Origin: Streptomyces pluripotens
GTDB taxonomy: Bacteria > Actinomycetota > Actinomycetes > Streptomycetales > Streptomycetaceae
Length of the DNA stretch: 64,000 nucleotides
Direction: 5' to 3'
Assembly (NCBI RefSeq): GCF_000802245.2
Contig: NZ_CP021080.1
Location: forward strand, 2,852,001-2,916,000
The notes under the pieces are model-generated. The model was given only the letters and a program-made list of their open reading frames with translations, was not told the DNA's origin and ran no database searches. The first letter of the stretch is position 1. Every line of letters begins with the position of its first letter. The position numbers and the translations under genes were made by a program. Shown one piece after another: positions 1-64,000 of the stretch.

Positions 1-67
1 ACCGGAAATAGCCGGCCGCGATGACGTTCGCGGCGGTGGCTGCTGGGTCCCCCAACGTCTCCCGCAC
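1..67 (-). CDS. N-terminal fragment of a divergent gene, unknown product
   Basis: A reading frame on the minus strand opens with GTG at 67-65 and stays open to the window edge; it would encode about 22 residues beginning VRETLGDPAATAANVIAAGY. A purine-rich stretch (GAGGGA) lies a few bases upstream of the GTG. The third-position GC bias agrees with coding. The gene would diverge from the sensor kinase at 300. Too little is visible to assign a family, and the start could lie elsewhere. Confidence 0.35.
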   Translation of the reverse strand, partial: MRETLGDPAATAANVIAAGYFR

Positions 68-299
68 CGTCTCGTCCCTCGCTCCCTGACCTCGTGTCCT
101 TGGCGGACTCTGTGATGCAACGTGATTCGGCGATCTGTACGCACGGGAGTCTAGGCCCTGATAAAGAACCGGTAAGCAGCCCGTCACGCCGTGAGACGCG
201 GGGACGGAGCGACGGTGGGGCGTGGTGGGGATTTCCCCCGCCGGCCGTGGGCGGGATACCGCATGGCGCGCAGGGGGCCAGGCACGGCAGGCTGCCGGC
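68..299. other. Divergent intergenic region upstream of the two-component system
   Basis: No convincing gene is seen here. The stretch around 100-180 is less GC-rich than its surroundings and is where promoters for the kinase gene and the leftward partial gene would be expected. I could not fix a -35/-10 pair with confidence. Confidence 0.3.
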
Positions 300-1499
300 A
301 TGACCGCTCCCAGCTCGACGCCCGGCCGGGTCGACGGTGCCCTTCGGCACGACGGCATCGACCATCTGCCCTCGCCGCGGCCAGCCTACGACGTGACCAC
401 CTGGCAGGAGATCGCGCATCTGCTACTGAACCTGCCGGTGGCGGTGTTCGGCTCCGTCTACGCGATCGTCACGCTGGTCACCGGGGGTGCCCTCGCACTC
501 ACGGTGATCGGGCTTCCGTTGCTCGCGCTGTCCCTGCTGGGTGCCCGGCAGCTGGGGAAGGCGGAACGAGCTCGGTCCCGGGCGCTGCTCGGGGTGCGGG
601 TGGAGGAGCCGACGCCGCTGCCGCTCGCCAGGGGCGGAGGGCTGCTTCAGCGGCTGTGGATGGCGTTGAAGGACCCGGTCGGCTGGCGGACCCTGCTCTA
701 CGGGGTGATCCGGCTCCCCTGGGGCACCCTCACGTTCTGCACCGTACTGACCTCGCTGCTCGTGCTGTGGCCGGTGTTGCCGTATCTCGCACGGATGCTC
801 GCGAACGCCGACCGGGCGATGGTGCGCGTGCTGCTGTCACCCTCGGACGAACTGGAGCGCCGCATCGCCGAGTTGGAGTCGGACCGCGGGATCGTGGTCG
901 ACACCGCGGCGGCCGATCTACGCCGGATCGAGCGGGACTTGCACGACGGGGCACAGGCCCGGCTGGTCAGCCTGGCCATGGGACTCGGTCTGGCCAAGGA
1001 GAAGCTGCTGGAGGACCCCGACTCCGCGGCGGCGATGGTGGAGGAGGCGCACGGCGAGGTGAAGCTGGCCCTTCAGGAACTGCGCGATCTCGCCCGCGGG
1101 ATCCACCCCGCGGTACTGACCGACCGCGGCCTGGACGCGGCCCTGTCCTCGGTCGCCTCCCGCTGCACGGTACCGGTGAAGGTCGACGTCGACCTGCCGA
1201 CCCGACCGGCCCCGGCCATCGAGGGCATCGCCTACTTCACCGTCTCCGAACTGCTGCAGAACATCAGCAAACACAGCCGCGCCCGCTCCGCCTCCGTCGA
1301 CGTGTGGCGCTCGGAGAACCGCCTGCTGATCCAGGTCCGGGACGACGGCCGAGGTGGCGCCCAGCTGGACGCAGGAAGCGGGATGCGCGGACTGGCGGAG
1401 CGGCTGGGCGCGGTGGACGGTCTGTTCGTGGTCGACTCGCCGGTCGGCGGCCCGACGGTGGTCACCGCGGAGCTGCCGTGGCGGGACCGGGAGGCGTAG
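300..1499 (+). CDS. Sensor histidine kinase (NarL-type, HisKA_3), paralogue 1
   Basis: A 399-aa membrane sensor kinase. Residues about 30-180 hold several hydrophobic helices typical of the 'putative sensor' domain of streptomycete kinases. A HisKA_3 dimerisation/phosphoacceptor box follows (RDLHDGAQARL, His within LHDG), then a HATPase_c domain with an N-box-like SELLQNISKHS and a D-box RDDGRGG. I chose the ATG at 300 over an upstream in-frame ATG at 222 because the added residues do not look like sensor-domain sequence. It precedes a second kinase and a response regulator in one direction. Bases 874-1360 are identical to 2611-3097 in the next gene, although the membrane domains differ, which suggests gene conversion. 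The signal sensed is unknown. Confidence 0.88.
   Translation: MTAPSSTPGRVDGALRHDGIDHLPSPRPAYDVTTWQEIAHLLLNLPVAVFGSVYAIVTLVTGGALALTVIGLPLLALSLLGARQLGKAERARSRALLGVRVEEPTPLPLARGGGLLQRLWMALKDPVGWRTLLYGVIRLPWGTLTFCTVLTSLLVLWPVLPYLARMLANADRAMVRVLLSPSDELERRIAELESDRGIVVDTAAADLRRIERDLHDGAQARLVSLAMGLGLAKEKLLEDPDSAAAMVEEAHGEVKLALQELRDLARGIHPAVLTDRGLDAALSSVASRCTVPVKVDVDLPTRPAPAIEGIAYFTVSELLQNISKHSRARSASVDVWRSENRLLIQVRDDGRGGAQLDAGSGMRGLAERLGAVDGLFVVDSPVGGPTVVTAELPWRDREA
874..1360 (+). repeat. 487-bp perfect direct repeat, copy 1 (kinase catalytic core)
   Basis: Base-by-base comparison finds no difference between 874-1360 and 2611-3097 (offset 1737). It covers the HisKA_3 box and most of HATPase_c. Identity at synonymous sites between otherwise divergent paralogues points to recent gene conversion or recombination rather than protein-level constraint. 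Confidence 0.95.
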
Positions 1500-1853
1500 C
1501 AGCACCCTCCGGGGCACCTGACCGCACCCTCTGGGGAGCGAGAACAACCGCCCCGCCCCGAGGAACACGGGGTTGCCCGGCTCCGGGTGTCCGAAGCCCT
1601 CCTCCCTCGCGAGCCGTGGGGGTGGGGGAAACCCCCGGTCCAAGACGCCGACGGCCTCCATGGCTCGGCCAGGCGTGACGGACGACCCTGGGGACTCGGC
1701 CGGATCGCTGTTCGAACAGTGGGGAAACGGCCGGGCACGACCAGACGCGCGCGACGCAGCCGGAGACAGCCGAAGACGGCTGGTGCCGGTTGAGATGGCT
1801 GAGACGGCTTGAGCTTGAGACAGCCGAAGACAACGAGGACGGGGCGACATTCA
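1500..1853. other. Intergenic region between the two kinase genes
   Basis: This 354-bp gap holds no supported gene. A short G5-AAA-C5 hairpin lies near 1624-1636. A 15-bp direct repeat (GAGACAGCCGAAGAC) occurs at 1763-1777 and 1817-1831, 54 bp apart, just before the second kinase. It may contain a separate promoter for the second kinase. Confidence 0.4.
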
Positions 1854-3233
1854 ATGGCCACGGAGTACCGGCAGGAGTGCCGACGGGAGTACCGAGGGGA
1901 GTACGGACGGGGACACGAGCAGGGGTTCGGGCGGGCGACCGGGACTGGTCACGCGCTGCCCGCCGTGCTGCGGGCGCCGTTCGAGCCGCGCAGTTGGCGC
2001 GAGTTCGGCTACGTCCTGTTGAGCCTTCCGGTCTCCGTCCTCCTGTTCACCTGGTCAGTGACGATGGTGTCGCTGGGCGCGGGCCTGCTGGTGACCTTCA
2101 TCGGTGTCCCGGTGCTGGCGGCGGCGCTCGCTGGCTGTCGGGGCTTCGGCGCGCTGGAGCGGGCACGGGCTCGCGGACTGCTCCGGCTGGACGTGGCAGC
2201 CCCGGAGCCGCTACGGATACGTCAGCCGGGCGCGCTGACCTGGATGGGCGCGGTCCTCAAGAGCGGCGCATCCTGGCGGAACATGCTGTACACGCTGGTG
2301 CAGTTTCCGTGGGCGGTGTTCTCCTTCTCGGTGGCGGTGAGCTTCTGGTCCCTGGGCTGGACACTGCTGACCTACCCCCTGTGGTTCTGGGTGTTCCCGA
2401 TGTACGTCGGACAGAGCGGTCTGCAGTTGTACGGGGACGGACACCACAGCATCTATCTCGACAACCCGTTCGAGATCGCCCTGGCCGGCCTGGCCGGACT
2501 GCTGTTCACGTTGACCACACCATGGCTCGTACGGGCGCTGACGACCGTGGACGGGCTGCTGGTACGGGGACTACTCGGGCCGTCACTGCTCTCGGTACGT
2601 GTGGTGGAGCTGGAGTCGGACCGCGGGATCGTGGTCGACACCGCGGCGGCCGATCTACGCCGGATCGAGCGGGACTTGCACGACGGGGCACAGGCCCGGC
2701 TGGTCAGCCTGGCCATGGGACTCGGTCTGGCCAAGGAGAAGCTGCTGGAGGACCCCGACTCCGCGGCGGCGATGGTGGAGGAGGCGCACGGCGAGGTGAA
2801 GCTGGCCCTTCAGGAACTGCGCGATCTCGCCCGCGGGATCCACCCCGCGGTACTGACCGACCGCGGCCTGGACGCGGCCCTGTCCTCGGTCGCCTCCCGC
2901 TGCACGGTACCGGTGAAGGTCGACGTCGACCTGCCGACCCGACCGGCCCCGGCCATCGAGGGCATCGCCTACTTCACCGTCTCCGAACTGCTGCAGAACA
3001 TCAGCAAACACAGCCGCGCCCGCTCCGCCTCCGTCGACGTGTGGCGCTCGGAGAACCGCCTGCTGATCCAGGTCCGGGACGACGGCCGAGGTGGCGCGGA
3101 CGTCTCCCACGGCTCCGGCCTGGCCGGACTCGCCGGACGTCTGGACGCCGTCGACGGCGTCCTCGTCGTCGACTCGCCGGTCGGCGGCCCCACCCGAGTG
3201 ATCGCGGAACTCCCCTGGCGTACCTCCGTGTGA
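1854..3233 (+). CDS. Sensor histidine kinase (NarL-type, HisKA_3), paralogue 2
   Basis: A 459-aa membrane sensor kinase with an unrelated hydrophilic N-terminus rich in Arg/Glu/Tyr. Several transmembrane helices follow between about residues 50 and 240, then a catalytic core identical in DNA to that of the upstream kinase (2611-3097): LHDGAQ phosphoacceptor box, SELLQNISKHS N-box region, RDDGRGG. The ATG at 1854 was chosen because it has a GA/G-rich upstream sequence; an upstream TTG at 1809 is possible. Only one response regulator follows, so both kinases may feed the same partner. Their identical catalytic domains would keep both specific to it. Confidence 0.88.
   Translation: MATEYRQECRREYRGEYGRGHEQGFGRATGTGHALPAVLRAPFEPRSWREFGYVLLSLPVSVLLFTWSVTMVSLGAGLLVTFIGVPVLAAALAGCRGFGALERARARGLLRLDVAAPEPLRIRQPGALTWMGAVLKSGASWRNMLYTLVQFPWAVFSFSVAVSFWSLGWTLLTYPLWFWVFPMYVGQSGLQLYGDGHHSIYLDNPFEIALAGLAGLLFTLTTPWLVRALTTVDGLLVRGLLGPSLLSVRVVELESDRGIVVDTAAADLRRIERDLHDGAQARLVSLAMGLGLAKEKLLEDPDSAAAMVEEAHGEVKLALQELRDLARGIHPAVLTDRGLDAALSSVASRCTVPVKVDVDLPTRPAPAIEGIAYFTVSELLQNISKHSRARSASVDVWRSENRLLIQVRDDGRGGADVSHGSGLAGLAGRLDAVDGVLVVDSPVGGPTRVIAELPWRTSV
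2611..3097 (+). repeat. 487-bp perfect direct repeat, copy 2 (kinase catalytic core)
   Basis: Second copy of the repeat at 874-1360. The flanks diverge at once on both sides, so the boundaries lie inside the coding sequences. Short homologous stretches continue near the 3' ends of both genes (for example GTCGACTCGCCGGTCGGCGG). Confidence 0.95.
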
Positions 3234-3425
3234 CGGCCGACCCGAGCGGACGACGATCCCGGTCGGTCCGCCCGGCTCGGCATGGCCCCGGTGATGTTCT
3301 CCGGGCACGACGGCACTACGGCCCGAATGCTGGAATGCTGTACCTCCGTACGGGCGGACGCCGCAGATGGACGTCGCGGAAGGACGTCGCCGCAGAATCG
3401 GGCTGTGGGGGGCCAGAAGACTGTG

Positions 3426-4094
3426 ATGAACAGGGTGCGAGTGGTCATCGCCGAGGATTCAGTGCTGCTCAGGGAGGGCCTGACCCGGCTGCTGACCGAC
3501 CTAGGGCACGACGTGGTGGCAGGCGTCGGGGACGCGGACAGGCTGGTGGAGAAGATCGCCGACCTGGACGCCCAGGACGCGCTGCCCGACGTGGTGGTGG
3601 CGGACGTACGCATGCCGCCGACGCACACCGACGAGGGCGTGCGAGCGGCGGTACGGCTACGCAAGGCGCACCCGGGACTCGGGGTACTGGTGCTGTCACA
3701 GTACGTGGAAGAGCGCTACGCCACCGAACTGCTGGCCGGTTCCAGCCGGGGTGTGGGTTATCTGCTCAAGGACCGGGTCGCCGAGGTGAGGGAGTTCGTC
3801 GACGCGGTGGTGCGGGTGGCCGAGGGGGGCACGGTGCTGGACCCGGAAGTGGTCGCGCAGTTGCTCGGCCGCAGCCGCAAGCAGGACGTGCTCGCGGGGC
3901 TCACCCCGCGGGAACGCGAGGTGCTCGGGCTGATGGCCGAGGGACGTACGAACTCAGCGATCGCCCGGCAACTGGTGGTCAGTGACGGCGCCGTGGAGAA
4001 GCACGTCGGCAACATCTTCCTCAAACTCGGTCTGGCTCCGAGTGACGGCGACCACCGGCGGGTTCTCGCGGTCCTCACGTATCTGAACTCTTGA
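3426..4094 (+). CDS. NarL/FixJ-family response regulator
   Basis: A 222-aa response regulator. The receiver domain starts [15 protein letters not shown], with acidic-pocket residues in AED and the probable phosphoacceptor Asp in [10 protein letters not shown]. The conserved Lys is in GYLLKDR. The C-terminal LuxR-type helix-turn-helix runs from [15 protein letters not shown] to [14 protein letters not shown]. The ATG at 3426 places the receiver domain at the N-terminus; an earlier in-frame start at 3282 adds unrelated sequence. It lies about 190 bp downstream of the second kinase on the same strand and is the likely partner of both kinases. Confidence 0.92.
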
Positions 4095-4505
4095 GCGTCC
4101 GGCGGCGTCGCACGGGTGCGAGGGGCAAGGCTGCTGAAGCCAACCTGAACACCGGGCACCGCATGCGACATGCCGTCCTCCGTATCCAGGATCCGGGTTC
4201 CCCGGTCGCGCGGTACGCACCCTGCCGTCTTCCGACCCCCGCGTCCTGTGCGCCGTCTTCTCAGCAGGACGGGTACCCGGAAGGGTGCGGAAGGAGGGAA
4301 CCGAGGACGCGCGGGAAGTCCCTCGACCGGCGCTTGAGCGGTACTGCGGGACATCATGGGAAACCAGCGCGACAGGCCGCCCCGAATTGCCGTCCGTTCC
4401 CCGGATGGCCTCGGGAAGGCGACCCTAACCGACGTAGGGTTGATCCTGGGATGGTCCGTGGGACGACCAAACCCCGGACAGCCGCCTCGAAGGAGGTCCA
4501 GTTCA
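4095..4505. other. Intergenic region upstream of korA
   Basis: This 411-bp gap separates the response regulator from korA. It ends with a strong Shine-Dalgarno (AAGGAGGT, about 4490-4497) before the korA GTG. A 6-bp inverted repeat lies at 4422-4440. No gene is supported: in-frame sequence upstream of the korA GTG lacks similarity to the expected protein N-terminus. Confidence 0.5.
4422..4440. promoter_or_regulatory. Inverted repeat ACCCTA-N7-TAGGGT upstream of korA
   Basis: Half-sites at 4422-4427 and 4435-4440 are exact reverse complements, 66 bp before the chosen korA start. The geometry fits a dimeric regulator operator. No regulator can be named from sequence, and a six-base palindrome could occur by chance. 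Confidence 0.3.
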
Positions 4506-6465
4506 GTGACCAGCCAGGTCAGCAGCCCAGCGGAGCAGACCGACGGAACCGTCGTGGGAGAGCAGCGCAAACCGGGCGACGCCAAGGACGTGCAGCGCCT
4601 GGACCGGGTGATCATCCGGTTCGCGGGGGACTCGGGTGACGGCATGCAGCTCACCGGTGACCGGTTCACCTCGGAGACCGCGTCCTTCGGCAACGACCTC
4701 TCCACCCTCCCGAACTTCCCCGCCGAGATCCGCGCCCCCGCCGGCACCCTGCCCGGCGTCTCCTCGTTCCAGCTCCACTTCGCCGACCACGACATCCTCA
4801 CCCCGGGCGACGCCCCGAACGTGCTGGTCGCGATGAACCCGGCCGCGCTGAAGGCGAACGTCGGCGATCTACCGCGCGGGGCCGAGATCATCGTCAACAC
4901 GGATGAGTTCACCAAGCGCGCCCTGCAGAAGGTGGGCTACGACAACTCGCCGCTGGAGGACGGCTCACTCGACGGCTACAGCCTCCACCCGGTGCCCCTG
5001 ACCACGCTCACCGTCGAGGCGTTGAAGGGGTTCGACCTGTCCCGCAAGGAGGCCGAGCGCAGCAAGAACATGTTCGCCCTGGGCCTGCTGAGCTGGATGT
5101 ACCACCGGCCCACCGAGGGCACCGAGGAGTTCCTGAAGTCGAAGTTCGCCAACAAGCCGGACATCGCACAGGCCAACATCGCCGCGTTCCGGGCGGGCTG
5201 GAACTTCGGCGAAACGACGGAGGACTTCGCCGTCTCCTACGAGGTCGCCCCGGCCGCCAAGGCGTTCCCGGTCGGTACCTACCGGAACATCTCCGGCAAC
5301 CTGGCCCTGGCCTACGGTTTGATCACCGCTTCCCGGCAGGCGGATCTGCCGCTGTTCCTGGGCTCGTACCCGATCACGCCGGCCTCGGACGTCCTGCACG
5401 AGCTGAGCCGGCACAAGAACTTCGGCGTGCGCACCTTCCAGGCGGAGGACGAGATCGCGGGCATCGGCGCGGCACTGGGCGCGGCCTTCGGCGGCTCGCT
5501 GGCGGTGACGACGACGAGTGGTCCCGGTATCGCATTGAAGAGCGAGACGGTGGGTCTGGCGGTCTCTCTGGAACTGCCGCTGCTGATCGTCGACATCCAG
5601 CGCGGCGGCCCGTCCACCGGTCTACCGACCAAGACCGAGCAGGCTGACCTGCTGCAGGCGATGTACGGCCGCAACGGCGAGGCGCCGGTTCCGGTGATCG
5701 CTCCGTGCACTCCGGCGGACTGCTTCGACGCGGCGCTGGAGGCGGCCCGGATCGCGCTGACGTACCGTACCCCGGTCTTCCTGCTCTCCGACGGTTATCT
5801 GGCCAACGGCTCCGAGCCGTGGCGGATCCCGGACCTGGACGAGCTGCCCGACCTGCGGGTGCAGTTCGCCTCAGGTCCGAACCACACCCTTGAGGACGGC
5901 ACCGAGGTCTTCTGGCCGTACCAGCGGGACCCGCAGACCCTCGCCCGGCCGTGGGCGATCCCGGGCACGCCCGGTCTGGAGCACCGCATCGGCGGCATCG
6001 AGAAGCAGGACGGCACGGGCAACATCTCCTACGACCCGGCCAACCACGACTTCATGGTCCGCACCCGCCAGGCGAAGGTCGACGGCATCGACGTCCCGGA
6101 CATCGAGGTGGACGACCCTTCCCGGAGTCCTCAACCGCCTTCGGGCGGCAAGGGCCCCGACCGCGCGAAGACGCTGGTGTTGGGCTGGGGGTCGACGTAC
6201 GGTCCGGTGACGGCCGCGGTGCGGCGGCTGCGCCGGGCAGGCGAGTCGATCGCGCAGGCCCACCTGCGCTACCTCAACCCCTTCCCGCGCAACCTCGGAA
6301 GTGTGCTGAAGCAGTACGACAAGGTGGTCGTCCCGGAGATGAACCTCGGGCAGCTCGCCACCCTGCTCCGGGCGAAGTACCTGGTCGACGCCCACTCCTA
6401 CAACCAGGTCAACGGCATGCCGTTCAAGGCGGAACAGCTCGCCGCGGCGCTGAAGGAGGCCATTG

Positions 6466-6473
<8 letters not shown>
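4506..6473 (+). CDS. korA: 2-oxoacid:ferredoxin oxidoreductase, alpha (gamma-alpha fused) subunit
   Basis: A 655-aa protein. The N-terminal gamma-type domain (IIRFAGDSGDGMQLTGDRF) carries catalytic-domain contacts. It is followed by a pyrimidine-binding alpha-type domain (LFLGSYPITPASDVLHELS, TTTSGPGIALKSE, DIQRGGPSTGLPTKTEQAD). This gamma-alpha fusion is the usual actinobacterial 2-oxoglutarate:ferredoxin oxidoreductase large subunit, which converts 2-oxoglutarate and CoA to succinyl-CoA with ferredoxin as electron acceptor. The GTG start at 4506 sits 8 bases after AAGGAGGT. It overlaps korB by 8 bp. A pyruvate-type substrate cannot be fully excluded by eye. Confidence 0.93.
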
Positions 6474-7527
<1,054 letters not shown>

Positions 7528-7543
7528 GTCCACTTCGCCGTTT

Positions 7544-7951
7544 TCACGAGGCCCGGGACCGAGCGTCCCGGGCCTCGTCGTATGCCTGGCGTGCGGTCTC
7601 CACCTGGCCCATGCGGTCATGGGTCCACCGGGCGAGGGAGCGTACCTCCTCCGCCGCCTCGCGACCGAGGCCGGTGAGCGAGTAGTCGACGCGGGGTGGG
7701 ATGACCGGCTTGGCATCCCGGTGGACCAGGCCGTCACGCTCCAGGGTCTGGAGGGTCTGGGTGAGCATCTTCTCGCTGACGCCACGGCCTCCGTAGGCAC
7801 TGACGGCCCGGCGCAGCTCACTGAACCGGTAGGAGCGCTCCAGCAGTTCGATGAGGACGAGGACGCCCCAGCGGCTGGTGAGGTGCTCCAGGACGAGCCG
7901 GTACGGGCACTGGGCCTCGGCGTCCACGATCCGCTTCACACTTACCTCCAT
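7544..7951 (-). CDS. HxlR-family winged-helix transcriptional regulator
   Basis: A 135-aa regulator. It has the HxlR signature: an N-terminal Cys (AQCPYRLVLEHLTSRWGVLVL), a central winged helix (YRFSELRRAV...VSEKMLTQTLQTLERDGLVHR) and the wing PVIPPRVDYSLTGLG. It is divergent from the NAD(P)H-binding oxidoreductase at 8054 and very likely represses both genes through the palindrome at 7955-7979. Cys14 may serve as a redox or electrophile sensor as in related HypR/QorR proteins; that is inference. Its last codons overlap the shared hairpin at 7547-7577. Confidence 0.9.
   Translation of the reverse strand: MEVSVKRIVDAEAQCPYRLVLEHLTSRWGVLVLIELLERSYRFSELRRAVSAYGGRGVSEKMLTQTLQTLERDGLVHRDAKPVIPPRVDYSLTGLGREAAEEVRSLARWTHDRMGQVETARQAYDEARDARSRAS
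7547..7577. terminator. Bidirectional hairpin between korB and the HxlR gene
   Basis: A perfect 13-bp inverted repeat (CGAGGCCCGGGAC / GTCCCGGGCCTCG) with a 5-nt loop at 7560-7564. It lies 20 bp after the korB stop and within the last codons of the convergent regulator gene, so it can terminate both transcripts. There is no T-tract, as is common in streptomycetes. Confidence 0.7.
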
Positions 7952-7954
7952 GCC

Positions 7955-7979
7955 AGTACCTTACTTCAAAGTGGGTACT
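7955..7979. promoter_or_regulatory. Palindromic operator in the hxlR/oxidoreductase divergent promoter
   Basis: Half-sites AGTACC (7955-7960) and GGTACT (7974-7979) flank an imperfectly symmetric ACTT/AAAGT core. The AGTACC...GGTACT arrangement at 5 bp from the regulator start is typical of HxlR-family (QorR-like) operators. The surrounding 7960-8000 sequence is AT-rich and probably holds the divergent promoters. Confidence 0.6.
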
Positions 7980-8053
7980 TTCATAAAGTTAGCGCCATCT
8001 CTAGGGTGAGTGTCACACGGCATCCCGGTCCCACACCCAAGGAGTCCCGCATC

Positions 8054-8908
8054 ATGAGCATCGTCGTCACCGGAGCCACCGGACACCTCGGCCGTCACGT
8101 CGTCGAGCAGCTACTGGAGAAGGTTCCGGCGGAGCAGATCACCGCGGTCGTTCGCGACGAAGGGAAGGCCGCCGACTTCGCGGCCCGCGGTGTACGACTC
8201 GCCATCGCCGACTACAACACGCCGGACACCTTCGCCAGGCTGTTCGCCGCCGGCGACCGGGTCCTGCTGATCTCCGGCACCGAGTTCGACAAGGGCCGGG
8301 TGCAGCAGCACCGGGTCGTCATCGACGCGGCGAAGGCGGCCGGTGTGGCCCTGCTCGCGTACACGAGCGCCCCGAGCACCCTGACGGCCGCGCTGGCGGA
8401 CGACCACCGGGCCACCGAGGAGGCGCTGCTCGCCTCCGGCCTGCCCTACACGCTGCTGCGCAACGGCTGGTACCACGAGAACTACACCGAGAACCTGGCC
8501 CCGGTACTGGAGCACGGCGCGGTCGTCCAGGCCGCCGGGGACGGCCGCGTCTCCTCGGCGTCTCGCGCCGACTACGCCGCAGCCGCGGTCGCGGTGCTCA
8601 CCGGCGAGGGCCACGAGAACACGACCTACGAGCTCGGCGGCGACGAAGCGTGGAGCTTCCCCGAGTACGCCGCCGAACTGGGCCGGCAGACCGGCAGGGA
8701 GATCGCGTACCACCCGGTGTCCGTCGAGGCGCTCACCGGCGTCCTGGCCGGCGCCGGCCTGCCCGCCCCGTTGGCCGCGCTCCTGGCCGGCGTGGACGCC
8801 TCGATCGAAAAGGGCGAACTGGTGGTCTCCTCCGGCGACCTGGCCCGCCTGATCGGCCGCCCGTCCACGCCGCTGACGGAGGCCGTCACGGTCGCCCTCA
8901 AGGACTGA
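8054..8908 (+). CDS. NmrA-like NAD(P)H-binding oxidoreductase (QorB-type quinone reductase)
   Basis: A 284-aa atypical short-chain dehydrogenase. The N-terminal Rossmann motif VVTGATGHLGRHVVEQL binds NAD(P)H, and YTSAPS and LRNGWYHENY match the NmrA/QorB (YtfG) group. Such proteins reduce quinones or act as redox sensors. The ATG at 8054 follows AAGGAGTCC. It is divergent from the HxlR regulator at 7951, with the palindrome between them, so induction by quinone or electrophile stress is expected by analogy. Confidence 0.85.
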   Translation: MSIVVTGATGHLGRHVVEQLLEKVPAEQITAVVRDEGKAADFAARGVRLAIADYNTPDTFARLFAAGDRVLLISGTEFDKGRVQQHRVVIDAAKAAGVALLAYTSAPSTLTAALADDHRATEEALLASGLPYTLLRNGWYHENYTENLAPVLEHGAVVQAAGDGRVSSASRADYAAAAVAVLTGEGHENTTYELGGDEAWSFPEYAAELGRQTGREIAYHPVSVEALTGVLAGAGLPAPLAALLAGVDASIEKGELVVSSGDLARLIGRPSTPLTEAVTVALKD

Positions 8909-9048
8909 GCCCGCTCCGACCGGCATCCCACCCCGGCGTGTCATGACCGTATGGCGATACGGGCATGACACGCGGGGGTGCTCGGCGCTACCTTCGTTCC
9001 CGCGTGCGTGGCACGGCGAGCGTGGGTGCGGCGAATAAGGAGGAGCCC

Positions 9049-10074
9049 GTGGCCGGGATGTCCAAGGGTGAGCAGCGAATAGGCCTGCTGAACGGCTTCG
9101 CCGCCTATGGCATGTGGGGGCTGGTCCCCCTGTTCTGGCCGCTGCTGAAACCCGCCGGGGCAGTGGAGATCCTCGCCCACCGCATGGTGTGGTCCCTGGC
9201 GTTCGTGGCCGTCGCCCTGCTCTTCGTACGGCGCTGGGGCTGGGCCGGGGAACTACTGCGCCAGCCACGCAGGCTCGGGCTCGTCGCGGTGGCCGCAGCT
9301 GTCATCACCGTGAACTGGGGCGTCTACATCTGGTCCGTGAACTCGGGCCATGTCGTCGAGGCCTCCCTCGGCTACTTCATCAACCCGCTGGTCACCATCG
9401 CGATGGGCGTGCTCATCCTGAAGGAGCGGCTACGGCCCGTGCAGTGGGTGGCGGTCGGCACCGGCCTCGTCGCCGTCGTCGTCCTGGCCGTCGGCTACGG
9501 CCGCCCACCGTGGATCTCGCTCTGTCTCGCCTTCTCATTCGCCACCTACGGCCTGGTGAAGAAGAAGGTCGGCCTCGGCGGTGTGGAATCGCTGGCCGCC
9601 GAGACCGCGATCCAGTTCCTGCCCGCACTCGGCTATCTACTGTGGCTCACCGCGCACGGCGACTGCAGCTTCGTGAACGAAGGCACCGGGCACGCCGCGC
9701 TGCTCGCCTCCACCGGTATCGTCACCGCGCTGCCGCTGGTCTGCTTCGGCGCGGCGGCCATTCGGGTGCCCCTGTCGACGCTGGGCCTGCTGCAGTACCT
9801 GGCCCCCGCCTTCCAGTTCCTGCTCGGTGTCCTCTACTTCGGTGAGGCCATGCCGCCCGAGCGGTGGGCCGGATTCGGGCTGGTCTGGCTGGCGCTGATC
9901 CTGCTCACGGGCGACGCGCTGCGCTCTGCGCGCCGCGCGGCCCGCACCCTCACGAGCAAGACCGGCACGCCGGGCGCCGCCATGGCCACCGAAGCGGTAC
10001 GAGCCGTGCCGCGGACGGAGGCGACGACCCTGCCCTGCGGACCCGAGCCGGACGCCGAAGCCGCCCGGCCATGA
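9049..10074 (+). CDS. rarD: EamA-family permease RarD
   Basis: A 341-aa polytopic membrane protein with about ten hydrophobic segments in two EamA halves. It has the RarD features LLNGFAAYGMWGLVPLFW, EILAHRMVWSL and GYFINPLVTIAMG, and the C-terminal half ends PLSTLGLLQYLAPAFQFLLGV. The C-terminal 60 residues are hydrophilic and probably cytoplasmic. The GTG at 9049 follows AAGGAGGAG; an ATG three codons on (9058) is an alternative. The substrate in streptomycetes is unknown (chloramphenicol sensitivity is the historic phenotype in other bacteria). Confidence 0.88.
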   Translation: MAGMSKGEQRIGLLNGFAAYGMWGLVPLFWPLLKPAGAVEILAHRMVWSLAFVAVALLFVRRWGWAGELLRQPRRLGLVAVAAAVITVNWGVYIWSVNSGHVVEASLGYFINPLVTIAMGVLILKERLRPVQWVAVGTGLVAVVVLAVGYGRPPWISLCLAFSFATYGLVKKKVGLGGVESLAAETAIQFLPALGYLLWLTAHGDCSFVNEGTGHAALLASTGIVTALPLVCFGAAAIRVPLSTLGLLQYLAPAFQFLLGVLYFGEAMPPERWAGFGLVWLALILLTGDALRSARRAARTLTSKTGTPGAAMATEAVRAVPRTEATTLPCGPEPDAEAARP

Positions 10075-10517
10075 CCGGCGCGCGCCGCGGGGGCCGGCGC
10101 ACAACCAGCCCGTCCGACAGCCGCCCCGACCGTAAGCGGCGGCCATGAGCGGTGACCCGGCGAACGGTCAGCAGGCCACGCCGGGATCAAGAGGACTGTA
10201 GGCCGCTTGCAGATAGCCGTATCCGGTGGGGTCCTCGAACGGGGAGTTCGTGAGATCCCCATTCTTGTGCTTTCCGTACCCCGACTCAGAGATCTTGAAC
10301 TTGATATCGGACTTGATGTGGAGGGTTCCGTTGACTTTGGCCGGCTCCGGAGACCGCTCCCACCAGCCGGTACAGCGCGGAGCGACTCGGCAACTCCATG
10401 AGAATGGAGTGAAATTCAAGCGTGAATTTTTTAATCCGTTTGTGGAGTAGGGCTGTTGGTCAGGTCAGCGAAGTCTCTGAGGCACCCGGGCCCCGGCCGG
10501 CCTGCCGGGCCCGCCGG
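10075..10517. other. Intergenic region with an AT-rich island
   Basis: The 443-bp gap between rarD and the convergent 344-aa gene includes an unusually AT-rich tract around 10385-10450 (for example GTGAATTTTTTAATCC at 10422-10437). A doubtful minus-strand reading frame lies at 10168-10419. The base composition is unlike neighbouring genes, suggesting either regulatory DNA or remnant foreign DNA. Confidence 0.5.
10168..10419 (-). pseudogene. Possible remnant or small gene, 83 aa, unknown
   Basis: A minus-strand frame from a TTG at 10419 to a stop at 10168. Its C-terminal 50 residues (HIKSDIKFKISESGYGKH, DLTNSPFEDPTGYGYLQAA) look like real polypeptide rather than a GC-driven artefact. It has no ATG or GTG start, no ribosome site and low third-position GC. 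I read it as the surviving 3' part of a transferred gene; no family is recognised. Confidence 0.25.
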
Positions 10518-11552
10518 TTACGGCTGCCTGGCCCGCGCCGCCCGGTCGGCCAGGCGGACCATGCGGGCGCGGGCGGACTCCAGGGGGCGCGGGTCCTCGG
10601 CGGCGGGGCCGGGTTCCGCGGCGAGGTCCGTCCACAGATCGATCAGGTCGCGGCCCAGTCGCAGCCCCTCCTCGGGGTCACGCACCGCGCGCCAGGCCGT
10701 CGCCGCGCTCTGCACATTGCCGTGGGCGACCTCCGCGCCCCAGGCCCGGCGGCGCAGGCGGGCAAGGTCCAGGGACAGCCCGCAGGCCCGGACCGGGTCG
10801 TCCGCCAGATAGGCGATGTAGGCCACGAGTTCACGCAGGTGCAGTACCTCGGGATGACGGAGGCCCAGCGCTGCGGTCGCCCCGGTGACCGTGCGGTCGG
10901 CGAGGTCCGCCGCCGCCTCGATGCGGCCGGTGCGGACGGCCTCGCAGATCTGCCTCATCGGCTCGGTCAGTAGATCGGCGCCCTCCACGGTCTCGATCAG
11001 GGGCCCGTCGCCGAGCACCTCCTCAGCAACGGCGTCGAAACCCCGGGGCCCGGCGGGGGTGGGCGGAGTCGTGTGGAGCCCTGCTTCGGTCCCGGTCGGC
11101 GGCACGTCGACGCGGCTCACCGGCAGGTCGATGGCCGGTGCAGGAGTGAACGGGTGCGCCGCACCCGACGTGCTGGGCCCCGCCGGGAGAACCGCACCCG
11201 CAGCACTCGGCCCCGCCAGGACAGCCGGCTCCACGGTGACCGGCTCCTCCGGTACCGCAGTCACCCGCACCGGCTGTCCCAGCACCCGGCTGGAGCCGTT
11301 CGCCGAGACCTCCAGGGACACGACCCAGCCCGCGCGGTCGTCGTGGATGGTGGTGCGTATGGGGGCACCGAGGCTGATGGCCAGGCGCTGGAGGTGGTTC
11401 AAGACGGCCTGCTGGATCTCCTCGCCCGGCGCCGCCACAACGGACACCCCGCCCACCGACGCGCCTCCCGCGCCGAACACCCGGACGGGGACTTCCTCCA
11501 GATGCGCTGCGGGCCGTTGCGCCCGCTGCTTCTCAAAGCTGAGTCGAGACAT
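10518..11552 (-). CDS. Hypothetical protein with a tetratricopeptide-like C-terminal half
   Basis: A 344-aa protein. Residues 1-95 contain a hydrophilic domain with EIQQAVLNHLQRL. A Pro/Ala-rich linker covers about 95-165. Residues about 180-340 are a run of amphipathic helices rich in Ala, Leu and Arg (TRTGRIEAAADLADRTV, VLHLRELVAYIAYLADD) resembling degenerate TPR repeats. No catalytic motif is visible. Such proteins are common in streptomycetes and may be protein-interaction adaptors. It lies alone, with the ABC permease gene behind it on the same strand. Confidence 0.7.
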   Translation of the reverse strand: MSRLSFEKQRAQRPAAHLEEVPVRVFGAGGASVGGVSVVAAPGEEIQQAVLNHLQRLAISLGAPIRTTIHDDRAGWVVSLEVSANGSSRVLGQPVRVTAVPEEPVTVEPAVLAGPSAAGAVLPAGPSTSGAAHPFTPAPAIDLPVSRVDVPPTGTEAGLHTTPPTPAGPRGFDAVAEEVLGDGPLIETVEGADLLTEPMRQICEAVRTGRIEAAADLADRTVTGATAALGLRHPEVLHLRELVAYIAYLADDPVRACGLSLDLARLRRRAWGAEVAHGNVQSAATAWRAVRDPEEGLRLGRDLIDLWTDLAAEPGPAAEDPRPLESARARMVRLADRAARARQP

Positions 11553-11701
11553 CGGTTTCCCCTCATTCCCCCGGCGTCACGATCCGGTGCTCCACGACCT
11601 GCCGACCAGTCTGTCGGCTCCGGCCGCCATCCGCGTCACCGCGACGTCACAGCCTCGCACCAGCCACACCGTGGGGCACACCGGTGCGGCGCGGAAAGGG
11701 C

Positions 11702-12586
11702 CTACGCACTGATGTCCTTCGTCGTGAACCGTGCCCAGGCCGCCGAGCCGAACACACCCGCGTACAGCGCCTGGAGACCGAGGTTCCGGACCAGGCCGTC
11801 CCAGTAGACGGGGTCGCGCATCAGGTCGGCGAAGGACAGCCAGTAGTGCGAGAAGAGGTACGGCTGGATCGCGTGCAGCTGGGGTATCTGATCGAGGATC
11901 TGGACGGTGATGAGCAGCCCCACGGTGGTCGCCATCGCCGCGATGCCACTCTGGGTGAGGGTCGACACGAACAGGCCGAGGGCCGCCACGCCGACCAGTG
12001 AGACGGCCACGACCAGGGCGATCAGCAGGGCCCGCCCCAGCCCTTCGGCGAAGCTGATCCGGGTGCCGGAAATGGTCGTCAGATCGCCGAGCGGGAAGAG
12101 CAGCGCGCCGACGATCAGCGCGGAAACGGCGACGACCAGGGTGGCCAGCACGCAGAAGGCCATCACGGTCGCGTACTTGGTGAGCAGCAGACGGGTGCGG
12201 CCGGCCGGGGCGACCAGCAGATAGCGCAGGGTGCCCGCACTCGCCTCGCCCGCGATCGCATCGCCGGCGACGACACCGACGGCCATCGGGAGGAAGAACG
12301 GCAGGGTCGCGGCCAGCGCCGTGAACACCAGGAAGAGGCCGTTGTTGGTGATCTGCGCGATGAACGCCGGGCCCGCGCCACCGCCCCGACCCGCTCCCGG
12401 GCCGCCCCGCGTCTCGGTCCTCACCGCGATCCCGACCAGTACCGGCACCGCGGCCAGCACCCCGAGCAGGGCGAGGGTGCGCCAGCGGCCGACGGTGATG
12501 ACCAGTTCGCTGCGCAGCAGCCCGAAGGTCCACAGGGGACTCGGACGCCGCGCCCCGGCCGAACCGACGGCCTCATCCCGCGACAT
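11702..12586 (-). CDS. ABC-2 type exporter permease
   Basis: A 294-aa membrane protein with about six hydrophobic helices. The conserved region VVAGDAIAGEASAGTLRYLLVAPAGR is typical of ABC-2 permeases with a cytoplasmic loop before helix 3. The start overlaps the end of the ATPase gene by 14 bp, indicating translational coupling. The substrate is unknown; the adjacent LolA-like protein hints at an envelope role. Confidence 0.88.
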   Translation of the reverse strand: MSRDEAVGSAGARRPSPLWTFGLLRSELVITVGRWRTLALLGVLAAVPVLVGIAVRTETRGGPGAGRGGGAGPAFIAQITNNGLFLVFTALAATLPFFLPMAVGVVAGDAIAGEASAGTLRYLLVAPAGRTRLLLTKYATVMAFCVLATLVVAVSALIVGALLFPLGDLTTISGTRISFAEGLGRALLIALVVAVSLVGVAALGLFVSTLTQSGIAAMATTVGLLITVQILDQIPQLHAIQPYLFSHYWLSFADLMRDPVYWDGLVRNLGLQALYAGVFGSAAWARFTTKDISA

Positions 12587-13655
12587 CGAATCCCTCCCCC
12601 GTCAGTGCCACGAACGTGTCTTCCAGCGACGCTCGTTCGAGCGTAAGGCCCCGGACCCGGACGCCCGCCGTGACCAGGGCCGCAGTGACCTCGGCGAGGT
12701 CCCGCGCGGGCGGTTCACCGGTGACCCGGTCGCCGTCGGCAGTGACGTCCCCGACGCCCTGCTCCTTGAGCACCCGGGTCGCCTCGGCCGCGTCCGGGGT
12801 GGTCACCACCAGCCGGCCGCGCGCCCCGGCCGCCAGGTCGGCCACCGCGCCCTGGATGACGAGCCGGCCATGAGCCATCACCGCCGCGTGGGTACAGACC
12901 TGTTCGATCTCGTCGAGGAGGTGGGAGGAGAGGAAGACGGTCGTGCCGTCGGCGGCCAGTTCCCTGATCAAACTGCGGATCTCGCGCATCCCCTGCGGGT
13001 CGAGGCCGTTGGTCGGCTCGTCCAGGACGAGCAGCCTGCGCGGCTGGAGCAGTGCGGTGGCCAGCCCCAGGCGTTGTTTCATGCCGAGCGAGTAGGCCTT
13101 GGCCCTCTTGCCCGCGGCGGCGGTCAGGCCCACCCGGTCCAGTGCCGCGGCCACGCGCGCGCGCCGGGTGCGTGGGTCTGCGGTGGGGTCGGCGGTGTCG
13201 TAGCGCAGCAGGTTGTCGCGGCCGGAGAGGAAGCCGTACAGCGCTGGGCCTTCGATGAGCGCGCCGACCTGCGGGAGGACGGTGCGGACAGCCCGGGGCA
13301 TGGGTAGGCCGAGCACCCGGACCGTGCCCGCGGTCGGCTCGATCAGGCCCATGAGCATGCGGATGGTGGTGGTCTTGCCCGAGCCGTTCGGGCCGAGGAA
13401 ACCGAAGACGCTGCCCGCCGGGACGGTCAGGTTGAGACCGTCGACGGCAAGTTGTCCGCCGTGGTAGCGCTTGGTGAGGCCGCGCGTGGCGATGACGCTC
13501 GTCTGCGTCTGTCCCGGGACGCGCTCCGGTGCACTCTCGGCACCCGGTCCCTCCGGGTGCCGTGCCTCCGGGCGCGGTGCTCCCCTGTCCGGCCTCTCCC
13601 CGCCGGCGCGTTCCCCACCGGGGCCCTCCCGGTCCGTGGCGGACGGTGCGTCCAT
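12573..13655 (-). CDS. ABC transporter ATP-binding protein
   Basis: A 360-aa ATPase. Walker A is GPNGSGKTT, the signature is the LSGGQ variant SLGMKQRLGLA, Walker B is LLVLDEPT, and the switch His is in LSSHLLDE. The first 50 residues are a hydrophilic Pro/Gly/Glu-rich extension ahead of the domain start (IATRGLTKRYHG); translation may begin further inside, but the ATG at 13655 is the only clear start with the extension. It is coupled to the permease and lies 34 bp after the LolA-like gene. Confidence 0.92.
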   Translation of the reverse strand: MDAPSATDREGPGGERAGGERPDRGAPRPEARHPEGPGAESAPERVPGQTQTSVIATRGLTKRYHGGQLAVDGLNLTVPAGSVFGFLGPNGSGKTTTIRMLMGLIEPTAGTVRVLGLPMPRAVRTVLPQVGALIEGPALYGFLSGRDNLLRYDTADPTADPRTRRARVAAALDRVGLTAAAGKRAKAYSLGMKQRLGLATALLQPRRLLVLDEPTNGLDPQGMREIRSLIRELAADGTTVFLSSHLLDEIEQVCTHAAVMAHGRLVIQGAVADLAAGARGRLVVTTPDAAEATRVLKEQGVGDVTADGDRVTGEPPARDLAEVTAALVTAGVRVRGLTLERASLEDTFVALTGEGFDVAG

Positions 13656-13689
13656 CGGCTCCCCCTCGACTCATCGTGCTCGGGAAGGG

Positions 13690-14889
13690 TTACTTCCCCG
13701 CGTCGGCCGCCTTCACCAGGGCGCCCTTGGTCACCGCGCCGGCGTAGACCTTGCCGTCGTCGGTGATCAGCGCGTTGACCAGGCGGGTGGTGAGGACAGT
13801 GCCCTTGCCGAACTTGCCGGACACCGGATCGCCGAGCGAACCGAGGAAGCCGCCGAGGTCACCGCCCCGGGAGCCGGCCGGCAGGCCTCCCTTGGCACCG
13901 GTGTCGAAGGTGGCGATGGACGTCCAGCCCTTGCCGAGGACGTCGGCCCCCGGGGCGCCCTCGGCCAGTTCGCGGCCGGAGCCGCGCTCGTGCCGGGGTG
14001 CCTGGGTCCGCTGCTTCTCCTGCGTGACCTTCGCCCCCTCGGGTGGGGTGAAGTCGAAGGTGGAGGAGGCCGGCTCGGCGAAGGAGACCTGGGTGAAGCC
14101 CGCGTCGACGACCGCGGCGCCCCCGCTCTTCGGGGTCAACGTGAACTTCAGCGGCAGACCCGTCTTCGCGTCCACGACGATGCTGATCGCGCCGACCGTG
14201 GTGCCGGACTGCTTGGGCCGGATCAGCAGCCGGTAGGCATCGCGGCCGGCGATCCGCTCGGTGCCGTCGACCGTGACGGAGGTGGTGTCGTCCACCGACT
14301 TCAGCGCCTTGTCGGCGAAGTCCTTGGGCGTGGCGGGGGGCTCGGCCCTGTGGTGCTTGCCGGAGTCGGCCGCGGTGCCGTGGTAGACCTCGTTGCTCTT
14401 GCTGTCGTAGCCCCACACGTCCTTGCCGTCGTGGATGAGGCTGTACTCGGCGCCTTGCTCCAGCAGTGACACCTTCTGCCGGTCCGGGCCGTCGGCGGCG
14501 ACGCGCAGGGTGTGCGTGCCGGAGAGCAGTTCGGTGAATTTGGACTGCGGGTCGGCAGAGGAGCCGTCACCGGAGCCCTTGGCCACCCGGGAGGCGATGC
14601 TGTTCTCCAGGCCTCCGAGGTTGGGCAGGCCCAGGTCGGTGTTGATCTTCACGGTGCCGGACAACTGCTGGACGTCCGACTTGGCGATCTTCTCGATGAG
14701 CTGCTGCGCGGTGATCTTCGGCAGGTTGGGGTCACCGGAGTCGGCGAGCGCCGGGACCAGTCCGATCGTGGCCGCTGCCACCCCCACCACCGCCACGGGG
14801 ACGGCGTACCGGGCGGCCTTGCGCCGACCGGAGCCCGAGTGCTCGTCCCTCGCGGCGACCGCTGTTTCGTCGGAATCGTACGGTGCCAT
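13690..14889 (-). CDS. Secreted LolA-like (outer-membrane-lipoprotein-carrier fold) protein
   Basis: A 399-aa protein. An N-terminal hydrophilic stretch with RRKAARYA is followed by a hydrophobic signal/anchor (VPVAVVGVAAATIGLVPALA) with a likely cleavage after ALA. The mature part begins with ITAQQLIEKIAKSDVQQLSGTV, the usual opening of LolA/DUF2092-like proteins. Two internal segments (VTVDGTERIAGRDAYRLLIRP, IVVDAKTGLPLKFTL) fit the LolA beta-fold. The ATG at 14889 was preferred to an upstream start at 14928. It heads an operon with the ABC exporter, so the three probably serve one envelope function. Confidence 0.82.
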   Translation of the reverse strand: MAPYDSDETAVAARDEHSGSGRRKAARYAVPVAVVGVAAATIGLVPALADSGDPNLPKITAQQLIEKIAKSDVQQLSGTVKINTDLGLPNLGGLENSIASRVAKGSGDGSSADPQSKFTELLSGTHTLRVAADGPDRQKVSLLEQGAEYSLIHDGKDVWGYDSKSNEVYHGTAADSGKHHRAEPPATPKDFADKALKSVDDTTSVTVDGTERIAGRDAYRLLIRPKQSGTTVGAISIVVDAKTGLPLKFTLTPKSGGAAVVDAGFTQVSFAEPASSTFDFTPPEGAKVTQEKQRTQAPRHERGSGRELAEGAPGADVLGKGWTSIATFDTGAKGGLPAGSRGGDLGGFLGSLGDPVSGKFGKGTVLTTRLVNALITDDGKVYAGAVTKGALVKAADAGK

Positions 14890-15123
14890 GTGTGCCTTAC
14901 CTCCGTTGTCGGCGGCGGCCGTCCTCACGCTGGTCCACCTGAGCCGCCATTCTCACCCGAATCGGTGAGGAGTGGTGATGTCCCTGGTCTCCATCTGACC
15001 AGACCGGCCGTGAGGAAGCGTCAGTCCTCGGAGGCAACTCCGTCTACGCCTGCGGTATGACACGCAGGTGTGGCGGCTCGGGGTCCCGTAGGGGTCGTGC
15101 ACGGCACCGTCCCGCGCGGGCCA

Positions 15124-16134
15124 TCAGCCGGCGCGGTGCACCACCGCGTCGCACAGCTCCGTCAGCGCCGCCTTGGCGTCGCAGTCCGGCAGCGGCGCCA
15201 GGGCGGCCCGCGCCTCCTCCGCGTACCGGACGGTGTCCCGGCGGGCCTGTTCCAGCGCGGGGTGCGCGCGCAGCGCGGCCAGCGCCTCGGAGTGCCGGGT
15301 GTCGTCGCTGAGGTCGGAGTCCAGCAGTTCGCACAAGGCGACGTCCTCGGGCAGCCCCAGCCGGGCCGCCTGCTCGCGCAGGTGGAGCACGGGCAGCGTC
15401 GGGATACCCTCCCGCAGGTCGGTGCCGGGGGTCTTGCCGGACTCGTGGGAGTCGGAGGCGATGTCCAGGACGTCGTCCGCGAGCTGGAAGGCGACCCCAA
15501 GACGTTCGCCGTACTGGGTGAGCACGTCGACGACCTGCTCGTCGGCGCCGGACATCATGGCGCCGAACCGGCAGGACACCGCCACCAGCGCGCCCGTCTT
15601 GCCGCTGAGCACCTCCAGGTAGTGCTCGACCGGGTCGCGGCCGTCCACGGGACCTGCGGTCTCCAGGATCTGACCGGTGACCAGCCGTTCGAAGGCGAGC
15701 GCCTGCACCCGGACGGCCTCCGGGCCCAGGTCGGCGAGGATCTGGGAAGCGCGAGCAAAGAGGAAGTCACCGGTGAGGACCGCGACGGAGTTGTCCCAGC
15801 GGGTGTTGACACTGTCCACGCCACGTCGCACGGCCGCTTCGTCCATGACGTCGTCGTGGTAGAGCGTGGCGAGGTGGGTCAGCTCCACGACGACCGCGGA
15901 CGGCACCACGCCCGGCGCGGACGGGTCACCGAATCGCGCCGCGAGCATGACGAGCAGCGGCCTGAACCGCTTCCCGCCGGCCCGCACGAGGTGCTGTGCG
16001 GCCTCGGTGATGAAAGGGACCTCGCTCTTGGTGGCTTCGAGCAAGCCTTCTTCGACAGCCACCAATCCGGCCTGGACATCGGCTTCCAGCGCCTGGTCCC
16101 GCACGTTCAGCCCGAACGGCCCGACGACGGTCAC
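15124..16134 (-). CDS. Long-chain polyprenyl diphosphate synthase
   Basis: A 336-aa all-alpha isoprenyl synthase. The first Asp-rich motif is DDVMD (YHDDVMDEAAVRRG), the second is DDVLD (LADDVLDIASD), and KRFRPLL is the IPP-binding patch. It most likely makes the heptaprenyl-to-nonaprenyl chain of menaquinone, fitting its position near complex I in streptomycete genomes. The GTG at 16134 follows AGGAGA. The upstream region 16260-16370 is AT-rich and probably carries the promoter. Confidence 0.93.
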   Translation of the reverse strand: MTVVGPFGLNVRDQALEADVQAGLVAVEEGLLEATKSEVPFITEAAQHLVRAGGKRFRPLLVMLAARFGDPSAPGVVPSAVVVELTHLATLYHDDVMDEAAVRRGVDSVNTRWDNSVAVLTGDFLFARASQILADLGPEAVRVQALAFERLVTGQILETAGPVDGRDPVEHYLEVLSGKTGALVAVSCRFGAMMSGADEQVVDVLTQYGERLGVAFQLADDVLDIASDSHESGKTPGTDLREGIPTLPVLHLREQAARLGLPEDVALCELLDSDLSDDTRHSEALAALRAHPALEQARRDTVRYAEEARAALAPLPDCDAKAALTELCDAVVHRAG

Positions 16135-16704
16135 GAGAGGTCTCCTGTCTGCTGGTGCCTGCTGGCGATTACACGGTTTGTCGATAGGTCGCTGCCCTCA
16201 CTCAAGTCAGCGTATCCGGTCCGGTTTCGATCACCGATAGCGCCCACCGGTCCAGCCCGGGCGGTATTGGATCATGATCGCTATGGTTTTGATCGGTTGA
16301 TAAGAACGGACATTCGTTGACTTAGCGGCAATACATTCACTTTGTCGCGAAATGTGTGATAAGTGGAGTAACGCCCACACCGCCACCAGAGCCTCACATC
16401 ACAGACCCCACCCTCACCCGGATCCGGATCCGGATCCGGTACGAATACCCCGAACACCCCGAATACCCTGAATACCCCTTGTCTGATTTGCTGCACTTTG
16501 CCATTTCGTGAGTTGAGTCACGCACCATCATCGTCCCACTCCGGCCGCCGACGCCCCTTCTCCCTCTACCCGTCGGCGAGTTGGGGGCAGACGGCCGAAA
16601 AGGATCAAGCACCCCATAACGCGCAGACCAAGGTCAAATAGTGCGTTGTGTGAATCCGGCACTTGTTCCCGACATGTGCCCTCGCATACGTTCCCGGCCG
16701 TCGG
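16135..16704. other. Intergenic region with promoter-like AT-rich stretch and short tandem repeats
   Basis: This 570-bp gap separates the leftward synthase gene from the rightward riboswitch. Positions 16260-16375 are markedly AT-rich for this genome, include the palindrome GATCATGATC (16270-16279) and probably drive the synthase gene. Positions 16421-16478 contain simple repeats. No gene is supported. Confidence 0.45.
16421..16478. repeat. Short tandem repeats: GATCCG x3 and a 9-bp unit x4
   Basis: GATCCG is repeated three times at 16421-16438. It is followed by four 9-bp units at 16443-16451, 16452-16460, 16461-16469 and 16470-16478 (consensus GAATACCCC, with one base changed in each of the second and third units). 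They lie in noncoding DNA and may vary between strains. Confidence 0.85.
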
Positions 16705-16902
16705 GCGGACGCCGAATCCTGCCGCCGCCCGCGTAACCCATCGACGAACTCATTCGTACGGCAGGAGCGGGGGACCCAGGTAAGTCGCCTGACCGGACGG
16801 CACATGCCGCACCGGAACGGCTAGGGGTGAAGCCGTGCCTCCTCCAGGGCACGGCCGGGCACCTCCCCGCCCGAACCCGACAGCTCACCTCGCAGGCGTC
16901 GG
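16705..16902 (+). ncRNA. Cyclic di-AMP riboswitch (ydaO/yuaA leader)
   Basis: Conserved blocks of the ydaO motif appear in order: GCGGGGGACCCA at 16767, GGGGTGAAGCC near 16823, and CCCGAACCCGACAGCTCACC followed by TCGCAGGCGTCGG at the 3' end. The closing stem P1 pairs GACGCC (16708-16713) with GGCGTC (16895-16900), and a second stem pairs TCCTGC (16717-16722) with GCAGGA (16761-16766). The element ends directly before the ribosome site of a secreted lytic-transglycosylase-like gene, the usual target of this riboswitch in actinobacteria. There it turns expression down when c-di-AMP binds. Confidence 0.93.
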
Positions 16903-16916
16903 AGAGGAACTTCCCC

Positions 16917-17405
16917 ATGCCTGCTGCCGCTCAGTACCGCCGTTCCCGGAACAACCGGCTCGTCCGCACCCTCGCCGTGCTCGGCACCAGCGCCGCCGTC
17001 CTCGCGGTGCCGCTCATCGGCGCCACGTCCGCCTCCGCGGCCACCGGTCCTGCCACGGCGGCGGCCACCACCATCGCCGGGTACCCGAACAACCTCGACG
17101 GCTGGATCCGTGAGTCCCTCGCGATCATGGCCCAGAAGGGCATCCCGGGCACCTACAACGGCATCTACCGCAACATCATGCGGGAGTCCTCGGGCAACCC
17201 CCGCGCCATCAACCTCTGGGACTCCAACGCCGCCGCGGGTACCCCGTCCAAGGGCCTGCTCCAGGTCATCGACCCGACCTTCGCCGCGTACCACGTGGCC
17301 GGCACCTCGTTCGACCCCTACGACCCGGTCGCCAACATCACCGCCGCCTGCAACTACGCGGCCGCGCGGTACGGGTCGATCGACAACGTGTACGGCGCGT
17401 ACTGA
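16917..17405 (+). CDS. Secreted lytic transglycosylase-like protein
   Basis: A 162-aa protein. A basic N-terminus (QYRRSRNNRLVRTLAVLG) and hydrophobic core end in a signal peptidase site after ATSASA. The mature part carries the SLT-type motif IMRESSGNPRAINLWDSNA, with the catalytic Glu in the MRESSG segment, and KGLLQVIDPTFAAY. It should cleave or bind peptidoglycan outside the cell, as do Rpf-like and SLT proteins controlled by c-di-AMP. The ATG at 16917 sits 9 nt after GGAGAGG, immediately behind the riboswitch. Confidence 0.9.
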   Translation: MPAAAQYRRSRNNRLVRTLAVLGTSAAVLAVPLIGATSASAATGPATAAATTIAGYPNNLDGWIRESLAIMAQKGIPGTYNGIYRNIMRESSGNPRAINLWDSNAAAGTPSKGLLQVIDPTFAAYHVAGTSFDPYDPVANITAACNYAAARYGSIDNVYGAY

Positions 17406-17459
17406 CAGCCGGCAGAGCGGCGCGTCGCCGCTGCCCCACCGGCACACCCCCGTTGCCCC

Positions 17460-17544
17460 ACCGGCGCCCCACCACTGACGGACCGGCGCCCCACCGCTGA
17501 CGGACCGGTGCGCACCGGCACCTGACGACCCGGTGCGCACCGGC
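17460..17544. repeat. Tandem 22-bp repeat and palindromic units, probable terminator region
   Basis: Two 22-bp units (17460-17481 and 17482-17503) differ at one base. They are followed by two copies of the self-complementary CCGGTGCGCACCGG within 17504-17544. They lie between the secreted hydrolase gene and the convergent HAD phosphatase gene, so the hairpins can end both transcripts. Confidence 0.7.
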
Positions 17545-17603
17545 TTCCCGTCGGACAGCGTCGCGCTGATGCGCCAGCCAGCCGGTCAGCTGGTTCAGCT
17601 GGT

Positions 17604-18416
17604 TCAGCCGGCGAGGAAGAGTCTTTCGAGGACGACGGCGACGCCGTCGTCCTCGTTCGACGAGGTGGTCTCGTCGGCCACGGCCTTCAGTTCGGGATGG
17701 GCGTTGGCCATGGCGATCCCGTGCGCGGCCCAGTCGAACATCGGGATGTCGTTGGGCATGTCACCGAAGGCCAAGGCCCGTTCGGGACCAGTGCCGAGAT
17801 GCTCGGCGGCCAGCGCCAGCCCGGTCGCCTTGGTCACCCCGCGCGGCTGGAGTTCCACGGTTCCCGGCCCCGACATGGTGACCGTCGCCAGCGAGCCCAC
17901 CACCGCGCACGCCACGGCCGCCAACTCGTCATCGGACAAGGTGGCATGGCGCAGCAGCACCTTGCTGATGGGTTCGCACCACAGGTCGTCGCGGCGTCCG
18001 ACCCGCACCGCGGGCAGGGTCGGGTGGGGCATCCGATATCCGGGTTCGATGAGCGTGAGCCCGTCCACACCGTCCTGGTCGACGGCCGCGAACACCTGCC
18101 CCACTTCGGCCTCGATCTTGCCGAGCGCCGTCTCGGCCAGCTCGCGGTCCAGCCGGACCGACCACAGCAGGCAGTCGTTTCCGGCGTCGTAGACCTGGGC
18201 CCCCTGCCCGCACACCGCGAGGCCCGCGCAGCTGAGTTGGGCCAGCAACGACCGCACCCGCGGGGCCGGGCGGCCCGTCACGACGAGGTGCCGGGCTCCG
18301 GCCCGCGCCACCCGGGCGAGCGCGGCGAGAGACCGGTCGGAGACGGTGTCGTCGCCGCGCAGCAGCGTCCCGTCCAGGTCGGTCGCGATCAGTGCATATG
18401 CGGGGGTGGGTGCCAT
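17604..18416 (-). CDS. Cof-type HAD-superfamily (IIB) phosphatase
   Basis: A 270-aa hydrolase. Motif I DLDGTLLRGDD holds the nucleophile Asp, motif II is VVTGR, motif III Lys is probably in RGVTKATGL, and motif IV is FGDMPNDIPMF. The cap between motifs II and III is the C2B type of Cof/YidA sugar-phosphate phosphatases. The ATG at 18416 places motif I near the N-terminus. The substrate is not predictable from sequence. Confidence 0.92.
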   Translation of the reverse strand: MAPTPAYALIATDLDGTLLRGDDTVSDRSLAALARVARAGARHLVVTGRPAPRVRSLLAQLSCAGLAVCGQGAQVYDAGNDCLLWSVRLDRELAETALGKIEAEVGQVFAAVDQDGVDGLTLIEPGYRMPHPTLPAVRVGRRDDLWCEPISKVLLRHATLSDDELAAVACAVVGSLATVTMSGPGTVELQPRGVTKATGLALAAEHLGTGPERALAFGDMPNDIPMFDWAAHGIAMANAHPELKAVADETTSSNEDDGVAVVLERLFLAG

Positions 18417-18604
18417 GATCAGAGAATACGGACACCGCAGCCCCGCCGACTTCACTGTTCTGCCGCGCACTTACGCACTGCTCGGCCTCAAGTGAGGCCC
18501 GCGAGCCCCTCGATGGCGGTGAGGTTGCGGTTGAACGCGTCGGTGAGCGGGGTGGTGAGACGCCGAAACGGGAGCCGTGCCCGGCCCAGGCGGCTTCGCC
18601 GCCT

Positions 18605-19807
18605 TCAGCCATGGGCTGCGGCCAGGTGCTCCGCCAGCCGCGGGGAGGCGAACTCGGTGCCGCAGACAAAGCGCATCACCGGGCCGTAGGAGGACGCCGC
18701 CGAGAGGCCGGTGAAGTACAAGCCCGGTACGGAGGAGACGTACCCGGGTCCCAGTTTCGGCGTACCGCGGCTCACCGCGAGCCGGGTGCGCAGTTCGTAC
18801 CCGAGGAAGTCCATCGCCGCGATGTCAACGCGGTAGCCGGTGGCGGCGATGACGTGGTCCGCGGTGAGTCGCTCGGTCCGGCCTGCGTGCGTGCGGACCG
18901 TGAGGACGGGGGTGCCGTCCCGGGACTCGGCCCCCAGCACCCGCTCGACCTCGTGGACCTGCACCCGGTCCGTGAAGCGTTCACGCAGCCACCAGGCCCC
19001 GAGCGGGCCCAGGACCCGGCGGACCAGGTAGTGGCGGGTGGCATCGGGCAGGTAGCGGTAGGGGTGCGGGTAGTAGCTGAACGCCCACAGCGACCAGGCG
19101 CGTCCGAACGGGGACGCGGGCCTGAACCTGGGCTGTTTCCAGGGCGGGGAGCCAAAGGCGACCCGGCCGCGTCCGCGCGAGACGACACGCACCGTGGCGC
19201 CCGCCTCGGCGGCGAGCGCCGCCGTCTCCAGCGCGGACTGTCCCGCGCCGACGACGATCAGCTCCTTGCCCACGAAGCGGCTGAGGTCGTGGTGCTGGGA
19301 GCTGTGCGAGACCGGGCCCGTCGGGGCGGGTCCGCCGGGCGCCGCCACGGCCAGCTCGGCGGGGAGATGCGCGAGGCCCGACAGGCCGGTGGCGGCGACG
19401 ACCGCCCGGGCCGTGAACGACTCCCCCGATTCCAGTGTGAGCGCGAAGCCCGCGTTGTCGGCGCGGTCCACCGAGACGACACGGACCCGTTCCAGGCCGG
19501 GGACGAGCTTCTGCTGGAACCACTCGCCGTAGGCGGTGAAGGTCTCCACCGGGATGATGTCCTCGTCGGTCACCAGACGGCGGGTTCCGGCCGCGTCGCA
19601 GTAATCGGCAAGGGTGTAACCGGACTGCGGGCAGTCGAGGCTGGAGGCAGCGGGCGTCGACTTGAGGAGCATCCCCTCGGGCATGTGGTCCCGCCAGCTC
19701 ACCATGGGGTCGCCGAAGACGCGGACGGGGATGCCGCGCGCCCGCAGATGGGCGGCGGTGGACAGGCCGAACGGCCCGGCCCCGATGACTGCTACCGGTC
19801 GAATCAC
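18605..19807 (-). CDS. Flavin-dependent oxidoreductase (two-dinucleotide-binding fold)
   Basis: A 400-aa flavoprotein. The FAD motif VIGAGPFGLSTAAHL is at the N-terminus, a second Rossmann motif VVGAGQSALETAALAAEAG binds NAD(P)H, and HVIAATGYRVD is the ATG motif of flavin-dependent mono-oxygenase-like proteins. The GTG at 19807 follows GGGGAGG and overlaps the end of the ATP-grasp gene by 4 bp. The coupled pair suggests modification of a small molecule or peptide. The substrate is unknown. Confidence 0.85.
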   Translation of the reverse strand: MIRPVAVIGAGPFGLSTAAHLRARGIPVRVFGDPMVSWRDHMPEGMLLKSTPAASSLDCPQSGYTLADYCDAAGTRRLVTDEDIIPVETFTAYGEWFQQKLVPGLERVRVVSVDRADNAGFALTLESGESFTARAVVAATGLSGLAHLPAELAVAAPGGPAPTGPVSHSSQHHDLSRFVGKELIVVGAGQSALETAALAAEAGATVRVVSRGRGRVAFGSPPWKQPRFRPASPFGRAWSLWAFSYYPHPYRYLPDATRHYLVRRVLGPLGAWWLRERFTDRVQVHEVERVLGAESRDGTPVLTVRTHAGRTERLTADHVIAATGYRVDIAAMDFLGYELRTRLAVSRGTPKLGPGYVSSVPGLYFTGLSAASSYGPVMRFVCGTEFASPRLAEHLAAAHG

Positions 19808-21117
19808 GAAGTCCCTCCCCAGGACGCGGTGCGCCACCTGTGTGGCCTTGCCTCCTTCATGGAGGTGCGACTGCCCCGGCGGTTGGTCCGCCACAGTTGG
19901 TAGAGGTGCTTCGCGCCCGGGCGCACGAAGCGGGCGAGCATCGTGAGGAACGGCAGCGGGTCGTCACCCGCGAGCCAGGCCAGCTCCGTACCGCTCGCCT
20001 TCGCCGGCGCGTGCGGTGTCGTGTAGCCGCTACGGCGGTAGGCGAGGAGGGCGGGCAGGTCGATGTTCTCCACGATGTAGCGGTGACCGGTGCGCTGTTT
20101 TCCCTCCGGAACCGGGCGGCCGGTCAGGTGCAGGTGCAGGGCACGGACGACGTCCACGCCCGGCTCGTTCTCGAAGAGCCTGAACTGGGCCCCCATGCGC
20201 GGGTTGAAGTCGAGGAGCTTGTACTGTCCGTCGCGCCGGTCGAAACGCAGATCGAGGTCGACGATGCCGCTGAAGCCGATCTGCTTGACGAAACGAGCGG
20301 CGAGGTCGGCGAGTTCCGGGTTGTCGACGACGTACGCGTTCGCCGTCATGCCAACGTGCGGCGGCCAGGAGCGGACCTTGACTCCGGTGAACATCGCCAG
20401 CGGTTCGCAGTCCGCGCCGAAACAGGCGTGCACGATCCAGTCCTCGGCCTCCTCCCGCGGCAGGTATTCCTGGAGGATCACGCCGGGTACCTCACCCCAG
20501 TCGCGGGCGAGCGCGAGCAGGCCGTCGCGGGTGCGGATCCTCGTGGTGCCGTGCACGGCCGGCCGTGCACGCCGCAGGAACGCCTCGCGGTTCTTGGCCA
20601 CCACCGGGAAACGGGCCGTTTCCGCGAAGGCGGCGACGTCGTCGTACGACCGCGGGAACGCGGCAGCCGGGCTCGCGACGCCGTGCTCCGCACACAGTTC
20701 GTGCAGCCCCTGCTTGCTGGCCAGCCGGCGGGGCAGCGCCGGCTCGACCCGCAGGAAGAGGAAGGGGCCGGCCAGTGCGTCCTGGTGTTCGGCGATCAGC
20801 ACGGCGGCCTCTTCGTCCGTGGGGATCAGGACGGTGGGGCGGCCGATCCGACGACCGATGCGCAGCAGGCCCTCGACCAGGCGGCCCGGCTCCTCCGCGC
20901 CGGTCGTCGGCCAGACGTACGCCCTACTGAGATAGCGCGAGGAGGCCGCCGGAGTGTACGGGTCCTCCGTGATGGCGTACATGGGCACACCCAGTCGGCC
21001 GAGGCTGCGGATGGCGCCGACACCACCATGGTGCAGCGGGTAATCGCCGAATTTGACGATCAGCCCCGGCACGTCGCGGTCGGCCTCGAACGGCACGCTG
21101 ACGGTGTTCTTGACCAT
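19804..21117 (-). CDS. ATP-grasp domain carboxylate-amine ligase-like protein
   Basis: A protein of about 437 aa (444 if it starts at the ATG at 21138). The N-terminal part VPGLIVKFGDYPLHHGGVGAIRSLG and FPVVAKNREAF with GVILQEYLPREEAEDWIV match the nucleotide-binding strand and lid of ATP-grasp ligases; LLDFNPRMGAQFRLFENE supplies the Mg-binding Asp/Asn. Members join a carboxylate to an amine through an acyl phosphate. It is translationally coupled to the downstream flavoprotein. The pair resembles a small tailoring or peptide-ligase module, but the product is unknown. Confidence 0.82.
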   Translation of the reverse strand: MVKNTVSVPFEADRDVPGLIVKFGDYPLHHGGVGAIRSLGRLGVPMYAITEDPYTPAASSRYLSRAYVWPTTGAEEPGRLVEGLLRIGRRIGRPTVLIPTDEEAAVLIAEHQDALAGPFLFLRVEPALPRRLASKQGLHELCAEHGVASPAAAFPRSYDDVAAFAETARFPVVAKNREAFLRRARPAVHGTTRIRTRDGLLALARDWGEVPGVILQEYLPREEAEDWIVHACFGADCEPLAMFTGVKVRSWPPHVGMTANAYVVDNPELADLAARFVKQIGFSGIVDLDLRFDRRDGQYKLLDFNPRMGAQFRLFENEPGVDVVRALHLHLTGRPVPEGKQRTGHRYIVENIDLPALLAYRRSGYTTPHAPAKASGTELAWLAGDDPLPFLTMLARFVRPGAKHLYQLWRTNRRGSRTSMKEARPHRWRTASWGGTS

Positions 21118-21397
21118 GGCCCCCACGTGTCCCCTCATGGGAACGGGCCCACGCCGTCCGCGTCCCCAAAGGACGCTAAGTCGGAACTACCCCACCTGAC
21201 AAGGCTTATTAGGACATTAAGAGCTCTTTAGTCATTATCCGAGCAATCTTTCGATCACTCCTCGGCAACCTTTTCGGTCGCCCTCGGGGGCACACCCCGG
21301 AGCACTGCCCAAGACACGCATCCCGGCCGTAACGTGTGGCGCAACCACATGGAACGTATCGCCATGCCAGGCCCGGATGAGAGTGAGGCAGTACCCC

Positions 21398-22615
21398 ATG
21401 CCCCCCTTCGACGTCCCCGAGGGTGACCCCTTCGGCCCGCACAACCTTCCCTACGGCGTGTTCTCGCCCTCGGGCAGCACGGAGCGCAGGGTCGGTGTCC
21501 GGCTCGGGGAATACGTCCTCGACGCGGGCGCCGCAGCCGCCGCGCTGCGCTCGCCACACCATCCGCTGCTCGCGCGCCCCACCTTGAACGCCCTGCTGGC
21601 TGCCGGCCGCCCGACATGGTCACAGGTGCGGCACGCCGTGACGGCCTGGGTCACGGACCCCGCCCACCGCGAAACGGTCGAACCGCTGTTCTACTTGCTG
21701 TCCGAGGTGACCCTGCACCTGCCCTTCGAGGTGGCGGATTACGTCGACTTCTACGCCTCGGAGAACCACGCCCGCAACGTCGGCCAGATCTTCCGCCCGG
21801 ACGCCGAGGACTCCCTCACCCCGAACTGGAAGCACCTGCCGATCGGCTACCACGGCCGCGCCGGCACGGTGATCGCCTCGGGCACGGACGTCGTGCGGCC
21901 GTCCGGACAGCGCAAGGGTCCGGGCGACCCCGCGCCCGTCTTCGGCCCGTCGATCCGGTTGGACATCGAGGCCGAGGTCGGCTTCGTCGTGGGCGCACCC
22001 TCCGAGCTCGGCAAGCAGGTCGGGCTCGGCGACTTCCGGGAACACGTCTTCGGCCTGTGCCTACTGAACGACTGGTCCGCGCGGGACATCCAGGCCTGGG
22101 AGTACGTCCCTCTCGGCCCCTTCCTCGGCAAGTCCTTCGCCACCTCGGTGTCGGCCTGGATCACCCCGCTGGACGCGCTGGAGCACGCACGCGTGGCGCC
22201 TCCCCAGCGCACCCACCCGCTGCTGCCCTACCTGGACGACTCGACACCGCAGACCGAGCCCGGCGGCTACGACCTGCACATCTCCGTCGCGATCAACGGC
22301 CATGTGGTGTCGGAGCCGCCGTTCTCCACCATGTACTGGACCGCTGCCCAGCAGCTCGCCCACATGACGGTCAACGGGGCCTCGCTGCGCACCGGTGACC
22401 TGTACGGCTCGGGCACGGTGAGCGGGCCGGAGGAGAGCCAGCGGGGCTCACTGCTGGAGCTGACCTGGAACGGCCGCGACCCACTCGAACTCCCAGACGG
22501 AAAGCGGGCGTTCCTGGAGGACGGGGACGTGGTGACCCTGTCGGCGTGGGCCCCCGGGGCGGACGGGCGCCGAGTGGGCCTGGGGGAGGTCAGCGGGCGA
22601 ATCGTATCGGGGTGA
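21398..22615 (+). CDS. fahA: Fumarylacetoacetase
   Basis: A 405-aa enzyme that hydrolyses fumarylacetoacetate to fumarate and acetoacetate, the last step of tyrosine/homogentisate breakdown. Conserved segments include VADYVDFYASENHARNVGQ (metal- and substrate-site residues), LPIGYHGRAGTV, the metal-binding IEAEVGFVVG and NDWSARDIQAWEYVPLGPF with LGKSFATSVSAWI. The ATG at 21398 places PFDVPEGDPFGPHNLPYGVF at the N-terminus, as in the family. No other homogentisate genes are adjacent. Confidence 0.95.
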   Translation: MPPFDVPEGDPFGPHNLPYGVFSPSGSTERRVGVRLGEYVLDAGAAAAALRSPHHPLLARPTLNALLAAGRPTWSQVRHAVTAWVTDPAHRETVEPLFYLLSEVTLHLPFEVADYVDFYASENHARNVGQIFRPDAEDSLTPNWKHLPIGYHGRAGTVIASGTDVVRPSGQRKGPGDPAPVFGPSIRLDIEAEVGFVVGAPSELGKQVGLGDFREHVFGLCLLNDWSARDIQAWEYVPLGPFLGKSFATSVSAWITPLDALEHARVAPPQRTHPLLPYLDDSTPQTEPGGYDLHISVAINGHVVSEPPFSTMYWTAAQQLAHMTVNGASLRTGDLYGSGTVSGPEESQRGSLLELTWNGRDPLELPDGKRAFLEDGDVVTLSAWAPGADGRRVGLGEVSGRIVSG

Positions 22616-22696
22616 ATCCCGTCCCGTCCGTGAGCGCCCCGACTCACGCCGGTCATGCGTGACAAGCGATTGACACGAAACCCGCACGGGCGGCAT

Positions 22697-22733
22697 CTCG
22701 TACTCACCCCTTGATACAAGGGGTGAGTACGAG
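22697..22733. promoter_or_regulatory. 37-bp palindrome (17-bp arms, 3-nt centre)
   Basis: Arms at 22697-22713 and 22717-22733 are exact reverse complements around ATA (22714-22716). The outer half is CTCGTACTCACCCCTTG. It lies 82 bp after the fahA stop. It could be the fahA terminator, but the moderate GC and lack of a T-run also fit a dimeric repressor operator. Confidence 0.8.
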
Positions 22734-22764
22734 CCTGTGCCTTCACCGGGGTTCGTCATGGTCG

Positions 22765-22806
22765 ACAGCACGCTCTCGCATCGGAACAGCACGCTCTCGC
22801 ATCGGA
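22765..22806. repeat. Perfect 21-bp tandem duplication
   Basis: Two adjacent identical 21-bp units at 22765-22785 and 22786-22806 (unit begins ACAGCACGCTCTCGC). They are noncoding and lie between the palindrome and the GntR relic; probably a replication-slippage product in relaxed DNA. Confidence 0.9.
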
Positions 22807-22979
22807 TCCGGCGGGGCGGAAGGCCCGGCGTCCCGCAGGCCCGTCGACCGCCACACCCGTTGGACCGGCGGGAGGCCGGCGAAGGGGACCACGCTGGGCA
22901 CAGTCTCAGCAGGTGCGGTTTCAGCAGGCAGGCGGACCAGCCCGTTCCAAAGGACGGCCGGTGAGCGGCGCTGCCGCGC

Positions 22980-23190
22980 GGGTTGACACCACCAGTCCGG
23001 TCCCGCCGTACAAACGGATCCGCTCCCAGCTCGCCGCACCCGTCAACCCCGGCGGCTGGCCGAGGGCGAACGGCTGCCGACGGTGCGGCACCTGGCCGCC
23101 GAACTGGGCTGACGACGGGCACCGCGGCTCGTACCCACTGCGGACTTGGAGACGGCGTCCCTGATCCGGACCCGACGCCGCGCGGGCACC
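22980..23190 (+). pseudogene. Decayed GntR-family regulator, left flank
   Basis: Pieces of a GntR winged-helix domain appear in three successive frames. PVPPYKRIRSQLAAPV lies at about 22998-23045. LAEGERLPTVRHLAAELG follows after a frame change and is closed by a stop near 23111. ETASLIRTRRRAGTR follows after a second frame change near 23150-23190. The order matches a normal GntR domain (PPYEQIR...EGERLPTVRQLAADLG...LIRTRRGAGT), so this is a frameshifted relic. A related fragment sits at the right flank of the cluster (48379-48490). Confidence 0.7.
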
Positions 23191-23738
23191 CGCGCGGCTC
23201 CCCCGCCGACACGCGCGCACCACCCAGATCCGATGCGAACTCGGCTCGCCAGCAGGCGAGTTCGTCACACAGGCACGGAAACCGGGCGCGGCCGGCCCGG
23301 AGGCACTGGGCGCGGTGCCCCACGGTCCTGCCCGAGTAACGGCGAAAGTCCACCCGCAACAGCCCCGATCGGGGCGTGAGGCCGGAAGCGGGCGCGCGGC
23401 ACCCGGTGCGCGCAGTGGTCGCCGAGCGGTCACCCCGGGACGTCGGGGCCTCAGGCGCTCACGGTTGTTGATGCGGTGGGTCGCGCCCCCAACCGGCCGC
23501 CGCCTTCTGCACTTCGTGCCCCACCTCTTCCCAAGCACCGGGGTGCGCGGGGCGCCCAAGAGGATGAGAAGCCGGACGACATGACGGCCCCGAAGCCACA
23601 GGCCAGTGCGCTGACCCGATTGCGCGCCAAGCGGTCACTTCCGGCCAAATCGACAGCGACCAGCCACCGCACACGGCGCCCCGGTGGAGCCGGGATGGCC
23701 ACCGCCGCCACTTCGCCACCTGCGGTCTTCGCGAAGCC

Positions 23739-23778
23739 GATAGAGAGTCGATAGCGGCGGCGGTTCGGGGGGATAGCA
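23739..23778 (+). promoter_or_regulatory. In-phase direct repeats, candidate SARP operator
   Basis: GATAG occurs at 23739, 23750 and 23772, i.e. at 11- and 22-bp spacing, on one face of the helix. SARP activators bind direct heptamer repeats spaced by 11 bp overlapping the -35 region. The repeats lie about 70-105 bp before the first gene of the long operon, and the cluster encodes a SARP (46519-48357). No clear -10 was identified. Confidence 0.45.
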
Positions 23779-23844
23779 GGGGGCGACACAGTGGTTCCCG
23801 CCAAAGCGGCCGAGCCAGCCCGCCCACCGAATCGTGAGGACTTG

Positions 23845-24807
23845 ATGATGACCGAAACCCAGCCCCGACCGACACCGAGGGGGGTGACGCCCTCCGATGT
23901 GGCCGTACTCAACGCGGTCGTCAAGCGGTTCACCAACGCCAAGGGCGAGGAGTTCACCGCCGTCAACGGGCTGGACCTGCGGATCCGGCGCGGTGAGGTC
24001 CTGGCATTCCTCGGGCCGAACGGTGCGGGCAAGACGACGACCATCGACATGCTGCTGGGCCTGACCCGGCCGGACTCGGGAGACGTGACACTGTTCGGGC
24101 AGGCGCCCCGGCAGGCGGTGCGCGCCGGGCAGGTGGCCGCCGTGTTGCAGTCGGGTGGGCTGCTGCCGGACCTGACCGTCGAAGCCACTGTCCGCATGCT
24201 GGGCTCGCTGCACCCTGGCGCCGACCCCGAAACCGTGATGGGCAGGGCCGGGATCACCCGGCTGCGGGACCGCCGGGTCTCCGAGTGCTCCGGCGGCGAA
24301 CAGCAACGGCTGCGGTTCGCCGTGGCGCTGCTGTCGAACCCGGAGTTCCTGGTGCTCGACGAGCCGACCGCCGGCATGGACGTGGCGGCTCGGCGCGACT
24401 TCTGGGCCACCGTCCGCGAGGACACCCAGCACGGTATGACGGTCATGTTCGCGACGCACTACATGGAGGAGGCCGACCAGTTCGCCGACCGGGTACTCAT
24501 GATCGACGAGGGGCGCGTGGTCGCCGACGGCTCCGCCTCCTCGATCCGCGCCCGGATCAGCGGTCGTACGGTCTCCGCCCTGATCGCCCCGCAGGACGCC
24601 ACCGCGGTGGCCGCCTCCCCGGGGGTCCGCGCCTGTGTCGCCCGCGGCGAGCGCTACTACTTCGACTGCACCGATTCCGACGCCCTGCTGCGGCTCCTGG
24701 TCACCCGGACCTCCGCCACCGAGATCGAAGTCGCCCCCCGAAGCCTCGAAGAGGCCTTCATGGCCATCACGAACCAAGGCCGTAGCGCCCAGGAAGGCCC
24801 GCGATGA
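23845..24807 (+). CDS. ABC transporter ATP-binding protein (drug-export type)
   Basis: A 320-aa ATPase of the DrrA/daunorubicin-resistance group. Walker A is GPNGAGKTT, the signature CSGGEQQRLRFA, Walker B FLVLDEPT and the switch His FATHYMEEAD, with a C-terminal regulatory domain after residue 230. Of the two adjacent ATGs, 23845 follows GTGAGGA at good spacing. It is the first gene of the biosynthetic operon and overlaps the permease by 4 bp. It probably exports the product or confers self-resistance. Confidence 0.92.
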   Translation: MMTETQPRPTPRGVTPSDVAVLNAVVKRFTNAKGEEFTAVNGLDLRIRRGEVLAFLGPNGAGKTTTIDMLLGLTRPDSGDVTLFGQAPRQAVRAGQVAAVLQSGGLLPDLTVEATVRMLGSLHPGADPETVMGRAGITRLRDRRVSECSGGEQQRLRFAVALLSNPEFLVLDEPTAGMDVAARRDFWATVREDTQHGMTVMFATHYMEEADQFADRVLMIDEGRVVADGSASSIRARISGRTVSALIAPQDATAVAASPGVRACVARGERYYFDCTDSDALLRLLVTRTSATEIEVAPRSLEEAFMAITNQGRSAQEGPR

Positions 24808-25601
24808 GCACCCTGACCGCACCGACCGACCGCCCTCACTCCTCGTCCTCCTTCAGCGGGGTGAACCCCACCTTCCTCCGCTACGAGCTGCGTCGGCGCT
24901 TCAACCGCCAGACCACGATCTTCACCCTCCTGCTTCCGGCTGTCCTCTACCTCGCGCTGTTCCGCACCGCCCCGTCCCACGGCACGCTGCCGCACGGCAA
25001 CTTCGCCGCCTGGATGATGATCGGCCTGGCGGTGTACGGCGCGGCGATGGCCGCGACCAGTGCGTCCGCCACCATCTCGGTGGAGAAGTCGGTGGGCTGG
25101 ATGCGCACGATCGCGCTGAGTCCGCTCGCCCCGCCCGGATACCTCCTGGTCAAGGTGGTCTGCTCGGTGGTGATGGCCGCCGTGCCGGTGGCCATCGTCG
25201 GCGTGCTCGGCTGGCTCACCGGTGCGCAGGCAGACACCAAGGTCTGGGTGACCTCGCTCCTGGTCGCCTGGCTCGGGGCCGCCGTCTTCGCCGCACTCGG
25301 CATCCTGCTGGGCCTGGCCCTCAAGCCCGACGTCGTGTTGCACATGCCGGGCCTGACCATGACCGCGCTGGCCTTCCTCGGCAACCTGTTCATCCCGCTC
25401 AGCGGCACCATGTTGGAGATCTCGCGGTACACCCCCATGTACGGCGTCTCGACACTCGCCCGCTACGCCCTCACCGACGGCTACAGCTTCAGTGGTGAGC
25501 ACTCCAGCCTGCTCGGCGCCGTCGTCAACATCGTCGCCTGGTTCGCGGGCTTCTCCTTCGCGGCGATCCGCCGCTTCACGAAGAGCACCGGTCGCCAGTA
25601 G
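24804..25601 (+). CDS. ABC-2 type transporter permease
   Basis: A 265-aa membrane protein with six hydrophobic segments and the ABC-2 family pattern (ISVEKSVGWMRTIALSPLAPPGYLLVK before helix 3; FLGNLFIPLSGTMLEISRYTPMYG near the end). It is coupled to the ATPase by an ATGA overlap. It would form the export channel for the cluster product. Confidence 0.9.
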   Translation: MSTLTAPTDRPHSSSSFSGVNPTFLRYELRRRFNRQTTIFTLLLPAVLYLALFRTAPSHGTLPHGNFAAWMMIGLAVYGAAMAATSASATISVEKSVGWMRTIALSPLAPPGYLLVKVVCSVVMAAVPVAIVGVLGWLTGAQADTKVWVTSLLVAWLGAAVFAALGILLGLALKPDVVLHMPGLTMTALAFLGNLFIPLSGTMLEISRYTPMYGVSTLARYALTDGYSFSGEHSSLLGAVVNIVAWFAGFSFAAIRRFTKSTGRQ

Positions 25602-25684
25602 CGCGCACCACCTCGTCACACGACCACCGCGCCCGCCGGCCCCGCGCCGTGCGAGGGGTTCAACACGAAAGGGGGATAGAACAC

Positions 25685-26635
25685 ATGTTCGCAATCATGG
25701 CACCGGGTCAAGGGTCCCAGACTCCCGGCATGCTGGCCGGCTGGCTGCGCGACCCGGTCCACGCCGAGCGCGTCCAGGCCTGGTCCGAGGCGGCGGACTG
25801 CGACCTCGCCCACTTGGGCACCAAGGCCTCGGCCGCGGAGATCGCCCGAACCGAGAACACCCAGCCCCTCCTGGTCGCCCAGGGCCTGCTGGCGCACCAG
25901 GCGCTGGCCACGGCGGTGGCGGAGGGCGCCGCAGTGGCGGTCGGCCACTCGGTCGGCGAACTCACCGCCGCCGCATTCGCCGGAGTCCTCACGCCCACCG
26001 ACGCGGTGCGACTCGCCGCGGTGCGCGGCCGGGCGATGGCCGCCGCCTGCGCCGAGGCTCCCACCTCGATGGCGGCCGTGGTCGGCGGTGACGAGCCGGC
26101 GGTGCTCGCCCGGATCGCCGAACACGGCCTTACCGCTGCCACGTTCAACGGGCCCGGCCAGATCGTTGCCGCCGGCCTCACCGAGGACCTCCAGCGGCTC
26201 GCCGCTGCCCCGCCTCCCTCGGCGACGGTGAAGCCGCTGACGGTCGCGGGCGCTTTCCACACCGCATACATGGAATCCGCACGGCAGGCCGTCGCTGCAG
26301 CCGCCGCCGGGATCGACTTCGCCCCACCGCGCACGGTCCTGCTCTCCAACGCCGACGGCGAGGCGCTCGCCACACCCGAGGCGGTCCGGCAGCGACTCGT
26401 CGACCAGGTGGTGCGCCCGGTCCGCTGGGACCTGTGCCTGCGCGGCCTGGCCCGATTCGCCCCCGGGGTGACGGTGTCCCTGCCGCCCGCCAAGACACTG
26501 GCCAACATCGTCCGACGCCAGTACCCGGAACTCTCCGTCGTCCCGGTCGGCTCGGCCCGGGACATCAGCAAGGCGCTCGCCCGCATCGAGGCGACCGAGT
26601 CCGCCGAGGGGGGACCCATCCGTGCAGGTGTCTGA
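25685..26635 (+). CDS. Malonyl-CoA:ACP transacylase
   Basis: A 316-aa FabD-like acyltransferase. The oxyanion motif APGQGSQTPGM opens the protein, GHSVGELTAAA holds the nucleophile Ser, and GAFHTAYM the catalytic His. It loads malonyl units onto ACP. A dedicated MAT is unusual in aromatic type II clusters (which borrow FabD) but is found in polyene-type reducing type II systems. The ATG at 25685 follows AAAGGGGG; a start at 25649 would add a poor N-terminus. The 3' end overlaps the ligase gene by 14 bp. Confidence 0.92.
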   Translation: MFAIMAPGQGSQTPGMLAGWLRDPVHAERVQAWSEAADCDLAHLGTKASAAEIARTENTQPLLVAQGLLAHQALATAVAEGAAVAVGHSVGELTAAAFAGVLTPTDAVRLAAVRGRAMAAACAEAPTSMAAVVGGDEPAVLARIAEHGLTAATFNGPGQIVAAGLTEDLQRLAAAPPPSATVKPLTVAGAFHTAYMESARQAVAAAAAGIDFAPPRTVLLSNADGEALATPEAVRQRLVDQVVRPVRWDLCLRGLARFAPGVTVSLPPAKTLANIVRRQYPELSVVPVGSARDISKALARIEATESAEGGPIRAGV

Positions 26636-28268
26636 CCTCTTCGAGCGCAGCCGCGCCCCGCGCGCCGCCCACCCCGCCCTGATCGACTCCGAAGGCACCC
26701 TCAGCTACGCCGAACTCGGCACCGCCGTCGACCGGGCGGCCGGCTGGCTGCGCACCCGGGGCATCACCCCCGGAGAACGTGTCGTCTACACCGGCGGCAA
26801 CCACCGTGCCTTCCTCGCCCTGTTCTACGCCACCCTCCGCATCGGTGCCGTTTTCGTCCCGGTACACCCGGGACTGACGGACGTGCAGGTGTGCCATGTC
26901 GTCGACGACTGCTCGGCCGCCCTGGCGATCGCCTCGCCCGGCGCGGGAGAACGGGCCGGAGACACCGTGACGGTGCAGCAGGCCTGGGAGGAGATCCAAA
27001 GCACCTCCGCCGACGGCTTCACCGCCGACGTGTCCGCCGACAACGTGGCCATGCTGATCTACACCTCGGGCACCACCGGCCGCCCGAAGGGCGTGGTCTG
27101 CCCGCACCGTCCGATGGTCGCGGCGGCGGAGTCGATCAACTCCCGTCTCGGATACGGCCCCGACGACGTGGTCCTGTGCCGTCTGCCGCTCTCCTTCGAC
27201 TACGGGCTCTACCAGGCCCTGATGTGCCACATGACCGGCGGCACCCTGGTGCTCGCCGAACGCGGCGGCGACGTCAGCCTGTTGCGCGTCATCGAACGCC
27301 ACGGCGTGACGATCGTCCCGCTGATGCCCGCCCTGGCCCAGATGCTCACCCTGCTGCAGAGCAAGCAGCGCCGACCGGTGGCGGTGCGCCTGTTCACCAA
27401 CACCGGCGCACGGCCGGGACGGTCGGTCATGGCCCAACTCCTGGAGGTTTTCCCGGGATCGGCCTTCGCCTCGATGTACGGCATGACCGAGTGCAAGCGC
27501 GTCTCGATCCTCGACCCCGCCGAGTACGCCGCCCACCCCGACTCCGTCGGCCGGCCCATCCCCGGCGACCAGGTCCGCATCGTCGATGGCGAGGGAGTCG
27601 AGCTCGGCCCGCGCCGGACCGGAGAGATCGTCGTCTGGGGCAGCACCGTGATGGCCGGCTACTGGCGGACCCCGATGGAGGCACAGCAACGCTACGTCCG
27701 CAGAGCCGACGGCTCACTGGAACTGCACACCGGCGACCAGGGCTTCCTCGACGAGGACGGGCGGCTCTACTTCGTCGGCCGCGATGACGACATGGTCAAG
27801 CGGAACGGGATCCGGCTCAGCCTGACCGAGATCGAGGACGCCGCCGAGCAGATCCCGGGTGTGACCGCGGCGGTGGCCTTCGCACCGGACTCCGAGGGTG
27901 GCCACCTGCAGTTGGCCGTGCAGTCCCCGCTCGCGCCGGAGGAGGTGCGCACTCAGCTGGCCTCGCACCTGGACCGGAACCGGATGCCCGATGTGATCAC
28001 CCGGATCGAGGCCGTACCGCTGACCGGGAACGGCAAGCCGGACCGCAAGGCGGCCTGGCTGCTGGTCCGCGCGCCCGACGCACCGAGCGCCGCCGACGCG
28101 CAGCCGGAGCAGCCGGAGCAGCCGGAGCAGCCGGAGCAGCCGGAGCAGCCGGAGCAGCCGGAGCAGCCGGAGCAGCCGGAGCAGCCGGAGCAGCCGGAAG
28201 AACAAAACACACCGACGGCACCGACGACACAGACGAGGACCAGCGCCCATGACTCAGTCGCAGTTTGA
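26622..28268 (+). CDS. AMP-forming acyl/aminoacyl ligase with a Gln-Pro-Glu repeat tail
   Basis: A 548-aa class I adenylating enzyme. A3 is YTSGTTGRPKG, the A4 region LPLSFDYGLYQALM, A5 YGMTECKRVS, A7 HTGDQGFLDEDG, A8 RDDDMVKRNGIRLSL and A10 TGNGKPDRKA with the catalytic Lys. The Asp in SFDYG could contact an amino group, but the same sequence occurs in fatty-acyl CoA ligases, so the substrate is open. After residue 493 come eleven Gln-Pro-Glu repeats, then a short Thr-rich end. The GTG at 26622 follows GAGGGGGGAC. It overlaps ACP1 by 20 bp, implying that it loads ACP1. Confidence 0.88.
   Translation: MQVSDLFERSRAPRAAHPALIDSEGTLSYAELGTAVDRAAGWLRTRGITPGERVVYTGGNHRAFLALFYATLRIGAVFVPVHPGLTDVQVCHVVDDCSAALAIASPGAGERAGDTVTVQQAWEEIQSTSADGFTADVSADNVAMLIYTSGTTGRPKGVVCPHRPMVAAAESINSRLGYGPDDVVLCRLPLSFDYGLYQALMCHMTGGTLVLAERGGDVSLLRVIERHGVTIVPLMPALAQMLTLLQSKQRRPVAVRLFTNTGARPGRSVMAQLLEVFPGSAFASMYGMTECKRVSILDPAEYAAHPDSVGRPIPGDQVRIVDGEGVELGPRRTGEIVVWGSTVMAGYWRTPMEAQQRYVRRADGSLELHTGDQGFLDEDGRLYFVGRDDDMVKRNGIRLSLTEIEDAAEQIPGVTAAVAFAPDSEGGHLQLAVQSPLAPEEVRTQLASHLDRNRMPDVITRIEAVPLTGNGKPDRKAAWLLVRAPDAPSAADAQPEQPEQPEQPEQPEQPEQPEQPEQPEQPEQPEEQNTPTAPTTQTRTSAHDSVAV
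28101..28199 (+). repeat. Eleven 9-bp tandem units coding (Gln-Pro-Glu)11
   Basis: CAGCCGGAG is repeated eleven times in frame, with only the final base of the last unit changed, near the 3' end of the ligase gene. The near-perfect DNA identity suggests recent slippage expansion. The encoded tail would be an extended, acidic linker. On the opposite strand it creates an artefactual leucine-rich frame. Confidence 0.95.
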
Positions 28269-28503
28269 CCAGCTCGTCGAGCAGATCTGCTCGGTCAAGG
28301 TCACCGACGCCGAGACCCCACTCGTGGATCTCGGTGTGGACTCGCTCCACACCGTCGCCCTGGTGATGGCCGTGGAGGAACGGTACGGCGTCGAGATCGA
28401 CCCCGAGGTGCTGGCCGACCCCAAACTCACCACCTCGGCGCTCCTGTGGCACTCCGTGCAGGAAAAGCTGTCCGGTGACCTGCCGGCGGACTCCGCGAGA
28501 TGA
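28249..28503 (+). CDS. Acyl carrier protein 1
   Basis: An 84-aa carrier protein with the phosphopantetheine attachment motif LGVDSLHTV (Ser34). It is embedded between the AMP ligase (20-bp overlap) and the aminotransferase (4-bp overlap). That placement suggests it carries the ligase-activated starter or amino acid rather than the elongating polyketide, for which ACP2 at 34869 is the better candidate. Confidence 0.93.
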   Translation: MTQSQFDQLVEQICSVKVTDAETPLVDLGVDSLHTVALVMAVEERYGVEIDPEVLADPKLTTSALLWHSVQEKLSGDLPADSAR

Positions 28504-29687
28504 CCGCCATGTGGACCGACACCCGACCCGCGGTGGAGATGCCGCAACTGTTCGAGCGAGGCGGTGACCTGATCTCCTTCGCCGGAGGACTGCCCGACCT
28601 GGACGTCCTTCCGCTGGAGACGATCTCCGCCCAGCTCTCCCGACTGGTACGGCTCGGCGGAAAGCTTGCCTTCCAGTACAGCACCCCGCATGTCGCCAAG
28701 GCCCTGGTCCCGGCGATCACCGACCTGATGGCCCGGGAGGGCGCAGCCACCACGGCCGAGAACCTGGTTCCGACCAACGGCTCCCAGATGGGCCTCATGG
28801 CGGTGGCCCTCGGTCTGGCGGCCCCCGGCCAGACCGTCCTGGTCCAGACCCCTGCCTACCCGGGGGCTGCAGCGGCCTTCCGTACCGCCGGCCTCGACCT
28901 GTGCTCCATACCGGAGGACGCCGACGGCCTCGCCCCGGCCGGCCTGCGCGAGACGGTGCTCCGGCTGCGCGCCGAGGGCCGCACCGCCCGTCTCCTCTAC
29001 TGCAACCCGACCTTCCAGAACCCAACCGGCACGACCCTCTCCCTCGCACGCCGCGAGGAACTCCTCACCGTGGCACGGGAGCTGGACCTCCTGGTCGTCG
29101 AGGACAACCCGTACGGTCTGCTCGGCTTCGACGGGCAGACCGCCGACACCCTCCAGGGCCTCGCCCCGGAGCACGTGGTCTACCTCGGGACCTTCTCCAA
29201 GGTGTTCGCCCCGGGCCTGCGCTGCGGCTGGATCGCGGCGCCGCAGGAGGTGGCGCACGCCCTGCGCCGTACCACCGAGGTGATGGCGCTGTCGCCGTCC
29301 GCGCTGGCCCAGGCCTCGCTGGCCGCCTTCCACGCCCGCAACGGCTGGACGGAGCTGATCGACGGCTACCGCGCCAGCTACCGGGAGCGGTCGGCGCTGA
29401 TGGCCGACGCGCTGGAAGCCGAACTCGGTACCCAGGGCCCGTGGACCTGGGAACGGCCGGAGGGCGGCTTCTACATCTGGCTGCGCCACCGTGAGGGAGT
29501 GGACACCGGCACCTTCGTCGCGGCGGCGGCCGAGCAGGGGGTCTCCTTCGTGCCCGGCAGCCACTTCGGACTCGGCGGGGAGCACGCGGACGCGCTGCGG
29601 CTGTGCTTCAGCCATGTGCCCAAGAAGCGGATTGCCGAGGGGATCTCCCGGCTGGCGTCCGCGTTCCAGCAGGGGGCGGCAACATGA
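28500..29687 (+). CDS. PLP-dependent aminotransferase, fold type I (class I/II)
   Basis: A 395-aa enzyme of the 2-aminoadipate/LysN-MocR-like group. Substrate/PLP motifs are FAGGLPD near the N-terminus, TNGSQMGL, CNPTFQNPTGTTLS, VVEDNPYG (Asp to PLP N1) and GTFSKVFAPGLRCGW with the Schiff-base Lys. It would interconvert an amino acid and a 2-oxoacid or aldehyde, perhaps to make a starter or release-step amine. It is coupled to ACP1 before and the LanB-like gene after by ATGA overlaps, so it is a core enzyme. Confidence 0.9.
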   Translation: MTAMWTDTRPAVEMPQLFERGGDLISFAGGLPDLDVLPLETISAQLSRLVRLGGKLAFQYSTPHVAKALVPAITDLMAREGAATTAENLVPTNGSQMGLMAVALGLAAPGQTVLVQTPAYPGAAAAFRTAGLDLCSIPEDADGLAPAGLRETVLRLRAEGRTARLLYCNPTFQNPTGTTLSLARREELLTVARELDLLVVEDNPYGLLGFDGQTADTLQGLAPEHVVYLGTFSKVFAPGLRCGWIAAPQEVAHALRRTTEVMALSPSALAQASLAAFHARNGWTELIDGYRASYRERSALMADALEAELGTQGPWTWERPEGGFYIWLRHREGVDTGTFVAAAAEQGVSFVPGSHFGLGGEHADALRLCFSHVPKKRIAEGISRLASAFQQGAAT

Positions 29688-31990
29688 CCGGCACCCTCGA
29701 CACCACCCGGGCCCTCGACTGGACGGCCTTCGGACCGTCGTACCGCCTGGGCGACTCCCCCTGGACGGTGTGGGGCGTCGGGCTGCTGCGCGGGGCCGGA
29801 TTCCCGGTCTCCGGACTCGGCCTGATCGGCGGACCGCGGGCGGCACGGGCCGCGGCACGGGTGGGAACCGACGGGCAGGACGCCTTCAGCGCCGCCTACC
29901 GGGCCGACACCGCCGCCGAGTCCGAGCGGCTGGCCGAGCTGGCCGCCGACGACCGGTTCCGCCGGGCGATCGCCTGGCAGAACCGCACCGTCTACCGCCT
30001 CCTCGACTCGGTCGCGGCGGGGAAGGGGCCGGAGTCCAAACGCCGTCGGCGCGAGCGCACCCTCGCCATGTACTGGCTGCGCTACTGTGCCAAGGCCGAG
30101 ACCATCGGCTTCTTCGGCCCGGCGGCCTGGATCTCCGTCGGCCAGGGGCAGCGGGCCGTCGACTTCGAGGCCGGCCCGGCGCTCACCGCCGCCGACCGGA
30201 CCTCCCTGGAACGCTGGACCGTCGCCGCCCTCGCCGACTGGATGGCCGAGCAGCCGGGCGCCCGCTGGTGGTTCCCACCGATGCTCCGCCCCGATGTGCA
30301 CCTCGACGGTGACCGACTCGTCATGCAGGGCGGCCGTACCGTGCGGCTGCGCGAGGACGACGCCGAAGTGCTGCGGCTGGCCGACGGCGACCGCAGTGCC
30401 GAGGCCATCACTCAGGCCACCGGCTGGGACCCGGCCACGGCACGGGAGCGGGTGGAGAAGGCCCTGAACCGGCTGCTCCGACAGCGGGTTCTGACCTGGG
30501 ACCCCAACATCCCCGTGGACGTACGTGCCGAGGAGGTCCTGCGCCGGCGCGTGACCGCGATCGGCGACCCGGAGCTGTTCGTCCGCTTCGACACCGTCCT
30601 CACCGAAGTGGACCGGCTGCGCGCGGACATCGACCGCGCGGGCAGCGCCGAGGAGTTGGTCGGCGCGCTGGACCGGCTCGACGAATTCTTCGTCCGTACG
30701 ACCGGTCAGGCGGCCTCCCGCGAGGAAGGCAAGGCCTACGCCGGGCGCACCCTCTGCTACCAGGACTCCCTCCGGGACTGCCGGATGGACCTGGGCCGCG
30801 ACTTCCTCGACGGCATCGGCCGGCCACTGGCCCTGGTCGCGGACGCGGCCGACTGGTTCGGCAACCGGCTCGCCGAACTGGTGGAGGCCGAGGTAGCCGG
30901 GTTCGTCCGCAAGGCCGCCGCCCGCCGGAGGGACGTCACGCTCGCCGACGTATGGACGCAGGTGCTCGCCCTGTTCTGGGGTGCGAACGCCACCCCGGTG
31001 CACACCGCGACCCGCGAACTCGGGGAGAAGTGGCGCGAAGTGCTGGACGTCGGCACCGAGCGCCGGGTCCGCATCCGGGTCCAGGACATCGAGGACCGGG
31101 CCCGCGCGACCTTCGCCACCGGCCCGGTCCGCTCGCCCCATCTCGCCGTGCACAGCCCCGACCTCCAGGTGGTGGCGCCATCCGTGGCGGCGATCAACGC
31201 CGGTCGGTACACCGCCGTCCTCGGTGAGCTGCACGCCTGCCTGGCCACGTTGGACCTGCCGTTCCTCGACTGGACCACTGATCAGGGGTCCTTGAGGGAC
31301 AAGGTCAACGCGGCGATCGGTGCCCGGCGGCTGGTGCCGCTGTTGCCGGTCGAATGGAAGCGCAACAGCGGCCGTATGGTCCCCGCGCCGATCGGCGCCG
31401 GCGACCGGCTGCTCGGCTTCACCCGGGCACCGTACGACGACCGCACCCGCGTGGACCCGGCGGCGGCGGTCCGGCTTTCCGAGACGGACGGCACGGTCAC
31501 CGCGACCACACCCGACGGGCGCTCCTGGAGCGTCCCCGAGCTGCTCGCAGTGCCGGTGTCGATCATCGCCGCGGACGCCTTCAAGGTCGGCCTCGACCGG
31601 GCGCACGCCCCGCGCGTGACCCTCGACGACCTGGTGCTGTTCCGGGAGACCTGGCGGCTGCCGGTCGCCTCGGTGGCCCTGCCGGACAAGGCGGACCGGG
31701 AGTGCGACTACCTGGCCGTACGCCGGTGGGTGGCCGAGCACGCCCTGCCCGACCTGCTCTTCGTCAAGTTCCCCGAGGAGACGAAGCCCTCCCTGGTCGA
31801 CTTCACCAGCCCCACGCTGGCGCTGTCCTTCGCCAACCTCGTCCGCACCGCGCGCCGGCTCGACCCCGACGCGGTCGTCGCCCTCAGCGAGCCGCTGCCG
31901 GCGCCGGACGACTCCTGGCTGCCGGACGGCGACGGCGAGCGCTACGTCAGCGAACTGCGGCTCCAGATCAGCAGAAAGGTGCCGGAATGA
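29684..31990 (+). CDS. Stand-alone lantibiotic-dehydratase-type (LanB N-domain) protein
   Basis: A 768-aa protein matching the tRNA-dependent glutamylation half of LanB. Supporting segments include FGPSYRLGDSPWTVWGVGLLRGAGFP at the N-terminus, FRRAIAWQNRTVY, RRRERTLAMYWLRYCAKAETIGFFGP (a LanB hallmark) and the closing RYVSELRLQI. The elimination (SpaB_C) domain of full-length LanBs is missing. Known relatives either glutamylate Ser/Thr of a precursor peptide with Glu-tRNA or, as PEARLs, add an amino acid to a peptide C-terminus. No obvious large RiPP precursor is present, so the acceptor could be Dap, a carrier-bound intermediate or the 36-aa peptide at 46366. It starts at an ATGA overlap at 29684. 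Confidence 0.8.
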   Translation: MTGTLDTTRALDWTAFGPSYRLGDSPWTVWGVGLLRGAGFPVSGLGLIGGPRAARAAARVGTDGQDAFSAAYRADTAAESERLAELAADDRFRRAIAWQNRTVYRLLDSVAAGKGPESKRRRRERTLAMYWLRYCAKAETIGFFGPAAWISVGQGQRAVDFEAGPALTAADRTSLERWTVAALADWMAEQPGARWWFPPMLRPDVHLDGDRLVMQGGRTVRLREDDAEVLRLADGDRSAEAITQATGWDPATARERVEKALNRLLRQRVLTWDPNIPVDVRAEEVLRRRVTAIGDPELFVRFDTVLTEVDRLRADIDRAGSAEELVGALDRLDEFFVRTTGQAASREEGKAYAGRTLCYQDSLRDCRMDLGRDFLDGIGRPLALVADAADWFGNRLAELVEAEVAGFVRKAAARRRDVTLADVWTQVLALFWGANATPVHTATRELGEKWREVLDVGTERRVRIRVQDIEDRARATFATGPVRSPHLAVHSPDLQVVAPSVAAINAGRYTAVLGELHACLATLDLPFLDWTTDQGSLRDKVNAAIGARRLVPLLPVEWKRNSGRMVPAPIGAGDRLLGFTRAPYDDRTRVDPAAAVRLSETDGTVTATTPDGRSWSVPELLAVPVSIIAADAFKVGLDRAHAPRVTLDDLVLFRETWRLPVASVALPDKADRECDYLAVRRWVAEHALPDLLFVKFPEETKPSLVDFTSPTLALSFANLVRTARRLDPDAVVALSEPLPAPDDSWLPDGDGERYVSELRLQISRKVPE

Positions 31991-33048
31991 CCGTCCTCGC
32001 CTCGGACGGCGCGGCCCTGCGGAACCGCGCCGTCCGCTCCCGGGACCCCGACATCATCGCGACGATCGGCGGAACCCCGCTCGTCGCCCTCGACCGACTC
32101 TTCCCACCCGCCCGGTTCCAGGTCTACGCCAAGTGCGAGCGCTTCAACCCCGGCGGCTCCGTCAAGGACCGCGCCGCCCGGTCGATGATCGAGCACGCCA
32201 TCGAGACCGGGAAGCTCCTCCCCGGTGTGTCCACAGTGGTGGAGTCCTCCTCCGGCAACCTCGGCATCGCCCTCGCCCAGCTGTGCAACTTCCACCAGCT
32301 CCGCCTGATCTGCGTGGTCGACCCCCGCACCACCGCACAGAACGTTGCCATCATGCGGGCCTACGGAGCGCGGGTCGAGGTGGTCGACCGGGACCCGGCC
32401 ACCGGCGAGTACCTACCGGCCCGGATCGCCCGGGTGCAGGAGCTGCTGGACAGCGTCCCGGACGCCTACTGGCCCAACCAGTACGCCAACGAGCACAACG
32501 CCCGCGCCCACCACCACACCATGCGGGAGATCTGCGAGGCCCTGCCCGAGGCCCCCGACTACCTCTTCCTCGCGGCCGGCACGGTCGGCACCCTGCGCGG
32601 CTGTGCCGAGTACATCCAGGGCCACGGCCTGGACACCCGGGTGGTCGCGGTGGACGCGGTGAACAGCGCGATCTTCGGTCCGCCCGAGCCCTGGGAGCTG
32701 GCGCACCAACGCACGATCCCCGGGCACGGGGCGGCGGTAGTGCCCCCGCTACTGCGGCCGGGCCTCGCGGACCGGGTCGTCAAGGTCACCGACGCCGACT
32801 GCGTCCGCGGCTGTCGCCGACTCCTGGCCCGGGAGTCCATCCTCGCCGGCGGTTCCTCCGGCGCCGTCGTGTCCGCCCTGCTCGGCGCCGCCCCGGGGAT
32901 CGAACAGGGCGCGACCTGCGTCGCCGTCCTTCCCGACGGCGGTGACCGCTACCTCGACACCATCTACTGCGACGCCTGGGTGGAGACCCACTTCCCGGAC
33001 ATCGACACCCCCGACGACGCCATCGAACAAGAAAGGAACGAGCCGTGA
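31987..33048 (+). CDS. SbnA-like PLP enzyme (Dap pathway synthase)
   Basis: A 353-aa cysteine-synthase-fold enzyme. The Schiff-base Lys is in NPGGSVKDRAA, the substrate loop is SSSGNLGIALA, and GTVGTLRG and AGGSSGAVV bind the cofactor phosphate and ring region. With an SbnB-like partner directly downstream, the family reaction is O-phospho-L-serine plus L-glutamate to N-(1-amino-1-carboxyethyl)-glutamate, the first step to L-2,3-diaminopropionate. It is coupled at both ends by 4-bp overlaps. Confidence 0.9.
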   Translation: MTVLASDGAALRNRAVRSRDPDIIATIGGTPLVALDRLFPPARFQVYAKCERFNPGGSVKDRAARSMIEHAIETGKLLPGVSTVVESSSGNLGIALAQLCNFHQLRLICVVDPRTTAQNVAIMRAYGARVEVVDRDPATGEYLPARIARVQELLDSVPDAYWPNQYANEHNARAHHHTMREICEALPEAPDYLFLAAGTVGTLRGCAEYIQGHGLDTRVVAVDAVNSAIFGPPEPWELAHQRTIPGHGAAVVPPLLRPGLADRVVKVTDADCVRGCRRLLARESILAGGSSGAVVSALLGAAPGIEQGATCVAVLPDGGDRYLDTIYCDAWVETHFPDIDTPDDAIEQERNEP

Positions 33049-34073
33049 GAATCCTCGGCCGCGACGATGTCCGCACCGCCATGACCGGTCTCGAACCCAC
33101 CGTCCTCGAAGCCGTGCGCAGCGCGTACGTGCTGCACGGCCAGGGCCACTCGCAGGTGCCGTTCTCCAGTTTCCTGCGCCCGCCGCGGCCGGCCGGCTCC
33201 CGCATCATCTCGCTCCCCGCCTATCTGGGCGGCCCGGAGCCCGTGATGGGCCTGAAGTGGATATCGTCCTTCCCGGCGAACGTCGAGCAGGGCCTCCAGC
33301 GGGCCTCCTCCGTCCAGATCCTCAACGACCTCGACACCGGCTATCCGCTGGCCCTGCTGGAAGGCAGCCAGATCTCCGCCTCGCGTACGGCGGCCAGTGC
33401 CGCCCTGGCTGCAGGCGCGCTGCACGGCGAACGCCGGGTGCACACGGCCGGGTTCATCGGCTGTGGCACGATCAACCAGCGCGTACTGGCGTTCCTCGCT
33501 CTGACCCACCCGGAGCTAGAGACCGTGATCCTGCAGGATGTGGTCCCGGGCCGCGCAGAGGTCTTCGCCGCCGAACTCGCCGACGAGTACCCCTCGCTGA
33601 AGTTCCGCACCGGTGAGGTCGGCGACGCGCTGGGCGCCGAGACGGTGAGCATCGCGACCACCGACTCGACGTACTGGCTGGACCTGGCCGCGCACCCCGG
33701 CCGCCCCGACCACCAGGTCGTCCTGCACCTGTCGCTGCGCGACCTGAACACGGCCTCGGTGTTGGGCGCGTACAACGTGGTGGACGACGTCGAGCACGTG
33801 ATCCGCGAGCAGACCTCGCTGCACAGGGCCGAGCAGGAGGTGGGGCACCGGACGTTCGTGCACGCCGAGATCGCCTCCGTGCTCGACCGCTCCGAGCCGC
33901 CGGCGACGGACCGCACGATCGTCTTCTCGCCCTTCGGCCTGGGCATCCTGGACCTCGCGGTCGCGCAGGTCGTGCTCAGTACCGCTGTCGAGGCGGGTCT
34001 GGGCACCGAGGTCGAGGGCTTCGACCCGGGCAGCCACCGGGTGACCTCCGTGATGGCAGGGAGGGCGTCATGA
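33045..34073 (+). CDS. SbnB-like NAD-dependent dehydrogenase (ornithine cyclodeaminase fold)
   Basis: A 342-aa enzyme of the ornithine cyclodeaminase/mu-crystallin family. The Rossmann motif is AGFIGCGTINQRVLAFL, and GLKWISSFPANVEQGL with LEGSQISASRTAA forms the substrate pocket seen in SbnB. Paired with the SbnA-like gene it should oxidatively hydrolyse the adduct to L-2,3-diaminopropionate and 2-oxoglutarate, as in staphyloferrin B, viomycin and zwittermicin pathways. The GTG at 33045 overlaps the upstream stop. Confidence 0.9.
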   Translation: MRILGRDDVRTAMTGLEPTVLEAVRSAYVLHGQGHSQVPFSSFLRPPRPAGSRIISLPAYLGGPEPVMGLKWISSFPANVEQGLQRASSVQILNDLDTGYPLALLEGSQISASRTAASAALAAGALHGERRVHTAGFIGCGTINQRVLAFLALTHPELETVILQDVVPGRAEVFAAELADEYPSLKFRTGEVGDALGAETVSIATTDSTYWLDLAAHPGRPDHQVVLHLSLRDLNTASVLGAYNVVDDVEHVIREQTSLHRAEQEVGHRTFVHAEIASVLDRSEPPATDRTIVFSPFGLGILDLAVAQVVLSTAVEAGLGTEVEGFDPGSHRVTSVMAGRAS

Positions 34074-34822
34074 GCCCCCTGTTCCCCGAGGGCACCAAGG
34101 CCCTGGTCACCGGCGCCTCGCGGGGCATCGGCGCGGCGGTCGCGGTCGCGCTGGCCGGGCACGGCTGTGACGTCGCGCTCAACTACCGCTCCAAGGCCGC
34201 GAAGGCGGAGGAGGTCGCCGAACAGATCCGAGCCCTGGGCCGGGAGGCCCTGCCCATTCGGGCCGACGTCTCGGACGAGGCCCAAGTTGCCGCCATGTAC
34301 AAGGAGTTGAAGTCGGCCTGGGGCCGCCTGGACGTCGCCGTCCTCAACTCCGGTGTGACCGCCGACGGGCACCTGGCCGCGATGAGCAGCGCCAAGTGGC
34401 AGGAGGTCATCGCCACCAACCTGACCGGCACGTTCTTCACCGCCCGCGAGGCCACCAAACAGATGTACGCGAGCGGCGGCGCGATCGTCCTGATCGCCTC
34501 GACCAGCGGCATCGCCGGCAGGGCCGGGCAGGCCAACTACGCAGCCAGCAAGGGCGGGGTGATCTCCATGGCCAAGACCCTGTCGTACGAGGTGGCCCCG
34601 CGCGGCATCCGAGTCAACGTGGTGGCGCCCGGCTTCATCGACACCGACATGGTCAAGAAAGTGCCGCCGGCCCAGATGAAGGAAGCCCTCCAGGCCATCC
34701 CGATGGGTCGGGTGGGAGCCGCCTCCGAGGTGGCCCAGGCGGTGGCCTTCATGGCCAGCCCCGCCGCCTCCTACATCACCGGCAAGGTGCTCACCGTCGA
34801 CGGCGGAATGATCCCGAACTAG
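34070..34822 (+). CDS. 3-oxoacyl-ACP reductase (FabG-type ketoreductase)
   Basis: A 250-aa short-chain dehydrogenase. It has TGASRGIGAAVAVAL for NADPH binding, the NSG segment (AVLNSGVTADG), catalytic Ser in IASTSGIAG and the YxxxK motif in ANYAASKGGV. It reduces the beta-keto group after each KS elongation. ATGA-coupled to the SbnB-like gene. Confidence 0.92.
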   Translation: MSPLFPEGTKALVTGASRGIGAAVAVALAGHGCDVALNYRSKAAKAEEVAEQIRALGREALPIRADVSDEAQVAAMYKELKSAWGRLDVAVLNSGVTADGHLAAMSSAKWQEVIATNLTGTFFTAREATKQMYASGGAIVLIASTSGIAGRAGQANYAASKGGVISMAKTLSYEVAPRGIRVNVVAPGFIDTDMVKKVPPAQMKEALQAIPMGRVGAASEVAQAVAFMASPAASYITGKVLTVDGGMIPN

Positions 34823-34868
34823 TCGCATCAGCCCACCGTGCGACTCACCCACAGAAAGGAAACCGCTC

Positions 34869-35159
34869 ATGTCCGTCCCCACCTTCGAGGACATCCGCAG
34901 CCAGGCCGAGGCGCGCCTGGAGAAGAACATGAAGGTCAAGTCGATGATCATCGACCGGCTGGGCCTGGACGTCGAGCCGGCCGTCGTCTCCGACAACCAG
35001 CCGCTGTTCGGCCGCGGTCTGGAGATGGACTCGCTGGACACCCTGGAGATCGTCGTCATGGTCAACAACGAGTACGACGTGCTGATCAGCGACGACGACT
35101 TCGAGGCCTTCGGCTCCATCAACGCCCTGGTGGACTTCGTCGAATCCCGCGAGGTCTGA
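34869..35159 (+). CDS. Acyl carrier protein 2
   Basis: A 96-aa carrier protein with an N-terminal helical extension (RSQAEARLEKNMKVKSMI) and the attachment motif GLEMDSLDTLEIV (Ser near residue 57). It sits directly before the dehydratase and after the ketoreductase, so it is the likely carrier for reducing chain elongation. A ribosome site (AGAAAGGAAACC) lies upstream. Confidence 0.92.
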   Translation: MSVPTFEDIRSQAEARLEKNMKVKSMIIDRLGLDVEPAVVSDNQPLFGRGLEMDSLDTLEIVVMVNNEYDVLISDDDFEAFGSINALVDFVESREV

Positions 35160-35160
35160 G

Positions 35161-35664
35161 GTGACGGCTCGTCCCGAGGCCCCCGCCAAGAAGAAGTTCT
35201 CCTACTCCTCCGACGACATCAAGCGGATGCTCCCGCACCGCTGGCCGATGCTGATGATCGACCGCGCCCACGACGTCGTCCCGGGCGTCTCCGGCCTCGG
35301 GGTCAAGGCCGTCTCGGTGAACGAGCCCTTCTTCGCGGGCCACTACCCGGACCACTCGATCATGCCGGGTGTGATGATCGTCGAGGCCATGGCCCAGCTG
35401 GTCGCCGTGGTGTACGTCGCCGAGATCATCGAGGCTCCCGAGAGCGAGGCCGCCGCCGGTGATCCGTCCGAGAGCGTCGGCTACCTCGGGTCGATCAGCT
35501 CGATGAAGTTCTCCCGGCTCGTCGTCCCCGGTGACCAGTTGACGCTGGAGGCCAAGCTCGGGCAGCGCCTGGGCGCGCTGCGGCAGGTGTCGGTGCGGGC
35601 GAAGGTCGGCTCCGAGCTCGCCGCCTCCGGCTCCCTGATCGTCACCACTGGCCGCAAGGCCTAG
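35161..35664 (+). CDS. FabZ-type 3-hydroxyacyl-ACP dehydratase
   Basis: A 167-aa hot-dog fold protein. FFAGHYPDHSIMPGVMIVEA holds the catalytic His and the downstream Glu of FabZ, and IKRMLPHRWPMLMIDR is the N-terminal family signature. It would form the trans double bond after ketoreduction. With no enoylreductase in the cluster the bonds remain, giving a polyene. The GTG at 35161 is 1 bp after the ACP2 stop. Confidence 0.92.
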   Translation: MTARPEAPAKKKFSYSSDDIKRMLPHRWPMLMIDRAHDVVPGVSGLGVKAVSVNEPFFAGHYPDHSIMPGVMIVEAMAQLVAVVYVAEIIEAPESEAAAGDPSESVGYLGSISSMKFSRLVVPGDQLTLEAKLGQRLGALRQVSVRAKVGSELAASGSLIVTTGRKA

Positions 35665-35760
35665 TGCCGGCGGGTGCGCAGCCGGAAAAACCCCGGTATT
35701 CCCCAACAATCCCAGCAATTCATAGCAATCCGAAGAACCCCGACAAGGAGGAGGTGAGGA

Positions 35761-37770
35761 ATGTCCATCACGATCCGCCCGTACCAGCAGGACGACGCGT
35801 ACGGCATCGCTGAGCTCTACAACCGCCACCGTGACAACCCGAACCCGGTGGCCGGCGGAGTCAGCGGTGAGGAGTTGGACCGCGAGCTGGCCGAACGGGA
35901 CACGGACAGGTTCCTCGTGGCCGTCGACGACGGGCGTGTGGTGGGCACCTTCGGCCTGTTCCACACCACTGGCCGGCGTTCGGCCCGCGCCGGTGAGCTC
36001 ATCGCCGACATGTTCTTCGTGGCCCCCGCCTACCGCAACGGCGTCATCACCGGACGGCTGTTCACCGAGGCCGTGGAGTGGATGGTGCAGTCCGGCTGCC
36101 TCGTGCTGCGGCTCACCGTCAACCCGGCCAACTCGGTGGCGTTCAAGCTCTACCGGCGGGTCGGCTGTGTGTCCGTGGGGCACACCGTGCCCGGCGAGGA
36201 CGGCAACGTCGAACTGCACAACTACATCCCGCTGATCCTGCGCAGCGTCTTCGCCGACCTCGGCGACGAGGTCAGGGCGGCGCTCGGCCAGTTGAGCAGC
36301 TTCGGCACCGTCACCGAGTCCCGGGACGGCGAGCTGCGCTCCGACGTCCGTCCGGTGGACGGGGTCCGTACCGTCGACTACCAGCTGGCCCTCGGCGAGT
36401 TCCGGCTCACCGCGAGCGTGGACGTCGACCGGGGCGTGGTGCGCGAGGCGGCGGTCACCGGCCCCGACGGCGCCGCCCGCTCCCTGCGGCTCACCGAACC
36501 GCCCTACCAGGTGCGCGCCACGCGGCGGCTGACACCGCACCGGTTCGGGTCGGACGGGCTGGTGTGCGAGCTGGACGGCGATGACGGGACCCTGCGGGTG
36601 CTGGCCGACGGCCACCACGGGCCGCTGCTCGTCTCCACCTGGCCCAGCTGCCGGGCGAACCGTCCGGCGGGCTGGCGGGAGGGCGAGCCGCGCGATCTGG
36701 ACGTGGTGCCCGTCGAAGGCGGGGTCCGGGTCACCGAGCGGTGCGGGGACAAGGAGGTGGTGGGCACCGTCACCCTCGAAGGGGGCGTCCTGCACCAGGT
36801 CTTCGCTTTCACCGACCAGCCGGGCCGGATCTTCCAGTCCGTCGGACTGCGTCAGGGCACCTTCGTCCACCCCGACGGACAGCACCATCCGATCGGTCTC
36901 GGCCTCGGTGTCCGGGACGCCTCCGAGGTGGTCGCCGCGGCCCAACCCGTGCCCGTCGGTGCCCGGCTGGCCTGGCACGGCGCCTCGGTCGAGATCGGCA
37001 TGCCGGTGCACGAACCGGCCCGGCTGATCCACAGCGGACTGCTGGAGCGGGGCCTCACCCTCGGCGCGGACGGCGTGGCGCGCCTGCGCACCGAGTTCCG
37101 CGGCACGGCAGCCGTCCGGACCGCGGCCACCTCCCGTACGGCCCCGAAGGGCGGCGCGGTCCGCCGGGTGGAGCTCAGTGCCGCCTCCGCCGGCGTCACC
37201 TCGTGGAAGGAGGGCACCACCAAGGTTCTGCGCAGCCCGTATCCACGCACCCGCGCCTTCGGCTGCAACCCGCGCTGGTCGGCGGGGATGTGGGTGACCA
37301 CGGAGCACAGCCGGTTCAGCCGCGCCAGTGGTCTCGGCTGGGGGGTGCGGACGGCAGGCGGCTGGGAGGAGAAGCACCCGCTCGCCCTGTTCGCCCCGCG
37401 CGAGCGCATCGGCTGGGAGGTCATCGCCCCCGAGGACCCGGCCGAGCCGGTACGCGTCGACATCCAGGCTCCGGACGGCGAGGAGGAGATCGTCCTCTGG
37501 CTCACCCCGAACACCCCGCGGAAGACCACCGTGGTCCTCGACTCCGCCGGCACTCGCTGGGAGCTGGCCTCCTCCGACTTCCGCCAGGTGTGGGCCGCTT
37601 CGGCCTCAGTCCGACTGTCCGACGGCAGCTGGCTGGACTGCCGGCCCGCCGGGCCGGGCGCCGAGCACGCGGAACTCGTCCTGCGCACCACCTCCAGCGG
37701 CCTGCTGATCGGCTGTGTCTCGCCGGCAGCGCGGGGGACCTCCTGGCACCTGGCCGTCCACACCGGCTGA
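35761..37770 (+). CDS. GNAT acyltransferase fused to a large unknown beta-rich domain
   Basis: A 669-aa protein. Residues 1-165 form a GNAT fold: IRPYQQDDAYGIAELYNRHR at the start, the acyl-CoA-binding loop FVAPAYRNGVITGRLF near 86-101, and TVNPANSVAFKLYRRVGC near 119-136. The remaining 500 residues are rich in short beta-strand-like segments with many Arg, Gly, Trp and charged residues, and no family is recognised; the fold could be a mutarotase-like or jelly-roll domain. It lies 96 bp after the dehydratase, preceded by AAGGAGGAGGTGAGG. It may N-acylate Dap or another amine. Confidence 0.75.
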   Translation: MSITIRPYQQDDAYGIAELYNRHRDNPNPVAGGVSGEELDRELAERDTDRFLVAVDDGRVVGTFGLFHTTGRRSARAGELIADMFFVAPAYRNGVITGRLFTEAVEWMVQSGCLVLRLTVNPANSVAFKLYRRVGCVSVGHTVPGEDGNVELHNYIPLILRSVFADLGDEVRAALGQLSSFGTVTESRDGELRSDVRPVDGVRTVDYQLALGEFRLTASVDVDRGVVREAAVTGPDGAARSLRLTEPPYQVRATRRLTPHRFGSDGLVCELDGDDGTLRVLADGHHGPLLVSTWPSCRANRPAGWREGEPRDLDVVPVEGGVRVTERCGDKEVVGTVTLEGGVLHQVFAFTDQPGRIFQSVGLRQGTFVHPDGQHHPIGLGLGVRDASEVVAAAQPVPVGARLAWHGASVEIGMPVHEPARLIHSGLLERGLTLGADGVARLRTEFRGTAAVRTAATSRTAPKGGAVRRVELSAASAGVTSWKEGTTKVLRSPYPRTRAFGCNPRWSAGMWVTTEHSRFSRASGLGWGVRTAGGWEEKHPLALFAPRERIGWEVIAPEDPAEPVRVDIQAPDGEEEIVLWLTPNTPRKTTVVLDSAGTRWELASSDFRQVWAASASVRLSDGSWLDCRPAGPGAEHAELVLRTTSSGLLIGCVSPAARGTSWHLAVHTG

Positions 37771-37807
37771 CTCTCGACTCACCGTCCTTGAAAGGAAACC
37801 TCACATC

Positions 37808-38851
37808 ATGACCACGACCACCGCCGCCGCCCTCCGCACCCACGCGGACGACTACGCCACCCTGCGCACCTCCGTCGGCGCCTACCGGATCGAGGCCCCG
37901 CTGGTGCGCATCTCCGGCGACGACCGGCCGGAGCTGCTGGACCTGTTCCTGGCCAAGTCGAGCGACTACGTCGAGCCGGACACCGTCCGTGAGGTGCTGG
38001 CGCTGAACGCCGACGGGACCCCGTTCGCGATCCTGCTGCACTTCGAGATCGGCGAGGACTCCTGGCTGCTGCCGCGCACCCGGGTCGGCGCCGACGAACT
38101 GCGGGCGTACCTCGGCGAGCTGGAGTGCCCGGCGGGCGTCGAGGTGGAGATCGAGCCGGAGGGCTGGGGGGCCACCGCGTTCGAGGGGCCGACGGCCTGG
38201 TCGGTGGCGGCGAAGTTCGTCGACTTCGACATCTCCGGTCTGACCCTGCACGCGGTCACCGAGTCCGCGGTACCCGAGGACTCGGCCGCCGTGGCCCACC
38301 TGGCCCGCGTCGGCACCACCGGCGAGTACGGCTACCTGCTGATCACCGATGCTCCCGGGACCGCTCACGCGTCCGTGCTGGCCGCGGTCGAGGAGCAGGG
38401 CGGTGCACCGGTCGGCACCGAAGGGCTGGCCCGGGTACAGGCCGAGGCCGGCATGGGCGTCTACGCCTGCGGGTTCGCCGATCTCACGGTGAACCAGGCT
38501 GACCTGTCCTGGATGATCGACTGGAACCGCATCGGCGAGTTCCACGGCTCCGAGGACCTGGTGAGGCCGACGACCGAAGCGGCCAGGCTGGCCGCGCTGG
38601 CCGCCCCCGCCGACAGCCGTTTCACGGCCGGCACGCAGGTGACCGCGGCCGGGCAGACGGTCGGCACAGTCCTGTGGCAGGCGCCCGCCGCCAACCCGGA
38701 GGAGGAGCTGGTCCTCGCCCTCCTGGACGGTCCCTTCTGGGTTCCCGGCCTCGAACTCGCCGCCCGGGACGAGCAGGACGCCGAGCGTCCACTGCGCACC
38801 GCGACCCTGCCCCGTGTCATCGCCCGTTCGCTCAGCACGAGGATCTCCTGA
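37808..38851 (+). CDS. GcvT-like aminomethyltransferase/folate-binding protein
   Basis: A 347-aa protein with the GcvT/YgfZ/sarcosine-dehydrogenase C-half architecture: N-terminal YRIEAPLVRISGDDRPELLDLFLAK, central GEYGYLLIT, IDWNRIGEFHGSEDLV, and a C-terminal barrel with GQTVGTVLWQA. Members bind tetrahydrofolate and move one-carbon units or cleave N/O/S-linked methyl groups. No glycine-cleavage partners (GcvH, GcvP) are nearby, so it is a pathway enzyme. The ATG at 37808 follows GAAAGGAAACC. It overlaps the KS gene by one base. Confidence 0.78.
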   Translation: MTTTTAAALRTHADDYATLRTSVGAYRIEAPLVRISGDDRPELLDLFLAKSSDYVEPDTVREVLALNADGTPFAILLHFEIGEDSWLLPRTRVGADELRAYLGELECPAGVEVEIEPEGWGATAFEGPTAWSVAAKFVDFDISGLTLHAVTESAVPEDSAAVAHLARVGTTGEYGYLLITDAPGTAHASVLAAVEEQGGAPVGTEGLARVQAEAGMGVYACGFADLTVNQADLSWMIDWNRIGEFHGSEDLVRPTTEAARLAALAAPADSRFTAGTQVTAAGQTVGTVLWQAPAANPEEELVLALLDGPFWVPGLELAARDEQDAERPLRTATLPRVIARSLSTRIS

Positions 38852-41166
38852 TGACCGCGCCGAGAATCGCCCTCACGGGCCTGGGGCTGATCACCGGTGC
38901 CGGGGACGACGTCGAGAAGTGCTGGTCGTCCATCTCGTCCGGGGTCTCCGGCATCCGCACCAACACCCTCTTCGACACCTCCGAGTTGCTGACCGATTGG
39001 GCGGGGATGGTCACCGGCGAGCAGCCGGAGGACCTCGACCGCTGCTACGGCCTCGCCGCAACCGCCATCCGGGAGGCCCTGGGGCGCAGCGGCCTCGACC
39101 TCGACACCGTGGACCGTGACCGGGTCGCCGTCGTGGTGGGTTCCAGCCTCGGCGCGATGCCGACGTTGGAGGGGGTCCACGCGGGCCTGGTCCACGAGGG
39201 GAAGCTGGACGCGGAGCAGGCAGCCGCTTCGCAGTTGTCCTGCGTGGGCGACTACATCGCTGCCGAGTTCGATCTGCGCGGCCCGCGCGTGGTCCTCTCC
39301 AACGCCTGTGCGGCCAGCGCGGTGGCGCTCGGCTACGCGGCCGAGCTGCTGTGGAAGGGGGACGTCGACTACGTGGTCTGCGGCGGCGTCGACCCCCTCG
39401 CCTCACTGTCGGCGTACGGGTTCAGCGCGCTGGGTGCGCTCGACCCGGAGCCCTGCTCGCCGTTGTCGGCGTCCACGGGCCTGACCCTCGGGGAGGGGGC
39501 CGGGTTCATGGTGCTGGAGCCGTCGGACCGCGCCGCCGCCCGCGGTGCCCGGGTCCTCGCGGAGCTCGGCGGTTACGGCCTGTCCTGCGACGGCTACCAC
39601 CAGACCGCTCCGGACCCCAGCGGCAAGGGCGCCCGCGCCGCCATGGCCCAGGCCCTGGAGACCGCCGGTCTCACCCCGGACGACGTGGACTACCTCAACC
39701 TGCACGGCACCGGCACCCCGGCCAACGACGCCTCCGAGCCCAAGGCGGTGAAGCTGCTGTTCGGCACGGACATCCCGCCGGCCAGCTCCACCAAGTCCAT
39801 CGTCGGCCACACGCTCGGCGCCGCCGGGGCAGTGGAGGCCGTCGTCAGCACCCTCGCCATCGACCGGGGCACACTGCCGCCGACCATCAACACCCGGGGC
39901 ATGGACTCCCCGGCCGGCCTGGACATCATCCCCGAGACCGGCCGTGCGGCCCGGCCCGAGGTGGTCATCTCCAACTCCTTCGCCTTCGGCGGCAACAACG
40001 CCTCCGTCGTGCTGAACCGGCCCGGCAGGCCCGGTTCGGCTCCGCGCCGCACCGAACAGGTCCACGAAGTCGTCGTCACCGGCGTCGCCGGGCTGGCGGG
40101 CTCGGCCGGTACCACCGCCGACCTGGTCGCGGCCCTGGACGAGGAGCGTCCGGTCTTCGCCGGTCTGGAGCACGTCGCCGGGGTCGGCGAGGTCCCGGTC
40201 GGCCGGGTGGACGTCAAGTCCGCGTCCAGGGGGGTCAACCCGAGCCGTGCCCGGCGTATGGACCCGTTGAGCCTGCTGGCCGCCGCCGCGGTCGCGGACC
40301 TCTACGGCCGCCACGGCAAGCCTTCCCGGGCCGAGGCCGAGGGCACCGGAATCGTCTTCGCCACCGGATACGGCCCCGTCACCTCCGTCCTCCGGTTCCA
40401 CAAGGGCGTCCTCCAGCAGGGCATCAGCGGGGCCAACCCGGCGCTGTTCGCCAACACGGTCGTCAACGCCGCCGCCGGACACGTGGCGATGCTCCACCGC
40501 TACCGCGGCTACACGGCGACCATCGCGAACGGCGGTACCAGCTCGGTGCTCGCGCTCCAGCTCGCCGCCCGGGTGATCGCGCGCGGCATGGCCGAGCGCA
40601 TCATGGTCGTGATCGCTGACGAGTTCCCCGAGCAGGCCCTTGCCACGCAGGCCGGCCTCCCCGGCTACGCCCGCTCCCCGCACGTGGTGCCGGGCGGCCG
40701 TACCGGACAGGTGCTCAGCGAGGGCGCTGCCGCGATCCTGGTGGAGAGCCGGGCCTCGGCCGACGCCCGCGGCGCAGAGGTCCTGGCCGCGGTCAGGGGC
40801 TACGGCGCCTCCGGCGAGGCCGTGGGCATCGGCCGGCTCGGGCGGGACGGCGAGGCCTGGTCGCGCTCGCTGCGCGCGGCGATGGCCGAGGCAGGGACGG
40901 CGCCGGACGAGATCGACACCGTGGTCTCCGCGGCCTCCGGATACAGCCTGGTCGACATCGCCCAGTCCCGCGCCCTGCGCCTGGCGGGCCTCGCGGACCG
41001 CCCGCTGCTCACCCCGAAGGCGCTCCTGGGCGAGACCTACGGCAGTGCCGGCGCCCTGGGCCTGGTGGCGGCCCTGAGCGCCCCGGAGCCGCGCGGCAAC
41101 GTTCTCCTGTCCAGCTTCGCCTACGGCGGCAGCTACGCGGCCGCCGTATTCGACGCGGGGGCGTGA
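38851..41166 (+). CDS. Fused ketosynthase / chain-length-factor-like double KS protein
   Basis: A 771-aa protein with two thiolase-fold KS domains. The first (1 to about 390) has an intact triad: Cys153 in SNACAAS, His285 in HGTGTPAND and His320 in VGHTLGAAG. The second (about 405-771) aligns to KS but has Gly562 in place of Cys (IANGGTSS), no HGTGT motif (VVSAASGYSLVD) and Glu728 in place of the last His (LGETYGSAG). It therefore looks like a chain-length factor fused to its KS; in most type II systems these are separate genes. It would condense malonyl units on ACP2. TGATGA overlap with the GcvT-like gene; overlaps the PPTase gene. Confidence 0.92.
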   Translation: MTAPRIALTGLGLITGAGDDVEKCWSSISSGVSGIRTNTLFDTSELLTDWAGMVTGEQPEDLDRCYGLAATAIREALGRSGLDLDTVDRDRVAVVVGSSLGAMPTLEGVHAGLVHEGKLDAEQAAASQLSCVGDYIAAEFDLRGPRVVLSNACAASAVALGYAAELLWKGDVDYVVCGGVDPLASLSAYGFSALGALDPEPCSPLSASTGLTLGEGAGFMVLEPSDRAAARGARVLAELGGYGLSCDGYHQTAPDPSGKGARAAMAQALETAGLTPDDVDYLNLHGTGTPANDASEPKAVKLLFGTDIPPASSTKSIVGHTLGAAGAVEAVVSTLAIDRGTLPPTINTRGMDSPAGLDIIPETGRAARPEVVISNSFAFGGNNASVVLNRPGRPGSAPRRTEQVHEVVVTGVAGLAGSAGTTADLVAALDEERPVFAGLEHVAGVGEVPVGRVDVKSASRGVNPSRARRMDPLSLLAAAAVADLYGRHGKPSRAEAEGTGIVFATGYGPVTSVLRFHKGVLQQGISGANPALFANTVVNAAAGHVAMLHRYRGYTATIANGGTSSVLALQLAARVIARGMAERIMVVIADEFPEQALATQAGLPGYARSPHVVPGGRTGQVLSEGAAAILVESRASADARGAEVLAAVRGYGASGEAVGIGRLGRDGEAWSRSLRAAMAEAGTAPDEIDTVVSAASGYSLVDIAQSRALRLAGLADRPLLTPKALLGETYGSAGALGLVAALSAPEPRGNVLLSSFAYGGSYAAAVFDAGA

Positions 41167-41843
41167 TGGGTGGGGCCACGGGGCTCGTGACGTGGCACCG
41201 GGGCCAGGAGGGGCCGGCACGGCCCGTGCGGCACGCGGGTGGCGAGGTGTCCATCGACTGCCTCGTCACCAAGCATCCCCACCTTCCCCGGGATCGGATG
41301 GGCCACCGCCTCAACGGCTCCGGGCGCTCCCTCATCATCGAGGCGGTCCGGCGGGTCCACGGCGTCGAGGTCGTCCCGCGCGATCTCGCCCGGGACGCCC
41401 ACAAGCGCTGGAGCATCCCGTCGCACGGTCTCGCCGTCTCCGTCGCGCACTGCCAGGACCACAGCGCCGTCGTCCTGTCGACCGGCCCGCAGGTCGGCGT
41501 GGACCTGCAGGACGAGCGCGACCGCCCTGCGGCCATGCGCTGGCTCGGCGACCTGCTCGGTCGTCAGGAGCCTGCTGTGATCCGGGACTTCGCGGAGTGC
41601 GAGGCCCTGATCAAGGCCTCCTGGGTCACCAAGGAGACCTTCACCGGTGTCCGGCTGCCCGACTGGCAGCCGGGCTGGCGACTCACCAACGTCCCCACAT
41701 TCCGGGTGTGTTCCACCGTCGTCGGCCCCGGCATGCACCTCGCCCTGGCGGCCGAGGAGGCCGCCCGGGTCCGCTGGTGGTGGCGCCGCAGCCCCACCGA
41801 GCCCGCCCTTCGTACCCCCGTCCCGCCCCTGGAGCCGGCATGA
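41166..41843 (+). CDS. 4'-phosphopantetheinyl transferase (Sfp/AcpT-like)
   Basis: A 225-aa protein. HGLAVSVAHCQDHSAVVL and VGVDLQDERDRP correspond to the GVDxE Mg-binding motif, with Gln in place of the usual Glu at that position. ALIKASWVTKETFTG corresponds to the WxxKEA(F/Y) motif. It should attach phosphopantetheine to ACP1 and ACP2. The ATG at 41166 overlaps the KS stop; a GTG at 41163 is an alternative. The changed second Mg ligand lowers certainty about full activity. Confidence 0.78.
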   Translation: MGGATGLVTWHRGQEGPARPVRHAGGEVSIDCLVTKHPHLPRDRMGHRLNGSGRSLIIEAVRRVHGVEVVPRDLARDAHKRWSIPSHGLAVSVAHCQDHSAVVLSTGPQVGVDLQDERDRPAAMRWLGDLLGRQEPAVIRDFAECEALIKASWVTKETFTGVRLPDWQPGWRLTNVPTFRVCSTVVGPGMHLALAAEEAARVRWWWRRSPTEPALRTPVPPLEPA

Positions 41844-43003
41844 CAGACACAGAGACAGCGAGCACCACACGGCCCTACACCCGCCGTCTCTCGCAGATCG
41901 AACGCGGATACCTGAACGCGGCGGCCACCGGTACTCCGCAGCTGATACAGATGGTCGTCGAGGGCGAGGGCCGTATCGAGGTCGAGGCGCTGCGGGAGGC
42001 CGTGCGGGTCGCGACCCTCGCCTCCCCGGGCCTCGCGGTGCGACGGCGCGCGGCCTCCTGGCGAGCCGACGGCCCGATCCCGCCGGTCGTCGAGCTCCCT
42101 CCCCATACGGACTCCGATGCCCCCTTCTTCCACCGCGACCTCGATGTCCGTACCGGGCCGGTGTGCGAAGTCGGCCTGGTGGACGGCCCGTCGACCCGGC
42201 TCGTCGTCCGGGCCAGCCACATTGTCACCGACGGCCGAGGGCTGAGGCAGTGGATCGCGGATGTGTTCCGGGTGCTGCGCGGGGAGGATCCGGTGGGCGC
42301 CGACTCTGTGGTCGATGACACCCACTTCCGTGCCGCGGCGGGCGAGGTGCCGCCCGCCGAGCCACCTGCCCGGCTGACGGGCCTGCCCGCGATCCTGGGC
42401 CAGGGCCCCGCCGACGGCACCCCGCTGTGGATCCGGCGCCGGGTGCGGGCCGCTCCGTCCGCGGTCACCGCCCGGGTGGCCGCCGCCCTCTCCCGGCACC
42501 TGGCCGCCGATGCGGGCCGGCTGATCATCCCGGTGGACCTGCGCCGCCATGACCGGACGATCCGCTCCACCGCCAACCTCACCTCCCAGCTGGTATTGGA
42601 CATCCGGCGTGAGGACAACTGGCGACGGCTGCACGGCCAGGTCGTCCGCGCCCTGCTCGGCAAGCGCGAGATCGCCTCGCTCGGCAGGGACTTCCTGCGC
42701 TCCAACCCCTTCGCCAACTCCCTGCGGGAGGCCCGGGAACTGGACGGGACCCGCTTCCCGTGCACGGCGATCATCACTGACCACGGCCGGGTCGACACCG
42801 CTGAACTGAGCACCGGCGGCTTCACCGCCACCGCGTTCTACACGCTGCCGATGCTCGTGCCGTACGCCGAGATGTTCCTGAGCACCTGCCAGATCGGTGA
42901 CGAGACCGAGCTGACGCTCTCCTGCCGCGAACGCCCGGGCGCGCGCGAGGCAGGCGAGGCGGTGCTCGACGACGTCGAGCGCGCGCTCACCGACGCGCTC
43001 TGA
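41840..43003 (+). CDS. Stand-alone condensation-domain acyltransferase
   Basis: A 387-aa protein of the CoA-dependent acyltransferase/NRPS condensation fold. RASHIVTDGRGLRQW holds the HxxxDG catalytic motif (the preceding His of HHxxxDG is Ser), and IIPVDLRRHDRTIRSTANLTSQLVL resembles the latch/DFGWG region position. It may form the amide or ester that joins the polyketide from ACP2 with an amino acid on ACP1 or a free amine. ATGA-coupled to the PPTase gene. Confidence 0.8.
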   Translation: MTDTETASTTRPYTRRLSQIERGYLNAAATGTPQLIQMVVEGEGRIEVEALREAVRVATLASPGLAVRRRAASWRADGPIPPVVELPPHTDSDAPFFHRDLDVRTGPVCEVGLVDGPSTRLVVRASHIVTDGRGLRQWIADVFRVLRGEDPVGADSVVDDTHFRAAAGEVPPAEPPARLTGLPAILGQGPADGTPLWIRRRVRAAPSAVTARVAAALSRHLAADAGRLIIPVDLRRHDRTIRSTANLTSQLVLDIRREDNWRRLHGQVVRALLGKREIASLGRDFLRSNPFANSLREARELDGTRFPCTAIITDHGRVDTAELSTGGFTATAFYTLPMLVPYAEMFLSTCQIGDETELTLSCRERPGAREAGEAVLDDVERALTDAL

Positions 43004-43117
43004 GAGCCGCGCCGGGAAGGCGTACCCGACCAGCTGCACCTCACTGACGCACCTCACGGCCGCACCCGACCGCCGTAACAGCCCTCTGATCCCTCGATCC
43101 GCTAAGGACACCCAGCC

Positions 43118-44563
43118 ATGTCCCTGACCGAACAGACCGAAGAGGACGCCCCGAGTCCGCCGTCGGGGCCCTCCGGCCCCACCCTCATTACCCTCGCCGC
43201 GGCCATCACCGGCGGCTTCCTCGCCCTGCTCGACACCACGATCGTCAACGTGTCCCTGCACGACACGACGGTCCGCTTCGGCGACATCGGCCATGTCCAG
43301 TGGGTGGTGACCACCTATCTGATCGCCCTGGCGGCGACGATGCCGGCCACCGGCTGGCTGGCCACCCGGTTCGGTGTGCGGCGTGTCTTCGCCGGTGCGA
43401 CCGTGCTGTTCGCGCTGGGCTCGGCGAGCTGTGCGCTCAGCCAGACCCTGCCGGAACTGATCACCGCGCGGGGCGTGTCCGGCGCGGCGGCCGGTGTCCT
43501 CACGCCCGTCTCCACGATCCTGCTGACCCGTGGCGTGCCCCGTGAACAGTTGGGCCGCGTGCAGGGCCTGAACGGCACTGTCATGTTGATCAGCCCGCTC
43601 CTCGGCCCCACCGTCGGCGGCCTGCTGGTCCAGGCGGGCGGCTGGTCCGCCGTGTACGTCGTCAACATCCCGCTGTGTGCCGCCCTGCTCGCGGTCACCT
43701 TGTGGAGGGTGCCCAAGGACACCCCGGCCGGCGGGAACGCGAAACCGCTGGACGTGGTGGGCCTGCTGTCCTCCGGTGCCTGCACGGTGTGCATGGTGCT
43801 GGCCATCCACGAGTTCTCCGGCCATGCCCTGGAGGGCACGGCGGCCTTCCTGGTCCCGCTGGCCCTCGCCGTGGCGAGCGGTGCCGTGTTCGTCGTGCGG
43901 GAGCTGCGTGCGAGGTTCCCGCTGCTGGACGTACGCCTGTTCGCGAACCGGGTCTACCGCACGGCCGCCATCAACATCTTCTGCCTGGGCTTCGTCCTCT
44001 ACTCACCGATGATGCTGATCCCGCTGTACTTCGAGACCGCGCGCGGTGAGAGCGCCGTGACCACGGGCCTGTTGATGTCCACGGGCGGTCTCGGCGTGGT
44101 CTCGGCCGCCTGGCTGTGCCAGGTCCTGATGAAGCGCATCGGCGGGGGCGGCACCGTCCTGGCGGGCATCGTCCTGACGATCCTCGCGACGGCGCCGCTG
44201 ACCACGCTGTCCGGCCACTCGTCGTACGTCATGCTGTGCGCCAGTCTGGTGGTGCGGGGCCTGGGCACCGGTCTGACGATCGTGCCGGCGATGACCCGGG
44301 CCTTCCAGTCGATCCGGCCCGAGTCCATCCCGGACGCCTCCTCGCAGCTGAACCTGATCCAGCGGATCGGCGGCGCGTTGGCCCTGGCCGTGGTGACGGT
44401 GTTCCTGGAGCAGGCGGCGCGCCGGCTCCACGGGCTGGTGCCGGGCGCCTTCGCCCACTCCTTCGCTTGGCTCCTCGGTATCTACGCCGTCACCCTGCTG
44501 CCTGCTCTGGCGCTTCTCCTCGCCGACCGCAGGGAGGCCCGCCTGAGCGGAGCGGAAGCGTAG
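43118..44563 (+). CDS. MFS multidrug efflux transporter (DHA2, 14-helix)
   Basis: A 481-aa membrane protein with 14 predicted hydrophobic segments. Motif D1/A of the DHA2 family is present (LLDTTIVNVSLHDTTVRF, ATRFGVRRVFAGATVLFALGS), as is the antiporter motif C region (LISPLLGPTVGGLLVQAGGW). It probably exports the cluster product. It is the last gene of the rightward run, 114 bp after the condensation protein, with CTAAGGAC as ribosome site. Confidence 0.92.
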   Translation: MSLTEQTEEDAPSPPSGPSGPTLITLAAAITGGFLALLDTTIVNVSLHDTTVRFGDIGHVQWVVTTYLIALAATMPATGWLATRFGVRRVFAGATVLFALGSASCALSQTLPELITARGVSGAAAGVLTPVSTILLTRGVPREQLGRVQGLNGTVMLISPLLGPTVGGLLVQAGGWSAVYVVNIPLCAALLAVTLWRVPKDTPAGGNAKPLDVVGLLSSGACTVCMVLAIHEFSGHALEGTAAFLVPLALAVASGAVFVVRELRARFPLLDVRLFANRVYRTAAINIFCLGFVLYSPMMLIPLYFETARGESAVTTGLLMSTGGLGVVSAAWLCQVLMKRIGGGGTVLAGIVLTILATAPLTTLSGHSSYVMLCASLVVRGLGTGLTIVPAMTRAFQSIRPESIPDASSQLNLIQRIGGALALAVVTVFLEQAARRLHGLVPGAFAHSFAWLLGIYAVTLLPALALLLADRREARLSGAEA

Positions 44564-44584
44564 GCACCGGTGGGGACGCTCCGG

Positions 44585-45580
44585 TCAGCGCGTGGCGGGG
44601 AGCCAGCCGTCCTGGACGGCATGCACCCCCGCCTCGAAGCGGCTGCGGGCGTCCAGGCGTTCCATCAGGGTCGCCGCGATGCGTCGGGCCGTGCGTGGGG
44701 AGACACCGAGGCGTTTGGCGATGGACTCGTCGGTGGAGCCCTGGGCGAGCATCTTGAGGACGGCGCGCTCCTGCGGCGGCATCCCGTTCGCCTCGTGCTT
44801 CGGGGCGGCCCCCAGCGGTGTCGCCGTACTCCACACGCTCTCGAACAGGGCGCACAGGGCGACGACCGTACCGGCGCCGCTCAGCACCACCCCGCCGGCC
44901 CGCGCATCGTCGGTGTCGATGGGCAGCACCGCCCGGCTCCGGTCGAAGATGATCATCCGGATCGGCAGGTCGGGCGCGGTACGCACCTGCCTGTCACGCG
45001 CGTGCAGCCAACGGGCGTGGTCCCGCGTGGGCGGGTGGTTGCGCATGCTGTCCAGGTAGATGGTCCGCGTGCGGACACCCCGGTTGAGCAGCGCGGGGTT
45101 CGGCGCCCAGCTGGTCGCGAGATCGTCGGGCAGGTGCGCGCCGCCCGGCGCGAAGGTGGCGACCTCGTACTGCGCGAACTGGGCGAGCTCCGCCAGCCGC
45201 TCCCGGATCGCCTCCAGGTCGGTCAGCTGTTCTGATTCGCTCTCCTTGGCGACCGTCCGCAGTGACGAACACTCGGCGATCAGTTGGGCCGCGGCGGCCC
45301 TGGACGCCTCCACGCGCATCTGTTGTGCCACCAGTTCTGCCTGCTGGCGGGCCAGCAGGATCTTCATCGCGGCCTCCGGGCCGATCGCCCGGAACCCGAT
45401 TCCCTCGCGGGCCGACGGCTGGATCAGAGCGAGTTCACTGAGCCGGTCCAGACCGGACCGGACCCTTTCCTCAGCCAGGCCCAGCCGGGCCGCCAGACAT
45501 GCGACGCCATCCCGGGGATTGGTCAGCATCCCCCGGTAGATGGCTTCAGCCTCGGAGTCGAGGCCCAAAACGTCCAACAT
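44585..45580 (-). CDS. LuxR-type transcriptional regulator with TrmB-like N-terminal domain
   Basis: A 331-aa regulator. Residues 1-70 form a winged-helix TrmB-like domain (LDSEAEAIYRGMLTNPRDGV, LAARLGLAEERVRSGLDRLSEL). A helical linker follows (VEASRAAAAQLIAE), then a PLD-like/unknown middle and a C-terminal LuxR helix-turn-helix (PPQERAVLKMLAQGSTDESIAKRLGVS, ARRIAATLMERLDARSR). It is convergent with the MFS gene (21 bp between stops). It probably controls the cluster. No TTA codon was seen. Confidence 0.88.
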   Translation of the reverse strand: MLDVLGLDSEAEAIYRGMLTNPRDGVACLAARLGLAEERVRSGLDRLSELALIQPSAREGIGFRAIGPEAAMKILLARQQAELVAQQMRVEASRAAAAQLIAECSSLRTVAKESESEQLTDLEAIRERLAELAQFAQYEVATFAPGGAHLPDDLATSWAPNPALLNRGVRTRTIYLDSMRNHPPTRDHARWLHARDRQVRTAPDLPIRMIIFDRSRAVLPIDTDDARAGGVVLSGAGTVVALCALFESVWSTATPLGAAPKHEANGMPPQERAVLKMLAQGSTDESIAKRLGVSPRTARRIAATLMERLDARSRFEAGVHAVQDGWLPATR

Positions 45581-45861
45581 GATGGGATCCCCCTGTACGA
45601 CACCGCCACATATCGCACATACGATCTTCGAAAAATTGTTGCCCTGAGCTTACTGACCTTGGAGCGCGAACGGTCCAGGACGATGGGTCGATTTCAAGCC
45701 AACGGTTCGGAATTCAATCAATACCGGGTCGGTGCGGGCGGGTACGCAGGCTGGACCATTCGTGTTCCCGAGAAGGCCACGGGGATGACGTTTTATGCCA
45801 TGGCACAAAGCGTCCAGGGCGGGCCCCTCCATCGTGCCGAGCGTGAATCGAAGATGAAGTC
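45581..45861. other. Regulator-flanking intergenic region
   Basis: Upstream of the LuxR-type gene and the 99-aa gene, this 281-bp region is relatively AT-rich (for example CTTCGAAAAATTGTTGCC near 45627-45644) and should carry divergent promoters. An overlapping 67-aa frame (45683-45886) has weak GC3 bias and is not accepted as a gene. Confidence 0.4.
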
Positions 45862-46161
45862 ATGCATCTCATCCACGTGCGCCTGAGATCCCCTTTCGGA
45901 GGTCCGGAACGCTCCCGACTCGCCGCACTGATCTCCTCGTACGCCGAGGAGGCGGACGGGCTGGAGCACGTTTCCGTCCACCGGCGCGTTCTGGGGGAGG
46001 TGACCCTGGGCCTGTTTCTCCTGGCGGGCAGCCTCGCCATCGCCGAGGAATCAGCGGCACGGCTCGTCGCGCGGGCCCTGAGCAGCCACGCCGAGCTGCA
46101 CGGACACACCATCCTCAGCGTCGGCGCCGCCCTGGTACCCGGCCCCTGGTGGAACTCCTGA
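45862..46161 (+). CDS. Small protein of 99 aa, unknown function
   Basis: Codon third positions are strongly GC-biased, supporting translation. The N-terminal half is mixed polar, with a charged segment (ALISSYAEEADGLEHVSVHRR). A hydrophobic helix follows (EVTLGLFLLAGSLAIAEESA), and the end is VPGPWWNS. There is no signal peptide and no recognised family. The ribosome site is weak. It is located between the two regulators and just upstream of the 36-aa peptide ORF and SARP gene, so it may be part of a regulatory or peptide-handling set. Confidence 0.6.
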   Translation: MHLIHVRLRSPFGGPERSRLAALISSYAEEADGLEHVSVHRRVLGEVTLGLFLLAGSLAIAEESAARLVARALSSHAELHGHTILSVGAALVPGPWWNS

Positions 46162-46365
46162 CCTCCACGTCACCCCAGGTCGGGGTGGACGGGTTAGGTC
46201 ACTGCATGTTCCGTCCACCCGGAATCCGTTCCTTCCGGAACCACGGTCGCCCACAGTGGGGACAGCGCCGGGAAAGGGAACGGCGAAGCAGCCCGGAGCA
46301 TTCGACTCCGTGGAGCAGAGCGGCGGCGCGCAAGCAATTGCCGGTGAACGAGAAGGAAATTCACG

Positions 46366-46476
46366 ATGGGCACCCGTTTCTCCGCGAGCCCCACCAGGAA
46401 CGCCACGCACACCGCGGCGACCGGCCTGGAGGCCCATGCCGACGAGATCCTCGCCGACATAACCTGGGGCAGCTGA
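46366..46476 (+). CDS. 36-aa peptide ORF upstream of the SARP gene
   Basis: The ATG at 46366 follows a good ribosome site (GAGAAGGAAA) and is closed by TGA at 46474-46476, 42 bp before the SARP start. The peptide has a Ser/Thr/Asn-rich first half (TRFSASPTRNATHTAAT) and an acidic amphipathic second half (LEAHADEILADI) ending in Thr-Trp-Gly-Ser. The Leu-Glu-rich segment before a short polar C-terminus recalls RiPP leader/core layout. It could serve as scaffold for the LanB-like enzyme, or be a leader/signal peptide for the SARP gene. Real translation is plausible but unproven. Confidence 0.5.
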   Translation: MGTRFSASPTRNATHTAATGLEAHADEILADITWGS

Positions 46477-46518
46477 GAAGCCCCGGTGACCGGTGCCGAA
46501 CCAAGGTGAGCGTGTCAG

Positions 46519-48357
46519 GTGGCAGAAGAAGACATGGAATTCCTGGTCCTGGGTTCTCTGGAAACGCGTGAATCGGGCGAACCGATCCCCGTCCGGGGCA
46601 TGCGCCAGCAGCGGCTCCTCGCCCTGCTGCTCCTCAACGCCAATCGGGTCGTCCCGGTGGACGTGCTCGTGGACGAACTGTGGCAGGACCCCCCTTCCTC
46701 GGCCCGCCCGCAGATCCACAACGCGATCCGCGACCTGCGTCGCATCCTCCCCGCCACCGGCGGCGCCAGCCTGGTCACGGTCAACGTCGGCTACCGGCTC
46801 GTCGTACGCGAGGACGCCATCGACGCCCACCGCTTCACCAGCCGCGTCCGCGCCGCCAAGGTGGCGGAGCGGGAGGGCCGGTGCGGCGAGGCCATCCGGC
46901 TGCTCCAGGCAGCGGTGGACCTCTGGCGGGGCGACGCCTTCGCCGGCATCCAGTGTCCGGCGATCACCAGCGCTGCCGTCAAACTCAACGAGCAGCGACT
47001 GACCGCCATCGAGGACCTCATGGCGCTCCGTCTGCGGATCGGCGAGACCAGTTCCCTGGTCGGCGAATTGCACGCACTGATCGCCGAATACCCGCTGCGC
47101 GACTCCCTCCGCGCCAGCCTGATGATCGCGCTGTGCCGCAGCGGGCGACAGGCCGACGCCCTCGCGGTCTACAACGAGGGCCGCCGCTTCCTGGTGGACG
47201 CGCTCGGCCTCGAACCGAGCCCCCAACTGCGTGCGTTGCACGCCGCGATCCTCGCCAACTCGCCGAACGTGCACGGCGCCGGCACCTCCGACCTCGCGAC
47301 CAGCCGTTCCCAGTCCCCGCAGGACCGCGCCCCGGCGGCACCCGGCGCCCCCCGCAACTACCTGCCGTACGACCTCGTGGACTTCACGGGCCGCGCCGCC
47401 GAGGTGGACGCCGTGCTGGCCGTGACCGGAGGAGAGCAGAGCCGTTCACCGGTCATGGTCGTGATCGACGGCATGGGCGGCGTCGGCAAGACCACACTCG
47501 CCGTACACCTCGCCCACCGTGTCACCCCGCACTACCCGGACGGCCAGTACTTCATCAACCTGCACGGGTTCAGCGCCACCCGGTCACCGATGCCGACCGA
47601 ACGCGCCCTCGGCCTGCTCCTCCAGGCAAACGGACTCGCCCCCAAGGAGATCCCGGACACCCTGGAGGAACGCAGCGCCCTGTGGCGTTCGCGCCTGGCG
47701 GGTCGGCGCTGCCTGATCGTCCTCGATGACGCCGCCGACAGCGCTCACGTCACTCCCCTGCTGCCGGGCACCGGCGGCTCGCTGGTGCTGGTCACCAGCC
47801 GCCGCAAGCTCACCGCACTGGACGGCGCACAGCCGCTCTGCCTCGACGTCCTGCCCCATGGCGACGCCGTCACCCTCTTCACCCGGATCGTCGGCAAGCC
47901 GCGCGCCGCCCACGACCCCGCGCGGACCACCGAAGCGGTCGAGCTGTGCGGCCGACTCCCCCTCGCCCTGCGCATCGCCGCGACCCGGCTGCGCGACCGT
48001 CCGTCATGGGCGGTGGCCGACCTCGTCGAACGCCTCGCCGACACAGCACAGCGCTCCCGCTGCCTACGCACCGCCGACCGCGACCTGATGGCTGCACTGC
48101 GGGTGTCGTACAACCAACTCACCCAATCTGAAAGGAAGTTCAGCCGCCTCATCAGCCTTCACCCGTCCTCCTCGTACGACGTTCCGCACGCCGCCGCCAT
48201 CACGGGGCTGCCCGCAGCCGACGTGGAGCACCACTTCGACGTGCTGGTCGAGAACAACCTCATCCGGGAGGAGTCGCCGGCCCGCTACTCCTTCCACCGC
48301 CTGGTCCGGGACTGCACACGGGAGTTGCTGGCGGAGGACGCCCCGGTGGCGGTGTGA
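46519..48357 (+). CDS. SARP-family activator with NB-ARC domain
   Basis: A 612-aa regulator of the AfsR/SARP type. An OmpR-like winged helix (EFLVLGSLETRESG to YRLVVRED) covers about residues 5-95. The bacterial transcriptional activation domain (IDAHRFTSRVRAAK to LGLEPSPQLRALH) covers about 100-250. An NB-ARC ATPase follows, with Walker A GMGGVGKTT near residue 317 and Walker B CLIVLDDA near 398. It lacks the C-terminal TPR array of AfsR. The GTG at 46519 follows AAGGTGAG; an ATG at 46534 is an alternative. It is the likely pathway activator acting at the repeats near 23739-23778. Confidence 0.93.
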   Translation: MAEEDMEFLVLGSLETRESGEPIPVRGMRQQRLLALLLLNANRVVPVDVLVDELWQDPPSSARPQIHNAIRDLRRILPATGGASLVTVNVGYRLVVREDAIDAHRFTSRVRAAKVAEREGRCGEAIRLLQAAVDLWRGDAFAGIQCPAITSAAVKLNEQRLTAIEDLMALRLRIGETSSLVGELHALIAEYPLRDSLRASLMIALCRSGRQADALAVYNEGRRFLVDALGLEPSPQLRALHAAILANSPNVHGAGTSDLATSRSQSPQDRAPAAPGAPRNYLPYDLVDFTGRAAEVDAVLAVTGGEQSRSPVMVVIDGMGGVGKTTLAVHLAHRVTPHYPDGQYFINLHGFSATRSPMPTERALGLLLQANGLAPKEIPDTLEERSALWRSRLAGRRCLIVLDDAADSAHVTPLLPGTGGSLVLVTSRRKLTALDGAQPLCLDVLPHGDAVTLFTRIVGKPRAAHDPARTTEAVELCGRLPLALRIAATRLRDRPSWAVADLVERLADTAQRSRCLRTADRDLMAALRVSYNQLTQSERKFSRLISLHPSSSYDVPHAAAITGLPAADVEHHFDVLVENNLIREESPARYSFHRLVRDCTRELLAEDAPVAV

Positions 48358-48378
48358 GCGGGAGCACCGCGCCGGCCG

Positions 48379-48490
48379 CGCCACCGGTCCGGTCCCGCCG
48401 TACGAACGGCTCCGTGCCCGGCTCGCCGCGCCGATCAGTACCGGACTGAGGCCCCGGCACAGCTGGGGATCACCGCCGGCAGCTGCCCCA
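48379..48490 (+). pseudogene. Decayed GntR-family regulator fragment, right flank
   Basis: The sequence encodes GPVPPYERLRARLAAPISTG up to a stop near 48447. After an internal deletion and frame change, AQLGITAGS follows near 48462-48490. Both pieces match a GntR winged-helix N-terminus. The first 64 bp match the left-flank relic (from 22989) at about 80% by eye. The relic lies directly between the SARP gene and the M56 peptidase gene. Confidence 0.6.
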
Positions 48491-48610
48491 TGGCGCCGGT
48501 CTTCGTCATACTGGCAGGGACACGCACCATCTGCGACACGCATCCGCGTGCCGCGCTCCAGGCACCACCGAGACCCACGTCCCCCTTTGACCAGGAACCG
48601 GACCCCCGGC

Positions 48611-49549
48611 ATGACCGTCTGCCTGCTCCTGCTAAGTGCCGTCGCCCTGACGGCCGCCGTGCCGGCGCCGCGCGCGCTGGCCCGGGCCGCCTGGCCCGAG
48701 CGGGAACCCGTGGTCGCGCTGTGGGTGTGGCAGTGCCTCGTCGCGTCCGTCCTGCTGTGCTGCCTGGCCTCACTCGTGCTGGGCACGGCAGCCGTCTTCC
48801 ACACCGTCCGTGACCATGTGTTCGCCCCCGCGCCGCCCGCCGTCACCGCCGCTTACGACCTCTCCGCCGCGCCGGTATGGGCCACCACCCTCACCGGGCT
48901 GCTGGCCTGCGGAGCCGCCTGGACGACCGCGGTGCTGGCCCGGGAACTCGTCGAGGCCCGCCGCAGCCGGGGACAAGCCCGGGCGCATCTGCGCGAGCGC
49001 GCCCCCGAGCTTCCGGCCGGGCTACCCGTGGCGCGCGGGCCGATGCTGGTGCTGGAGGAGGAGTACCCGGACGCCTGGTGGATGCCGGGCCATCCCCCGC
49101 AGCTGGTCGTCACCACGGGAGCACTGCAGCGCCTCACAGACCGTCAGCTGGACGCCGTCCTCACGCATGAGCGCGGTCATGCCCGCGCGCACCACGACTG
49201 GCTGCTGCATCTGTCGACCGCGCTCGCCGCGGGCTTCCCGCGCGTGCCGCTCTTCACCCACTTCTGTGAACAGACGCACCGCCTGGTCGAGCTAGCGGCC
49301 GATGACGCGGCATCCCGGCGTTGTGGTCACCTCACCACGGCTCTCGCACTGATCGAACTGAACCAGCACCGGGGCGTCCTCTCCTGCGCCTCCAGCCACC
49401 GCCTCCTCGGCGAACGTGTGGACCGCCTGTTGGAACCCCCACCGCGGTTGCTGCGTAGCCACCGGGCGCTCACCACGACCGTGGCCGCGTTGGCTCCCCT
49501 ACTGCCGCTGCTGATCACGTTCGCCCCGGGACTCACCGCGCTGTCCTGA
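48611..49549 (+). CDS. M56-family membrane metallopeptidase (BlaR/MecR-type catalytic domain)
   Basis: A 312-aa protein with hydrophobic helices near residues 1-20, 45-70, 95-115 and at the C-terminus. The zinc motif HERGHARAHHD (HExxH) lies near 190, and the third ligand region VELAADDAASRRCGH follows. It is homologous to the peptidase part of BlaR1/MecR1 sensors, but no penicillin-binding sensor domain is present. No BlaI-type repressor gene is adjacent. The ATG at 48611 was chosen over an upstream start at 48548. Confidence 0.88.
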   Translation: MTVCLLLLSAVALTAAVPAPRALARAAWPEREPVVALWVWQCLVASVLLCCLASLVLGTAAVFHTVRDHVFAPAPPAVTAAYDLSAAPVWATTLTGLLACGAAWTTAVLARELVEARRSRGQARAHLRERAPELPAGLPVARGPMLVLEEEYPDAWWMPGHPPQLVVTTGALQRLTDRQLDAVLTHERGHARAHHDWLLHLSTALAAGFPRVPLFTHFCEQTHRLVELAADDAASRRCGHLTTALALIELNQHRGVLSCASSHRLLGERVDRLLEPPPRLLRSHRALTTTVAALAPLLPLLITFAPGLTALS

Positions 49550-49597
49550 CGCGCACCACGGCCGGCCGTAGTGACGCCGGCACTGCGGCGCGTGCGG

Positions 49598-51610
<2,013 letters not shown>

Positions 51611-51983
51611 CGTCTCGCCCCCGTCGTCGTCCCTCGACCGCTGCCTCCACGATAGGGGGCCGGACCGACCGTACTGGAGTTGTCCACAGGATCACCCCCG
51701 CGTTCCCCGTCGGGGACACCGTCCTCGTGCGCATCTTCGGGGGGCCTCAGCGAAGAGGGCCGTTGCCGCAGTGCAACGCCTTCGAGCTGGAGCCGACCAC
51801 CGGGCCTCCACCGGCACCGGCGTCTTCCGCGCGCGCATGAAGCGGGACGTGCCGTTCCCGGTGGACCTCGACCTGACGCAGATCACGGAACGCCGTGACG
51901 GTGATCGATGACCTCGCCGGACACGCCGCTGCCCGGCACCTACCGGAAGGCGGGTGCCGGGCAGCGGCGTGTCCAAGAGCGCG
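51611..51983. other. Intergenic region between recQ and the nuo operon end
   Basis: No accepted gene is present. A weak coding-like piece reading RMKRDVPFPVDLDL lies near 51835-51880 and may be a relic. The strong hairpin at 51919-51974 terminates the leftward nuo transcript. Confidence 0.5.
51919..51974 (-). terminator. Strong hairpin terminator at the end of the nuo operon
   Basis: Perfect 22-bp arms at 51919-51940 and 51953-51974 with a 12-nt loop, 9 bp past the nuoN stop (51984). There is no T-tract, usual for streptomycete intrinsic terminators. Such a long stem also protects the mRNA 3' end. Confidence 0.85.
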
Positions 51984-53633
51984 TCAGCGAACGAACACCC
52001 CGGCCTGGCCCGCGAGGTCCAGGAAGTACTGCGGCGCCACGCCGAACACCACCGTGACCGCCACGCCGATGCCGATCGCCGCCATGGTCAGGGGCGAGGG
52101 CACGGCCACGGTCGGCCCCTCCGGCCTCGGCTCGCTGAAGAACATCAGCACGATGACACGGATGTAGAAGAACGCGGCGATCGCCGAGGAGATCACACCG
52201 ATCACGACCAACGGGGCCGCCCCACCGTCCGCCGCCGCCTTGAACACGGCGAACTTCCCGGTGAACCCTGAGGTCAGCGGAATGCCGGCGAAGGCCAGCA
52301 GGAACACCGCGAACACGGCCGCCACCAGCGGCGACCGGCGGCCGAGCCCCGCCCACTTCGACAGGTGGGTCGCCTCGCCGCCCGCGTCGCGCACCAGCGT
52401 GACCACGGCGAACGCGCCGATCGTGACGAAGGAGTACGCGGCCAGGTAGAAGAGGACGGACGACACCCCGTCCTTGGACGTGGCGATGACACCGGCGAGG
52501 ATGAACCCGGCGTGCGCGATGGACGAGTACGCCAGCAACCGTTTGATGTCGGTCTGCGTGATGGCGAGGATCGCACCGCCCAGCATGGTGATGATCGCCA
52601 CTGCCCACATGACCGGACGCCAGTCCCAGCGCATGCCGGGCAGCACGACGTACAGCAGGCGCAGCAGCGCCCCGAACGCCGCGACCTTCGTGGCCGCCGC
52701 CATGAAACCGGTCACCGGGGTCGGTGCACCCTGGTAGACGTCGGGCGTCCACATGTGGAAGGGCACCGCACCCACCTTGAACAGCAGCCCCATCGTGACC
52801 ATGGCGGCGCCCATCAGCAGCAGTACGTCGTTGCCCATGGTGTTGGCCAGTGCCGGATCGACGGTGCGGACCGTGCCGTCGACGACCTCGGCGATCCGCG
52901 CGTACGACACCGAGCCCGCGTAGCCGTACAACAGCGCGATGCCGAACAGGGTGAACGCCGAGGCGAACGCGCCGAGCAGGAAGTACTTGACCGCGGCCTC
53001 CTGCGACATCAGCCGCTTGCGGCGGGCCAGCGCGCACAGCAGGTACAGCGGCAGGGAGAAGACCTCCAGGGCCACGAACAGCGTCAGCAGGTCGTTGGCC
53101 GAGGGGAACACCAGCATGCCGCCGATCGCGAAGAGCAGCAGCGGGAAGACCTCCGTGGTCGTGAAACCGGCCTTGACCGCGGCCTTCTCGCTGTCACCGC
53201 CCGGCACGGACGCGGCCTGCGCGGCGAAGGAGTCCACCCGGTTGCCGTGTGCCGCCGGGTCCAGCCGCCGCTCGGCGAACGTGAAGAGTCCGACCAGACC
53301 GGCCAGCAGGATCGTGCCCTGCAGGAAGAGGGACGGGCCGTCGACCGCGATCGCCCCCATGGCCGCGATGTGCGCCTTGGTGGTGCCGTATCCGTCGGCC
53401 GCGAGCGCCACGACGGCGGCGAACGCGGCGCACAGCGCCACGGCGGACACGAACACCTGTGCGAAATAACGGGACTTGCGCGGAACGAAGGCCTCGACCA
53501 GCACCCCGAGCAGTGCGGCGCCGATGACGATCAGCGTCGGCGACAATTGTCCGTATTCGATCTTCGGCGCGTCGATCTTCGAGATCGAGCCGGCCGCGGT
53601 TGTCCACAGGCTGTGGACGGCTACTGCGCTCAC
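51984..53633 (-). CDS. nuoN: NADH-quinone oxidoreductase subunit N
   Basis: A 549-aa antiporter-like membrane subunit of complex I with about 14 helices. Key parts are the proton-channel region LFVALEVFSLPLYLLCAL with its conserved Glu, KVGAVPFHMWTPDVYQGAPTPVTGFM (Lys and His of the Mrp-type channel), and ITQTDIKRLLAYSSIAHAGF. It translocates protons on quinone reduction. The GTG start overlaps the nuoM stop by 4 bp. It is the last gene of the operon. Confidence 0.95.
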   Translation of the reverse strand: MSAVAVHSLWTTAAGSISKIDAPKIEYGQLSPTLIVIGAALLGVLVEAFVPRKSRYFAQVFVSAVALCAAFAAVVALAADGYGTTKAHIAAMGAIAVDGPSLFLQGTILLAGLVGLFTFAERRLDPAAHGNRVDSFAAQAASVPGGDSEKAAVKAGFTTTEVFPLLLFAIGGMLVFPSANDLLTLFVALEVFSLPLYLLCALARRKRLMSQEAAVKYFLLGAFASAFTLFGIALLYGYAGSVSYARIAEVVDGTVRTVDPALANTMGNDVLLLMGAAMVTMGLLFKVGAVPFHMWTPDVYQGAPTPVTGFMAAATKVAAFGALLRLLYVVLPGMRWDWRPVMWAVAIITMLGGAILAITQTDIKRLLAYSSIAHAGFILAGVIATSKDGVSSVLFYLAAYSFVTIGAFAVVTLVRDAGGEATHLSKWAGLGRRSPLVAAVFAVFLLAFAGIPLTSGFTGKFAVFKAAADGGAAPLVVIGVISSAIAAFFYIRVIVLMFFSEPRPEGPTVAVPSPLTMAAIGIGVAVTVVFGVAPQYFLDLAGQAGVFVR

Positions 53634-55201
53634 TTGGCCGCCTCCACCTCGGGCTGGGGATCCTTCTTGTGTACGTCGGACAGGGTCTGTTTGACCGCCG
53701 GGTTGACGATGTCCGTGACGGGCTTCGGATAGACGCCCAGGAAGATCAGCAGCACGATCAACGGGGCGACGACCACGAGTTCCCGCGCGCGCAGGTCGGG
53801 CATCGCCGAGACCTCGGGCTTCACCGGGCCCGTCATCGTCCGCTGGTACAGGACGAGGGTGTAGAGCGCGGCGAGGACGATGCCGAAGGTGGCGACGATG
53901 CCGATCACCGGGTAGCGCGTGAACGTGCCGACCAGGACCAGGAACTCGCTGACGAACGGAGCGAGTCCGGGCAGCGAGAGGGTGGCGAGGCCACCGATCA
54001 GGAAGGTGCCGGCGAGTACCGGGGCCACCTTCTGCACGCCGCCGTAGTCGGCGATGAGCCGCGAGCCGCGCCGGGAGATCAGGAACCCGGCCACCAGCAT
54101 CAGCGCAGCCGTGGAGATGCCATGGTTGACCATGTACAGCGTGGCACCGGACTGCCCCTGGCTGGTCATCGCGAAGACGCCCATGATGATGAAGCCGAAG
54201 TGCGAGATCGACGCGTACGCCACCAGACGCTTGATGTCACGCTGACCGACGGCGAGCAGCGCACCGTAGACGATGCTGATCAGGGCCAGTACCAGGATGA
54301 CCGGCGTCGCCCACTTGCTGGCCCCGGGGAACAGCTGGAGGCAGAAGCGGAGCATCGCGAAAGTGCCCACTTTGTCGACGACCGCAGTGATGAGGACGGC
54401 GACCGGGGCGGTGGACTCCTGCATGGCGTTGGGCAGCCAGGTGTGCAGCGGCCACAGCGGCGCCTTCACCGCGAAGGCGAAGAAGAAGCCGAGGAACAAC
54501 CAGCGTTCGGTGCTGGTCGCCATGTGCAGCGAACCGCTCGCGCGGGCCTCGGCGATCTGCTGGAGGGAGAAGTTCCCGGCCACCACGTAGAGCCCGATCA
54601 CCGCGGCCAGCATGATCAGACCGCCGACCAGGTTGTAGAGCAGGAACTTGACCGCCGCGTACGACCGCTGGGTGGCCGCCGCCGCCTCACCGTGCTCGTA
54701 CGCACGGTCCCCGAAGCCGCCGATGAGGAAGTACATCGGGATGAGCATGGCTTCGAAGAAGATGTAGAAGAGGAAGACGTCGGTGGCCTCGAACGAGATG
54801 ATCACCATCGCCTCGACGGCGAGGATCAGCGCGAAGAAGCCCTGAGTGGGGCGCCAGCGGCGGCTGCCGGTCTCCAGCGGGTCGGCATCGTGCCAACCCG
54901 CGAGGATGATGAACGGAATCAGCAGGGCGGTCAGGGCGATCAGCACCACCGCAATGCCGTCGACGCCCAGCTCGTAGCGAACCCCGAAGGCCTTGATCCA
55001 GGGATGGGACTCGGTGAGTTGGTAACGGCCGCCGCCAGGGTCGAAGCGGACCAGGACCGCGATCGCCAGGCCGAGGGTGGCGAGTGAGGCGACCAGCGCG
55101 AGCCATTTGGCGGCAGTGCGCCGGGCGGCCGGGACGGCGGCCGTGGCGACCGCCCCCAGAGCCGGTAGCACCGCCGTCGCTGTCAGCAGAGGAAAGGACA
55201 T
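53630..55201 (-). CDS. nuoM: NADH-quinone oxidoreductase subunit M
   Basis: A 523-aa antiporter-like subunit. It contains FYIFFEAMLIPMYFLIGGFG (conserved channel Glu), AVKAPLWPLHTWLPNAMQESTAPVAV (channel Lys/His) and GQRDIKRLVAYASISHFGF. It lies 5 bp downstream of nuoL and overlaps nuoN by 4 bp. It is part of the membrane arm that pumps protons. Confidence 0.96.
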   Translation of the reverse strand: MSFPLLTATAVLPALGAVATAAVPAARRTAAKWLALVASLATLGLAIAVLVRFDPGGGRYQLTESHPWIKAFGVRYELGVDGIAVVLIALTALLIPFIILAGWHDADPLETGSRRWRPTQGFFALILAVEAMVIISFEATDVFLFYIFFEAMLIPMYFLIGGFGDRAYEHGEAAAATQRSYAAVKFLLYNLVGGLIMLAAVIGLYVVAGNFSLQQIAEARASGSLHMATSTERWLFLGFFFAFAVKAPLWPLHTWLPNAMQESTAPVAVLITAVVDKVGTFAMLRFCLQLFPGASKWATPVILVLALISIVYGALLAVGQRDIKRLVAYASISHFGFIIMGVFAMTSQGQSGATLYMVNHGISTAALMLVAGFLISRRGSRLIADYGGVQKVAPVLAGTFLIGGLATLSLPGLAPFVSEFLVLVGTFTRYPVIGIVATFGIVLAALYTLVLYQRTMTGPVKPEVSAMPDLRARELVVVAPLIVLLIFLGVYPKPVTDIVNPAVKQTLSDVHKKDPQPEVEAAK

Positions 55202-55206
55202 CGGTA

Positions 55207-57135
55207 TCAGACCGCCCTCATCAGCAGGGTCGCGGCGACCAGGAGTGCCGCACCGCCGAACATCGAGACCGCGTAGGAGCGGGCGAAGCCGTTCTGGAGC
55301 CGGCGCAACCGGCCGGACAGGCCGCCGAAGCCGGCCGCCGTGCCGTTGACGACCCCGTCGACCAGGGTGTGGTCGACGTACACCAGGGAGCGTGTGAGGT
55401 GCTCACCGCCGCGCACCAGGACGATGTGGTTGAAGTCGTCCTGGAGCAGGTCGCGACGGGCTGCCCGGGTGAGTAGCGAGCCATGCGGAGCGACGGCCGG
55501 AATGGGCTTGCGGCCGTACTGGGCCCAGGCGATGACGACTCCGATGACCAGGCAGGCCATCGTCGCGGCCGTGATCGCCCCGGCGCCGACCGGGGAGTCG
55601 CCCTCGCTGTAACCGGTGACCGGCTCCAGCCAGTGCAGGAAGCGGTCACCGAGGTTGAAGAAGAAGCCCGCGCCCACTGACCCCACGGCCAGCACGACCA
55701 TGGGGATGGTCATGACCTTGGGCGACTCGTGCGGGTGCGGCTCCGCGTACTCGCCGACGGGCTCCGCGCCCGGTCCGGCCGGGGACGGGGCGCTGCGCCA
55801 CCGCTCCTGACCGAAGAACGTCATCAGCATGACGCGTGTCATGTAGAACGCGGTGATGGCAGCGCCCAGCAGGGCCGCGCCGCCGAGGATCCACCCCTCG
55901 GTGCCTCCCTTGGCGAAGGCCGCCTCAATGATCTTGTCCTTGGAGAAGAAGCCGGACAGGCCCGGGAAGCCGATGATGGCGAGGTAGCCGAGACCGAAGG
56001 TGATGAAGGTGATCGGCATGTACCTGCGGAGGCCGCCGTACCGCCGCATGTCGACCTCGTCGTTCATGCCGTGCATGACAGAGCCGGCGCCGAGGAACAG
56101 TCCGGCCTTGAAGAAGCCGTGCGTCACCAAGTGCATGATCGCGAAGACGTAGCCGATCGGGCCGAGACCCGCGGCGAGGATCATGTAGCCGATCTGCGAC
56201 ATGGTCGAGCCGGCCAACGCCTTTTTGATGTCGTCCTTGGCGCAACCGACGATCGCACCGAACAAGAGCGTGACCGCACCGACGACGGTGACGGCCAGCT
56301 GCGCGTCCGGAGCGGCGTTGAAGACGGCGGCGGAACGGACGATCAGATAGACGCCCGCGGTCACCATCGTCGCCGCGTGGATCAGGGCCGAGACCGGGGT
56401 CGGACCCTCCATGGCGTCCCCGAGCCAGGACTGCAGCGGCACCTGCGCGGACTTGCCGCAGGCGGCGAGCAGCAGCAACAGCGCGATCGCGGTGAGCCGA
56501 CCCTCGGACGCGTCGCCGGTGTGGCTGAGGACCGGGCCGAAGGCGAAGGTGCCGAAGGTAGTGAACATCAGCATGATCGCGATCGACAGGCCCATGTCGC
56601 CGACACGGTTGACCAGGAATGCCTTCTTCGCGGCTGTCGCGGCGCTGGGTTTGTGCTGCCAGAAGCCGATCAGCAGGTAGGAAGCGAGGCCGACGCCCTC
56701 CCAGCCGACGTACAGCAGCAGGTAGTTGTCGGCGAGGACGAGCAGCAGCATCGCTGCGAGGAACAGGTTGAGGTAGCCGAAGAAACGACGGCGCCGCTCG
56801 TCGTGCTCCATGTACCCGACCGAGTACAGGTGGATCAGCGAACCGACGCCGGTGATGAGGAGGACGAAGGTCATCGACAGCTGGTCGAGGCGGAAGGTGA
56901 CGTCCGCCTGGAAGCTGCCGACCGAGATCCAGGTCCACAGGTGCTCGATCAGGGTGCGGTGCCCGGCGTCCTTGCCGAGCAGATCGGCGAAGAGGACCAG
57001 ACCGAACACGAAGGAGACCGCCGACATGAGCGTGCCGATCCAGTGGCCGACGCGGTCGAGGCGGGGGCCGCCGAGCAGCAGGACGGCCGCTCCGAGCAGG
57101 GGCGCCGCGATGAGCAGCGCGATCAGGTTGTCCAC
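55207..57135 (-). CDS. nuoL: NADH-quinone oxidoreductase subunit L
   Basis: A 642-aa antiporter-like subunit, the distal pump of complex [19 protein letters not shown] has the channel Glu, [33 protein letters not shown] has the conserved Lys and His residues, and [21 protein letters not shown] is the second channel motif. The C-terminal lateral helix is present. The GTG start is 15 bp after the nuoK stop. Confidence 0.96.
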
Positions 57136-57150
57136 GATTCTTCCGACCCC

Positions 57151-57450
57151 TTACAGCTTCATCAGGCTGGCGTCGTCGACCGAGGCCGAATGGCGGGTAC
57201 GGAACAGCGACACGATGATCGCGAGGCCCACCACGACCTCCGCGGCGGCGACGACCATCGTGAAGAAGGCGATGATCTGGCCGTCGAGGTTGCCGTGCAT
57301 CCGGGAGAAGGTGACGAACGCGAGGTTGCAGGCGTTCAGCATCAGCTCGATGCACATGAAGAGCACGATGGCGTTGCGCCGGATCAGTACGCCGGTCGCT
57401 CCGATCGTGAACAACAGGGCGGCGAGGTAGAGGTAGTTGACCGGGTTCAC
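57151..57450 (-). CDS. nuoK: NADH-quinone oxidoreductase subunit K
   Basis: A 99-aa three-helix membrane subunit. It contains [22 protein letters not shown] sequence ([17 protein letters not shown]) with the conserved channel Glu, and a second Glu in [18 protein letters not shown]. The GTG start overlaps the nuoJ stop by 4 bp. Confidence 0.96.
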
Positions 57451-58292
57451 TTCGACGCCTCCTCGGGCCGCTTGAACGTCTCCGGTTCGATCTCCGTGCG
57501 CTCCAGGCGCTCCTGCGAGCGCTGCTCCAGCGCCCGTAGGTCGTTGAGCGCCTCCGCGGACACGTCACGGATCTGGCCGCGTTCACGCAGCGTCTTGTTG
57601 ACGGTCAGCTCGGACGGGGTGCCGTCGGGGAGCAGGCCCGCGATGTCCACGGCGTTGTGCCGGGCGTAGACGCCGGGGGCGGGCAGCGGCGGAATGTAGG
57701 CGCCCTCCCGGACACGCTGCTCGGCCTGCTCGCGCTGGCTCCTGGCGCGCTCGGTGCGCTCGCGGTGGGTGAGCACCATGGCGCCGACGGCGGCCGTGAT
57801 CAGCAGTGCGCCGGTGATCTCGAAGGCGAAGACGTACTTGGTGAAGATGAGCGACGCGAGGCCCTGCACATTGCCGTTGGCGTTCGCCTGGCCGGTGCCG
57901 TCGAACTCCTTCAGGGCGGCGTTGCCGATGCCGGCGAACAGCAGGACGCCGAAGCCGACCCCACACAGAAGGGCCAGCCAGCGCTGGCCCTTGATGGTCT
58001 CCTTCAGCGAGTCCGCAGCCGTGACGCCGACAAGCATCACCACGAACAGGAACAACATCATGATCGCGCCGGTGTAGACGACGATCTGCACGATGCCGAG
58101 GAAGTAGGCCCCGTTGGCCAGGTAGAACACCGCCAGGACGATCATGGTTCCGGCGAGCGAGAGCGCACTGTGCACAGCCTTCTTCATGAAGACGGTGCCC
58201 AGGGCGCCGATGACCGCGACCGTACCGAGGACCCAGAACTGGAACGCCTCACCGGTGGAGGTGGTGTAGGCGGCAAGCTGCTGTGCGCTCAT
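57447..58292 (-). CDS. nuoJ: NADH-quinone oxidoreductase subunit J
   Basis: A 281-aa membrane subunit with five helices in the first 175 residues ([50 protein letters not shown] spans helices 2-3, with the family's Tyr-Thr-Gly-Ala-Ile). A hydrophilic C-terminal extension of about 100 residues follows, typical of actinobacteria. It overlaps nuoI and nuoK by 4 bp each. Confidence 0.94.
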
Positions 58293-58948
58293 CGGCCGAT
58301 CACCTCCCCCGCGTTCTCCGGGGCCGGCTCGTCCTCACCGGAGGTGGCGGCGGTCTCCTCGGGGACCTCTCCCTTGGAGACGGCCACCTGCCGGACCGTG
58401 CCGGGTGCTGCCTGCGTCACCAGGCCCCGGTAGTAGTCCTGTTCGTCCGCACCCGGGAAGATCGCGTGCGGGGTGTCGACCATGCCCTCTTCGAGACCTG
58501 CGAGCAGCTGCTCCTTGGTGTAGATGAGGTTGGCACGGCTGGAGTCGGCCAGTTCGAACTCGTTGGTCATCGTCAACGCGCGCGTGGGGCACGCCTCGAT
58601 GCACAGGCCGCACAGGATGCAGCGGGCGTAGTTGATCTGGTAGACGCGGCCGTACCGTTCACCCGGCGAGTAGCGTTCCTCGTCGGTGTTGTCGGCGCCC
58701 TCCACGTAGATGGCGTCGGCGGGACAGGCCCAGGCGCACAGCTCGCAGCCGACGCACTTCTCCAGACCGTCCGGATGGCGGTTGAGTTGGTGCCGTCCGT
58801 GGAACCGCGGAGCCGTGGTCTTCTTTTGCTCCGGGTACTGCTCGGTCAGCCGCTTCTTGAACATGGCCTTGAAGGTCACGCCGAAGCCGGCCACAGGGTT
58901 CTGGAAGCCGGGCTTCGACGGCCCGGCCTCCCTGGGCTCCTCAGCCAT
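58289..58948 (-). CDS. nuoI: NADH-quinone oxidoreductase subunit I (2x[4Fe-4S])
   Basis: A 219-aa ferredoxin-like subunit. Two CxxCxxCxxxCP motifs, [12 protein letters not shown] and [12 protein letters not shown], bind clusters N6a and N6b that pass electrons towards quinone. The ATG at 58948 follows AAAGGAGG and overlaps nuoH by 8 bp. A longer ORF from 59002 was rejected as it adds sequence outside the family. Confidence 0.96.
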
Positions 58949-60308
58949 CGGACGCCTCCTTTCCATCCGAAGTTCCGTCACTGACGGTGTCCGGGCCGCC
59001 ACTGCCGATCAGCTCCCGCTCTCCCCACCGCGGCCGGCGCCTCGGCGCCGCCGGCAGCTCCTGTCCGGGCAGCGGGGGTACGGGGAATCCACCCGCCATG
59101 GGGTCGAACACGGGTTGCTCCACAGGGGCTCGCTCGGCCGTCTTCGCCCGCTCGCGGAACATGTCGGCGACGAAGGAGAGCAGCAGCAGGGCCAGGACAC
59201 CACCGCCGACGTAAAGGGCGATGTCGGCGAAGTCGTAGTTCTCGTTGCGCAGGGCCCGTACGGTCGCGACGAGCATCAGCCAGGTCACCGAGACCGGGAT
59301 GAGGACCTTCCAGCCGAGCTTCATCAGCTGGTCGTAGCGCACCCGCGGGAGCGTGCCGCGCAGCCAGATGAAGAAGAACAGCAGCAACTGGACCTTGACG
59401 TTGAACCACAGCAGCGGCCACCAACCGTGGTTCGCACCCTCCCAGAAGCCGCTGATCGGCCACGGGGCGCGCCAGCCGCCGAGGAACAGGGTGGTCGAGA
59501 CGGCGGAGACCGTCACCATGTTCACGTACTCGGCGAGCATGAACATCGCGAACTTGATCGACGAGTACTCGGTGTTGAAGCCGCCGACCAGGTCTCCCTC
59601 GGACTCCGGCATGTCGAAGGGGGCGCGGTTGGTCTCGCCGACCATCGTGACGATGTAGAGGATGAAGGAGACCGGCAGCAGCAGGATGTACCAGCGGTCG
59701 TGCTGCTGTTCGACGATCGTGGAGGTCGACATCGACCCGGAGTACAGGAACACGGAGGCGAACGCGGCGCCCATGGCGATCTCGTAGGAGATCATCTGGG
59801 CGCAGGAGCGCAGGCCGCCCAGCAGCGGATACGTCGATCCGGAGCTCCAGCCCGCCAGGACGATGCCGTAGATGCCGACCGAGGCGACCGCGAGGATGTA
59901 GAGCATCGCGATCGGCAGGTCGGTGAGCTGCATCGTGGTGCGCTGACCGAAGATCGAGATCTCGTTGTCGGCCGGGCCGAAGGGGATCACGGCGATCGCC
60001 ATGAAGGCCGGGATGGCCGCGACGATCGGCGCGAGGAGGTAGACCGCCTTGTCCGCGCGCTTGACGATGATGTCTTCCTTGAGCATCAGCTTCACGCCGT
60101 CGGCGAGCGACTGGAGCATGCCCCAGGGGCCGTGCCGGTTCGGGCCGATGCGCAGCTGCATCCAGGCGACGACCTTGCGTTCCCAGACGATGGCGAACAA
60201 CACGGTCACCATCAGGAAGGCGAAGCAGAAGACGGCCTTGACGACAACCAGCCACCAGGGGTCGCGGCCGAACATCGAGAGGTCTTCAACGGCGAGGTAC
60301 GGGCTCAT
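58941..60308 (-). CDS. nuoH: NADH-quinone oxidoreductase subunit H
   Basis: A 455-aa membrane subunit that forms part of the quinone-binding chamber. It contains [23 protein letters not shown], the conserved acidic loop [28 protein letters not shown] and [20 protein letters not shown]. The C-terminus carries an extra 60-residue hydrophilic tail. The ATG at 60308 overlaps the nuoG stop by 4 bp. A longer frame to 60428 was rejected. Confidence 0.96.
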
Positions 60309-62809
60309 GCCTCCACCTCCTTGGGGGCCTCTTCGGCGGTTGCCGCCGGGCCGATGCGGACGAGGGAGCCGGGGTGTGCGCCGGTGTCGGAGGCGACGCC
60401 CGCGCCGACGGAGTTCAGCGGGAGCCACACCACCCGGTCGGGCATCTCGGTGATCTGCAGCGGGAGCCCCACGGTGCCGGCGGGGCCGGTGACCGCGAGG
60501 GTGCCGCCGTCCTCGACGCCCGCCTCAGCGGCCGTCGCGGCCGACACGCGCGCGTGGGCGGTGTGCCGGGTTCCAGCGAGCGCTTCGTCGCCCTCCTGCA
60601 GGACACCCCGGTCGAGCAGCAGCCGGTGGCCGGCGAGTACGGCCTCGCCGCCGGCCGGGCGGGCGAGCGTGCCCGCGAACTCCACGGGGTCGGATGCGCG
60701 CTGGCCTTCCCAGGGGCCGAGCCGGTCGATCTCCGCGCGCGTGGTACGCAGATCGGGCAGGCCCAGGTGGACGTCCATGGTGTCGGCCAGCATGTGGAGC
60801 ACGCGCCCGTCGGTCGGGGCTAGCCGCCGGGTCATCTGGTCGGGCTTGAGTGCCGCCTCGAAGAAGCGGACCCTACCTTCCCAGTTGAGGAAGGAACCCG
60901 CCTTCTCGGCGACCGCGGCCACCGGCAGGACGACGTCGGCGTGCTCGGTGACTTCGCTGGGCCGCTGCTCCAACGACACCAGGAAGCCGACGCTCGCCAG
61001 GGCCTCCCGGGCACGCGGTGGGTCGGGCAGGTCGGCCACCTCCACACCGGCGACGACGAGTGCCGGGAGTTCTCCGCCCGCGGCGGCCTCGATGATCTGA
61101 CGGCTGTCGCGGCCGTACCCCAGCGGGAGTTCGGCGAGCCCCCAGGCGGCGGCGACCTCTTCCCGAGCACGCGGGTCGGTCGCCGGACGGCCACCCGGCA
61201 GCAGCGAGGGCAGCGCTCCCGCCTCGACGGCGCCGCGCTCGCCGGCTCGGCGCGGGATCCACACCAGCTGAGCCCCGGTGGCGGTGGCGGCGCGCAGGGC
61301 GGCGGTGAGCCCACCGGCGACTCCGGCGAGCCTCTCCCCCGCGACGATCACCGCACCCTCGGCGCGCAGCGCCTGCGCGGCGCGGGCGCCGGGATCTTCC
61401 AGACCGACGCCGCTCGCGAGGGCGTCGAGCCACTCGGTCTCGGTGCCCGGAGCCGCCGCCAGCAGCGTGCCGCCCGCCTTCTCCAGGCCCCGGGTCGCAT
61501 ACGTGGCCAGGGCGAACACCTGCTGGCCGTGTTTGCGCCAGGCCTTGCGCAACCGCAGGAAGACGGACGGTGCCTCCTCCTCCGACTCGAACCCGACCAG
61601 CAGGACGGTGGGCGCCTTCTCCAGGCTGGTGTACGTGACACCACTGCCGTCGAGGTCTCGGCCGCGGCCTGCCACCCGGGCGGCCAGGAAGTCGGCCTCC
61701 TCGGCGCTGTGCACGCGCGCCCGGAAGTCGATGTCGTTGGTGTCGAGCGCCACGCGAGCGAACTTGCTGTACGCGTAGGCGTCCTCGACGGTCAGCCGGC
61801 CGCCGATGAGGACACCGGCCCGGGACCGGGCGGCCGCCAGCCCCCGGGCCGCCACTTCCAGTGCCTGCGGCCAGGAGGTGGGTTCCAGGACGCCTTCGGC
61901 GTTGCGGACCAGCGGGGTGTCGAGGCGGTCCTTGAGCTGTGCGTACCGGAACGCGAAACGTCCCTTGTCGCAGATCCACTCCTCGTTGACCTCGGGGTCG
62001 TTGGACGCCAGCCGCCGCATGACCTTGCCGCGCCGGTGGTCGGTGCGGGTGGCGCAGCCGCCGGAGCAGTGCTCGCAGACCGAGGGCGAGGAAACGAGGT
62101 CGAAGGGGCGGGAGCGGAAACGATATGCCGCCGAGGTCAGGGCGCCGACGGGGCAGATCTGGATGGTGTTGCCGGAGAAGTACGACTCGAAGGGGTCGCC
62201 CTCTCCGATGCCGACCTGCTGGAGCGCGCCCCGCTCGATGAGTTCGATCATCGGGTCGCCCGCGACCTGGTTGGAGAAGCGGGTGCAGCGGGCGCACAGC
62301 ACGCACCGCTCGCGGTCGAGGAGGACCTGCGTGGAGATCGCCACCGGCTTGTCGTAGGTCCGTTTCCTGCCTTCGAAACGCGACTCCGCGTTGCCGTGCG
62401 ACATGGCCTGGTTCTGCAGCGGGCACTCGCCGCCCTTGTCGCACACCGGACAGTCCAGCGGGTGGTTGATGAGCAGCAGCTCCATCACCCCGTGCTGGGC
62501 CTTCTCGGCCACCGGTGAGGTGAGCTGGGTCTTCACGACCATGCCGTCGGTGCACGTGATGGTGCAGGACGCCATCGGCTTGCGCTGGCCCTCGACCTCG
62601 ACGATGCACTGTCGGCAGGCGCCGGCGGGGTCGAGGAGGGGGTGGTCGCAGAACCGCGGGATCTCGATGCCGAGTTGTTCGGCGGCCCGGATGACCAGGG
62701 TGCCCTTGGGCACGCTGATCTCGATGCCGTCGATCGTCAGCGTGACGAGGTCTTCCGGCGGGACCGATGCCTCTCCCCCTCCGGAGGGAGCACTCGTGGT
62801 CACGGTCAT
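60305..62809 (-). CDS. nuoG: NADH-quinone oxidoreductase subunit G
   Basis: An 834-aa peripheral-arm iron-sulfur subunit. The N-terminal 2Fe-2S domain ([23 protein letters not shown]) is followed by the His-Cys3 cluster region ([17 protein letters not shown]), [13 protein letters not shown] plus CPVGALT ligands, and the CEHCSGGC segment leading into a molybdopterin-oxidoreductase-like domain. The ATG at 62809 is set by the overlap with nuoF and the family N-terminus. Confidence 0.96.
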
Positions 62810-64000
62810 GCGTTCACCTCCGGGCGGTCCGCCCAGGCCGTCGACTTGGCCGGGTCGAAGGGGCAGCCCCGGCCCGTGATGTGCTGCTCGTACTCCTCGC
62901 GGAAGTACTTCAGCGAGGAGAAGATCGGGGACGCGGCGCCGTCGCCGAGCGCGCAGAACGACTTGCCGTTGATGTTGTCGGCGATGTCGGCGAGCTTGTC
63001 GAGGTCGGGCATGGTGCCCTTGCCCGCCTCGATGTCCCGCAGCAACTGCACCAGCCAGTACGTCCCTTCCCGGCAGGGCGTGCACTTGCCGCAGGACTCG
63101 TGCGCGTAGAACTCGGTCCAGCGGGTCACGGCCCGCACCACGCAGGTCGTCTCGTCGAAGCACTGCAGGGCCTTGGTGCCGAGCATGGAGCCGGCGGCAC
63201 CCACGCCCTCGTAGTCGAGGGGGACGTCGAGGTGCTCGTCGGTGAACATGGGGGTCGAGGAGCCGCCCGGAGTCCAGAACTTGAGGCGGTGGCCATGTCG
63301 CATGCCACCGCTCATGTCGAGGAGCTGACGGAGCGTGATACCGAGCGGTGCCTCGTACTGGCCGGGGCTGGCGACGTGTCCGCTGAGCGAGTAGAGCGTG
63401 AAGCCCGGGGACTTCTCGCTGCCCATCGACCTGAACCATTCCTTGCCGTTTTGCAGGATGGCGGGAACCGACGCGATCGATTCGACGTTGTTCACCACAG
63501 TCGGACAGGCGTAGAGGCCTTCCACCGCGGGGAACGGGGGACGGAGCCTCGGCTGGCCCCGGCGGCCTTCGAGCGAGTCGAGCAGTGCGGTCTCCTCACC
63601 GCAGATGTAGGCGCCGGCGCCGGCGTGCACGGTGAGGTGGAGGTCGAGTCCGCTGCCGAGGATGTTCTCGCCGAGGTAGCCCGCCGCGTAGGCCTCGCGC
63701 ACGGCCTCGTGCAACCGCCGGAGTACGGGGACGACTTCACCGCGCAGATAGATGAAGGCGTGCGACGACCGGATGGCGTGACACGCGATCACGATGCCCT
63801 CGATGAGGCTGTGCGGGTTCGCGAAGAGGAGGGGGATGTCCTTGCAGGTCCCGGGCTCCGACTCATCGGCGTTGACGACTAGATAGTGTGGTTTTCCATC
63901 ACCTTGCGGAATGAACTGCCACTTCATTCCGGTGGGGAATCCTGCGCCGCCGCGGCCTCGCAGCCCGGAGTCCTTGACGTACGCGATCACGTCGTCGGGT
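62806..64000 (-). CDS. nuoF: NADH-quinone oxidoreductase subunit F (start beyond window)
   Basis: Partial: about 397 C-terminal residues are visible, and the N-terminus is cut at the window edge. [13 protein letters not shown] and the NADH/FMN-binding segments ([34 protein letters not shown]) are present, as is the N3 cluster motif [13 protein letters not shown]. It oxidises NADH and passes electrons to FMN. The stop overlaps nuoG by 4 bp, and the operon continues upstream outside the window. Confidence 0.96.

Follow-up and report, generated by a model that had tools for sequence, protein, structure and literature searches.

Ishigamide is an N-polyenoyl-β-alanine made through a polyene-type reducing type II polyketide synthase (PKS). 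In the threopeptin (sna) pathway, the LanB-like enzyme SnaE is reported to form an amide in PEARL-like fashion, adding an amino acid to the free carboxylate of a non-ribosomal intermediate, and around two thousand non-ribosomal peptide synthetase (NRPS)/PKS clusters encode LanB-annotated proteins (PMC11212132). In the literature examined, in the parts accessible, a role is shown for SnaE alone among these. The accessible text of a 2026 review does not contain the words 'polyketide', 'ACP' or 'polyene' (PMC12945691). β-Amino acid ligases of the VinN kind, in turn, feed a PKS starter and not an amide acceptor, according to the available portion of PMC11284099.

Here we describe a locus in Streptomyces pluripotens (NZ_CP021080.1) where a reducing type II PKS, a VinN-like ligase and a LanB-like protein are encoded together. 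Within the window, the whole 64,000-nucleotide stretch that was analysed and to which all coordinates refer, 18 tightly packed plus-strand genes form an operon at 23845–44563, which is also the conserved unit, from an ABC transporter ATPase to an MFS exporter. From its gene content we tentatively favour a pathway, at somewhat less than even confidence, in which a polyenoyl chain would be joined to an aspartate-like residue, extended from an aminoacyl-tRNA and combined with diaminopropionate (Dap). The cluster would act as one biosynthetic unit, and its two arms would each use a carrier protein.

A domain scan of the 30 open reading frames (ORFs) in and around the cluster found all genes named in the initial annotation as intact ORFs in the order given, and likewise upheld its statement that thioesterase, enoylreductase and modular PKS or NRPS are absent (0 among 30). 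Pfam cut-offs were passed for MAT, AMP-binding, PP-binding (twice), Aminotran_1_2, Lant_dehydr_N, an SDR-type ketoreductase (KR), a FabA-like dehydratase (DH), GNAT, GCV_T, two KS-fold halves, the ABC pair and MFS. The overlapping genes reported earlier are real: the initial annotation counted six such genes, and with the assigned starts we find eight 4-bp overlaps (ABC_A/ABC_B, ACP1/AMT, AMT/LanB, LanB/SbnA, SbnA/SbnB, SbnB/KR, KS-CLF/PPT and PPT/COND), and the intergenic gaps from ABC_B to MFS measure 83, 46, 1, 96, 37 and 114 bp. Export would fall to the ATPase ABC_A (23845–24807; PF00005, 104.5 bits; start uncertain between 23791, 23845 and 23848), the ABC-2 type permease ABC_B (24804–25601; PF01061) and the MFS protein (43118–44563; PF07690), which is present in all six extended relatives. 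Two regulators adjoin the cluster outside its conserved core, out to 48357: a LuxR-type protein (44585–45580, minus strand; PF00196) with a clear ortholog in one of the six extended relatives, and a SARP-type protein with NB-ARC (46519–48357, plus strand; PF03704/PF00931) in three.

The cluster was seen in 23 distinct genomes of Streptomyces and Kitasatospora. A genome-neighbourhood comparison covered 18 related contigs: the genes from LanB to KS-CLF are collinear in all 18, which exceeds chance, and those from MAT to the aminotransferase in 17; ABC_A is present in 16, the other two being cut by the contig end. In one relative (L010), the 0.8 kb available beyond the KS-CLF gene contained neither the phosphopantetheinyl transferase (PPTase) gene nor the condensation gene. 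For each of 12 further genes, divergence between pairs of relatives is correlated with that of LanB (r 0.79–0.96), with none of 300 permutations as high for any gene, a pattern that shared species history can also produce.

The polyene arm would comprise MAT, ACP2, KS-CLF, KR and DH, helped by a GcvT-like core protein, and would assemble malonyl units into a conjugated polyenoyl chain. The malonyl-type acyltransferase MAT (25685–26635; PF00698) carries GHSVGE in 18 of 18 sequences, and three further motifs are kept in 19 of 19: NYAASK in the FabG-like KR (34070–34822; PF13561/PF00106), MDSL in the polyketide carrier protein ACP2 (34869–35159; PF00550) and HYPDH in the FabA/FabZ-like DH (35161–35664; PF07977). 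KS and CLF are joined in a natural fusion (38851–41166; two KS-fold halves in Pfam), whose KS half retains Cys/His/His and whose CLF site reads NGG, with no Cys, in 17 of 17 sequences. A KS active site, a CLF without Cys, KR, DH and ACP together characterise a reducing type II PKS, and with these motifs conserved and enoylreductase absent among the 30 ORFs, the earlier proposal of such a synthase lacking that enzyme stands. The best PDB match of the KS is the pair 9s5h; 6kxd, which we take to be the ishigamide KS, scores 207 bits against the KS half, below many FabF entries. The fusion is not unique, as single-frame fusions with 37–44% identity turned up in another 16 genomes from the class sample, not all of them matched from end to end.

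A KR–ACP–DH–GcvT–KS/CLF cassette also appears in five of ten distant loci (L113, L115, L118, L119 and L121), so that a GcvT-like protein repeatedly accompanies fused KS-CLF enzymes. In tblastn searches of 20 kb at each of these five, LanB, SbnA, SbnB, ACP1 and the condensation protein had no match, and the AMP ligase had one in L113 only, distant at 25%.

The second arm would start with that ligase (26622–28268), whose best PDB matches are the VinN entries 3wvn and 3wv4 (366 and 293 bits); VinN loads 3-methylaspartate as a β-amino acid. At a single offset (16), the VinN pocket residues D230, F231, S299, K330 and R331, as given in the accessible part of PMC11253843, correspond to D, Y, T, K and R, so that three of five are kept (D230, K330 and R331) and two conservatively replaced. 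Across relatives, the motifs FDYG and FTNTG are present in 18 of 18 ligases and TECKR in 17, the K330 equivalent being Q in the remaining one. In VinN the Lys and Arg presumably both face a carboxylate, which Dap does not have, and as a VinN-like, aspartate-type enzyme the ligase probably does not accept Dap. Aspartate fits better as the general substrate than 3-methylaspartate, which is less likely because glutamate mutase is found in only two of seven cluster-bearing genomes, one being that of S. pluripotens itself, at 7.27 Mb and far from the cluster. The ligase may thus attach an amino acid of the aspartate type, by way of the side-chain carboxylate, to ACP1, the adjoining stand-alone carrier protein (28249–28503; PF00550; Ser of DSL in 18 of 18), with amine and α-carboxylate staying free; side-chain loading would leave the very group on which a PEARL acts. 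The starter-feeding role described for ligases of this kind counts against such an amide acceptor.

The ligase also lends itself to a different arrangement, in which ACP1 would present its aspartate-type residue to the PKS as the starter, KS-CLF would extend it to an ω-amino polyene that may close to a lactam, and the free carboxylate of the starter would be capped by the PEARL. VinN is, after all, its best match, and VinN-type enzymes supply PKS starters in macrolactam pathways (PMC11284099, in the part available). We nevertheless consider this arrangement unlikely, as the operon ORFs include no recognised aminopeptidase, decarboxylase of the VinO kind or second ligase of the VinM kind, and the five cassette loci, apart from the distant match in L113, have no ligase of VinN-like type within the 20 kb searched, which implies that the polyene cassette can probably start without one.

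Dap supply, as predicted earlier, is supported by both equivalog models: SbnA (31987–33048) scores 399 bits against a cut-off of 350 (TIGR03945), and SbnB (33045–34073) 346.5 against 326.9 (TIGR03944). SbnA and SbnB are named in staphyloferrin B synthesis, which would suit a siderophore or amino-acid effector as the main output with the PKS as an accessory; this is very hard to credit in an operon with no recognised siderophore synthetase or iron-uptake gene and with its KS-CLF gene under strong constraint (dN/dS 0.17–0.20). In a version built on the initial annotation, the polyene would instead be joined directly to Dap and the GcvT-like protein (37808–38851; PF01571) would add a one-carbon unit, which agrees with the SbnA/SbnB scores and with the GcvT-family match. 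Yet in alignment to 1yx2 the DD pair is FA in 19 of 19 orthologs, so that both Asp are replaced whichever we assume to be catalytic, and homologs of the protein accompany KS-CLF fusions in the five distant loci where SbnA and SbnB have no match in the 20 kb searched. Residues and distribution led us to reject a one-carbon role for this protein and leave one-carbon chemistry unsupported; together with a ligase pocket that retains the Lys/Arg presumed to contact a carboxylate absent from Dap, they make the earlier version quite improbable. The polyene is at least as likely to be attached to the aspartate-like residue as to Dap, which SbnA and SbnB would contribute to the product.

The LanB-like protein (29684–31990; PF04738) matches TbtB, MibB, MadB, NisB and GodF in fold. 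By a residue test it is assigned to the PEARL (amide-forming) type and not to the dehydratases, on a mapping by order, spacing and alignment in which no activity-proven PEARL sequence took part: it carries D493, E757-x-R759, E515, Y130 and R133, and among 36 sequences D493, E515, R654, F693, E757, R759 and R133 are invariant and Y130 nearly so. The controls came from 12 loci, which gave 14 proteins from 10 (L082 had no usable match, and a partial 391-aa match in L079 was dropped). Five LanB-type controls lack D493, E515 and R759, with F or H and T, A or I at the D493 and R759 sites; they match published LanBs, which have Tyr and Leu at these ATP-site positions (PMC11117183, in its accessible part), in the absence of Asp and Arg, not in the exact substitute. 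E515 is a poor marker, since six of the nine other PEARL-like proteins have D or R there, and Y130 and R133, of the tRNA site, also occur in the LanB controls and do not discriminate. The glutamate elimination domain PF14028 adjoins two of the five controls and is absent from the LanB-like protein and the 30 ORFs; with the ATP-site residues, this led us to reject a Ser/Thr dehydratase. The LanB-type enzyme with possible tRNA dependence proposed initially is thus supported and sharpened to a predicted PEARL-type aminoacyl-tRNA ligase. Its sisters at other loci share 31–37% identity; NRPS-like adenylation matches adjoin five of seven of these neighbourhoods (G377, G300, G340, G311 and G099), and the sister loci have weak SbnA-like matches and no SbnB match. 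One sister locus with glutamate mutase, L064, was dropped as a candidate for the same logic, its ligase lacking the VinN motif.

PEARL residues would also fit an enzyme whose substrate is a ribosomal carrier peptide with its gene at another site, in the pearlin manner of 3-thiaglutamate synthesis, and a PqqD/RRE-like segment points the same way: profile positions 209–273 match 5sxy at E 1.6e-4, although that profile included relatives from other loci, and Pfam PqqD reaches E 0.02, under its cut-off. From ABC_B to MFS, however, the gaps of 1–114 bp leave no room for a small ORF between operon genes, and the substrate's RRE-binding segment is dispensable in two PEARLs (PMC11962472, in the part available), so we regard a carrier peptide as very improbable. 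SnaE-type enzymes likewise come without an accompanying ribosomal carrier peptide (PMC11212132, accessible part). In the pathway that we favour, the PEARL-type ligase would phosphorylate the free carboxylate with ATP and couple an amino acid from an aminoacyl-tRNA. That its substrate is ACP-bound aspartate, amidated on the exposed α-carboxylate with the ACP replacing the scaffold peptide within a type II PKS pathway, is a possible but rather doubtful specification.

The polyene may be linked to the amine by the condensation-like acyltransferase (COND; 41840–43003), which has HxxxDG in seven of seven sequences, a very weak PDB match to the PvdL C-domain (E 0.065–0.27) and, at E ≤ 10, a single chance-level Pfam match (0.05) and none usable. 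The PPTase-like protein (PPT; 41163–41843) has no Pfam match even at E ≤ 10 and is assigned by its motifs, GVDLQD and KETF, each in six of seven. Tailoring could involve the class I/II PLP aminotransferase AMT (28500–29687; PF00155, Aminotran_1_2; FSK in 18 of 18), closest in the PDB to the multi-substrate and 2-aminoadipate entries 1wst, 1x0m, 3aov and 2egy, with MppQ (8tn2) scoring lower, and the GNAT domain fused to a domain of ~500 aa (35761–37770; PF00583). A weak model of this fusion (mean pLDDT 65) shows GNAT at aa 2–155 and a galactose-mutarotase-like β sandwich at aa 254–450; among 394 class genomes, the C-terminal part was found in S. pluripotens and G375, and a further, marginal match of 81 aa runs across stops. 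As a lead only, the fusion resembles phosphinothricin acetyltransferases and mutarotase-like sheets.

This pathway builds on an observed gene set, its intactness, its conservation, residue signatures and correlated divergence, from which we infer every reaction, the step order and the product. The initial annotation recognised no characterised pathway with this gene set, and we found no description of one in the published literature, the search extending to publications and not to MIBiG. With cispentacin and its AmcF–AmcG KS–CYF pair the locus shares a discrete KS with an atypical partner, an AMP ligase and an ACP, but cispentacin-like chemistry was rejected on NCBIfam scores under the curated cut-offs (AmcF 273 against 325, AmcG 36 against 80 and AmcH 156 against 370). 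The five actinomycete cassette loci have the same five genes in the same order; in the present cluster the GNAT fusion lies between DH and GcvT. Like the ishigamide pathway, the cluster encodes KS-CLF, KR, DH, ACP and an amide-forming enzyme, and it differs in the fusion of KS with CLF, the GcvT-like subunit, the PEARL and the Dap genes. The vicenistatin starter pathway (VinN/VinL) similarly pairs a β-amino acid ligase of conserved pocket with a stand-alone carrier protein, whereas its decarboxylase, second ligase and modular type I PKS are missing here and glutamate mutase is not general, being found in two of the seven genomes noted above. As the cluster is small, present in 23 genomes, free of modular enzymes and provided with a plausible free-carboxylate substrate, it makes the role of LanB-like ligases in polyketide pathways directly testable. 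A close parallel is threopeptin from Stackebrandtia nassauensis, as far as the accessible account goes: there too a LanB-like protein, SnaE, accompanies a thiotemplate pathway and has neither an elimination domain nor a carrier peptide, a likeness of description and not of compared sequences, but where sna is a modular NRPS–PKS ureido pathway, the S. pluripotens locus combines a discrete reducing type II PKS with a VinN-like ligase and Dap genes.

The operon genes were called from codon-position GC, inspection of starts and family searches in a genome of 7.35 Mb that forms one contig of roughly 70% GC and carries the window at G000:C1:2852001-2916000. Given the 4-bp overlaps found at eight junctions and gaps that reach 114 bp at most from ABC_B through MFS, the genes are very probably co-transcribed, and those active-site motifs that we checked in their products are intact.

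By scanning genome contigs with the LanB-like protein, we found 18 distinct loci, 17 from Streptomyces or Kitasatospora and one from Actinobacteria bacterium OV320. The stretch from the LanB-like to the KS-CLF gene is present and collinear in all 18, the MAT, ligase, ACP1 and aminotransferase genes are found in 17 (the exception, L014, is cut by a contig end) and the PPTase gene in 16, with none detected in L014 or in the 0.8 kb that L010 holds past the KS-CLF gene. A condensation gene was seen in five, its position lying at or past the locus end in most. Across a genus sample of 392 genomes, 72 have a LanB-like match of some kind and nine have one of at least 70% identity (the window's own genome, G375, G358, G378, G271, G154, G334, G146 and G319), the match in G146 being cut by a contig end and that in G319 a fragment. 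At the DNA level, G358, G154 and G146 match L006, L009 and L014, respectively, with 100% identity, and the best identity to any named locus is at most 93% for G375, 91% for G378, 82% for G271 and 95% for G334. The cluster thus occurs in 23 distinct genomes, that is, our own, the 18 named and four more, the G319 fragment not being counted.

In six of six extended relatives, the KS-CLF gene is followed downstream by those for the PPTase, condensation protein and MFS. The window's flanking genes have no counterpart in the stretches read around the cluster of these relatives, and of the regulators LuxR has one clear ortholog and SARP three; the conserved unit is therefore ABC_A to MFS, sitting in surroundings that differ from genome to genome. 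Elsewhere in the window, an ORF with an SLT domain (16827-17405) has a c-di-AMP riboswitch (RF00379, 62 bits, 16732-16913) at its start, an ordinary arrangement in streptomycetes. At 18605-21138 (-), outside the conserved cluster, a Pyr_redox-type oxidoreductase adjoins a protein with a below-cut-off ATP-grasp match. A series of closely packed minus-strand ORFs spans 51984-63439 (-), and the Proton_antipo_M match of one of them (51984-53633, -) suggests an antiporter or NADH-dehydrogenase-like operon.

For the 14 genes from MAT to PPTase compared with L001, L002 and L016, dN/dS ranges from 0.12 to 0.60, is lowest for KR, KS-CLF and DH (0.15-0.23) and is 0.12-0.41 for ACP2; dS estimates are rough at such GC contents, and PPTase was compared with two relatives. 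Pairwise protein distances of the LanB-like protein correlate with those of 12 other cluster genes (r = 0.79-0.96, reached in 0 of 300 permutations for each gene), which shows a common history and not a common function.

The LanB-like protein has a PF04738 match and none to PF14028 in a family search, and contains a weak PqqD/RRE-like segment; its AlphaFold model (pLDDT 88) matches MibB, TbtB, MadB, NisB and GodF. Across 36 aligned sequences, of which 15 belong to the cluster type and 21 are relatives at 28-34% identity, D493, E515, R654, F693, E757, R759 and R133 do not vary and Y130 is almost invariant. By order and spacing, these map to D558, E575, R715, F755, E813, R815, R208 and Y205 of BhaB-Trp, described as ATP- and tRNA-site residues of peptide aminoacyl-tRNA ligases (PEARLs; PMC11962472, PMC11117183). 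When 14 LanB-like proteins from farther away are added, D493 and E-x-R are retained in nine of them, and five (L076, L077, L078, L080 and L081) have F/H at D493, R/K at E515 and T/A/I at R759 while still keeping the tRNA and adenine residues. As expected for glutamylating LanBs, PF14028 adjoins two of these five controls and nitroreductase two; the single neighbour scanned for L078 gave no match. E515 is not a clean PEARL marker, since five of the nine keepers have D at this position and one has R. Membership of the PEARL-like class is well supported at the sequence level, and we consider this assignment highly likely.

Streptomyces loci L061, L065 and L066 encode PEARL-like proteins in tandem pairs alongside adenylation-domain matches, and L061 additionally has genes for an aminotransferase III and for a protein resembling ornithine carbamoyltransferase; similar Streptomyces plasmid proteins are mostly annotated as lantibiotic dehydratases. 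In L064 (G025:C3), a PEARL-like gene is accompanied by genes for glutamate mutase subunits, a SnoaL-like protein, a carrier protein and an AMP ligase that lacks the VinN motif. In L073, radical SAM and arginase-family genes adjoin PEARL-like proteins having D and E-x-R, and L074 has a similar layout, judged from ORF lengths. Outside the window, a second Lant_dehydr_N match (G000:C1:7230856-7231023; 26.9 bits, below cut-off) lies roughly 35 kb from the genome's own glutamate mutase E gene (G000:C1:7265847-7267109).

The KS half of KS-CLF resembles FabF and type II KS, and the CLF half has NGG at the position of the KS-half Cys. Among 394 class genomes, close orthologs are confined to our own and G375, and 16 genomes hold other fusions in one open frame at 37-44% identity. 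Within the 20 kb read around each of ten such fusions, all have a MAT-like match and five (L113, L115, L118, L119 and L121) share the order KR-ACP-DH-GcvT-KS/CLF; the remaining five have further KS genes and no GcvT-like match. Found in distant KS-CLF loci, the GcvT-like protein is hence a recurrent PKS partner. One Asp near its site is kept in four of these five relatives and in neither L113 nor the window protein. By eye, some neighbours in the five loci resemble glycosyltransferase and aminosugar genes.

Among the other proteins, SbnA and SbnB both score above curated cut-offs, and the aminotransferase is nearest to multi-substrate and 2-aminoadipate aminotransferases. The C-terminal part of the GNAT fusion, where modelling suggests a mutarotase-like sheet (residues 254-450) with no function implied, is found in our own genome and G375 among the 394, plus one marginal match (81 aa, E = 7e-4) spanning two stops.

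The best solved-structure relatives of the ligase, 3wvn and 3wv4, are VinN (PMC11253843). At an offset of 16 along the printed alignment, VinN D230, F231, S299, K330 and R331 correspond to D, Y, T, K and R in the ligase, and the match of all five VinN reference letters confirms the identity of both structures. K330 and R331 contact the carboxylate of 3-methylaspartate (3-MeAsp) in VinN and are part of a shortened loop that gives space for it. VinN is reported to use 3-MeAsp and, with low efficiency, Asp, and FlvN to use Asp (PMC11284099). No VinO-like or VinM-like gene was recognised among the operon genes. The ligase likely falls into the VinN-like specificity class.

Tentatively, and somewhat short of probable, the operon would join a polyenoyl chain to an aspartate-like residue, extend it from aminoacyl-tRNA by the PEARL-type LanB-like protein and combine it with diaminopropionate; the aspartate-like residue may accept the polyene as an amide or start the chain. 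This model draws mainly on a logical fit, as opposed to an observation: a side-chain-loading ligase would leave the alpha-carboxylate free for the PEARL-type enzyme, and that is the substrate type of the PEARL-like SnaE, which is reported to use free-carboxylate substrates (PMC11212132).
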